Source of the DNA: a bacterium | GTDB taxonomy: Bacteria > Bacteroidota > Ignavibacteria > Kapaibacteriales > Kapaibacteriaceae | DNA length: 51,484 nt | Direction: 5' to 3' | Assembly (NCBI GenBank): GCA_024711065.1 | Contig: JANJTN010000128.1 | Coordinates: forward strand, 1-51,484 | Shown here: piece after piece, positions 1-51,484 of the stretch | How positions within the stretch are numbered: the stretch's first letter is position 1 | Layout of the letters: each line of letters opens with the position of its first letter | The notes under the pieces: generated by a model | The model's database searches: none | Told to the model about the DNA's origin: nothing | What the model saw: the letters and a program-made list of their open reading frames with translations, nothing else | Position numbers and translations under genes: made by a program

Positions 1-336
1 GGGCACACCGGACGGCATCTGCACGATACTCAGCAACGAATCGAGTCCCTTGAGCTGCTTGGTCGGTATCGGCACTCCGATCACCGGCAGCGGCGAGAAC
101 GACGCCAGCATGCCCGGAAGGTGTGCGGCTCCACCAGCACCCGCAATGATGATCTTCAGTCCACGGCTGTGTGCCGAAGTGCCGTACTCGGCCATGTCGG
201 CGGGTGTACGATGTGCGCTGACCACGCGGATCTCGTACGGGATGCCGAACTCTTCACAGACGTCTGCGGCCTCTCGCATCACGGGCAGGTCGGAGTCGCT
301 GCCCATCACAATGCCGATCACAGGTTGCGTGTTCAT
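1..336 (-). CDS. purE: 5-(carboxyamino)imidazole ribonucleotide mutase (PurE), 3' end truncated by window edge
   Basis: Hand translation of the minus strand from ATG at 336: [79 protein letters not shown]...; typical GSDSD and SAHRTP PurE motifs. Not in the ORF track because it runs off the edge. Confidence 0.95.
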
Positions 337-950
337 GATGCTGTCTCGATGAACTGATGGCTCAATCGTTTCATGATCCCGATGAGCTGGCTGCGCCCGT
401 CACCGGTCTTACTGGAGGTTGCGATGATGTCCACCACATGCTGGCAGTTGGACAAAAGGAACTGGTACTCCTTAACGCGTTCGGAAACCGCACCGTCTTT
501 GCGCTTGTCGCACTTGGTGAGTACCACCACATAGGGTCTGCCGGCGAACTCCAGTTCCTCGATCATGGCCAGGTCGATGGCCATGGGATCGTGGCGAGAG
601 TCTACCAACACCATCACGCCGGCCAGGTTCTCACGCTGCAGGAGGTAGGCCTTGATCAACTCCGAGAACTGCTCACGCTTCCCTTTGCTCACCTTGGCAT
701 AGCCATAGCCGGGAAGGTCTACCAAACCAAAGCCGGCATCGGTCGCAAAGAAGTTGATCTCCTGGGTCTTGCCCGGAGTATTCGATACGCGCGCCAGGTT
801 GCCATGGCGTACGATGGTATTGATCAGCGACGACTTCCCGACGTTGGAACGTCCGATCATCGCGATCTCCGGCGCACTCGACGGAGGGAACTGGTCGGGC
901 TTGACCGCTCCCGTGGCAAAAACCGCTTCGATGTGCTGCTCGTGTGCCAT
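333..950 (-). CDS. engB: Ribosome biogenesis GTPase EngB/YsxC/YihA
   Basis: [29 protein letters not shown] motifs; 205 aa. Confidence 0.95.
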
Positions 951-974
951 GTTAGGGGGCTTTCCAAAAACGAA

Positions 975-1001
975 AACGCCGGACGCTGAACGTCCGGCGT
1001 T
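975..1001 (-). terminator. Intrinsic terminator after rplQ
   Basis: Perfect 11-bp inverted repeat AACGCCGGACG-CTGAA-CGTCCGGCGTT, followed on the minus strand by TTTTCGTTTTTGG. Confidence 0.85.
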
Positions 1002-1023
1002 AATTCGACCGATCGTTCAGCGA

Positions 1024-1662
1024 TCAGTCCTGCTTCTCTTCGTCTGCTGCGGCTTCGTCTGCCGCCGGTGCGTCCGTAGTCTCCGGTGCTTCGGCAGCAG
1101 CCTCAGCAACCGGGGTCTCTTCGGTCACATCCTCAACGACGTCCTCTGCCACCTCTTCAGCCACCGGAGCAGCTGCCGGCTTGGCAGCTTTCGGAGCGGC
1201 CATCGGCTTCGGCTTGACCGGCTTGGCAGCCTTGCGCGTCTTGGACGTCACGCGGCCATCCTGCGGATTGGACCAGTCCACCAGCTCGATCACAGCTTCG
1301 GGAGCCGTGTCGCCGCGGCGATTACCGAGCTTGGTGATGCGAGTGTAGCCACCTGGTCGCTCAGCCACGGCCGGAGCGATCGTATCGAACAGCTCCTGCA
1401 GTACAGCCTTGTTGCGAATAAAGCGGCCAACCATACGGCGGCTGTGGACATCCACGCCTGTGATGGTACCCGACTTCTCGGCCAGGTGGGCATTCTTGGC
1501 ACGTGTAATGAGTTGCTCGGCGAACGGACGGAGCTCCTTGGCCTTGGCAACGGTGGTCACCAGTTTCTTGTGCTCAAAGAGCGACGTGGCCAGGTTCACC
1601 ATCAAGGCGCGCTTGTGGCTTGCCGTGCGCTTCAGCTTACGTCCGCTGTAATTGTGTCTCAT
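1024..1662 (-). CDS. rplQ: 50S ribosomal protein L17 with long Ala/Glu-rich C-terminal tail
   Basis: MRHNYSGRKLKRTASHKRALMVNLATSLFEHKKLVTTVAKAKELRPFAEQLITRAK; acidic low-complexity tail. Confidence 0.95.
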   Translation of the reverse strand: MRHNYSGRKLKRTASHKRALMVNLATSLFEHKKLVTTVAKAKELRPFAEQLITRAKNAHLAEKSGTITGVDVHSRRMVGRFIRNKAVLQELFDTIAPAVAERPGGYTRITKLGNRRGDTAPEAVIELVDWSNPQDGRVTSKTRKAAKPVKPKPMAAPKAAKPAAAPVAEEVAEDVVEDVTEETPVAEAAAEAPETTDAPAADEAAADEEKQD

Positions 1663-1683
1663 GATCCTTGATCCTTTTCTCGC

Positions 1684-2688
1684 TTACTCGCTTGCTTTCG
1701 GTTCATCCTGCAGATATGGCGACACGTCCATGCCGAACGTCAGGCCATTCTGATATACTACGTCCGTGAGTTCAGCCAGCGACTTGCGGCCGAAGTTCCG
1801 GAATTTCAGCAGGTCGGTTTCCTGCAGCGCCACCAGGTCGGCCAGCGTCTTGATGCTGGCAGCCTTCAGGCAGTTGTGGGCACGAACGCTCAGTTCCAGC
1901 TCGTCCACCGGCTGCACCAGGATCCGGCGGATCCGTTGACGCTCACGCTCGGCTTCGGAGTCCGTGGCTGTGTCGCGAGCCGAATCGACCGATTCCTGCG
2001 GCGCAGCGCCGAGGAACAGCGCCACGTGCTGGCGGAAGATGTCGGCAGCATGCTGCACAGCTTCCTGAGCCGTGATCGAACCATCCGTCCGTACGTTCAG
2101 CGTCAGCTTCTCATAGTCTGTCTTCTGTCCCACACGGAACGGCTCTACGTTGTAGACCACGTTCACGATCGGGGTATAGATGGCGTCGATCGGAAGCATG
2201 CCAACCGGGAAGTCCGTGGTAGCATGATCCTCACTAGGCACGTAGCCTTTGCCACGGCCGATGCGCAGTTCGACGTCGAAGTCGGCATCATCGGCTAGGT
2301 GAGCGATCACCTTCTTCGGGTCCAGCACTTCGATCTCCGGCGAGGCCTTGCCGATCTCGGCGGCGGTCCACGTTCCTCCACCCTTCACACGGAACGAGAT
2401 CCGGTTGGGCATTTTCTTGTCGAGAATGCGCAACCGTACTTCCTTCAGGTTAAGGATCACTTCCGTCATGTCTTCCACGACGCCGGGAATGGTCTGAAAC
2501 TCATGAAGAACGTCGCTGATCTTCACGCCGATGATGGCACTGCCAGGGATCGACGAGAGCAGCACTCGACGGAAGGCATTGCCGATCGTCACGCCATAGC
2601 CTTCCTCGAGAGGATTGAGCGTCAGCGTTGCATGAAACGGCGATCCCAGTTCTTCGACGATCACGCCGTCGGGCATCTGCATCTGCAT
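1684..2688 (-). CDS. rpoA: DNA-directed RNA polymerase subunit alpha
   Basis: 334 aa; N-terminal dimerisation region and alpha-CTD (SVRAHNCLKAASIKTLADLV). Confidence 0.97.
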   Translation of the reverse strand: MQMQMPDGVIVEELGSPFHATLTLNPLEEGYGVTIGNAFRRVLLSSIPGSAIIGVKISDVLHEFQTIPGVVEDMTEVILNLKEVRLRILDKKMPNRISFRVKGGGTWTAAEIGKASPEIEVLDPKKVIAHLADDADFDVELRIGRGKGYVPSEDHATTDFPVGMLPIDAIYTPIVNVVYNVEPFRVGQKTDYEKLTLNVRTDGSITAQEAVQHAADIFRQHVALFLGAAPQESVDSARDTATDSEAERERQRIRRILVQPVDELELSVRAHNCLKAASIKTLADLVALQETDLLKFRNFGRKSLAELTDVVYQNGLTFGMDVSPYLQDEPKASE

Positions 2689-2794
2689 GTTCTTGGCCTC
2701 TTTGTGTTCTAATAGTCGTTGGTAGGGTCCACGATCGAAGCCGACCCACGCCGCGATGGCGCAGTCGGAACCGATCAGGTTCAGCTTGATCCGA

Positions 2795-3181
2795 TCAGAC
2801 GCGGCGACGCTTCGGCGGGCGGCATCCGTTGTGCGGAAGCGGTGTGCGATCGGTGATCGACAGTACTTCCAGACCGGCGGCCGTAAGAGCGCGGATAGCG
2901 GCTTCCCGACCCGAACCAGGGCCGCGAACTACGACGTCTACCTTCCGCAGACCCATTTCGTGGGCCGTACGGGCGGCTTTGTCGGCCGACACCTGCGAGG
3001 CGTACGGAGTATTCTTCTTCGATCCACGGAAGCCGTTCTTGCCTGCCGACGACCACGCGAGCGTGTTGCCGTAGGTGTCCGTGATCGTCACGATCACGTT
3101 GTTGAACGTAGCACGGACGAAGGCCTTGCCGTGTACATCGGCAACGATCTTCCGCTTGACGCGTTTTTTGGCTGCAGCCAT
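2795..3181 (-). CDS. rpsK: 30S ribosomal protein S11
   Basis: [52 protein letters not shown]-terminus. Confidence 0.97.
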
Positions 3182-3233
3182 GATCTTCTCGTTCCTTTCT
3201 GTTCCAGCGGGGCAGTGCCCCGAAGTTCAATGC

Positions 3234-3611
3234 TTACTTACGTGCTGCCTTCTTCTTACCGGCAACGGTCTTCCGCTTGCCCTTACGGGTACGAGCGTTG
3301 GTGCTGGTACGCTGACCGCGCACCGGCAGTCCGCGACGATGGCGCAGACCGCGATAGCAGCCAATGTCCATCAGGCGCTTGATATTCAGCTGCACTTCCG
3401 AGCGCAACTGACCTTCGGTCTTGTAATCGCCGATCACCTGACGAATGCGTGCGACCTCGTCGTCGGTCCAGTCGTTCACACGCTTCGTCGGATCCATACC
3501 GGCCTTATCGAGCACTTGCTTACTCGAGGTCGGTCCGATCCCGAAAATGTAGGTGAGCGCGACCAGGCCGCGCTTGTTCTTCGGCAGATCGACTCCTGCA
3601 ATTCGAGCCAC
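3234..3611 (-). CDS. rpsM: 30S ribosomal protein S13
   Basis: [26 protein letters not shown]...[24 protein letters not shown]. Confidence 0.97.
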
Positions 3612-3626
3612 TGTGATTCTCCTCGA

Positions 3627-3743
3627 TTAGCCTTGACGTTGTTTGGTGCGGGGATTCTTCTTGTTGATCACGTAGACCTTCCCCTTGCGGCGGACGATCT
3701 TGTCCTCCGGGCTACGCTTCTTCACTGATGCCTGTACTTTCAT
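3627..3743 (-). CDS. rpmJ: 50S ribosomal protein L36, zinc-ligand-free (C-) form
   Basis: Short ORF absent from the supplied track; hand translation [38 protein letters not shown] (38 aa), in the canonical slot between infA and rpsM. Confidence 0.93.
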
Positions 3744-3796
3744 GTCTATTCTCCGGTCGTGGGGCGTTGGAAAGCCCCTTTCACAAATTCATTCGT

Positions 3797-4015
3797 TCAC
3801 TTGTAGCGATACACGATGCGCCCTTTGGACAGATCGTAGGGCGACATCTCCACGGTTACCTTGTCTCCGCGAAAGATCTTGATGAAGTGCATCCGCATCT
3901 TGCCCGAAACGTGCGCCAGGATCTCGTGTCCGTTCTCCAGCTCTACAATGAAGCGCGTGTTCGGCAGCGCCTCTTTGATCGTTCCATCTACGCGAATGAC
4001 ATCGGTCTTACCCAT
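3797..4015 (-). CDS. infA: Translation initiation factor IF-1
   Basis: 72 aa S1-fold protein: [46 protein letters not shown]. Confidence 0.97.
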
Positions 4016-4027
4016 ACGTTCCTACCA

Positions 4028-4822
4028 CTACATTTCCGTGAGGACCATCGGTGTGTTCCCATTGATCACCACCGTATGCTCGAAGTGTGCCGACGGCTTG
4101 CCGTCAGCTGTATACACCGTCCACCCATCACTCGCCGTATGCACCTGGAACATGCCCATGTTGACCATCGGCTCGATGGCCAGCGCCATGCCGTTCCGCA
4201 AGCGCGCATTCGGATATCGCGACCGGTGTAGCAATCCCGGGACGAAATTGGGGACAGGGGGCTCTTCATGCAGGTGACGGCCAATGCCGTGACCTACCAG
4301 CTCCCGGACCACCGAGAATCCTTGCTTTTCAACACACGTCTGGACGGCCTTTGCGATATCATACACCCGCTGGCCCTCCACGGCCTGTTCGATGCCTAGC
4401 CGGAGAGACTCCTGCGTGGCGTCGAGCAGACGCTGTTTGTCGGTCGAGATCTCCCCTACGGCGAACGTAAAGGCACTGTCGCCGAAGAATCCATCCAGTT
4501 GGACCCCGCAGTCGACCGAAACGATCTGACCTTCCTTCAGCATGCGCGAACCCGGCATGCCGTGAACCACTTCCTCATCGATACTGATGCAGAGCGACGA
4601 AGGGAACACGCGGCCGTCGACCACATACCCCTTGAACGCCGGAACGCCATTGCGCGTGCGGATAAAGTCCTCCGCGATCGCGTCCAGCTCGCGCGTCGTA
4701 ACACCGGGAGCAATGTGCTTCCCGACCTCGGCAAGGGTATCGGCCACGATGCGGCAAGCCGCTTCGATCTTTCCGACATCCTCGGCCGTGTGAACGACCG
4801 CCATCGTATCTGCAACAGCCAT
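4028..4822 (-). CDS. map: Type I methionine aminopeptidase
   Basis: VSVDCGVQLDGFFGDSAFTF, GHGIGRHLHEEPPVPNF; GTG at 4825 is an alternative start overlapping the secY stop. Confidence 0.95.
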   Translation of the reverse strand: MAVADTMAVVHTAEDVGKIEAACRIVADTLAEVGKHIAPGVTTRELDAIAEDFIRTRNGVPAFKGYVVDGRVFPSSLCISIDEEVVHGMPGSRMLKEGQIVSVDCGVQLDGFFGDSAFTFAVGEISTDKQRLLDATQESLRLGIEQAVEGQRVYDIAKAVQTCVEKQGFSVVRELVGHGIGRHLHEEPPVPNFVPGLLHRSRYPNARLRNGMALAIEPMVNMGMFQVHTASDGWTVYTADGKPSAHFEHTVVINGNTPMVLTEM

Positions 4823-6180
4823 CACTGTCCAGACATTGCCCCGGCCCGGCCGCTGATCTTACCGGTCTTCATGAAGCCGTCGTAGTGACGCATCAAGAGA
4901 TAGGATTCGATCTGCTGCAGCGTGTCGAGGGCAACACCCACGATAATGAGAAGACTGGTTCCGCCAAAGAACGACGCGAACACCGGAGGCACCTGCAACA
5001 CATTCATGGCGAACGTCGGCAGAATTGCCACGATCGCCAGGAAGATGGCGCCCGGAAGGGTGATCCGCGTAAGAATATTCTCGATGTAATTGGCCGTATT
5101 CGCTCCTGGGCTGATGCCCGGAATGAAACCACCATTGCGCTTCATATTGTCGGCCACTTCCTTCGGGTTGAAAGCGATAGCCGTGTAGAAGTACGTAAAG
5201 AACAGGATCATCGTACCATACGTCAGAGCATACCATACGGAGCGCTCGCTGAAGACGTTGGCAAATCCCTGCCAGAACTGACTTTCCGGGAAGAACGAAG
5301 CGATCGTTGCCGGAACGAACAGGATGGACTGGGCGAAGATGATCGGCATCACACCGGCGGTGTTCACGCGCAGTGGGATGTACTGCATCGAACCACCATA
5401 CACCTTGCGGCCGACCTGGCGCTTCGCATACTGGACCGGGATCCTACGAGCCCCTTGCGTAACAAGGATCACCGCAGCGATGATACCAGCCAGCAACACC
5501 AGAAGCACCACATCTACCACCAGGTTCCGAGAACCGGCGTTGATCAGCGTGAACTCCTGGCTCACAGCCGTGGGGAAGCGCGCGATGATACCGATCATAA
5601 TGATCAGGGAGATACCGTTGCCGATGCCACGGTCGGTGATCTGCTCGCCGATCCACATCAGACCCACCGTGCCGGCCGTCATGATCAGGATCACAGACAG
5701 CGTCCAGAACAGTCCGGCATCCGGCACCACGGAAGCACCGCCGGCACCCACTGTGGTCTGGGCGATCTTGATCGACACGCCCCAGGCCTGCAAAGCCGCC
5801 AGAAACACCGTCAGCACACGTGTGTACTGATTGATCTTGCGTCGTCCGTCCTCACCTTCGCGTTGCAGCTTCTGCAGTTCCGGCAACACAACGCCGGCGA
5901 TCTGCAGGATGATGCTCGCGGAGATGTACGGCATGATGCCCAGAGCAAAGACTGCTGCGTTGGAGAACGCGCCCCCAACGAACATGTCGTACAAGCCGAA
6001 GATCGTGCCACTGTCTCCACCCATGCTCGACGCGGCCGTGAGCATTTCGACGTTCACGCCCGGGATCGTGATGAACGATCCCACACGCACGGCGATCAGG
6101 GCAACGAGCGTGAACAGCAATCGCTGACGCAGCTCGTCGATCTTCCAGATGTTCCGTACTGTGGTGATGAGGTTAGCCAT
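4822..6180 (-). CDS. secY: Preprotein translocase subunit SecY
   Basis: 452 aa multi-TM; LGIMPYISASIILQI, GIGNGISLIIMIGI. Confidence 0.97.
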   Translation of the reverse strand: MANLITTVRNIWKIDELRQRLLFTLVALIAVRVGSFITIPGVNVEMLTAASSMGGDSGTIFGLYDMFVGGAFSNAAVFALGIMPYISASIILQIAGVVLPELQKLQREGEDGRRKINQYTRVLTVFLAALQAWGVSIKIAQTTVGAGGASVVPDAGLFWTLSVILIMTAGTVGLMWIGEQITDRGIGNGISLIIMIGIIARFPTAVSQEFTLINAGSRNLVVDVVLLVLLAGIIAAVILVTQGARRIPVQYAKRQVGRKVYGGSMQYIPLRVNTAGVMPIIFAQSILFVPATIASFFPESQFWQGFANVFSERSVWYALTYGTMILFFTYFYTAIAFNPKEVADNMKRNGGFIPGISPGANTANYIENILTRITLPGAIFLAIVAILPTFAMNVLQVPPVFASFFGGTSLLIIVGVALDTLQQIESYLLMRHYDGFMKTGKISGRAGAMSGQ

Positions 6181-6634
6181 TGATGGTAACTGCCCCTCCA
6201 GCAGACTCGATCTTTGCCTTGGCCGACTCGGAGACCTTGTCGACCGCTACCGTGAGCTTCGCCGACAGCTCGCCATTGCCAAGCACCTTGATCGGCACCG
6301 AGCGCTTGCTGACGGCGCCGGTCTTGTAGAGCACGTCGTTGTTCACGATGCCATCGGACAGGCGACCTTCATCCACCAGACGCTGCAGCGTTGCTACGTT
6401 CACCACCTGGTGATCGATCCGGTTGATGTTGGTGAAGCCGAACTTCGGCACCCGGCGAGACAACGGCATCTGGCCGCCCTCGAACGAACGCTTACGGCTG
6501 TAGCCGCTGCGCGACTGGGCACCCTTGTGACCACGCGTGGAGGTTCCACCGTGACCCGAGCCGGCACCACGGCCAACGCGCTTCTTCTTGTGTCGCGACC
6601 CTGGGGCCGGCGAAAGATTACCAATGTGTTTCAT
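6173..6634 (-). CDS. rplO: 50S ribosomal protein L15
   Basis: RVGRGAGSGHGGTSTRGHKGAQSRSGYSRKRSFEGGQMPLSRR. Confidence 0.96.
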   Translation of the reverse strand: MKHIGNLSPAPGSRHKKKRVGRGAGSGHGGTSTRGHKGAQSRSGYSRKRSFEGGQMPLSRRVPKFGFTNINRIDHQVVNVATLQRLVDEGRLSDGIVNNDVLYKTGAVSKRSVPIKVLGNGELSAKLTVAVDKVSESAKAKIESAGGAVTING

Positions 6635-6642
6635 GTTCTGCC

Positions 6643-6828
6643 TCAGTCTTCCACTTCTTCGACGTTCACGAGGTGCCGTACGGCATTCACCATGCCAAGG
6701 ATCTGTGCGTTCTTCGGCTTGATGGTCGTATAGTTCGGACGCCCCAGGCCAAGAGCCTTGATCGTCGCCTTGTGCTTTTCAATGGCGCCAATAGCGCTCT
6801 TGATCTGCGTGATCTTCAGTTTCATCAC
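6643..6828 (-). CDS. rpmD: 50S ribosomal protein L30
   Basis: KITQIKSAIGAIEKHKATIKALGLGRPNYTTIKP. Confidence 0.93.
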   Translation of the reverse strand: MMKLKITQIKSAIGAIEKHKATIKALGLGRPNYTTIKPKNAQILGMVNAVRHLVNVEEVED

Positions 6829-6844
6829 TTCTCCTTGCGTGGCC

Positions 6845-7348
6845 TTAGCCGTTCAGTACCTTATCAATGCTGACACCGCGGCGGGAAGCCACGGAGGCAA
6901 CGTCCTCCAGCTGCTGCAGCGCATTCATCGCAGCCTTTACCGTGTTGTGGGGGTTGGACGAGCCCATCGACTTCGTCAGCACGTCCTTCACGCCAGCCAA
7001 TTCAAGGATGGCACGCACCCCACCGGCGGCGATCACACCGGTACCAGGGGTAGCCGGACGGATCAGCACCTTGGCAGCACCAAAACGGCCGATCACCTCG
7101 TGCGGGATCGTGCCATTCTGCACACGAACCTTCACCACGGCCTTCTTGGCAGCGTCGGTGGCTTTGGTCACGGCATCCGATACTTCACCGGCTTTGCCAA
7201 GACCGTAGCCTACATGCCCCTCTTCGTCGCCAACGATCACGATGGCGGAGAAGTTGAATCGACGTCCACCCTTCACCACCTTCGCCGTACGGCCAACGTA
7301 GACGATCTTGTCCTTCAGGTTCAGGTCAGAGAGTTTTTGCTTTGCCAC
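6845..7348 (-). CDS. rpsE: 30S ribosomal protein S5
   Basis: [34 protein letters not shown]. Confidence 0.96.
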
Positions 7349-7374
7349 GTAAATCTTCTCCAGTTTCTATCGTA

Positions 7375-7746
7375 TTAGAAGTCCAGTCCGCCTTCGCGCG
7401 CAGCTTCTGCCAGCGCCTTGATGCGGCCGTGATACAGGAATCCGTTCCGGTCGAAGGCAACGGTGCCCACCTTGGCGCTCTTGGCGCGCTCGGCCAACAC
7501 CTGACCGACCAGCTTGCACTTGTCGGACTTGGTCATGCCGCCAGCGAACTTGGCCTTCACTTCCCGATCGGTGGTTGAGGCCGACGCGATCGTGCGGGCA
7601 GTGGTGTCGTCGATGATCTGCGCGTAAATGTGTTCCGCAGAGCGGAACACGGTCAGGCGCGGACGCTCCGGAGTTCCCGTGATGTTCTTGCGTACGCGGC
7701 GATTGCGACGCTCGTAACGCTTGTTCTTGAGTGCGATGCGATTCAT
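7375..7746 (-). CDS. rplR: 50S ribosomal protein L18
   Basis: [20 protein letters not shown]...[28 protein letters not shown]. Confidence 0.96.
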
Positions 7747-7763
7747 TGTCTACTGATCCTTCC

Positions 7764-8303
7764 TTACTTACCGGCAGCCTTACCGGCCTTACGGCGGATG
7801 TATTCACCTTGATAACGAACGCCTTTGCCTTTGTACGGCTCCGGCTTGCGCTGGGAGCGGACCAGAGCGGCTACCTGTCCAACCAGCTGCTTGTCGATCC
7901 CCTTTACCACCATTGTCGTCGGTCCGTTGACCGCGAACTCGATACCATCCGGCGGCAAGAAAAAGATCGGGTGCGAATAGCCCAGGTTCAGAACGAGGTT
8001 CTTGCCTCGCATCTCCACCTTGTAGCCGACACCTTCTACCTGCAGGGCCTTCTCGAATCCCTTCGAAACGCCCTCTACCATCCAGGCGATCCGGGCACGA
8101 GTGGCGCCATGCATGGCACGCGTGTCCTTGTTGTCGTTCGCACGGCTAAAGGTCAGCGTGTCACCATCCATCGCTGGAATGATGCGCGTATCCATCGGGA
8201 ACGTGAGTTGTCCCTTCGGGCCCTTCACCGTACATACCCCGTCGCTGAACGTCACCTGGACGCCGCTCGGGATCGAAATTGCCTTGTTACCTACACGTGA
8301 CAT
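7764..8303 (-). CDS. rplF: 50S ribosomal protein L6
   Basis: MSRVGNKAISIPSGVQVTF...RKPEPYKGKGVRYQGEYIRRKAGKAAGK. Confidence 0.96.
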   Translation of the reverse strand: MSRVGNKAISIPSGVQVTFSDGVCTVKGPKGQLTFPMDTRIIPAMDGDTLTFSRANDNKDTRAMHGATRARIAWMVEGVSKGFEKALQVEGVGYKVEMRGKNLVLNLGYSHPIFFLPPDGIEFAVNGPTTMVVKGIDKQLVGQVAALVRSQRKPEPYKGKGVRYQGEYIRRKAGKAAGK

Positions 8304-8329
8304 GTTCTCTGTCTCCTTGCTCTCGGTCG

Positions 8330-8725
8330 TTACCAGATCGTACAGATGATCTCACCGCCCACATTCTCGCGGCGAGCCTGCTTGTCGGACATCACCCCAC
8401 GCGGCGTGGAAATGATGGCCACACCAAGGCCGTTCCGTACGCGCGGAAGGTTGTCTACTCCGGCATACACGCGCCGACCCGGCTTGCTCACACGGCGGAT
8501 CTCTCGGATCACCGGCTGTCCGTAGTAGTAGCGCAGCTTCACCTGCAGGGTGCCCTGCGGGCCGTCGTCCTTGCGGGAGTAGTCGGCGATGAAGCCCTGA
8601 TCCTTCAAGATCTCCGCAATGGCCACCTTGATGTTAGAGGCCGGCACGTCGAAGGTCTTGTGCTTTGCCGCGGAGGCATTACGGATCCGCGTCAGAAAAT
8701 CTGCGATTGGGTCTGTGACTGGCAT
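8330..8725 (-). CDS. rpsH: 30S ribosomal protein S8
   Basis: TDPIADFLTRIRNA...LGVAIISTPRGVMSDKQARRENVGGEIICTIW. Confidence 0.96.
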   Translation of the reverse strand: MPVTDPIADFLTRIRNASAAKHKTFDVPASNIKVAIAEILKDQGFIADYSRKDDGPQGTLQVKLRYYYGQPVIREIRRVSKPGRRVYAGVDNLPRVRNGLGVAIISTPRGVMSDKQARRENVGGEIICTIW

Positions 8726-8766
8726 GGTTGTCTATCTATCGATGTGAAGTTGAAGGGGGCTCCGGA

Positions 8767-9036
8767 TCACCAGCTCGCCTTGCGCACTCCAGGGATCTTG
8801 CCCTCGAGCGCCAGCTGGCGGAACATATTCCGGCAGAGGCCGAACTTGCGATACACGCCACGTCCGCGACCGGTGACCAGGCACCGCTGACGGATCCTTG
8901 TCGGCGAGCTGTTGCGTGGCAGCTTTTGCAGACCGACCATATCGCCCGACTCTTTCAGTTCCTGCCGCTTCTGGGCATACTTCTCAGCGAGTCGGATTCG
9001 CTTCTGATTACGAGCAACGATGCTCTTCTTAGCCAT
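8767..9036 (-). CDS. rpsN: 30S ribosomal protein S14, long zinc-independent type
   Basis: 89 aa, no CxxC pairs; [39 protein letters not shown]. Confidence 0.95.
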
Positions 9037-9053
9037 GGGTTAACCTCGTGTCC

Positions 9054-9677
9054 TTAGTCTCGTTTGCGGAAGGGAAAGCCGAACTCGGCCAGAAGTGCGT
9101 AGGCTTCTTCGTCGGTCTTGGCAGAGGTCACGAACGTGACGTCCATGCCAGAGATGCGGCTTACTTTGTCAACGTCGATCTCCGGGAAGATGATCTGCTC
9201 CTTCACGCCGATCGTGTAGTTGCCACGACCATCGAAGCTCTTGTCGGAGAACCCACGGAAGTCGCGGATCCGCGGAGCGGCGATATTGATGAAGCGGTCC
9301 AGGAATTCGAACATGTGAGCGCGACGCAGCGTAACACGTGCCCCGATCGGCATGCCTTCGCGCAACTTGAAGTTGGCGATCGACTTCCGAGCCCGCGTTA
9401 CTGCCGGGCGCTGACCAGTGATCAGCTCCAACTCGTTCATCGCGGATTGGAGCGCCTTGGCGTCCTGCGTGGCATCACCTGCACCGATGTTGATGGAGAT
9501 CTTCTCCAGCTTCGGCACCTGCATGATCGACTCATAACCGAACTTCTTCATCAGCGCCGGAACAACGTTCTCTTTGTAGAACGCCGACAACCGAGCCGGG
9601 ACCACCACGGTCTGGATATCCTCCAGACGGCGGCCTTCCGGTTTGAAATCGAACTTCTTCTGTACTGTCTTAGCCAT
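9054..9677 (-). CDS. rplE: 50S ribosomal protein L5
   Basis: 207 aa; [46 protein letters not shown]. Confidence 0.96.
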
Positions 9678-9704
9678 GATTATGTGATCCTTGGGATCGG
9701 CGGA

Positions 9705-10028
9705 TTACAATTCCTCGTTCGTCGTCTTGGCGATGCGCTTCACCACCTTCTTCTCACCCGACACGGTACGCTCGTAGCGCACACGCGTCGTGTCGCCGTT
9801 CTTGTCCACCAACATCACGTTGGAGTAGTGGATCGGCGCCTCCTGCTGGTGGATTCCACCATTCGGATACTGCTGCGAGGGGCGCTGCGCCTTCGAGCGG
9901 AGGTTCACACCTTCCACCAGAACGGTCATCTTATTCGGATTGACCATCAGCACGCGTCCGGTCTCGCCCTTGTTGTTGCCAGCGATCACTTTTACGGTGT
10001 CGCCTTTTTTGATCTTGAGTTTCATCAT
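9705..10028 (-). CDS. rplX: 50S ribosomal protein L24
   Basis: KIKKGDTVKVIAGNNKGETGRVLMV (KOW). Confidence 0.95.
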   Translation of the reverse strand: MMKLKIKKGDTVKVIAGNNKGETGRVLMVNPNKMTVLVEGVNLRSKAQRPSQQYPNGGIHQQEAPIHYSNVMLVDKNGDTTRVRYERTVSGEKKVVKRIAKTTNEEL

Positions 10029-10033
10029 CTACC

Positions 10034-10402
10034 TCAAAGCACCTCTGGAGCGAGGGATACGATCTTCATGAAGTTCTTCTCGCGCAATTCACGGGCAACC
10101 GGCCCGAAAATCCGCGTCCCGCGGGGGTCGTTGTTGTTGTTCAACACCACGGCAGCGTTCTCGTCGAATCGGATGTACGAGCCGTCACGGCGGCGCACTT
10201 CCTTCTTGGTCCGAACGATCACGGCCTTTACGACCTCGCCCTTCTTTACCGCTGCCTGCGGGAGGGCCGCCTTCACCGAGCATACCACGAGATCACCAAC
10301 GGAGGCGTACCGCTTCCCGTGTCCGCCGAGCACACGGATACAACGGAGGCGACGGGCGCCACTGTTATCCGCTACGACGAGATTGCTTTCTTCCTGGATC
10401 AT
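10034..10402 (-). CDS. rplN: 50S ribosomal protein L14
   Basis: [27 protein letters not shown]. Confidence 0.97.
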
Positions 10403-10413
10403 GCTGTTCTCCC

Positions 10414-10707
10414 TTACTTCGCGCGTTCGATGATCTCAACCAGTGCCCAGCGCTTGCGTGCGCTCAACGGACGGCTCTCGACAACCTTTACGGTGTCGCC
10501 GATGTTGCAGTCGTTGTTCTCATCATGCGCCATGACCTTCTTGGTCTGCTTGTAGTATCGCTTGTAGATCGGATGAGCCACCTGGCGCTCGATGCTGACC
10601 ACGATGGTCTTGTCGGCCTTGTTGCTCACAACCTTGCCGATCCGGACTTTCTTGCGTCCGGTTTCCGGCGTCGTCGATGCTGTCGTTGCGTCTGCCATGT
10701 CTGTCAT
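10414..10707 (-). CDS. rpsQ: 30S ribosomal protein S17
   Basis: [50 protein letters not shown]. Confidence 0.95.
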
Positions 10708-10712
10708 CCGAT

Positions 10713-10919
10713 TCAGTTGCTGGTGTTCTTGCGTTGGTGCAGGATGGTTTTCATCCGTGCAATGTCCTTGCGGATCGTCTTCAGGCTTGCGGTGTTGTCC
10801 AGCTGGCCAAGGGTCCGCTGGAACCGAAGACGGGTGATGCTTTCCTCGGCGTCGGCCAGGAAGGTCTCAAGTTCTTCGGTCGTGAGGCTACGTAGGTCCT
10901 CTGCTTTACGAGCTTTCAT
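10713..10919 (-). CDS. rpmC: 50S ribosomal protein L29
   Basis: Start trimmed to [40 protein letters not shown]. Confidence 0.93.
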
Positions 10920-10921
10920 GA

Positions 10922-11341
10922 TCAGGCCCCCAGATCGACACGTTGAACGAACTTGCATTTGATCGGCAGCTTGTGCGAGGCGAGGCGAACGGCTTCTTGT
11001 GCGCGCTCACGCGACACACCGTCGATCTCGAACAACACGCGGCCCGGCTTCACCACGGCTACCCAGAGTTCCGGGTTGCCTTTCCCCGATCCCATTCGCG
11101 TCTCGGCCGGCTTCTTGGTCACAGGCTTGTCCGGATAGATCCGGATCCACACCTTGCCGTCGCGACGCAGGTAGCGGTTGATGGCGATACGAGCGGACTC
11201 GATCTGGCGGTTGGTGATCCATGCACCTTCCAAAGCCTTCAGGCCGAACGAGCCAAACGCTACGGTGGAGCCACGATAGGCCTTGCCACGGCGGCGACCA
11301 CGCTGGGTCTTACGGTGCTTTACTCTCTTCGGGATGAGCAT
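10922..11341 (-). CDS. rplP: 50S ribosomal protein L16
   Basis: [53 protein letters not shown]. Confidence 0.97.
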
Positions 11342-11362
11342 TACGGTTTCCTAACTGTCTGC

Positions 11363-12010
11363 TTACTTCTCGTTGTTCTGTTGCTTGCCGATCACATCGC
11401 CACGGCAGATCCATACTTTCACGCCGATCGATCCGTAGACCGTCTCGGCACGTCCCTGAGCATAGTCGATGTCCGAGCGGAGTGTGTGCAGCGGAACGCG
11501 GCCTTCCTTGTACTGCTCCGTGCGCGACATGTCGGCGCCACCAAGGCGACCCGAGCACATCACCCGCACGCCTTCAGCCCCAACTCGCATCGTGCTGCTC
11601 ACAGCGTTCTTCATGGCGCGTCGGAAGGAGATCCGCCCCTCAAGCTGAGCAGCGATGTTGTCGGCCACCAGCTGGGCATCCAGTTCCGGTCGCTTGATCT
11701 CGCTGATCAACACCTTCACATCACGCTTGGTGAGCTTCCGCAGCTCTTCTTCCAATTGGTTGATGTCCTTGCCGGAACGACCAATGATCACACCTGGACG
11801 CGACGTGTTGATCGTGATGCGCAGCTGCTTGGCAGTACGCTCTACGATCACACGGGCAACGCCGGCCTTCTTGAGACGATTCTTGATGTAGTTGCGAACC
11901 ATCAGGTCTTCCTGAAGCTTCTCAGCTACGTTCTTCTCGTCGAACCAATTGGCGTCCCACTGGCGAATGATGCCAAGACGCAATCCGATAGGGTTGGACT
12001 TCTGACCCAC
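11363..12010 (-). CDS. rpsC: 30S ribosomal protein S3
   Basis: MGQKSNPIGLRLGIIRQWDANWF; KH domain TSRPGVIIGRSGKDINQLEEEL. Confidence 0.97.
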   Translation of the reverse strand: MGQKSNPIGLRLGIIRQWDANWFDEKNVAEKLQEDLMVRNYIKNRLKKAGVARVIVERTAKQLRITINTSRPGVIIGRSGKDINQLEEELRKLTKRDVKVLISEIKRPELDAQLVADNIAAQLEGRISFRRAMKNAVSSTMRVGAEGVRVMCSGRLGGADMSRTEQYKEGRVPLHTLRSDIDYAQGRAETVYGSIGVKVWICRGDVIGKQQNNEK

Positions 12011-12025
12011 TTGAAGATTCTCCGC

Positions 12026-12364
12026 TTACTGTTTCGTAGTGACGACGATGGTGAGATGATGAGAGCGCTTCCGAATCCGGTACGCGCGACCCATCGGTGC
12101 CGGGGAGATCCGCTTCATCGTCGGTCCTGGATCCACAAAGGCCTCCTTGACGACGATCGACTCGGGATCGATCCCTGCATCCTTTTGCGTCAGGTTGTTG
12201 ATCGCCGACTTCAACGTCAGTACGGCATCAGTTGCCGCATGCTTGTCCGAGAACTGCAGGATATTCAATGCTTCCTGCGCGGACTTGCCACGGATCAGGT
12301 CTACGATCAACCGCATCTTCCGCGGTGATGATCGAGTATGCTTCTTGACGGCGCGTGCTTCCAT
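12026..12364 (-). CDS. rplV: 50S ribosomal protein L22
   Basis: SSPRKMRLIVDLIRGKSAQEALNIL...GPTMKRISPAPMGRAYRIRKRSHHLTIVV. Confidence 0.96.
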   Translation of the reverse strand: MEARAVKKHTRSSPRKMRLIVDLIRGKSAQEALNILQFSDKHAATDAVLTLKSAINNLTQKDAGIDPESIVVKEAFVDPGPTMKRISPAPMGRAYRIRKRSHHLTIVVTTKQ

Positions 12365-12373
12365 CGTACGTCC

Positions 12374-12661
12374 TTATCTCTTGCCTGTTTTCAGATCTTT
12401 CCGGTTGCCAGAGTGCCCTCGATACGTACGCGTCGGGGCGAATTCTCCAAGCTTGTGACCGACCATGTTCTCGGTCACATATACCGGGATGAATTTGTTG
12501 CCGTTATGCACGGCGAACGTGTGTCCCACAAAGTCGGGACTGATCGTCGACGCCCGAGACCAGGTCTTCACGACCGTCTTCTTGCTCTGAGCGTTCAGCT
12601 CTTCGACCTTGCGCATCAGCTTGAAGCTGATGAACGGTTCCTTTTTGAGGGAACGTGGCAT
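12374..12661 (-). CDS. rpsS: 30S ribosomal protein S19
   Basis: [11 protein letters not shown]...[51 protein letters not shown]. Confidence 0.97.
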
Positions 12662-12679
12662 AGTGTCCTACTCCTGTCC

Positions 12680-13516
12680 TTAAGCGTTACGACGACGGAT
12701 GATCATTTCACTCGAAGCCTTCTTCTTGCTTCGTGTCTTCTGACCCTTGGCCAGCTGACCCCACGGCGAACGTGGGTGCTTGCGGCCACCGCCAGATTTC
12801 GAGCGGCCTTCACCACCACCGTTCGGGTGGTCGATCGGGTTGCGAGCCATACCACGCGTGAGCGGGCGAACACCCAACCAGCGCTTGCGGCCTGCCTTGC
12901 CATACAGAATGTTCTCGTGCGTGGTGTTGCTCACCACACCCAGCGTAGCCATGCACTCGGCCGGGACCATGCGGATCTCGCCCGAAGGAAGCTTCAGCTG
13001 GGCACGATCGCCATCCACACCCACGAACTGCGCCGACGTGCCGGCGGAGCGCACCATCTGACCGCCCTTGCCGGGCTTCATCTCGATGTTGTGCACGAAC
13101 ATGCCCACAGGGATCGACCGCAGCGGCATGGCGTTTCCGTCACGCAGCTCCGAGCCGGCTCCACTCATCAGCACGTCGCCAACCTTCACCTTGTCCGGTG
13201 CCAGGATGTAGCGCTTCTCGCCATCTTCATACTGCAGCAAGGCGATACGGCAGGTACGGTTCGGATCGTACTCGATCGTCATGACCGTGGCCTTCATGCC
13301 CGTCTTGTTGCGCTTGAAGTCGATCTTGCGGTACATCCGCTTGTGTCCACCACCACGGTGGCGCGAAGTGATGCGACCGGTGTTGTTCCGTCCACCCGAC
13401 TTCCGCAGCGGCTCGATCAGAGACTTCTCCGGCTTGCTTGCCGTGATCTCTTCGAACGTGCTCACGCTGTAGAATCGTGTGCCCGGCGTGATCGGTTTGA
13501 GTGTTCTGGTAGCCAT
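12680..13516 (-). CDS. rplB: 50S ribosomal protein L2
   Basis: [48 protein letters not shown]. Confidence 0.97.
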
Positions 13517-13567
13517 CGTTGATTATTCTCCGTTAACTGTCGTAGAAAGGAGCCTGATCCGAGGGGA

Positions 13568-13870
13568 TCAGTCCTCTGCTCCCTCGCCCGACACAATATC
13601 GATCGTCTGTCCGGCCTTCAGCGTCACATAGGCCTTCTTCTTCAGATTGGTTCTCCCGATCTGCCAACCGCGACGGGTGTAGCGCGACTTGACCTTGCCC
13701 TTCAAGCGAACCGTGCGCACGCTTACCGCGTCCACATCGAACATCTGCTTGATAGCGGCCTTGATCTGGATCTTGTTGGCCGAAGGATCCACTTCGAAGA
13801 CATATTGATTCAAGTGGCCGACCTTCGTGGCCTTCTCGGTCAGGACCGGTGCTTTCAAGACGGTGATCAC
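13568..13870 (-). CDS. rplW: 50S ribosomal protein L23
   Basis: VLKAPVLTEKATKVGHLNQYVFEVDPSANKIQIKAAIKQMFDVDAVSVRTV. Confidence 0.95.
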   Translation of the reverse strand: MITVLKAPVLTEKATKVGHLNQYVFEVDPSANKIQIKAAIKQMFDVDAVSVRTVRLKGKVKSRYTRRGWQIGRTNLKKKAYVTLKAGQTIDIVSGEGAED

Positions 13871-14511
13871 TTGGCACCTCCCTTGGTTTCACCGAACGAG
13901 TTCTCCAGCGTGCTCAGTGCACTCTTGAAGATCACCACGGTGCTGTGGTTCAAGACATCGTAGGCCGAGATCTTGTCCGCCGGGAACGTGGTCACGTTCG
14001 GAATGTTCCGAGCCGAAAGCACGATCGTGCGATCCGTCTGCGGCAGCAGCATCAAAACTTTCTTGCCACCAACGTTGATGGCATTCAGGATCGTTGCCAC
14101 GTCCTTCGTCTTCGGCGCGTCCAGGTTGAAGTCTTCAACGACCACTACACTGTTCTCGCGAGCACGAAGCGACAGCGCCGACTTCCGAGCCAAACGCTTC
14201 ACCTTCAGCGGGAGGTCCACCGAATAGAGGTGCGGCTTCGGGCCGTGGATCGTAGCTCCACCCGGTAGCAGAGGCGAACGGCTGGAACCACGGCGTGCTC
14301 CGCCAGTGCCCTTCTGCTTGAATGGCTTCTTGCCACCGCCGCTGACCTCGCTACGACCTTTGGTCTTATGCGTGCCCTGCCGACGACTGGCCAGGTACGA
14401 GCGAACAGCCTGATACATGGCATGTTCGTTCGGTTCGATGCCGAAGACCGATGCCGGCAGCTCGATCGAGCCCGCCTTGGTACCGTCCTTCGTGAGTACA
14501 TCAACTGTCAT
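13867..14511 (-). CDS. rplD: 50S ribosomal protein L4
   Basis: RQGTHKTKGRSEVSGGGKKPFKQKGTGGARRGSSRSPLLPGGATIHGP. Confidence 0.96.
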   Translation of the reverse strand: MTVDVLTKDGTKAGSIELPASVFGIEPNEHAMYQAVRSYLASRRQGTHKTKGRSEVSGGGKKPFKQKGTGGARRGSSRSPLLPGGATIHGPKPHLYSVDLPLKVKRLARKSALSLRARENSVVVVEDFNLDAPKTKDVATILNAINVGGKKVLMLLPQTDRTIVLSARNIPNVTTFPADKISAYDVLNHSTVVIFKSALSTLENSFGETKGGAK

Positions 14512-14524
14512 GATGATCTTCTTC

Positions 14525-15145
14525 TTAAAGCTTTACGATTTCGACCACGGAGTTCATCGCTCCGGGGATGCTTCCTTTGATGATCAGGAGGTTCTCCTCC
14601 GGGATCACCTGAAGCACCGTGAGATTGCGGACGGTGACACGCTTGCCACCCATGCGGCCTGCCATCTTCATCCCTTTGAAGACTCGGGACGGGAAGGACG
14701 ACGAACCGATCGAACCAGGGGCACGCGGACGGTCGCTCTGACCGTGCGTAGACATACCAACACCACCGAAGTGGTGGCGGCGTACCACCCCCTGAAAGCC
14801 TTTGCCCTTGCCGTCTGCCGAGACCTTGATCTTGTCTCCAACAGCGAAGTTCTCCACGGTCAGCACGTCTCCGTTCGCCACCTGGTCGACCAGCTGACGG
14901 AACTCTTTGAGATGCCGGTGTGGCTGCACATCGTGCTTGGCAAAATGACCGGCTTCCGGACGATTGATCTTCCGCTCAGGGAGTACGTCGTACCCGATCT
15001 GAACGGCGTCGTATCCGTCATTGTCCTTGGTCTTGATCTGCACGACCGGGCACGGACCAGCCTCGATCACGGTACACGGCACGAATGTGCCGTCTTCCGT
15101 GAACACGCTCGTCATCCCGAGCTTGCGTCCAAGTATTGCGCTCAT
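14525..15145 (-). CDS. rplC: 50S ribosomal protein L3
   Basis: MSAILGRKLGMTSVFTEDG...GSIGSSSFPSRVFKGMKMAGRMGGKRVTVRNL. Confidence 0.96.
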   Translation of the reverse strand: MSAILGRKLGMTSVFTEDGTFVPCTVIEAGPCPVVQIKTKDNDGYDAVQIGYDVLPERKINRPEAGHFAKHDVQPHRHLKEFRQLVDQVANGDVLTVENFAVGDKIKVSADGKGKGFQGVVRRHHFGGVGMSTHGQSDRPRAPGSIGSSSFPSRVFKGMKMAGRMGGKRVTVRNLTVLQVIPEENLLIIKGSIPGAMNSVVEIVKL

Positions 15146-15156
15146 GACTATTATTC

Positions 15157-15465
15157 CTAGACTTTCACTTCCACATCAACGCCTGCCGGCAGCTCCAGGC
15201 GCATGAGCGCGTCGATCGTCTTCTGCGTCGAGCTGAAGATGTCGATCAGGCGCTTGTGCACCCGGGCCTCGAATTGCTCGCGCGACTTCTTGTCCACGTG
15301 CGGCGACCGAAGCACCGTGTATACGGAACGCTCGGTCGGAAGCGGGATCGGACCAGAGATCACGGCTCCCGTTTGTTTAACTGTGCGGACAATTCGCTCC
15401 GCGGATCGGTCGATCAGGTTGTGATCGTACGAGCGAAGCTTGATGCGAATCCGTTGCGTAGCCAC
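15157..15465 (-). CDS. rpsJ: 30S ribosomal protein S10
   Basis: [62 protein letters not shown]. Confidence 0.97.
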
Positions 15466-15498
15466 TCGTTTGTTCTCCCTGTTGGGTTCTCTGAGACA

Positions 15499-15529
15499 GA
15501 AAGAGGGAAGGGGCCCCCCTCCCTCTTTC
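15499..15529 (-). terminator. Hairpin between tuf and rpsJ (terminator or S10-operon attenuator)
   Basis: 10-bp inverted repeat GAAAGAGGGA...TCCCTCTTTC with a G/C-rich centre; weak T-tail on the minus strand. Confidence 0.55.
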
Positions 15530-15549
15530 CATGCTCTAGTGTTGATTCG

Positions 15550-16755
15550 TTATTCGAGGACCTCGGTCACAACGCCTGCACCCACCGTGCGGCCGCCTTC
15601 GCGAATAGCGAAGCGCAGACCGGCATCCATGGCCACCGGGGTGATGAGTTCCACTTCCAGATTGTCGATGTTGTCGCCAGGCATGATCATCTCAACGCCT
15701 GCCGGCAGGTTCAGCACACCCGTCACGTCGGTCGTGCGGAAGTAGAACTGCGGACGATAGCCATTGAAGAACGGGGTGTGACGTCCGCCCTCTTCCTTCT
15801 TCAGCACATAGGCCTGAGCCTTGAACTTGTGGTGCGGGGTGATGGAACCCGGCTTGGCGATCACCATGCCACGCTCGATCTCTTCCTTGTCCACACCACG
15901 CAGCAGCAGACCAACGTTGTCGCCAGCTTGGCCCTGATCGAGCAGCTTGCGGAACATCTCGATACCGGTCACGGTGGACTTCTTCTGAAGACCAAAGCCA
16001 ACGATCTCGACTTCTTCGTTCACGTTGATGATGCCACGCTCGATACGACCGGTACCCACCGTGCCACGACCCGTGATCGAGAACACGTCCTCGACCGGCA
16101 TCAGGAACGGCTTGTCCACATCGCGCTCCGGCGTCGGAACGTAGGTGTCCACGGCGTCCATCAGCTCATAGACACTCTGCATGTCGGCATGATCCGCTGC
16201 GGCGCCGCTCGATGCAGCCTCCAGAGCCTTCAGAGCCGAGCCCTTGATGATCGGAATGTCGTCGCCCGGGAATTCGTAGCTGCTCAGCAGCTCGCGGATC
16301 TCGAGTTCAACGAGGTCCACCAGCTCCGGATCGGCGATGTCGACCTTGTTCATGAACACCACGATACGCGGTACGCCTACCTGGCGAGCGAGCAGGATGT
16401 GCTCGCGCGTCTGCGGCATCGGTCCGTCCGTAGCAGCAACCACGAGGATGGCGCCGTCCATCTGAGCAGCACCCGTGATCATGTTCTTGACATAGTCAGC
16501 GTGGCCAGGACAGTCAACGTGAGCGTAGTGACGGGCTTCCGTCTCATACTCCACGTGAGCCGTGGCGATCGTGATCCCACGAGCCTTTTCTTCAGGGGCG
16601 TTGTCGATCGAGTCGAACGTACGCTTTTCGGCCAGGCCCTTTGCGGCAAGGCACATGGAAATGGCGGCCGTGAGCGTGGTCTTGCCGTGGTCGACGTGGC
16701 CGATCGTGCCTACGTTCACGTGCGGTTTATTCCGCTCAAATTTCTCTTTGGCCAT
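15550..16755 (-). CDS. tuf: Elongation factor Tu
   Basis: [32 protein letters not shown]; 401 aa. Confidence 0.98.
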
Positions 16756-16840
16756 GGTGCAAACTCCTCGGATGCGTTAGGGGTTTGAGTGAATGATTGT
16801 GTGTTGCGTTGTTAAGCGTCGTTGCGATCAGTGCAGAAAA

Positions 16841-16848
16841 CAAAGATA
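16841..16848 (-). promoter_or_regulatory. Candidate Bacteroidota-type -7 element upstream of tuf
   Basis: Minus strand TATCTTTG, matching TAnnTTTG, in the 189-bp fusA-tuf gap; no clear -33 TTTG seen. Confidence 0.45.
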
Positions 16849-16944
16849 CGGAGAGAAATCGGAATAGCCATAACGGACGCACCGATTTCCCGCCGGTTCC
16901 GCGATGGACTCAGCCGGAAGCAATTGTTCTCGTGCACAGGTGCC

Positions 16945-18993
16945 TTAGCGGCCGACGGCGGGTTCGTACCTGTTAAAGGTCATCGTATAGGACCCGCGTC
17001 CCTGCGTCAACGATCGCAACTGCGTCACGTAGCCGAATAGCTGGGACAGCGGTACCAATGCCGTCACAACTTGCAGGATGTCCCGGGATTGGATCCCTTC
17101 TACCCTGCCCATGCGGGAGCTAAGGTCTGCAATGACCTCGCCCACATACTCCTCGGGCGTAACGACCTCGACTTCGAACACCGGCTCCATCAGGATGGGG
17201 CTGGCCTTGCGGACCGCTTCACGAACGGCCATCGAGGCGGAAACGGCATAGGCCGTCTCCGTTGCGTCTTCTTCTTGATATGCCGAGTCTACAAGGACCG
17301 CCACAACATCGATCATGGGGTATCCTGCGATCGGACCAACCTTGAGGGCTTCCAAAGCCCCCTTCTCTGCACTCTTTGCAAACAACTCCGGAAGTACCCC
17401 TGGTTTGAGCTCGTTGCGGAACTCGAGGCCTTTTCCGGCGTCGTTCGGTCGGATCTCCAACGAGACCTGACCGAATTGGTTCTTCCCTGCATTGCTCCGA
17501 ACGAATTCGCCCTGAGCGGTAGCCGTGGAAGAGACCGTCTCTCGAAATGCGACTTGGGGTTTCCCAACCTTCACCGGAATGCCGAACTCTCGCTTCAACC
17601 GGTCAACGATGATCTCGAGATGTAACTCGCCAACACCGCTGATGATGGTCTGGCCAGACTCTGCATCCGTATGGAATCGAAACGTCGGATCTTCTTCAGA
17701 GAGCCGATGTAAGGACTCCGCAAGCTTGTCTTGGTCTGCCAGCGTTTTTGCTTCGATCGCCTGATTGATCACAGGCTCGGCAAAGGTGATGTTCTCCAGG
17801 AGAATTGGCTTCTTGGTGTCGCAGAGCGTGTCGCCGGTTCTGGTGAACCGCAGCGCCGGGATGGCCACAATGTCCCCGGCAAACGCCTCATCCAGCTCGT
17901 CGCGCTTGTTTGCGCGCATCCGAATGATCTTGCCGATGCGCTCCTTCTTCTCTTCGTTGGTCACGTTCAGCACCTGCGTTCCGGTGCTGAGCGATCCGGA
18001 GTAGATGCGGATGAAGGTCAGCCGGCCAACAAAGGGATCCGTGATCACCTTGAAGGCCAGTGCCGAAAACGGCGCATCGTCGTCCGGTGGCCGGGTGTCC
18101 TCTTTGTCAGGATGCTTCACATCGTGCCCGTGCACATGCCCTACGTCCAGCGGCGAAGGAAGGTAGTCTACTACGGCATTCAAGAGTTGTTGCACACCCT
18201 TGTTCTTGAAGGCCGATCCACAAAGGACCGGTGTGATCCGGGAATGCAACGTGGCCTTTCGAAGGGCCGTCTGGATCTCGTGGTTCTGAAGGGTCTCGCC
18301 CGCAAGGTATCGCTCCAGCAGGGCGTCGTCGAACTCGGCAATCGATTCGATCATCACGGTTCGGGCTTCCTCAGCGGCACTGAGCAACTCGGCCGGGATC
18401 GGTTGTTCGTCGAAGTGGATCCCCTGCTCGTTGTCGAACACCAGTGCCTTCATGGTGATCAGATCGATCACTCCGGTAAAGGTGTCCTCGGCCCCATACG
18501 GGATCTGGATCGCTACCGGTGTTGCGCCCAACCGGGCTCGCATCATCTCCAGTACTCGGGAGAAGTTGGCCCCGGGCCGGTCCATCTTGTTCACAAAGGC
18601 AATGCGCGGTACGTGGTACTGCTCTGCCTGATGCCAGACCGTCTCCGACTGCGGCTCTACGCCGGATACTGCACAAAAGAGGGCGATCGCGCCATCCAAC
18701 ACTCGAAGGGATCGTTGAACCTCTGCCGTGAAGTCCACGTGCCCCGGCGTGTCGATGATGTTGATCGTGGTATCGTGCCACTTGGTCGAAACCGCGGCCG
18801 ACGTGATCGTGATGCCACGCTCTTTCTCCTGCTCCATGTAGTCCGTGAAAGCAGTGCCTTCATGAACTTCACCCATGCGATGCAACACACCAGTGTAGAA
18901 CAGGATCCGCTCCGTCGTCGTCGTCTTACCGGCATCAATGTGGGCCATGATGCCGATGTTGCGTACGTGGTCAATGGCGACGGTGCGTGGCAT
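16945..18993 (-). CDS. fusA: Elongation factor G (str-operon copy)
   Basis: 682 aa; [72 protein letters not shown]. Confidence 0.95.
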
Positions 18994-19041
18994 GGTCGTC
19001 GTTGGAAAACTCCAGTCGTGTCAAAGAACGATATCGAACGT

Positions 19042-19509
19042 TTACCAGCGGAAGTGAGAGAAGGCGCGGTTGGCATCGGCCATCCGGTGCATCTCGTCAC
19101 GACGCTTAATGGCCCCGCCTTCACCGTTGGCGGCAGCCTGGATCTCACTTGCAAGTTTGGACGCCATCGAACGATCACGGCGATCCAGAGCATACTTCTT
19201 CAGCCAACGAATGGCCAAGGCCACCCGTCGCTCCTCGCGCACTTCCATCGGCACCTGATACGTGGCACCACCAACGCGGCGCGGACGGATCTCGACCGCC
19301 GGTGCCACATTGGCCATGGCCTTACGGAACACCTCCAACGGGTCTTCCTTGGTCTTCGATGCAATGATGTCCATCGCGTCGTACACACAGGCACGGGCCG
19401 TAGCCTTCTTGCCGTCTTCCATGATGATGTTCACGAACTGCGCCAACACCACGTCATTGAACCGCGGGTCCGGCGTTACGCGTCGCTTTTCTGCTCTTTT
19501 CTTGCGCAT
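19042..19509 (-). CDS. rpsG: 30S ribosomal protein S7
   Basis: MRKKRAEKRRVTPDPRFNDVVLAQFVNIIMEDGKKATA...MAEANRAFSHFRW-like C-terminus. Confidence 0.97.
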   Translation of the reverse strand: MRKKRAEKRRVTPDPRFNDVVLAQFVNIIMEDGKKATARACVYDAMDIIASKTKEDPLEVFRKAMANVAPAVEIRPRRVGGATYQVPMEVREERRVALAIRWLKKYALDRRDRSMASKLASEIQAAANGEGGAIKRRDEMHRMADANRAFSHFRW

Positions 19510-19547
19510 GTCGATCTATTCTACTGAGTGTCGTATTCAGATGGAGA

Positions 19548-19931
19548 TTACTTACCGCCGGCCTTCGGACGCTTGGCGCCGTACTTGGAACGCGCTTGCA
19601 TGCGCTTGGCCACGCCCTGCGTGTCGGCCGCACCACGTACGATGTGATACCGTACACCCGGCAGGTCCTTGATCCTGCCACCGCGGATCAACACGATGGA
19701 GTGCTCCTGCAGGTTGTGCCCTTCTCCCGGAATGTAGGCCGTAACCTCGATGCCGTTGGTCAGACGCACACGGGCCACCTTGCGAAGCGCCGAGTTCGGC
19801 TTCTTCGGTGTGGTGGTGTACACACGCGTACAGACGCCCCGCTTCTGCGGGCAGGACTGCAACGCCGGAGACTTGCTCTTCTCGACGATGACTTTGCGGC
19901 CCTTGCGGACCAGTTGGCTCATGGTTGGCAT
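19548..19931 (-). CDS. rpsL: 30S ribosomal protein S12
   Basis: Start trimmed to [51 protein letters not shown]. Confidence 0.97.
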
Positions 19932-20022
19932 TCGTTCTTGCCTTCGTGATTCGTTGCGTTCGTAGACAGGTTGAGAGACGCTACAAGGCGCATAGGGGGC
20001 ACCTATGCACCAGTAGAGCTGA

Positions 20023-20054
20023 CAAAAGTACGGGGCGGAAGCGGCATTTGCAAA
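20023..20054 (-). promoter_or_regulatory. Candidate Bacteroidota-type promoter of rpsL/str-S10 operon
   Basis: Minus strand 5'-TTTG-N20-TACTTTTG (TTTG at 20054-20051, TACTTTTG at 20030-20023). Confidence 0.6.
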
Positions 20055-20120
20055 TACCACGTCCGCCCGACGTCAAGTTTGGTAAGGGGCTCGCCAGATG
20101 TACACCGCGCCGGCTGCCGC

Positions 20121-22400
20121 CTAGAATCGGATCACGGGCCGACTGATCACGCCACGCTCATGCCGAGCCGTGATCACATAGGTTCCGGGCACCACATTCG
20201 ATAGATCCACCGCTACCTCCGTCTGGCCCTCGTCAAGGGTCCGCCGAAACAGCGTCCGGCCATGCATGTCCATGACCGACAAGGAGTTCCAGAGCGGCCC
20301 CACCGGCAGAGAGACCGTGGCCAGTTCCGCAGCGGGATGTGGGAACACTCCGATCGGTGCCAGATCTGCGGCCTCCGATGGTACCGACGTTACCCCGGTT
20401 ACCACACCGCGCACGATCCTGCGGTCTTCCCGCATGGCAAAGCCGGCGGCTCCACCAAACGACCACGGCAGTGCTACGGTACTGGCGAATCGGCCAACGG
20501 TCTGCGGCTCCAACGCCAGGGTTACCTCGATCGCGTCCAACGGGCCCCCTTCAAATGGAAGCGGACTCGTGCTGGTCACGGCAAACGGGGCACTCGGACC
20601 ATGAATGGTGTGGAGCTCCAGCGCCGTGTTCCAGGTCTGGTGCCGGAACATCACGTCCCGCTCCACGCGCTCGCCAACAACGGCCTGACCCAAGTCGACC
20701 ACGTGCTCGAATGCGTCGGATCGAACTTCGGCAACCACCGGTAGGAGTTGAACGCCCCGTGCCGTATGGATCTCGAGCTGCACATGATACACGCCGGCCG
20801 CCATCGGCTCGAATACGACCGTCAACGGCAGCGTTTCGCCCGGAGCCAGCGTCACGGGGAATTCGGGCATGTCCGTAATGGCGAACGCGATCAGGTCGCT
20901 ACCCGTGATCTCTATCCGCTCTACCTGACGCGCCTCGGATGCGTTGTTGACCATCACGTCGAATGCCTGCTCCACGATCTCGGTGGTAACCACGTTGCCC
21001 AGGTCCAGCACGGGCTGCGCCAACGTAAGGTCGCCGTTGCCGGCAGGCTGCTGGCCGGTAGAACTGACCAGCACCTCAGCCGTGGTTCCGTCCGTGAACA
21101 CCACCTGCAACACACCCCACTGGTTGCCCACAGACTGTGGACCGTGAACGATCTGCACGGCCAGTTCCCCACCTGGGGCAACGATGGATCCGATCGTAGG
21201 CTGCTGCACCATGCAGCCACTCATGTCGTGTAGCACCACAGAAGCCACGGTAAGGGGCTCGTCGGTCGCATTCCGGAACACCTGGTCGAATCGTCGATCC
21301 ACGAACGAGGTCACGTCCGACGTGCCCAACGGCAGATGTTTGCGCAGCAGGTCCACCCCGCCACGAGGCAGCGTGCGATCGTACCACCGGCGATATGAGT
21401 TCTGTTCGAAACCCACAGCGATCACGCGATCCCCACCCCGGGCGATCCGCACCACAGCGCCTTCCGTATCCGAGATATCACGCACACCCCAGTTGGTACC
21501 GGCGTCTCGACTATGGAACTCAGAAGCCACAACGATGGGCTCGGGGTCGGCATCCAGCACACGCAAACCAACGGCGATCAGGTCCGGTCCATCGGCACGA
21601 ATAATGTCGGTGACCAGCATCAGTTCCGGATGCTCTTCGAACACCCACGACGTCCCCTCGTCCATACTGCGAAAGACACCCGCAGTACCATCGCCAAGTT
21701 GTACGCCCGTTGCGACCCACTGCAGACTCGTACCCGCGATCGCACTCACGTTGAAATCGAACGAGCCCCCTAACGATTCATCCCACGTGATTCCGGCGTC
21801 GCGCGAGACCAGCACGATCGGAGAGCCGCTACCTTCCTGACGATGGGCTCCGCCGAAGACCACGGCCGTGGTAATACTCATGAACTGAGCGCCATTGATG
21901 GTGACCGGCACGTTCACGGTGGTCTGCAGACGTACAAAGTTCTGTCCGCCGTCGGCGGATCGGAGGATCAGGGGACGCTGGAACTCGTCCATTCCAGCCA
22001 CCAGTATGATGCCGTTGGCAATATCGACACCGGTGAGTGTCCATTGCGCATGCAGTTGCTGGGCAAGCGGTGTGGCTCCTGGTTGATATCGGACCATCCA
22101 GCCATCCGCACCCACAGCTACCACCATGTTCATGGACACATCGGCGGTAACGGCGTTCAGCGTTGCATCGCTCACGCCGGCATCAAGCCGGTTCCACACC
22201 CGTCCGCCGTCCATCGACTCAAAGAACAAGCCCCCTACCCCGACCGTCCAGAATCGATAGCTATCCAGGGCTGCAACGTCCAGCAAGCGCCCACCGGGAG
22301 GCATGGCAACGGCAGACCACGGTCGGTCTGCCACCTGGGCCGTGCCTCCGGCCAGACTGGCCAGCACCAGGGTCATGATCAGGAATCCTTTGCGTATCAT
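20121..22400 (-). CDS. Secreted YCF48/BNR-like repeat protein with Ig-like (ASH/choice-of-anchor-like) region and T9SS C-terminal signal
   Basis: Signal peptide MIRKGFLIMTLVLASLAGGTAQ; repeats such as ESMDGGRVWNRLDAGVSDATLNAVTA, VSRDAGITWDES, RSMDEGTSWVFEE; C-term VFPHPAAELATVSLPV...VVPGTYVITARHERGVISRPVIRF. ORF-track N-terminus (to 22847) trimmed. Confidence 0.8.
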   Translation of the reverse strand: MIRKGFLIMTLVLASLAGGTAQVADRPWSAVAMPPGGRLLDVAALDSYRFWTVGVGGLFFESMDGGRVWNRLDAGVSDATLNAVTADVSMNMVVAVGADGWMVRYQPGATPLAQQLHAQWTLTGVDIANGIILVAGMDEFQRPLILRSADGGQNFVRLQTTVNVPVTINGAQFMSITTAVVFGGAHRQEGSGSPIVLVSRDAGITWDESLGGSFDFNVSAIAGTSLQWVATGVQLGDGTAGVFRSMDEGTSWVFEEHPELMLVTDIIRADGPDLIAVGLRVLDADPEPIVVASEFHSRDAGTNWGVRDISDTEGAVVRIARGGDRVIAVGFEQNSYRRWYDRTLPRGGVDLLRKHLPLGTSDVTSFVDRRFDQVFRNATDEPLTVASVVLHDMSGCMVQQPTIGSIVAPGGELAVQIVHGPQSVGNQWGVLQVVFTDGTTAEVLVSSTGQQPAGNGDLTLAQPVLDLGNVVTTEIVEQAFDVMVNNASEARQVERIEITGSDLIAFAITDMPEFPVTLAPGETLPLTVVFEPMAAGVYHVQLEIHTARGVQLLPVVAEVRSDAFEHVVDLGQAVVGERVERDVMFRHQTWNTALELHTIHGPSAPFAVTSTSPLPFEGGPLDAIEVTLALEPQTVGRFASTVALPWSFGGAAGFAMREDRRIVRGVVTGVTSVPSEAADLAPIGVFPHPAAELATVSLPVGPLWNSLSVMDMHGRTLFRRTLDEGQTEVAVDLSNVVPGTYVITARHERGVISRPVIRF

Positions 22401-22514
22401 TTTCGTACTCCGTGCTTCTGTGTAATGAGGTGTGATTGAACGAGCGTCGATCGACGCACGGAGCTCCCAAAGGTTCATCCACATCTTCACGTATTCTTCG
22501 AAGTCGAACACCCT

Positions 22515-24035
22515 ATGCCGGCACATACAAAGGATGACCTCCGCCGTCTGATCCACTCGCTGGACCGCACCGAAGTGGGCTACGTCAAGAAGTACTGGTC
22601 GCGATACAGCAGCGATCCGGACCAGGATTACGTGATCCTGTTTGACGTCATTCGGGGGCTGGACGACCCCTCGCCGCAGACCCTGAAAGAGGCTGTAAGG
22701 GGCTTCCCGTGGGCACACCGCTTGTCGTCCGTCAAGAACTACTGCATGCAGCGGCTCCTGGATGCACTTCGTGCCTACTCGATGTCCAGCACACCGGCTC
22801 GACGGATCCAGGAACTGCTGGATGATGCCGATCTTCTGTTGGACCACGGGCTGTATACCGAAGCGGAAAAGCGTGCATCGAAAGCATTGGCGCTGGCGGC
22901 AGCTCTTGAAGTGTTCATCCCATGGCTCCGAGCCCTGGCCTGGCTGAAGCGATTTCGGCAGCTGGTACGCAATGCCTATGAGGACTCACCCCGCAACCCC
23001 GATCTGAATGCCGAGCAACGGCGCGTTCTGCAGCTGTATCATAACAGCCTGGACTACGAGGAAATGGGCAATGCCATGCACAAACACCTTGTCCGGTCCA
23101 GTGCTGGCGATCGCGTCTCGGCGAAGTGGCTGGACACCATCCTCGACGCGCCGCTGCTGCAGTCTCCAGACCAGGCTCTGAGCCACTCTGCTGCCGCAAA
23201 CTTCTACCTGTTGCGCTGCAACTGGTACCGTATGCACAAGGTGGACGCGGAATCGGCGTTCGCCGAAGCATCAGCGCTGGAGACTCTACGTCGATCAGAG
23301 CCGGAGTTCTTCGCCGCACGCACCGAGCTGAACGAGACTTCGTGGTATACCTACCTGTTCTGTGCGCTGGAGGCCAGGCGTCCGGACGTGTATCTGCAGG
23401 ATGCCGACGCGTTCTACGCGTGGACAAACGCGGTTCGGATCGAACGCACGATCACACGAGCAACACGATCCTGGATGCTGGAGTCCAACTACGCCCTGTA
23501 CGAGCAGTCCTACGATCGCCTGCTGCAGATAGAACCGAGCCTGCGCTACTTCTACCGTCATCAAGGCGAGCAGATCACTCCACACAACCGGGTGGTTCTG
23601 GTATTCACCATGGTGCGCGCCGGCGTGGAGTGTGCGGCGGACGCCATGCGTGTTTACTGGACGCGAGAACTCATGGATCTGGACGATGCTGTTCGTCCGG
23701 ATCTGCATGCAGCAGCCATGTTGTACGACCTGATGCATGCCGTTGAGGCCAACGACACCGAGTTCCTGCGCTCGCGAACACGCAGTCTGCAGCGGTATGC
23801 CCGCAAGCACCTCGGAGCGTCGGCACTGCTTGAGCGTACATTATCCTTCTTTCGCCGCGTTCCGGACAGCACGCCGAACAAGGTCCGCCAGATGGGCAGA
23901 GAGATGGCCGCGGCATTTCGGAGCGCTCCTCCACTCCCCATGTTCGACCCCGTTGGAACGTCGGCGATCTCCCGCTGGTTCGAAACCCGCTATGCAGCGG
24001 CGTCCGAAAACGCTGGCGATCCGGCCTCCAGATAG
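22515..24035 (+). CDS. Conserved hypothetical protein, 506 aa, probably helical-repeat
   Basis: Long ORF from ATG; Leu/Ala/Arg-rich helical character; N-term DDLRRLIHSLDRTEVGYVKKYWSRY resembles a Bacteroidota unknown-function family (recollection, not searched). Confidence 0.75.
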   Translation: MPAHTKDDLRRLIHSLDRTEVGYVKKYWSRYSSDPDQDYVILFDVIRGLDDPSPQTLKEAVRGFPWAHRLSSVKNYCMQRLLDALRAYSMSSTPARRIQELLDDADLLLDHGLYTEAEKRASKALALAAALEVFIPWLRALAWLKRFRQLVRNAYEDSPRNPDLNAEQRRVLQLYHNSLDYEEMGNAMHKHLVRSSAGDRVSAKWLDTILDAPLLQSPDQALSHSAAANFYLLRCNWYRMHKVDAESAFAEASALETLRRSEPEFFAARTELNETSWYTYLFCALEARRPDVYLQDADAFYAWTNAVRIERTITRATRSWMLESNYALYEQSYDRLLQIEPSLRYFYRHQGEQITPHNRVVLVFTMVRAGVECAADAMRVYWTRELMDLDDAVRPDLHAAAMLYDLMHAVEANDTEFLRSRTRSLQRYARKHLGASALLERTLSFFRRVPDSTPNKVRQMGREMAAAFRSAPPLPMFDPVGTSAISRWFETRYAAASENAGDPASR

Positions 24036-24802
24036 CGCTCTACCATGCTGTGGATCCGCTGCGCATCCTCGCCGCGTTCCCGCATCGATGCCAGGGTGGT
24101 CGAACCGGCGGACTTCGCCAGTTTTTCCCCGGCTTCGTCCAGCAGCAGCGGATGATGGTGCACAACGATCCTGTTGAAGGGGGCTAGCCACGCGCTTCGA
24201 TTGGCCAAGACGCCTTGCGTGCGCGTTGCGGACAGCAGGTCTGCCCCACGCACAATGTGCGTGATGCCGTGATCGACGTCGTCCACCACACTCACCAGCA
24301 TATAGGCCGGCGCATTGTTCTTCTGCTTGATGATCGGGAACGGCACGGCAGCGTCAGCAGCATGCAAACGCCAGGCGATGTCCGGCGCACCGAACGGAAG
24401 CCCCTTCCCAACACACGTACCGGGATAGGTCAGATCTGGCGATGCATCGCGGATCTCCTTGCGCGTGCACATGCAGGCGAACAGCTCCCCTGCCGTTCGC
24501 AGATCGTCGATCACGGAACGATAGCGATCGTAGCGCAGACGTTGCGACCAGTTGGCATGGAAGTCGTCCGGTCCCGTTGGCCCTACGTCCCAATCCACAC
24601 CCAGCCACTCCAACGACCGGAAGATGTCCTCCACGAACGGCGCATGCACCTTCTCTTGGTCGGCATCATCAATGCGGAGGCGGACCGAGCCCCCTGCCAT
24701 CCGTGCCAGCTTCCAGGTAAGGATAAAGTTGAAGGCGTTGCCAAGGTGCAGAAAGCCGGAGGGCGTAGGGGCAAGACGTGTATGGAAAGGGGCTGTGGAC
24801 AT
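23990..24802 (-). CDS. gluQ: Glutamyl-Q tRNA(Asp) synthetase / truncated glutamyl-tRNA synthetase
   Basis: TRLAPTPSGFLHLGNAFNF (HIGH-like), CMCTRKEI...YPGTC zinc-site pattern, KLAKSAGSTTL (KMSKS-like); no anticodon-binding domain. Confidence 0.85.
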   Translation of the reverse strand: MSTAPFHTRLAPTPSGFLHLGNAFNFILTWKLARMAGGSVRLRIDDADQEKVHAPFVEDIFRSLEWLGVDWDVGPTGPDDFHANWSQRLRYDRYRSVIDDLRTAGELFACMCTRKEIRDASPDLTYPGTCVGKGLPFGAPDIAWRLHAADAAVPFPIIKQKNNAPAYMLVSVVDDVDHGITHIVRGADLLSATRTQGVLANRSAWLAPFNRIVVHHHPLLLDEAGEKLAKSAGSTTLASMRERGEDAQRIHSMVERYLEAGSPAFSDAAA

Positions 24803-24826
24803 GCGGCAAACTTCGGGAGAAACGAA

Positions 24827-24854
24827 CAAGGGACGTCCGGATGGACGCCCCTTG
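24827..24854 (-). terminator. Intrinsic terminator of the T9SS gene 24888..25886
   Basis: 12-bp stem CAAGGGACGTCC-GGAT-GGACGCCCCTTG; the single A/C mismatch becomes G-U on the minus-strand RNA; followed by TTCGTTTCT. Confidence 0.75.
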
Positions 24855-24887
24855 CGTGTTGGCCACATGAGAACAGTCGTGCGTCTC

Positions 24888-25886
24888 TTAGCGGATCACC
24901 ATCAGTGGTGTGGTCTGGATGCGATTGCCTTGTTGCACGAGCATCGTGTACCGTCCAGGTGCCAGTGTGGAGACCGACAACTGCAGCTGGCCTCCGTCCA
25001 CGTTGTTCTGTTCCAGTACGGCTTGTCCGGCAAGGTCGAACACACGGATCGTTGCCGGATCGGTAGAACGGAGTTGAATGCCTACGTGCGTTACCGCCGG
25101 GTTCGGAGCAACTGCCGATCCGAGGAGCTCGCTTTCCTGGACCGATGCTGTGGAGCCGATCTGGATCTCGAAGGATTCGAGTGGACGGATGCCCCATTCC
25201 TGGAAGGCTTCTGCTCTCTCATCATCCAGCGACCAGGCACGGATCTTTACAGCTACCGGCTCGTCGAGAGACTCCGGAACATTCCAGGTGACCGTACCCG
25301 TCTGGGCGTCGATGCTGAGACCTTCCGGACCGCTGACGAGTTCGTACCGCACGAATCCCTGCACTCGAGCACTGCGATGGCGAGCAAAGGCCATATAGAC
25401 GTAGTTCTTACCTGGCTCGATCACCGTGACCGGCGTGGAGACGAACGTCAGGATCGGATCAAGAATGTCCACGCAGTAGGAGCCGGGAGCGAACACCATA
25501 CATCGTGGTGACGGATCGCCAACCTTCGCTCCGTCTCGGCCGACCACATAGTAGTAGTACGCGCCGCGGGTCACACCCTTATCGACAAACGTGATGTCAA
25601 CGTCGGTCGGATCGAGCGCCACCGAACCGGCGAGGTCGTACTCGGCCAAGGCACGATCCTGACCGACCGGACAACGGTAGACATCAAAACTCTTTGCTGC
25701 AGGGTGCTGATCATCAACCACGCCGTGCAGCCAGTTCAAGGTAACGTCATACTGATCTCCGCCATCGATCTGGACCAGATGCGTGCTACGCAGCCAGGAT
25801 GCTGGGGAAGGGGCTTGCGCCCATGCTTGTTGTGCGAATCCGAGTGCCATGAACACCGGCACAAGGATCAAGAACCATCGATTCAT
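24888..25886 (-). CDS. Secreted T9SS-signal protein with Ig/cadherin-like domain
   Basis: Signal peptide MNRWFLILVPVFMALGFAQQAWA; GLSIDAQTGTVTWNVPES (He_PIG-like); C-term VAPNPAVTHVGIQL...TLAPGRYTMLVQQGNRIQTTPLMVIR. Confidence 0.8.
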   Translation of the reverse strand: MNRWFLILVPVFMALGFAQQAWAQAPSPASWLRSTHLVQIDGGDQYDVTLNWLHGVVDDQHPAAKSFDVYRCPVGQDRALAEYDLAGSVALDPTDVDITFVDKGVTRGAYYYYVVGRDGAKVGDPSPRCMVFAPGSYCVDILDPILTFVSTPVTVIEPGKNYVYMAFARHRSARVQGFVRYELVSGPEGLSIDAQTGTVTWNVPESLDEPVAVKIRAWSLDDERAEAFQEWGIRPLESFEIQIGSTASVQESELLGSAVAPNPAVTHVGIQLRSTDPATIRVFDLAGQAVLEQNNVDGGQLQLSVSTLAPGRYTMLVQQGNRIQTTPLMVIR

Positions 25887-26052
25887 ACGAACCTCCGTTA
25901 GGAAATAGTGGGACAGGGTTTGCATTCACGTGTCTGCGTTTGTGGTACTGAGATGCAGCGGAGGTACACGATGTCTCAGACTACGGAAAAAATATGCCGA
26001 CTGCCAATCAGCGTGAGACATCCGCCTCGATTGCTGCATCTATCACGAGATC

Positions 26053-26610
26053 ATGCACGCCTTTCACCACCACAACGATGAAGAACTCTTTTCGTTGATC
26101 GCGACAGCCGATGGACTGGCCGCCTTCCGCACCTTGTACGAACGCTATAGAGTGCGATTGTTCAGCTACTGTCTTCATGTGCTGGCAAATCGCGACGATG
26201 CCGACGACGCTTTTCAGGAGTGTTGGCTTCATCTCCATAGCAAGGCTCGAGACGGAGCAGCCAACGTGGAGAACGTTCGGAGCTACCTCTTTCGGGCGGC
26301 ACATAATGCGTGCCTGATGCACGTACGAAAGAACCACAGGCAGATGGTGAGCATCGACGACGTTGAACTTCCGCAACTCAACGGGGATCCGTCTCGGCAG
26401 CTGGAGCTCCAGGAACTCATCCAGCTTGGGCTCTCTACACTAGACCCATCCGCTCGTGAGGCTTTTGTCCTGCATGAGGTGGAAGGGTTCTCTTACGAAG
26501 AGATGAGCGATCTCCTTGGAGAGTCCGTGAACGCACTACGCAACAAGGTCTGGCGCGCCAGACAGCAGATACGAACAATACTGACACCATACATTGGTGA
26601 ATCACGATGA
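26053..26610 (+). CDS. RNA polymerase ECF sigma-70 factor
   Basis: Region 2 FRTLYERYRVRLFSYCLHVLANRDDADDAFQECWLHLH; region 4 LDPSAREAFVLHEVEGFSYEEMSDLLGESVNALRNKVWRARQQIR. Confidence 0.93.
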   Translation: MHAFHHHNDEELFSLIATADGLAAFRTLYERYRVRLFSYCLHVLANRDDADDAFQECWLHLHSKARDGAANVENVRSYLFRAAHNACLMHVRKNHRQMVSIDDVELPQLNGDPSRQLELQELIQLGLSTLDPSAREAFVLHEVEGFSYEEMSDLLGESVNALRNKVWRARQQIRTILTPYIGESR

Positions 26611-27770
26611 CACAGCACTTTGAAGACATGTTAAATGCGTTCCTCGACGGTACGCTCTCCGACGTTGACGAAAGCGTTCTGTTCGGCATGATGGAGCGCG
26701 ATTCGTTGCTGCGCGAGGAGTTCGTGACAGCCGTACGAACGCATCATGCGTCTCCACTTCTTGGCGAGGCTTCGGCCCCCTCCGCCTCAACAACCGAATG
26801 GATCTTTGCAGATGTTGCCCGGTCACGGTCAGCTGTCGCCTCCGGCTGGTCGTTCGGCGGTCCCATCCTCCTTTCGATCGGAGCGTTGATGGTCGCTGGA
26901 CTCGTCTTCGTCGGTGGGATCGAGTGGGAGCGCCACTTCAACACGCATCTGGATCCGGTGAGCGTCAAGCCCAACACCGGAACATCCGCACGGCTTGGAG
27001 CCACTAACGCAATTCCTCCGGCCACCACGAGTTCGTCCGTTGAGGTCAGTCGACCAGGGCCAGCAAGGATGAACGATGCTTTCATGCATCAGGACTTCCG
27101 AGAAGGCACGGCATCCTATGGACGACACCATGCCGATCGACCTCCCCTGCAGACCCCGCAGATGATCACCCGGATGGAGTCCCAGCAGCATTCACCGACA
27201 GTACTCGCAGAGCAGCCACGGGCACGTGGGACGACGTTGACGCCATTGACCACGCTGGTCAATAGCTCAATTGTGCAAAGAACGTCCGCGCCAATGCAGC
27301 TCCACGTGAGGACGCTACAAGCCATCAGCGCCTCTTCCTCCAAGGTTCCTACGAACGACCAGACAGGACTGAACAACCTGGCCGTGGATGCGTTTTACTC
27401 CATCTCGGATGGCGTGGCAGTTGGCTTCGAAGTGGGGCGTCAGTCCTTCCTGCAGGAGTACCAGCAGACCGCGGGTGGAGTAACGGAAATGGTCCGGCAA
27501 AACCCTGCCCTCTTCTGGGTGGGGCCAACGGTTCGGTACACATTTCAGGATGCCCTTGCTGATGGTCTGTCGCCGTTCGGCCAGCTCGTTGCAGGCATCA
27601 GTGATGGTGGCATGATCGGTCGAGCCCTCCTCGGAGTGGCGTGGTGTCCAGACGACCGCTTCTCGTTCACGGCTGGCATGGAAGCCGGCAACCTGTGGTA
27701 CTCGGCGAACGGCTCTCCACAAACGTCAATGCAGGTGAACTGGTCTATCGGAATGGGGCTGGCATGGTGA
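26607..27770 (+). CDS. Membrane anti-sigma-like protein with C-terminal beta-rich (outer-membrane-barrel-like) region
   Basis: ATGA overlap with the sigma gene; N-term FEDMLNAFLDGTLSDVDESVLFGMMERDSLLREEF; one TM GGPILLSIGALMVAGLVFVGGI; Ser/Thr/Pro linker; C-term SPFGQLVAGISDGGMIGRALLGVAW...MQVNWSIGMGLAW. Confidence 0.7.
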   Translation: MTQHFEDMLNAFLDGTLSDVDESVLFGMMERDSLLREEFVTAVRTHHASPLLGEASAPSASTTEWIFADVARSRSAVASGWSFGGPILLSIGALMVAGLVFVGGIEWERHFNTHLDPVSVKPNTGTSARLGATNAIPPATTSSSVEVSRPGPARMNDAFMHQDFREGTASYGRHHADRPPLQTPQMITRMESQQHSPTVLAEQPRARGTTLTPLTTLVNSSIVQRTSAPMQLHVRTLQAISASSSKVPTNDQTGLNNLAVDAFYSISDGVAVGFEVGRQSFLQEYQQTAGGVTEMVRQNPALFWVGPTVRYTFQDALADGLSPFGQLVAGISDGGMIGRALLGVAWCPDDRFSFTAGMEAGNLWYSANGSPQTSMQVNWSIGMGLAW

Positions 27771-28609
27771 ACCGGTACATACTGATCCTTGCCGCCGGGA
27801 TCTCGCTCTCGTTGATCGGGTGCACCGATGCTGCACTGATCGACACGCCTAGGATGTTCGACACCGTAGGCGTTGACCGTACGGTGTTGCAGACCGTGGA
27901 GGTGATCGGCCGCACGGACGCCATTGTCCTTGTCAATGGATCCGCCTCCACATGCAACATAGCACCAGGGTCCCGCTGTACCATGATCGAATACTCGGAC
28001 GGCTCGGTAGGCTTCAGTGCCGATATCATCCTTGAGAACGGATCTGACCGACCGACCCTGGCGGTTGATGTTCAACGCTGTGCATTTCGATGCGCTCCCG
28101 TGGATATCGACTCGGCTGCGGTGAGCGTCTCTGCTCCATACGGTCCGGCGGAGACGGGAGGTACGGCAACCCTGTTCCATACAATAACAGATGCAGTGGA
28201 CTACGTCGACTCAATGCGTGTGAGCACCACCGTCAGACGGCAGACGCTGTCGGAGCAGAAGACCCTTGAAGATCTGGACATCACGCGGCGCTACAACGGC
28301 TTTGATGTGAGCGATGATACCGTTCGGGTACCCTTCGACGTCTTTGGGCTGCGCAGCACCGAACTCTCCGTCGACACCTCGTATGCGATCAGGATCCGAC
28401 ATCTCGGCAACCGTTCCGAGGTCGCCAGCACCGTATTGGAGCCCCCTACCTATAGCGGAGACCCTCTCTCCGCGACCATTTCCGCAGACGGACAAGGCGC
28501 AACGGCCACGCTTCGGTTCGTGGTCGAAGCAACGGATAATCCCGCACTACAGGGGCTATTGGGGCTTGGTGGTACGGTCGTGATCCAACTCGTGATCACG
28601 CTGGACTGA
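27764..28609 (+). CDS. Putative lipoprotein of the ECF sigma operon
   Basis: Start trimmed to MVNRYILILAAGISLSLIGC (lipobox LIGC); overlaps the preceding stop (ATGGTGA). Confidence 0.75.
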   Translation: MVNRYILILAAGISLSLIGCTDAALIDTPRMFDTVGVDRTVLQTVEVIGRTDAIVLVNGSASTCNIAPGSRCTMIEYSDGSVGFSADIILENGSDRPTLAVDVQRCAFRCAPVDIDSAAVSVSAPYGPAETGGTATLFHTITDAVDYVDSMRVSTTVRRQTLSEQKTLEDLDITRRYNGFDVSDDTVRVPFDVFGLRSTELSVDTSYAIRIRHLGNRSEVASTVLEPPTYSGDPLSATISADGQGATATLRFVVEATDNPALQGLLGLGGTVVIQLVITLD

Positions 28610-28620
28610 GCGCACAACGA

Positions 28621-28646
28621 AAAGGGGCATCCATTCGGACGCCCCT
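28621..28646 (-). terminator. Terminator hairpin, copy A of an identical 26-bp sequence
   Basis: AAAGGGGCATCCATTCGGACGCCCCT; minus-strand RNA forms AGGGGCGUCC-GAAU-GGAUGCCCCU followed by UUUUCGUUG; overlaps the stop of 28645..31275. Confidence 0.75.
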
Positions 28647-31275
28647 ATTGGTGATACACCCACATCAGCCAGGTGAACGACCGCTGCGTTGTGCGGGCCA
28701 CCAGCAGGTAGAGGCCCGAGGCGTTCATTCCCAGATCCAGCGGCACATCGACAGTGCCTGGCGGACGCTGGCCTTGGGTCAGGTAGGACAGGTCCAGCAC
28801 CGTGCGGCCCAGCAGGTCTACGATCTCGAACTGCTCGACGTCGCCGCGAAGGCGATCCAGGTTGTAAAGCCGCAGCGTAAACGTTTGATCGGTTGGATTC
28901 GGAAAGGTGTTAGCCCAGAAGATGGGCGTGGAGTGACTTTGGGGATCGTTGACTTCACTATCAATGCCCCCTACTGTTTCAGTGGAGACCTTGTGCAATC
29001 CCTGGTTGGAGGCGATCCACAATGTACCTGTGGTGTCGAAAGCTGCACTGGTGATCCGTATCTCCAGGCCTTCCAAGCCATCAACCAATCTCCACGACAT
29101 ACCATCATCGTCAGACCAGTGGACTCGATCATGTGTGACCCACGTAATGGTTCGGCCTCCACGGAAATCCACGTTGCCCGCGCAGAGCGAGTAACGCACG
29201 TTAGCGGGATGATGATTGACCACCTGCCATGTGAAGCCGTCATCGTTGCTGCGCAGTAGATAGGTCCCACCTATCACGTGCTGAACCGCCACAATGCTGT
29301 CCTGGCCGGCATTGCCTTCCACAGCTTGCAGAACGCGGCTAACGCTGCCAACACTTGCCCAGAGTGAGTTGTCAGTTGACCGCCTCTGCAGAGAGTACAC
29401 CATCTCGGCATCTACCGGCAGGGCAACTTTTGACCACGTTACACCACCATTGGTAGACCGGTGGAGGCCGCCGCGGACGGTGTCCGAAGGTTCCAAATTG
29501 ATGGTGACCACGTATCCGCGAAGGCCGCACAGCAGATCACCGTTCACCGTCTCCATCATGCAGCCGATAGCACCTTCTGCCTGGCCAGGCCTGCCCAGCG
29601 TGTCGAATCCATCAAGTGTACGCTTCAGAACCTGACGATAGCCTGCGAGTTCCTCGCCCGACGAAAGTCGAAGCCAGAACGACGTCGTGTCATCTCGCAC
29701 CACGTGCGGCCGCCGGCCGTAGACCACCTCATGCAGATGCTCCCCTCCCACGAACCAGCTTGAATCGGACGACCACAACAACCGAGGTGTCAAGTCTAGA
29801 TCTCGGACGAGCGGCGGCGAATCGTTCCACCGCTCAAGCCCAAAATCTCGTCGTATGATACCTGTGGCTTCGTGAGCCTGAAGGATGCTCGTTGAATCAT
29901 TCTGCAGGCGAGCCACACTGCCGTTCTCGTCAAGCCAGAGAACTGTTCCATTGTCTACGACCACGTCGTGACTCGTCACGGCAGTGAATCTGTCATGAGG
30001 ATCATCAACACGGCCAGCCATTTCGATCTGGCCGGTTGCCACATCCATGACATAGGCACCCGTGTTGCCGTCCACCCACAACACGTCGGTACCATTGTAG
30101 GCGTCCACGCCCATCGTCCAGTCATTCCATTGATCGGACGTGCCCAGTGGCGTGACACGGCGCACATCGCCTGTGCGCGCATTGACCTCGAAGAGCTTGG
30201 TGGTACGGTTGGCGTTGCGCGTCGAAACCAGGAACTCGTCGCCGTGATGACCCAGCAACCTGTGCCATTCAGCCTCCGGTTCGGCATCATACTCACCCGC
30301 CAGGATCTCCTCGGCCTCTCCGCCGCGCAGGATCAGCAGCCGGTCACTCAAGCCAAAGATCCCCGGATACTGTACAATGAGCACAACCATGCCGTTGCCA
30401 ATCTGGATAGTGTTCTTCACCCAGATCGAATCCAATACCTGGCCTCCGACTGACTCGTAGATGACCTCGCGGAAGACCGTATCGCCTGTCTCCAGATATC
30501 GGATCACATGCTTGCCTATTCGAGGTTCTATACCTAGGAGACCGCGGTTGGGAAGGCGGTAGATCTCGGGAATGACCCATGGGATCTCTGCATCGCCGTA
30601 TCGCTGTTCGTCAAGGTTGATCCTGTACCACCTGCCGGTCCCGGATTCCCTGCAGACAAATTCTCCATTCTGCAAATAGAAGAAGGCTAGGTCACTGCCC
30701 CTCAATGTATCCGGCTGAGGAACAGTGATCCAGCTCGTACCTGCGTTAGTAGTGTAGACATTACCTACACGCAGGGAACCATCACCAGGTTGTGTTACAA
30801 ACTTTACATTAGGTCTGGGAGCATTCCTCTGAAAGAACTCCCAGGTGTTCCCACTATCAGTTGAAATGAAGATTGTGGATTCGTTGGTATGTGCTGTGCC
30901 ATGACAGAGGAAAGTCTGTTTTCCAGCATAGTACATACCATCGATTCCTTTAGGTAAATACAGCTCAGAAAGCTCTCTAGGCATCCTGCTTTCAAACACG
31001 CGGCCGAAATCAGTGCTGAAGATTGGGCCTTTCCCGGCGTTAGATATTGCCAACGGAGGGCCAAATGACAGCAGGCCTTCATGAGCAATAATCAGATAGT
31101 GCCGTGATTGGCCCAATTGAGCCTGCTGAGCTTCTAATGGAGCTGCCGAAGAGACGAAAAAGCCAATTATTACTACTCCATGAACGAACAGAGCGAGGAC
31201 GGGGAATCGACAACCCACCGCACAGGCGCTGATGGTACAGGGCGGTGGGTTTGATCGTTGGTATTGGTTACTCAC
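28645..31275 (-). CDS. Secreted Asp-box (BNR/sialidase-like) beta-propeller protein with T9SS C-terminal signal
   Basis: STDSGNTWEF, TNAGTSWI, STNGGVTWSK, SNDDGFTWQV, SDDDGMSWRL; C-term NTFPNPTDQTFTLRLYN...NASGLYLLVARTTQRSFTWLMWVYHQ; GTG start overlapping the upstream gene. Confidence 0.8.
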   Translation of the reverse strand: MSNQYQRSNPPPCTISACAVGCRFPVLALFVHGVVIIGFFVSSAAPLEAQQAQLGQSRHYLIIAHEGLLSFGPPLAISNAGKGPIFSTDFGRVFESRMPRELSELYLPKGIDGMYYAGKQTFLCHGTAHTNESTIFISTDSGNTWEFFQRNAPRPNVKFVTQPGDGSLRVGNVYTTNAGTSWITVPQPDTLRGSDLAFFYLQNGEFVCRESGTGRWYRINLDEQRYGDAEIPWVIPEIYRLPNRGLLGIEPRIGKHVIRYLETGDTVFREVIYESVGGQVLDSIWVKNTIQIGNGMVVLIVQYPGIFGLSDRLLILRGGEAEEILAGEYDAEPEAEWHRLLGHHGDEFLVSTRNANRTTKLFEVNARTGDVRRVTPLGTSDQWNDWTMGVDAYNGTDVLWVDGNTGAYVMDVATGQIEMAGRVDDPHDRFTAVTSHDVVVDNGTVLWLDENGSVARLQNDSTSILQAHEATGIIRRDFGLERWNDSPPLVRDLDLTPRLLWSSDSSWFVGGEHLHEVVYGRRPHVVRDDTTSFWLRLSSGEELAGYRQVLKRTLDGFDTLGRPGQAEGAIGCMMETVNGDLLCGLRGYVVTINLEPSDTVRGGLHRSTNGGVTWSKVALPVDAEMVYSLQRRSTDNSLWASVGSVSRVLQAVEGNAGQDSIVAVQHVIGGTYLLRSNDDGFTWQVVNHHPANVRYSLCAGNVDFRGGRTITWVTHDRVHWSDDDGMSWRLVDGLEGLEIRITSAAFDTTGTLWIASNQGLHKVSTETVGGIDSEVNDPQSHSTPIFWANTFPNPTDQTFTLRLYNLDRLRGDVEQFEIVDLLGRTVLDLSYLTQGQRPPGTVDVPLDLGMNASGLYLLVARTTQRSFTWLMWVYHQ

Positions 31276-31957
31276 AGCAGGCTGAGAACGTCAATTCGTC
31301 GCAATCCACTGGGTCAAGACATGTCCCTTGGCACGTCTCTGCATCTGGATCTTCGCAGATGGCCATTGCACACATCACACAGGCAGGGCCATGTGGGGGT
31401 GGTGAGTTGTCGATGCAGTACTGCCTCCACACGTAACAGTATTGATCGCAGTCTGTGTCACAAACCACGAGGCATTGGCCATCCCACTTCACACATTTTG
31501 GAAGTGCGAGGATGTGGCAGTACGGATACGTTTCTGCGCAGGCGTCGGGGGGTGTTGTTGTGCAGGACGGGAAGGAACCACTGACTCCAAGGTAGTCATT
31601 CTCGCAAAGATTCGTTTCGCAAATGATGGCGTTGTAGAGGGCTTCAATGCTTCCCGTTGGAAATCCAACTGGGACGCAGATCTTTTTGACCCATGAGATC
31701 CTGTCCTGGGTTGGCTGCGTACAAACAGTCGGGAAGTAGCACGGGTGAGCAATTCGGTTCGGATTAGGCATCTGCTCGCAACTGAACACCGTAATGTCGT
31801 AGTCGACCCCACCAATGCAGATGGTAAGATCCTTGGCGGTGAGCGCTTCACAGTTGCAGTTCGGGACATCCTGCCCGGAGCACTGTGCCGAGAGTTGCGG
31901 CGTGCCGAGCAACAAACAACACAGTCCAACGAGGAGGAAGAAGGCGGAGTGCTTCAT
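31268..31957 (-). CDS. Cysteine-rich secreted protein of unknown function
   Basis: Signal peptide MKHSAFFLLVGLCCLLLGTPQLSAQ; 27 Cys counted in the ~204-aa mature region. Confidence 0.75.
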   Translation of the reverse strand: MKHSAFFLLVGLCCLLLGTPQLSAQCSGQDVPNCNCEALTAKDLTICIGGVDYDITVFSCEQMPNPNRIAHPCYFPTVCTQPTQDRISWVKKICVPVGFPTGSIEALYNAIICETNLCENDYLGVSGSFPSCTTTPPDACAETYPYCHILALPKCVKWDGQCLVVCDTDCDQYCYVWRQYCIDNSPPPHGPACVMCAMAICEDPDAETCQGTCLDPVDCDELTFSACCE

Positions 31958-32090
31958 AGCGAATCTCCAGTGAAAGTAGAGAGAAGAACTTGTTCTCCCA
32001 ACACTACGGTATCGGAGTAAAAAAAAGCACTATTACGTACGCAATTCTTCGTATCCTCGTGACTTTGATTTTAAGCTTTACTTCAACAGG

Positions 32091-32116
32091 AAAGGGGCAT
32101 CCATTCGGACGCCCCT
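32091..32116 (-). terminator. Terminator hairpin, copy B, downstream of the second EF-G gene
   Basis: Same 26 bp as 28621..28646. Confidence 0.75.
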
Positions 32117-32139
32117 GATTGATCTCTCACTCCTGAACA

Positions 32140-32179
32140 CTCAATCGTTCAAGCGTTCGAATGCTCAAGCGCTTGACTA
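32140..32179. repeat. Degenerate 8-bp tandem repeat at the 3' end of the second EF-G gene
   Basis: CTCAATCG TTCAAGCG TTCGAATG CTCAAGCG CTTGACTA. Confidence 0.5.
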
Positions 32180-34270
32180 GCGGCCTTCGGCGCGCTTGGC
32201 AGCGTGCTCCTTGGCCATTTCGTCCTGAATGTTCTTTGGAATCTGCGAGTACTTCGCGAATTCCATCGAGAACTCGCCTTTGCCTTGGGTTACCGAGCGC
32301 AGGTCCGTGGAGTAGCCGAACATTTCCGACAGCGGCACTTCGGCCTCGACGGTCACATAGGCCACGTCCGACTCCGTGCGGATGATCACGCCACGACGCT
32401 GGTTGATCTGACCGATCACCGTGCCCTGGAACTCTTCCGGCGCGCTTACTTCCAGCTTCATGATCGGCTCGAGCACGATCGGCTTGGCTTTCATATAGGC
32501 TTCGCGGAAGGCCATCAGCGAAGCGGTCTTGAACGCCTGCTCGGAGGAGTCCACCGCGTGCGTTGCACCGTCGTTGATGGTCACACGCACACCCACGATC
32601 TTCTGACCGATGATAGTACCTTCCTGCAGTGCTTCCTGGAAGCCCTTGTTACAGGCCGGAATGTACTCGCGGGGGATCACACCGCCTACGATATCATCCA
32701 CGAACTCATAGGTTTCAACGGCATCCAGTGGCAGCGGCTCGATAAAGCCCCCTACCCGACCGAACTGGCCGGAACCACCCGTCTGCTTCTTGTGCGTGTA
32801 GTTGAACTCGGCGCGCTGCGAGATGGCTTCGCGGAAGGCTACCTTCGGACGTCCAACGATCACTTCGGTGTTGTATTCGCGCTTGATCCGCTCAATGTAG
32901 ATATCCAGGTGCAGCTCGCCCATGCCCTTGATGATGGTCTCACCAGACTCTTCATCTCGGCTTACGCGGAAGGTTGGGTCTTCCTTGGTGAAGCGGTTGA
33001 GGGCCTTGGAGAAGTTCACCTGACCGGCCTTGTCCTTCGGAGCCACGGCCAACTCGATCACGGGCTCGGGAACGAACATCGACGTCATCGAATAGTTCAC
33101 TGTTCCGTCCGTGAACGTGTCGCCCGAGGCGCAGTCCACACCGAACAACGCCACGATGTCTCCAGCGCGTGCTTCTTCGATGTCGTGCATCTCGCTGGAG
33201 TGCATCCGCACCAGGCGCGGCACCTTGATCTTCTTGTTGCCGGACACGTTGAAGATGAAGTCGCCTTTCTTGACCGTACCCTGATAGATCCGCATGTAGG
33301 TCAGCTGACCATAGCGGCCGTCTTCGAGTTTGAAGGCGAGCATCACGAGCGGCTTGGAAGGATCGCTAGCGAGCGCCACTTTCTCTTCGTTCTTGTCCTG
33401 GTCCAGGGCTTCGTTGTTGATGTCGAACGGTGCCGGCAGGAAGTTCGTTACCCCGTCCAGCAGCGTCTGCACGCCTTTGTTCTTGTAGGCCGAGCCACAG
33501 AACACCGGCGTCATGTTCATCGTAAGCGTACCCTTGCGGATGGCGGCCATCAACTCGGCGGTCGTAGGCTGCTCGTCCATCAGGAATTTCTCCATCAGCG
33601 AATCGTCAAAGTCGGCCGCGACCTCGACCAGGCGACGGCGGAGTTCGCCGGCCTTGTCGGCCATGTGCACCGGGATCTCCTCGACACGGATGTCCGAGCC
33701 CCCTTCACCATCGAAGTACACGGCCTTCATATTCACGATGTCGAGCACGCCTTCGAGCTTGTCTTCGAGGCCGATCGGATACGTCACGAACGCCGGGTTG
33801 TGCTGGAGCTTCTCGGCAAGCTGCGCCATCACACGGTCCGGGTTGGCACCCGAACGGTCGCACTTGTTGATGAAGGCCAGGCGCGGTACGCTGTAGCGGC
33901 GCATCTGACGGTCCACCGTGATGGACTGCGACTGCACGCCTGCCACCGAGCACAGCACGAGCACGGCGCCGTCGAGCACACGCAGAGCGCGCTCCACTTC
34001 CACCGTGAAGTCCACGTGGCCTGGAGTGTCGATCAGGTTGATGTTGAAATCACCCCACTCGCAGTACGTTGCGGCAGACTGGATGGTAATGCCCTTCTCG
34101 CGCTCGAGATCCATCGAGTCCATCTTGGCGCCCACGCCGTCCTTGCCACGAACCTCGTGGATCGCGTGGATCTTGCCGGTGTAGAACAGGATGCGTTCGG
34201 ACAATGTGGTCTTGCCCGAGTCGATGTGAGCCGAGATTCCAATGTTCCGGACTTTTGACAGGTCAGCCAT
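32177..34270 (-). CDS. Second elongation factor G, mitochondrial-EFG1/spdEFG1-like
   Basis: 697 aa; [66 protein letters not shown]. Confidence 0.92.
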
Positions 34271-34308
34271 GGCGGTACTGTGTCTGAAATTGATGTGGGA
34301 AAAGACAA

Positions 34309-34341
34309 CAAAGATACCGCAAAGTTTCCAGCGTTCCCAAA
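34309..34341 (-). promoter_or_regulatory. Candidate Bacteroidota-type promoter of the second EF-G gene
   Basis: Minus strand TTTG (34341-34338)-N21-TATCTTTG (34316-34309). Confidence 0.55.
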
Positions 34342-34379
34342 TGAAACAGAGTTCATGTGGAAGGGGGCTTGCAGAGGCC

Positions 34380-35612
34380 TCAATCCGCCCCGTCCTTCAG
34401 CTCCAGCTTTCGCAGGATCGGGGCCTTGAAGGCCACAGCGGACAGGATCAGGAGCGTCATCACGCCGCCGAAGATCACGCTGGGGACCGCGCCCATCAGG
34501 CGGGCGGCAACGCCGGACTCGAGGGCGCCGATCTCGTTGCTGGACGAGATGAACATCGTGTTGGCAGCCGCGACGCGGCCGCGCATTTCGTCCGGGGTAA
34601 AGAGCTGCAGAATGGTCCCCCGGATCACCACGCTCACGGCGTCGAACGCACCCACACCAACGAGCAGCACAACACTGAGCCAGAAACTGGTGCTCAGGGC
34701 GAAAGCGATAGTGCACAGACCAAAGCCCCCTACCGCCAGCAGGAGCGTCCGTCCCGTATTCCGCTCCGGCGGGCGCACACTGAGCAACGTCATGATCAGC
34801 ACACTACCTACGGACGGCGCGGCCCGAAGTACACCCAGGCCACTGGCATCCACATGCAACACCTGGTCGGCAAAGACCGGCAGGATGGCGACGGCGCCGC
34901 CGAACAGCACGGCCAGCATGTCCAGCCCCAGCGCACCCAGGATCACCTGGTTCTTGAGAATGAAACGCAGTCCGAGCGTGAGGTCCTGCTTCAGACTCCC
35001 CTTGCTCTCCGATGCGATCGGCGGAAACGACGGCAATCCGGCGATGCCGATCACGGCGATGAGCATGGAGGCAATGGTACACACCGATGCCACGGTCACG
35101 CCAAACGATCCATAGAGTACGCCAGCGGTCATCGGGCCCAGCACCATCGCCCCCTGCCAGACGGTACTACCGGCCGCAGTGGCACGAGCCAGCAGGTCGC
35201 GCGGCACGATGCGGCTGAGCACCGAGAACATCGAGGGCGAATAGATCGAACGTGCGAAGCCATTCACCACCACCATGGCCAGCATCAGTCCGACGGTCCA
35301 CTGTTGCCCCAGATGCTGCGCCGAAGCCGGCTGCACCAGCATGGCTGTGGCGATAGCGCTGAGGAGCACCAGGATGGTGGCTACCACGATCGACCGTTTC
35401 TTGTTCATCTTGTCCACCACGTACCCCATCGGCAACGCAGCACCGATCGCCGGGATGGCCTCGGCCAGGCCCACCATCCCAAGCATCAATGGGTCTCGGG
35501 TCAGATCGTAGATCCTCCATGCTACCACCAACGCCTGCATGTGCCAGCCGGAGGCCATGAAGAAGCGCAGCAACAAGTACGATCGGAAGGGGGCTAGCAG
35601 AAGCGGATTCAC
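34380..35612 (-). CDS. MFS transporter (MFS_3/enterobactin-exporter-like)
   Basis: 410 aa, ~12 hydrophobic segments; [47 protein letters not shown] (first residues differ); GTG start. Confidence 0.88.
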
Positions 35613-35641
35613 GAACGCAAAGGTAGTATCTTGGCCACCGT

Positions 35642-36532
35642 ATGATCACGGAAACCGGACTCAAGTTCAGCATCATCGCTCGGGTGATCTGGAAACGCCT
35701 GGCCTACCTGTTACTGCTGTCGGTAGTGGTGGTAGTGACCTATGACTTCTGGGGACAGCACGTAGACCTGCCCAATACGCCCCTTGCCATCTTCGGCACC
35801 CTGCTGGCCATCCTCCTGGGTTTTCGCGTGAACAACGCCTATCAACGGTGGTGGGAAGCCCGCATGCTCTGGGGCAAGATCGTGAACGACTCTCGGTCGA
35901 CGGCGCGGATGATCCTGTCCTACGTAGGCCCTGTAGACCCAGAACGCGCGCGCACGATGGTCCGCCGCCAGATCGGGTATTGCTGGTCGCTGCGCAATCA
36001 TCTCAGGGGGCTGTCCAAAGACCTGGACCTGACACCGTTCTTTGAGACCAACGAGCTGGCTCTCTTACTGCAACGTGTGAACGTTCCCAATGCGATCATC
36101 GAATCCAACTCTCGCGATGTGGCGGAGCTGGAACGCATGGGGCTATTGAACCGCACCCATGTCCGCCTCTTCGAAGAGCGCTTCTGCCTGTTCCTCGATA
36201 GCCAAGGTGGCTGCGAGCGGATCAAGAAGACGGTGTTCCCACATGACTATCGGTACTACACCACGTTCTTCGTGAATGTGTTCTCTACGATCTTCCCGTT
36301 CATCATCGTGGATGAGGCAGACTGGCAGACGGTGCCGTGGACGATCTTCTTCGGCTTTGCGTTGTCCAGTATCGATCACCTGGCAAAGGCGATCGAAAAT
36401 CCGTTCGAGAACCGCGTGAACGATACAGCCATGAATGCCATCAGCCGCACGATCGAGATCGACCTGCGCCAGATGCTCGGCGAAACGGAACTGCCGGAAC
36501 CGGTCAAGCCGGTGGACGGATATTTGATGTAG
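35642..36532 (+). CDS. Bestrophin-family (UPF0187) anion channel
   Basis: TPLAIFGTLLAILLGFRVNNAYQRWWEARMLWGKIVNDSR; PFIIVDEADWQTVPWTIFFGFALSSIDHLAKAIENPF. Confidence 0.92.
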   Translation: MITETGLKFSIIARVIWKRLAYLLLLSVVVVVTYDFWGQHVDLPNTPLAIFGTLLAILLGFRVNNAYQRWWEARMLWGKIVNDSRSTARMILSYVGPVDPERARTMVRRQIGYCWSLRNHLRGLSKDLDLTPFFETNELALLLQRVNVPNAIIESNSRDVAELERMGLLNRTHVRLFEERFCLFLDSQGGCERIKKTVFPHDYRYYTTFFVNVFSTIFPFIIVDEADWQTVPWTIFFGFALSSIDHLAKAIENPFENRVNDTAMNAISRTIEIDLRQMLGETELPEPVKPVDGYLM

Positions 36533-36566
36533 GGGCGAGGGGCGAGGGGCGAAGGACGAAGGGCTA
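36532..36566. repeat. Heptanucleotide tandem repeat between convergent stop codons
   Basis: GGGGCGA GGGGCGA GGGGCGA AGGACGA AGGGCTA. Confidence 0.85.
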
Positions 36567-37931
36567 GTTCGTCCACTTGTCCACGGCAGAGCAGACCACG
36601 GCATCTCCGGTTACGTTCACCACTGTGCGGCCCATATCCAGCAGGCGGTCCACCGGCACGATGAAGCTGATCCAGGCCGGATTCAACCCCACGCTCTGCA
36701 TCACCAGGATCATGGTCACCAGTCCCGCACTGGGCACTGCCGCAGCGCCGATCGATGCCAGCGTAGCGGTGAGCACGATCGTTACCTGTTGCATCAGCGA
36801 GAGATCCACCATGTGGAACTGGGCCAGGAACACCACGGCCACGGCCTGATACAACGACGTTCCATCCATGTTCACGGTGGCTCCGATGGGCAGCACGAAT
36901 CCGACGGTTTCTTTGCGAACACCCAGGTTGTCGTGTACACACTCCATGGTTACTGGTAGCGTAGCAGCGCTGGAGCTGGACGAGAACGCCAGCATCTGCG
37001 CGGGAGCCATGCCCCGAAAGAACTGGCCAACGGTCATATCCCTACGGAACGTTCGGATGATCAACGGATAGATCACGAAGATCATCAGTACCAACCCCAG
37101 CACCACGGTCAGGCTGTACCAGCCGAGACTCTGAAAGATCGCACCGAGTCGTGAGGGGTCGTTCCCTGCCAAGCCCCCTACCTTCCCGGCAACAAGGCAG
37201 AACACGAAAAATGGTGCCGCCTTCATCACCATGTCGACCATCTTCAGCAGCACGTCATCGGTGGCTGACAGCAGGTCCGCCATGGCCTTGGTTCGATCGG
37301 AAGGCACCAGCACCATGGCGATGCCAAAGAGCACAGCAAAGGCGATGATCTGCAGCATGGCGGCATCGGTGAAGGCCCCGAACAGATTCTCCGGGATCAC
37401 GTCCACCAGCGGCTGCAATGGACCCTGCTCGCGGGTAGCTTCCATTGTCTGCAGTCCTTTGGCCACCTTGGCGTCCACCACTTCCTCGCCCACCGCTGCG
37501 GAAGCCTGTGGCTGGGTGATCTGTCGTCCATCAAGGGTCTCCACGCCATCGGTCCGGGCTACCCAGGCTTCGTACCGTGCCCGATTGCGCAGGCGCTGGT
37601 CCTGATCGATCATGGATCCCGGCTGGATAAGGTTCACCAGCAGAAGGCCCAGAGACACCGCCATCACGGTCGTGACCAGGTAGAGCATCAGCGTACGGAA
37701 GCCTAGCCTTCCCAGGCGCCGGATGTCGCTCAACGAGGCAACGCCTCGGATCACCGACACAGCTACGAGCGGCACGGCGATCAGCTTGAGGAGTCGCAGA
37801 AAGATCTCACCGAACGGGTCGATCCAGTTGTCGGTCAGCGAAGCCCAACCCAGCGACGAGGCCAGGAACGCCCAGCCAAATCCCAGGCCAAGCGCGATCA
37901 CGATCTGCCAATGGAGCGCCAGTTTCTTCAT
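36564..37931 (-). CDS. Dicarboxylate/amino acid:cation (DAACS) symporter
   Basis: FSSSSSAATLPVTMECV serine-rich stretch; FVLPIGATVNMDGTSLYQAVAVVFLAQ; DRLLDMGRTVVNVTGDAVVCSAVDKW. Confidence 0.93.
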   Translation of the reverse strand: MKKLALHWQIVIALGLGFGWAFLASSLGWASLTDNWIDPFGEIFLRLLKLIAVPLVAVSVIRGVASLSDIRRLGRLGFRTLMLYLVTTVMAVSLGLLLVNLIQPGSMIDQDQRLRNRARYEAWVARTDGVETLDGRQITQPQASAAVGEEVVDAKVAKGLQTMEATREQGPLQPLVDVIPENLFGAFTDAAMLQIIAFAVLFGIAMVLVPSDRTKAMADLLSATDDVLLKMVDMVMKAAPFFVFCLVAGKVGGLAGNDPSRLGAIFQSLGWYSLTVVLGLVLMIFVIYPLIIRTFRRDMTVGQFFRGMAPAQMLAFSSSSSAATLPVTMECVHDNLGVRKETVGFVLPIGATVNMDGTSLYQAVAVVFLAQFHMVDLSLMQQVTIVLTATLASIGAAAVPSAGLVTMILVMQSVGLNPAWISFIVPVDRLLDMGRTVVNVTGDAVVCSAVDKWTN

Positions 37932-37958
37932 GACAGGAAGATAGGCAGCATCAGCAGC

Positions 37959-39941
37959 TCATCGAACGTTGAGCAGAACGGAGGGACCTTGGGCACTGCG
38001 CACCAGGTACACGCCGCCGGCCAGGTGGCGGGTGTCGACGTCGACCTCGCCATGAACCATGCCGGTCCATACATCGCGTCCCATCAGGTCCGTGATCTGC
38101 ACCAACATGGGCACGTCCGTCCGTAGCACCACGCGATCATCTGCCGGATTGGGGAACGCGGCCAAGCCCCCTTCCACCCGAGGACCCTCTGCCACCGACG
38201 TTGCCGGATCCGGGAAGCGGACATGATAGCGCTCCCACGTATCGCTGCACCACTGGGCGAGCACCTCCATGGTGTCGCCGGTCGGGCGAATGATCAGGCA
38301 ATCGCCCTCCATGATCTCGGCCGTGGTCAGGATCTCCCCGTCACCAGCCGGATTGAACACCAGGTTGGCCACGGCATCATGGGTGCTGATCACGCGACAG
38401 CCGTTCGTGGGGATCGTTTCCAGGTCCTGCAACCGTGCTGCCGCGATCGCATCGCCGCCGCCGCTGGCCCAATGTTGTTGCTTCTCGTACCGACCCAGCA
38501 TCAGGTCCAGTGTTTCCCAACACCGGCACACCGGACTGGAATAGCCATCGCCAGTAGGTACTCCTTGGGCGATCATCACCTTGCCGATCTCGCGCGACTG
38601 CTCGCGTCCCTCGTGGATCAGGTTGCGACCGGGGAAGCAATCAGGTGAGGGCCCCGGATCCTTGGAGTTCCAGTCCGTTTTGGCATGGCGGAAGAACACC
38701 ACCATGGTACCAGTGCGCAGTTCTGCCATGGCTTCGGGAGGCGTAAGGCGGCCACGGCGCTGACTCTCGTACGCTCCAAGGTCTACCTTGCGTCCAACCA
38801 GACGCGGGTTACCGATGGCATCGCAGTTCTGATGGTTCACGAACTTGTCGACCACGCCACCGTCTCGCGCCACCGAGAAACTCGACGGACGCAGACCATC
38901 GTCGTCCGTGCCGAAGTAGCCATCCGGGCCCATGGGATCGTTGATGTCTTCAAAGGACGGATCGCTCTGCCAGAAGCCGAGGTCGAAGTCTTTCTCGATC
39001 AGATTGGCGGTGGAGGTGAACGTATGCGCGTCGTCCTTCTTCACCTGCACTACATGCTTGAGCGTGTCCGGCAGGTCGCCGTTCCACATCACCGAATTTT
39101 GGAGAAGGCCTCCGGAGACCACAAGCGACGTTCCGCCGCCGGCAACGGCATCGGTGCCAACCGAATTACGAACGAACGTGGTGTTCACGATGTACACGGG
39201 AGTTTCGGCGGCGATGGCGCCCCCTCCAAGAGCGGCATAGTTGCTGTCGAACACGCACGAGGCGATCTGCACCGTGGGCGCTACATCGCTGGCTCCCACA
39301 TAGATCCCACCAGCAGTGGCCTCGGTGCTGTTGGCCAGGAACATCGTTTCGCCGATGAAAGGACCATACCCGTACGACGGCGGGTCCTGGTGATTTCGGA
39401 TCGCGATACCGCGGCCGCTGTTATGGTCGAACTGGCAGAACTCTACACGTACCCTGCCGGTCTGGGACAGCACCAGGGCGTCGCCTTCAAACCCGGTAAA
39501 GCGGCAATTGTAGAAAGCTGGCTGGCCGAACTGCACATCGATCCCGCCAATAGGGCCACGGAACACCAAGCCATCGAGTCGGGTGGTGGAGTCGTGCTCA
39601 ACCAGGGTCCACCGCCCGTTCAGCACGACCACGCTCGGCCGCCGATACCAGTCGCGCAGCTCCCGCAGCGTCTCGTAGCCACCAAAGCCGCCGTACAGGC
39701 GCACACCCTTGGGCAACGTAGCGCTAAAGGCATCCACCTCATAGGCGCCACGTGCCACCCATATCTCGTCGCCATCGGCGGCCATGGACAGGGCATCCGC
39801 CAGGTAGCGGTACGGAGCATTCCACGACTGACCGTCGCCACCCGGCTCTGCGATGGCGGCAACGAACAGGGTGTCGGCAGCGTGAAGGGGGCTAGCCACT
39901 GCGGCCGCCACAAGCATCAGTAGGAGGGCTCGTTTGATCAT
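37959..39941 (-). CDS. Secreted protein: beta-helix-like N-terminal half, histidine-phosphatase-like domain, T9SS C-terminal signal
   Basis: Signal peptide MIKRALLLMLVAAAVASPLHA; right-handed beta-helix-like region; VVFFRHAKTDWN and VISTHDAVANLVF phosphatase motifs; C-term AAFPNPADDRVVLRTD...LAGGVYLVRSAQGPSVLLNVR. Confidence 0.8.
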   Translation of the reverse strand: MIKRALLLMLVAAAVASPLHAADTLFVAAIAEPGGDGQSWNAPYRYLADALSMAADGDEIWVARGAYEVDAFSATLPKGVRLYGGFGGYETLRELRDWYRRPSVVVLNGRWTLVEHDSTTRLDGLVFRGPIGGIDVQFGQPAFYNCRFTGFEGDALVLSQTGRVRVEFCQFDHNSGRGIAIRNHQDPPSYGYGPFIGETMFLANSTEATAGGIYVGASDVAPTVQIASCVFDSNYAALGGGAIAAETPVYIVNTTFVRNSVGTDAVAGGGTSLVVSGGLLQNSVMWNGDLPDTLKHVVQVKKDDAHTFTSTANLIEKDFDLGFWQSDPSFEDINDPMGPDGYFGTDDDGLRPSSFSVARDGGVVDKFVNHQNCDAIGNPRLVGRKVDLGAYESQRRGRLTPPEAMAELRTGTMVVFFRHAKTDWNSKDPGPSPDCFPGRNLIHEGREQSREIGKVMIAQGVPTGDGYSSPVCRCWETLDLMLGRYEKQQHWASGGGDAIAAARLQDLETIPTNGCRVISTHDAVANLVFNPAGDGEILTTAEIMEGDCLIIRPTGDTMEVLAQWCSDTWERYHVRFPDPATSVAEGPRVEGGLAAFPNPADDRVVLRTDVPMLVQITDLMGRDVWTGMVHGEVDVDTRHLAGGVYLVRSAQGPSVLLNVR

Positions 39942-39961
39942 GTCCGAATCTACACAAAGGA

Positions 39962-39993
39962 AAACGCCCCACCGGAATCCCGGAGGGGCGTTT
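39962..39993 (-). terminator. Intrinsic terminator of rpoBC
   Basis: AAACGCCCC-A-CCGG-AATC-CCGG-A-GGGGCGTTT, followed on the minus strand by TCCTTTG. Confidence 0.88.
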
Positions 39994-40016
39994 GCGTTAC
40001 GATATCGGACGCTGGA

Positions 40017-44294
<4,278 letters not shown>

Positions 44295-44337
44295 CGTTTC
44301 TCCGATGGAGTTTTCCGGTTCAGTGAATCGTGGACGA

Positions 44338-47300
44338 TCAATCGAACTTGACGTCCAGGCACAGGCCCTGCAACTCGCGAACGAGCACGTTGAAGGACTC
44401 AGGGATATTCGGCACCGGCAGGTTCTCGCCTTTGACGAGGGTCTCGTACATCTTGGCTCGTCCCTGCACGTCGTCCGATTTGACGGTGATCATCTCTTGC
44501 AGCGTGTGGGCAGCCCCATACGCCTCGAGTGCCCACACCTCCATCTCGCCGAGACGCTGTCCGCCGAACTGAGCTTTACCACCCAGCGGTTGTTGCGTGA
44601 TCAACGAGTATGGACCAATGGATCGCGCGTGCAGCTTGTCTTCGACCAAGTGCGAGAGCTTCATCATGTAGATGATGCCCACGGTGACTTCATTTTCGAA
44701 AGCTTCGCCTGAGCGGCCATCGTACAGCACCGTTTTTCCGGTACGAGGTAGTCCGGCCTGAGCAAGGTACTCGCCCACTTCCTCCCACGACGCACCATCG
44801 AAGATCGGCGTAGCGAAGTGCACACCCAGTTTCGAACCAGCCCAGCCGAGAGCGGTCTCGTACAGCTGGCCCAGGTTCATACGGCTCGGTACGCCCAGCG
44901 GGTTAAGGACGATGTCCACCGGCTGTCCGTCCGGCAGGAACGGCATGTCCTGCACCGGAACGATCTTCGAAACGATACCCTTGTTGCCGTGGCGGCCGGC
45001 CATCTTGTCGCCCACTTGCAGCTTGCGCTTCTTGGCCACATAGACCTTGGCCATCTGCAGGATACCGGGCTGCAGCTCGTCTCCGGCAGCGATCTTGTTC
45101 CGCTCGATCCGGCCATCCAGCATGACCAGCTGACGGCGGTTCTCGTAGTTCTTGAGCAGCTCGCGAAGCAACGTCATGGTCTTCTTGTCGGACACCCAAT
45201 CCTGCTCGACATTCATTGCCGACGGCACAAACGAGCCTGCCTCGTACTTGGCCATCAGATCCTCTGCCGACAGCTTGGCGCCGGAGCGGAACACCACCGA
45301 GTCATTCGCCGAGCGGATGCCGGTACTGGTCTTGCCGTCCAGTAGCTGACCGATGCGCTCCACACACTCTACGTCCAGAGCACGCAGAGCCTGCTGCTCG
45401 CGTTTGGTGATCAGGTCTTGCCGACGCTTCTCTTCCGCGCGGAACTCCGTATCGGAGGTCAGCACGCGGCGAGCGAACAGCTTGGTATTGATCACCGTGC
45501 CTTTGAGTCCGGGAGGTGCCTTCAGTGAAACGTCCTTCACATCTCCAGCCTTGTCGCCGAAGATGGCACGAAGCAGCTTCTCTTCCGGTGTCGGGTCGGT
45601 CTCGCCCTTGGGCGTGATCTTACCGATCAGGATGTCGCCCTCATGCACTTTGGAACCAACGCTCACGATACCGCGGTCGTCGAGGTCCTTGGTGGCTTCT
45701 TCCGAGACGTTCGGGATCTCGCGGGTGAACTCTTCTTCGCCACGCTTGGTGTCGCGAACCTGCAGCGTGAATTCTTCGATGTGGACCGATGTGAACACGT
45801 CTTGCGCTACCATGCGCTCGCTGATCACAATGGCGTCCTCAAAGTTGTATCCGCGCCACGGCATGAAGGCCACCATCACGTTCTGGCCGAGTGCCAATTC
45901 ACCGTCGTCGGTAGACGCACCGTCGATGATCGGCTCGCCCTTGGCTACGCGCTGTCCCGCCCGCACGATCGGGCGCTGGTTGATGGCGGTATCCTGGTTC
46001 GTGCGATAGTACTTCAGCAGTTCGTAGCGGATCACGCGATCGCCATCGAACGACGTCAGTTGCTCGTCCTTCGGGCGCTTGTCGTCGTACCGTACCTGCA
46101 CGTAATCACCGCACACGTACTCGATCACGCCGTCGTCCTCTGCGAGAACCACCGAGCGCGAATCCCGAGCCACGCGAGCTTCCATACCGGTACCCACGAT
46201 CGGAGCGTGCGGCCGTAGCAGCGGCACACCTTGGCGTTGCATGTTCGAACCCATCAGGGCCCGGTTGGCATCGTCGTGCTCCAGGAACGGGATCAGGGAG
46301 GCAGCCGGAGACGTGATCTGGTCGGTCGAGACCTCCATGTATTCCACTTCCGACGGCGGAACGACCTTGTAGTCGCCGCTGCGGCGGGCTTTCACGGTCT
46401 CTCCCACCAGGCGGCCCTTGCTGTCCACATCCGTGCCAGCCGGCACGATGGTCTTGCCTTCTTCCTTGTCGGCCGGCAGGAACTCCAGATCGTCGGTCAC
46501 GATACCGTTCACGACCTTCACATACGGCGTCTCGATGAAGCCGAACTTGTTCACGCGGGCATGGATGGCCAGCGACGAGATCAGACCGATGTTCGGACCT
46601 TCCGGCGTCTCGATCGGACACAGGCGGCCGTAGTGCGTATAGTGCACGTCGCGCACCTCAAAGCCGGCGCGCTCACGCGTCAGACCGCCAGGTCCCAGAG
46701 CCGAGGTCCGACGCTTGTGCGTAACCTCAGACAGCGGGTTGGTCTGATCCATGAACTGGCTCAGCTGGTTGGTTCCGAAGAACTGGTTGATCACGCTGGT
46801 GATCGTACGAGCATTGACCAGTTCGGACGGCGTGATGTTCTCGCTGTCGCGAACGCTAAGGCGCTCCTTGATCGTACGCGCCATCCGGGTCAGACCCAGA
46901 TTGAACGTCGATTCAAGCTGCTCGCCCACCGTACGAACCCGACGGTTGGCCAAGTGGTCGATATCGTCCACCGGCACCTTGGCGTCGCGCACGTCGATCA
47001 GGTGTTTCACGATCCGTACGATGTCGTCCACGGTCAGCGTGGTCACATCGAACGGCACGTTCAGATTCAGTTTCTCATTGATGCGATAGCGGCCCACAAC
47101 ACCCAGGTCATAACGCTTGGGGTTGAAGAACAGCTTCTCGAGCAAGCCCCAGGCCGTGTCCAGATCCGGTGGATCGGACGAACGGAGTTGGCGGTAGATC
47201 GTCTCCAGAGCATCCTCACGGGTGCGGGACGTGTCCTTGGCCAGCGTCTTGGCAATGATCGGCTCGTCGTTCGGGTTTTCGTACTTGTACAACCGAATGG

Positions 47301-48162
47301 AGTCCACCTCGGCTGCGCCGAGCATCTCCATCAGATTGGGGTCCACCACATAGTCGCGCTGGGCCACGATCTCGCCTGTGGCCATATCCACCACATCGGC
47401 CGCCACGCGGCGTCCGAGGTGATCTTCGGTGAGCTCACTCACCGGCACATCCTCGGCCAGTTCGAAGAGGTTCAACAGATCCTCATCGCTGGAATAGCCA
47501 AGGGCGCGCAGCAGGGTGGTGACCGGGAATTTCTTCTTTCGGTCGATGTAGGCGTACATCACGTCGTGGATGTCCGTGGTGAATTCGATCCACGAACCCT
47601 TGAACGGAATGATGCGCGCCGAGAAGATCTTGGTGCCGTTCGGGTGCAACGCTTCATCGAAGAAGCAGCCGGGCGAACGATGCAGCTGGGCAACGATCAC
47701 GCGCTCGGCGCCGTTGATGATGAAGGTTCCCCGAGGAGTCATCGCCGGGATCTGACCCAGGTAGACCTCCTGGTCGATCGCCTCGATGTAGTCCTCCGAG
47801 CTCGGGTCGGCCTTCGACGACAGCCGCAGACGGGCTTTCAGCGTCTTGGCGTACGTCAGCTCGCGCTCGCGACACTCTTCCTCGGTGTACTTGGGCTTCT
47901 CGATGAAGTAATCGATGAAGCTCAGTTCGTACACTCCGGAGTTGTCCTCGATCGGGAAGTTGGACGCAAAGGCACGCTGAAGGCCGAGGTTGCGGCGCTC
48001 CGTAGCCGGTACGTCTTCCTGCACGAACTCGTGGTACGAGTCGATCTGGATCCCGAGCAGGTCGGGGTAGGTGTGGTGCTTGCTAACGTGGCCGAAGTGA
48101 ACGCGCTCGCGGAGGCGCTTCATCGGCAGTGTGTACAGGGATGTATCCTGAGGTGCATGCAT
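44338..48162 (-). CDS. rpoB: DNA-directed RNA polymerase subunit beta
   Basis: 1274 aa; [57 protein letters not shown]. Confidence 0.98.
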
Positions 48163-48219
48163 GGGAAGGGGGCTCCCGACAGCGTGAACAAAGGTGTGGT
48201 CACAAGGACCAGTAAAGAC

Positions 48220-48262
48220 AACAACACCCGGGAAGGCACAAAACGGCCAACCCGGGGTTGTT
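48220..48262 (-). terminator. Hairpin in the rplL-rpoB intergenic region (attenuator/partial terminator)
   Basis: AACAACACCCGGG - 18 nt - CCCGGGGTTGTT, one bulged A. Confidence 0.6.
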
Positions 48263-48277
48263 GATAGCGTTCAGACG

Positions 48278-48658
48278 TTACTTCAGCGTGACCTTGGCGC
48301 CAGCTTCTTCGAGCTTCTTCTTCAGCGACTCGGCCTCGTCCTTCGGAGCGGCTTCTTTCACCACTTTCGGGGCGCCTTCCACCAGATCCTTGGCTTCCTT
48401 CAGTCCGAGACCCGTGACTTCGCGGACCACTTTGATCACGTTCAGTTTCTGGGCACCGGCTTCGGTGAGTTCCACGTCGAATTCGGTCTTCTCTTCAGCG
48501 GCTTCGCCACCACCGGCAGCTACCGGACCGGCAGCCATCATCATCGGTGCAGCGGCCGTAACACCGAACTTCTCTTCCAGAGCTTCCTTCAGAGCGGCAG
48601 CTTCCGTAAGGGTCAGTGCGCCGATCTTCTCAACGAGTTCTTCAACGATTGCAGACAT
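48278..48658 (-). CDS. rplL: 50S ribosomal protein L7/L12
   Basis: [47 protein letters not shown]. Confidence 0.97.
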
Positions 48659-48703
48659 TACTGTCTCCTACTTGAGTTAAATGATTGTGTATTCGTAACG
48701 GGG

Positions 48704-49231
48704 TTAGGCTGCCTGTTTCTTGGCAACTTCTTCGACCAGCGATGCCACATCGCGCATCACTGCGCTGATGGCGCCATGGATACCGGAGACCGGTGCATGG
48801 ATGCTGCCGATGATACCTGCAATGAGCTCCTCGCGCGTCGGCAGCTCAGAAACTCGCTTGAGCTGCGATCCGTCGAAGGTCTGACCTTCGATCCATGCCA
48901 TCTTCAAGGACGGTTTTTCCGTCTTCTCAAAGTGCTTGCGAATGATCTTGGCCGGACCGACGGCATCCGTCGAACCAAAGATGATCGCGGTTTGCCCAGC
49001 AAAGCGCTCGATCCCCAGATCGTACTGTTCACCGGCCTGCTGAAGGGCACGAGCGATGAGCGTGTTCTTGGCCACGCGCATCGAGGCACCCTTCTCGCGG
49101 ATCTCGGCACGGAAGGCTTGATCCTCCGCCACCGTCATCCGGGTGAAGTCGACGAAATAGAGGCTCGTTGCTCCCTGGATCTGCTCCACGAGCTCGGCCA
49201 CGATCGCCTGTTTTTGTTCTTTCGTTACCAT
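48704..49231 (-). CDS. rplJ: 50S ribosomal protein L10
   Basis: Start trimmed to MVTKEQKQAIVAELVEQIQGATSLYFVDFTRMTVAEDQAFR. Confidence 0.95.
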   Translation of the reverse strand: MVTKEQKQAIVAELVEQIQGATSLYFVDFTRMTVAEDQAFRAEIREKGASMRVAKNTLIARALQQAGEQYDLGIERFAGQTAIIFGSTDAVGPAKIIRKHFEKTEKPSLKMAWIEGQTFDGSQLKRVSELPTREELIAGIIGSIHAPVSGIHGAISAVMRDVASLVEEVAKKQAA

Positions 49232-49259
49232 ACGGCTCCGATTCACATAATGATGTTCA

Positions 49260-49298
49260 GTGATCAACCGCCACAAGGACGGGTAGAAGCTTGATCAC
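49260..49298 (-). promoter_or_regulatory. Candidate rplJ leader hairpin
   Basis: 8-bp inverted repeat GTGATCAA...TTGATCAC in the rplA-rplJ gap; position analogous to the L10-leader autoregulatory element. Confidence 0.35.
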
Positions 49299-49322
49299 CA
49301 AACAGTGCGTAATAGTCGTTGA

Positions 49323-50021
49323 TTAATGGTCTGCGCCCACGGAATGCTCGTCGACCCGAACGCTGGGACCCATGGTGGACGTGAAGAACAACGACTTCAC
49401 GTACTTCCCTTTGGCCGAGCTCGGCTTGGCGCGCAAAACAGTGTTCACAAAGAGTGCGGCGTTCTCGGCCAGCTTCTCCGGAGAGAAGGAGCACTTGCCG
49501 ATCGCAGCATGGATGTTGCCGGCCTTGTCCACGCGGAACTCGATCTTACCGGCTTTGACCTCTTGAACGGCCTTCGCTACGTCGAACGTAACGGTTCCGC
49601 TCTTCGGGTTCGGCATCAGGCCGCGCGGTCCGAGGATCCGGCCTAGCTTGCCAACCTCGCCCATCACGTCGGGCGTGGCAATGATGATGTCGATGTCTGC
49701 CCAGCCGCCTTGCAGCTTCTCGACGTATTCGGCCAGACCGGCGTAGTCCGCGCCGGCGTCCAGCGCTTCCTTGTCCTTCGGTGCGTTGGCCATCACCAGC
49801 ACGCGAACGGTCTTGCCCGTGCCGTGCGGCAGGGCTACCGTACCGCGCACCAGCTGGTCGGCCTTCCGCGGGTCCACACCGAGGTTCATCGTAACCTCGA
49901 AGGACTCGTCGAATTTGGCGGTGGCGTTCTTCTTGACGATCTCAACAGCCTCTTTGAACGCATAGACCTTCTTGCGGTCGTAGCTCTGGGCTGCCTTGGT
50001 GTAGCGTTTGTTCGTTGCCAT
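49323..50021 (-). CDS. rplA: 50S ribosomal protein L1
   Basis: Start trimmed to [45 protein letters not shown]. Confidence 0.97.
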
Positions 50022-50077
50022 GGTTGTGTCCTTGTGTTGTGCAAGCGGCCGCCCTCCGGCAGCCTCCAACAGGTGAA

Positions 50078-50503
50078 TTATCCTTCTACGGTCAGGCCCA
50101 TCGAACGGGCCGTGCCGGCGATCATCGAGACGGCGGCGTCCAGGTCATTCGCATTCAGATCGGCCTTCTTGATCTCGGCGATCTCTTCCAGCTGCTTGCG
50201 CGTGACCGATCCCACTTTGTTGCGGTTCGGTTCGCCCGATCCCTTCGGGATGCCGGCAGCCTTGATCAGCAGCACGGCAGCAGGGGGCGACTTGATCTCG
50301 AACGTAAAGCTCTTGTCCGAGTAGTACGTGATCAAGCACGGCAGCACCATGCCCGGCTGCTTGGCAGACTTGGCATTGAACTGCTTGACGAATTCCATAC
50401 CGGCCAGTCCGCGCTGACCGAATGCCGGGCCTACCGGCGGGGCCATCGTGGCCTCGCCACCCTTGATCTGGAGCTTGAAGCTCCCCATCACCTTTTTAGC
50501 CAT
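50078..50503 (-). CDS. rplK: 50S ribosomal protein L11
   Basis: [40 protein letters not shown]. Confidence 0.96.
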
Positions 50504-50576
50504 GGTATCCTTTCGTGGTCAACGACCGCTCTTCCCTCAGGTAAGGGGCTTGTCGGTCTCCCACTTGACAAATGAA

Positions 50577-51143
50577 CTAGTGTTTCTCTGATTCAACCTG
50601 ATGGAAGTCGAGCTCGATCGGCGTCTTGCGACCCAGGATCCCAACCTCCACCTTCAGCTTCTGCTTTTCGTTATTCACTTCCTTGATCGTGCCGTTGAAG
50701 TTCGAGAACGGGCCGTCGATCACTTTCACCGGATCTCCCTCGCGGAACGAGGTCACCGACGTGCTGATGTCCTTCCGCTCTTCGACCCGACCCAGGATCC
50801 GATCCACTTCATCCTTCTGCAAGGCCTGCGGCTCGGTCTTGGTACCCACAAAACTCACGATGGACTGTAGCGAAAGGATCACCTCCTTCAAGCGCTTGTC
50901 CAACGTACACTCGATCAGGATGTACCCCGGAAGGAAGTTCTTCACCTTCGTCCGGCGCTTGCCGTTACGCACCTCGTACACCGTTTCCTGTGGGATCACG
51001 ATGTTCAGGACACGATTCTCCATGCCAAGGCGGGTCATCTCCATCTCGATGTTCTGCTTCACCTTGGCCTCATGGCCGGTGAAGGTTCGAATGGCATACC
51101 ACTTTGGCTCGAGCGGTCGGTCCTGGTCGGGGGCGTTCAGCAT
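50577..51143 (-). CDS. nusG: Transcription termination/antitermination protein NusG
   Basis: KWYAIRTFTGHEAKVKQNIE; KOW region FREGDPVKVIDGPFSNFNGTIKEVN. Confidence 0.97.
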   Translation of the reverse strand: MLNAPDQDRPLEPKWYAIRTFTGHEAKVKQNIEMEMTRLGMENRVLNIVIPQETVYEVRNGKRRTKVKNFLPGYILIECTLDKRLKEVILSLQSIVSFVGTKTEPQALQKDEVDRILGRVEERKDISTSVTSFREGDPVKVIDGPFSNFNGTIKEVNNEKQKLKVEVGILGRKTPIELDFHQVESEKH

Positions 51144-51157
51144 TCGTTCCGGTATCC

Positions 51158-51340
51158 TTAGAAGATGAACTTCATCACCTGCGTCATCGCTTGGTCGATG
51201 ATGAAGGTCACTCCCGTGATGATGAGGCTGGTCACGATCACCACGATCGTGCTCTCGCGCAACTGCTCACGCGTGGGCCAGGAGACCTTTTGCATCTCCT
51301 TGCTCACGTCCGTCAGAAATTGTTTCGTCTTTGCCAGCAT
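51158..51340 (-). CDS. secE: Preprotein translocase subunit SecE
   Basis: 60 aa: FLTDVSKEMQKVSWPTREQLRESTIVVIVTSLIITGVTFIIDQAM. Confidence 0.95.
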   Translation of the reverse strand: MLAKTKQFLTDVSKEMQKVSWPTREQLRESTIVVIVTSLIITGVTFIIDQAMTQVMKFIF

Positions 51341-51384
51341 GTTGCTGTCCTTCGACGGTAAGTTGTCGACGTCTGTTTCGTTCG

Positions 51385-51457
51385 CACGGGCGGCAGGACT
51401 TGAACCCGCAGCCTGCGGTTTTGGAGACCGCTGCTCTACCAGTTGAGCTACACCCGT
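51385..51457 (-). tRNA. trnW: tRNA-Trp (CCA anticodon)
   Basis: Minus strand ACGGGTGTAGCTCAACTGGTAGAGCAGCGGTCTCCAAAACCGCAGGCTGCGGGTTCAAGTCCTGCCGCCCGTG; full cloverleaf, anticodon loop CTCCAAA; 3' CCA not encoded. Confidence 0.95.
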
Positions 51458-51484
51458 ATCACCGCTGAGCTGATGACCGGGATT

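What the first reader, a model, noticed from the sequence alone, without database searches (positions are those of the whole stretch)
954..48174. Over-represented octamer AGGGGGCT / AGCCCCCT: a candidate genome-architecture or uptake-type motif
I count 20 exact copies. Plus strand (9) start at 954, 4256, 8754, 24178, 34362, 35588, 36005, 39886, 48167. Minus strand (11) are at 17356, 21764, 22229, 24688, 28440, 32746, 33697, 34724, 37172, 38165, 42410. Naive composition (GC assumed near 58 %, not computed) predicts about 3. Internal controls: changing the last base (AGGGGGCA/G/C) gives only about 2-3 copies each, and changing the first base gives essentially one (CGGGGGCT near 22655), so both outer bases are specific. 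It is not a protein motif: it appears as GGG-GGC-Txx (Gly-Gly), AAG-GGG-GCT, GAG-CCC-CCT, CTA-GCC-CCC-TTC, AGC-CCC-CTT, and in noncoding gaps (954, 8754, 34362, 48167). 14 of 20 copies lie in the 20 kb accessory block and few in highly expressed ribosomal genes. A shorter A-AGGGGCT (four G) form also recurs, e.g. near 3775, 20085, 21251, 22695, 24406, 24787, 25806 and 50541. Possible roles: DNA uptake/recombination signal, nucleoid-protein site, or methylation/restriction-linked word. Near-equal strand split disfavours a Chi- or KOPS-like polar signal.
Basis: partly seen in the sequence, partly recalled or inferred. Interest (0 to 1): 0.75.

Follow-up and report, generated by a model that had tools for sequence, protein, structure and literature searches.

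The report
Genome-wide lineage-specific self-DNA word
A short DNA word (ARGGGGCT) recurs about once per kilobase across a whole bacterial genome and its close relatives, changes into related "dialects" in neighbouring genera, and is absent from other families; it resembles a self-recognition signal, but it is not a Chi site and the type IV pilus that known uptake signals need was not found.

Summary
All 20 AGGGGGCT sites are exact (window expectation about 1). Genome-wide there are 1293 copies against 26 for the reversed control. The true core is ARGGGGCT, because AAGGGGCT is equally enriched: 2275 copies in 2.56 Mb (0.89 per kb), consensus tGGnARGGGGCTt. Synonymous-codon shuffling predicts 12 coding copies where 201 are seen. 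It follows neither genes nor replication: all six codon phases are used, intergenic enrichment is absent or weak, and leading-strand use in a complete genus-mate (55.8%) equals the composition baseline (55.6%). E. coli Chi in the same test is polar (67% vs 56%) and only 2-fold enriched. Among 294 genomes of the class only this one family is enriched. Within it, motif-poor genera carry variants: ARGGCGGCAAGG, a doubled AAGGGGC-n2-AAGGGGC, and possibly GAAGGGGGCC. This matches DNA uptake-sequence dialects. However, no PilB/PilT/GspE-type ATPase passes the Pfam cut-off in any of 30 genomes searched, so a type IV pilus reader is unlikely. Best reading: a self-DNA recognition word read on duplex DNA by an unidentified lineage-specific protein. 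Function is inferred, not shown.

The parts
954..961 (+). AGGGGGCT, intergenic
3773..3780 (-). AAGGGGCT, intergenic/edge
4256..4263 (+). AGGGGGCT in gene 4028-4822(-)
5449..5456 (-).
8754..8761 (+). AGGGGGCT, intergenic
17356..17363 (-). AGGGGGCT in EF-G gene 16945-18993(-)
20084..20091 (+). AAGGGGCT, intergenic
21252..21259 (+). AAGGGGCT in Por_Secre_tail protein gene
21764..21771 (-). AGGGGGCT in Por_Secre_tail protein gene
22229..22236 (-). AGGGGGCT in Por_Secre_tail protein gene
22697..22704 (+). AAGGGGCT in ORF 22515-24035(+)
24178..24185 (+). AGGGGGCT in ORF 23990-24802(-)
24399..24406 (-). AAGGGGCT in ORF 23990-24802(-)
24688..24695 (-). AGGGGGCT in ORF 23990-24802(-)
24787..24794 (+). 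AAGGGGCT in ORF 23990-24802(-)
25808..25815 (+). AAGGGGCT in ORF 24888-25925(-)
28440..28447 (-). AGGGGGCT in ORF 27764-28609(+)
32746..32753 (-). AGGGGGCT in second EF-G gene 32177-34270(-)
33697..33704 (-). AGGGGGCT in second EF-G gene
34362..34369 (+). AGGGGGCT, intergenic
34724..34731 (-). AGGGGGCT in ORF 34380-35612(-)
35588..35595 (+). AGGGGGCT in ORF 34380-35612(-)
36005..36012 (+). AGGGGGCT in ORF 35642-36532(+)
37172..37179 (-). AGGGGGCT in dicarboxylate symporter gene
38165..38172 (-). AGGGGGCT in ORF 37959-39941(-)
39886..39893 (+). AGGGGGCT in ORF 37959-39941(-)
42410..42417 (-). AGGGGGCT in ORF 40017-44294(-) (rpoC by position next to rpoB, not profile-checked)
48167..48174 (+). 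AGGGGGCT, intergenic beside rpoB
50543..50550 (+). AAGGGGCT, intergenic

Best explanation
ARGGGGCT (full consensus tGGnARGGGGCTt) is a lineage-specific self-DNA recognition word, working like a DNA uptake sequence. A sequence-specific protein of this bacterial family, not identified here, binds the word on double-stranded DNA in either orientation and so favours kin DNA in DNA uptake and/or recombination. Shown: the word, its density, its independence of codon usage and replication, its restriction to one family, and the variants. Inferred: a duplex-DNA reader and selection by DNA exchange. The type IV pilus route used by Neisseria and Haemophilus is not the likely carrier, because its motor ATPases were not found.
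For: Density of 2275 copies in 2.56 Mb, similar to Neisseria DUS at about 1900 per genome (PMC3630211). Enrichment is 18-34x over Markov-3 and 17x over synonymous shuffles. Single-mismatch neighbours are near background apart from positions 2 and 8. The word is non-palindromic with graded flanks shared by three genera. No replication polarity. Gene-strand bias is near baseline and all six codon phases are used, so it is probably read as duplex DNA. Limited to one of 31 families sampled. Variants in sister genera: ARGGCGGCA 668 vs 93 control in G008, doubled AAGGGGC at 9 bp in G009, GAAGGGGGCC in G011 (11 copies). Neisseria dialects likewise include single-base changes and a 1-bp insertion. Orthologous sites are kept in 5 of 29 cases (two by A/G swap) vs 3.3% identity for permuted words, and arise by substitution, not insertion. 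ComEC is in 28 of 30 genomes.
Against: No PF00437 ATPase (PilB/PilT/GspE/VirB11) above cut-off in any of 30 genomes, while all 14 control genomes ring. ComEC is also present in families without the word and in non-competent E. coli. Sites are not clearly enriched between genes (G000 9.6% vs 10.3% of DNA; G004 16% vs 12%) and do not form inverted pairs, unlike typical DUS. No natural transformation report was found for these relatives, and no reader protein was found.
Confidence: 0.4

Rival explanations
1. Chi-type site: the word tells an AddAB helicase-nuclease to stop degrading and start recombination, protecting self DNA.
For: Every genome searched has a protein with the AddB/RecB-type PDDEXK nuclease domain, mostly about 940-1040 aa with a strong hit in this family. 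Chi sites are G-rich, asymmetric and lineage-specific.
Against: No strand polarity: 55.8% leading vs 55.6% baseline. E. coli Chi in the same test shows 67% vs 56%, only 2x enrichment and no flank information; Caulobacter AddAB Chi is also strand-asymmetric (PMC5443536). The same nuclease domain occurs in sister families without the word. The doubled form in G009 is hard to explain.
Confidence: 0.17
2. Nucleoid-organising or chromosome-folding binding site read by a lineage-specific DNA-binding protein, without DNA exchange.
For: Even genome-wide spread, both strands, no gene or replication preference; doubled sites in G009 suit a multi-module binder.
Against: From general knowledge, no nucleoid protein is known with an 8-bp G-rich site at about 1 per kb; rapid dialect change is unusual for an essential architectural site; spacing is close to random (CV 0.91-0.97).
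Confidence: 0.2
3. HIP-like word created and kept by a methylation-directed repair process, as proposed for cyanobacterial HIP1 (PMC4390886).
For: Same order of density and GC-rich; mostly in coding DNA; HIP also has alternates in some lineages.
Against: The word is not palindromic, whereas HIPs are. No single substitution neighbour is specially depleted as a repair product would be. Cognate methyltransferase not tested.
Confidence: 0.12
4. By-product of codon or amino-acid usage or base composition.
For: GGG-GGC can encode Gly-Gly.
Against: Synonymous shuffle 11.9 vs 201; reversed word 26 vs 1293; all six codon phases used; sites sit at less conserved residues (58% vs 69% identity).
Confidence: 0.01

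Closest known systems
DNA uptake sequences and their dialects (Neisseriaceae DUS; Pasteurellaceae USS)
   Same: Density near 1 per kb, non-palindromic 10-12 bp consensus, both strands, sharply lineage-limited, related dialects in sister genera including an insertion variant.
   Different: Different phylum, no type IV pilus motor ATPases found, not clearly intergenic-enriched, no inverted terminator pairs, a doubled dialect.
HIP1 and alternate HIPs of cyanobacteria
   Same: Very abundant GC-rich word, mostly in coding DNA, function debated, alternates in some lineages.
   Different: HIPs are palindromes tied to cognate methyltransferases; this word is asymmetric.
Chi sites (RecBCD/AddAB)
   Same: Short G-rich asymmetric word; an AddB-type nuclease domain is present.
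   Different: No replication polarity; far stronger enrichment; flank information.

Membership tests
DNA uptake sequence (DUS/USS) | thousands of copies, about 0.5-2 per kb | tested here: met
   2275 in 2.56 Mb
DNA uptake sequence (DUS/USS) | non-palindromic word with graded flanks, both strands, no replication polarity | tested here: met
DNA uptake sequence (DUS/USS) | lineage-limited with related dialects | tested here: met
   two of the variants rest on small samples
DNA uptake sequence (DUS/USS) | intergenic bias and inverted pairs acting as terminators | tested here: not met
DNA uptake sequence (DUS/USS) | type IV pilus / pseudopilus uptake machine | tested here: not met
   no PF00437 ATPase over cut-off in 30 genomes; secretin and pilins not searched
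DNA uptake sequence (DUS/USS) | ComEC channel | tested here: met
   28 of 30 genomes; not specific
DNA uptake sequence (DUS/USS) | biased uptake of word-bearing DNA | not testable with these tools
   needs a cultured strain
Chi site | AddAB or RecBCD present | tested here: met
   AddB/RecB-type PDDEXK protein in all 30; RecC in none of 26; AddA not verified separately
Chi site | leading-strand polarity above composition | tested here: not met
   55.8% vs 55.6%; E. coli Chi 67% vs 56%
Chi site | attenuates the helicase-nuclease | not testable with these tools
   biochemical assay needed
KOPS / FtsK guide | strong ori-to-ter polarity | tested here: not met
HIP1 class | palindrome | tested here: not met
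   ARGGGGCT is asymmetric
HIP1 class | cognate methyltransferase | not tested
   no search made

The most novel reading that the evidence does not exclude
A new, fourth kind of genome-saturating self word, distinct from Chi, uptake sequences and HIPs. It belongs to one family of Bacteroidota-related bacteria that lack detectable type IV pilus motors, is read on duplex DNA by an unknown multi-module protein, and diversifies into sequence and copy-doubled dialects that act as barriers between lineages.
Probability: 0.35. Interest if true: 0.88.

Novelty: new variant of a known kind. Interest (0 to 1): 0.74.

Why it matters
Self-recognition words of this strength are, to our knowledge, established only in Neisseriaceae and Pasteurellaceae, where they need type IV pili. 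An equally dense, dialect-forming word in a distant lineage without detectable pilus motors would mean either a new DNA-uptake route with self-selection or a new reason for genomes to fill with one word. The variants among sister genera give a ready comparative set for finding the reader protein.

Tried and rejected
Gly-Gly codon usage. Chi/KOPS polarity. RNA-level motif: sense bias 61-62% vs 55-58% for permuted words. Hairpin or terminator pairs: none. Insertion element or scar: 27 of the 29 orthologous sites align without a gap at or beside the word. Mutational conversion of one neighbour (Vsr-like): no specific depleted neighbour. An apparent motif TTTTGAGG in another family (G030) was a tandem array. 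G013 k-mers were a clustered repeat of about 75 copies, not a dispersed word. ComEC presence was uninformative. Literature searches found no report of this word.

Full report
Observation. The 20 AGGGGGCT sites are all exact. The window expectation is about one or 0.62 under Markov-3. In the whole 2,555,726-base genome there are 1293 copies, and 26 of the word read backwards. In a 280-kb sample of this genome the word stands 131 to 3.9, and AAGGGGCT 99 to 5.5, so the core is ARGGGGCT: 2275 genome copies against 91 control. Flanks carry a shared tGGn before and t after the core in three genera. Single-mismatch neighbours sit near background, with mild excess at positions 2 and 8, so the exact word is what is enriched.

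What it is not. Synonymous codon shuffling of predicted genes gives 11.9 copies (maximum 21) where 201 are present in this genome, and 27 where 305 are present in genus-mate G004. All six codon phases are used. Sites lie in genes about as often as DNA does: 9.6% intergenic vs 10.3% of DNA in G000, 16% vs 12% in G004. Sense bias, 61-62%, is near the 55-58% of letter-permuted words. In the complete 2.84-Mb genome G004 the GC skew places the origin near 1.47 Mb; 211 of 378 sampled sites are on the leading strand, 55.8%, and permuted G-rich words give 55.6%. E. coli Chi in the same test gives 67% vs 56%, 2-fold enrichment and no flank information. Caulobacter AddAB Chi is also strand-asymmetric (PMC5443536).

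Distribution. The nearest RpoB among named public genomes is an Ignavibacteria MAG at 66% identity, then mostly KSB1, Calditrichales and Bacteroidota, so the host belongs near the Ignavibacteria side of Bacteroidota; its exact name is not shown by the tools. Among 294 genomes in 31 families of its class, only its own family is clearly enriched. Within that family, genera g1, g2 and g3 carry ARGGGGCT. G008 instead carries ARGGCGGCAAGG (ARGGCGGCA 668 vs 93). G009 carries AAGGGGC doubled, with 27 pairs at 9 bp and 6 at 8 bp in 210 kb. G011 may carry GAAGGGGGCC (11 vs 0.3 in 120 kb; tentative). G010 and G013 show no clear dispersed word.

Evolution. In 41.5 kb of codon-aligned orthologs between G000 and G004, 5 of 29 sites are the word in both, two through the A/G alternative, against 3.3% identity for permuted words. 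The sites sit at less conserved residues (58% vs 69% amino-acid identity) and nearly all in ungapped alignment, so they arise by substitution. The sample is small.

Machinery. ComEC is nearly universal and uninformative. An AddB/RecB-type nuclease protein is in all 30 genomes and RecC in none of 26. No PilB/PilT/GspE/VirB11 ATPase passes the Pfam cut-off in any of 30 genomes, with all 14 control genomes ringing. Thus the classical pilus reader of uptake sequences is unlikely here.

Conclusion. In density, asymmetry, lack of polarity, family restriction and dialects, this behaves like the DNA uptake sequences of Neisseriaceae (PMC3630211). It fails two usual features of that class (pilus machine, intergenic terminator pairs), so it is not filed as a member. 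Known over-represented words fall into Chi, uptake and HIP classes (PMC4390886), and it fits none of them fully. The most likely mechanism is self-recognition of kin DNA by an unidentified duplex-binding protein (0.40); architectural site (0.20), Chi-type (0.17) and HIP-like (0.12) are rivals.

Noticed in passing
window 20121-22847, 24888-25925, 28645-31275, 37959-39941 (-): Four proteins with type IX secretion C-terminal sorting domains (only one hit above the curated cut-off) lie in the block richest in the word.
   Followed up: no
window 16945-18993 and 32177-34270: Two different elongation factor G genes in one window.
   Followed up: no
G004 sampled stretches (L110-L149): About 159 copies of a roughly 36-bp repeat containing GTTGTGAATTGGCTACTAGAGCAGATCTTTGAAAG, CRISPR-like; the array position was not pinned down.
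   Followed up: no
G013 stretches L207-L216: About 75 copies of a clustered CRISPR-like repeat containing GCGGGGATGAACC.
   Followed up: no
G030 L205-L206: Tandem array of the unit TTTTGAGGgagtccgtaaagc.
   Followed up: partly
G000 sampled stretches: Repeats of the types CCCCATTCCCCATT and GTTGCTGTTGGCTGTTGCTG.
   Followed up: no
L157-L166, L194-L196 (G009): Doubled AAGGGGC at 8-9 bp spacing suggests a reader with two modules.
   Followed up: partly
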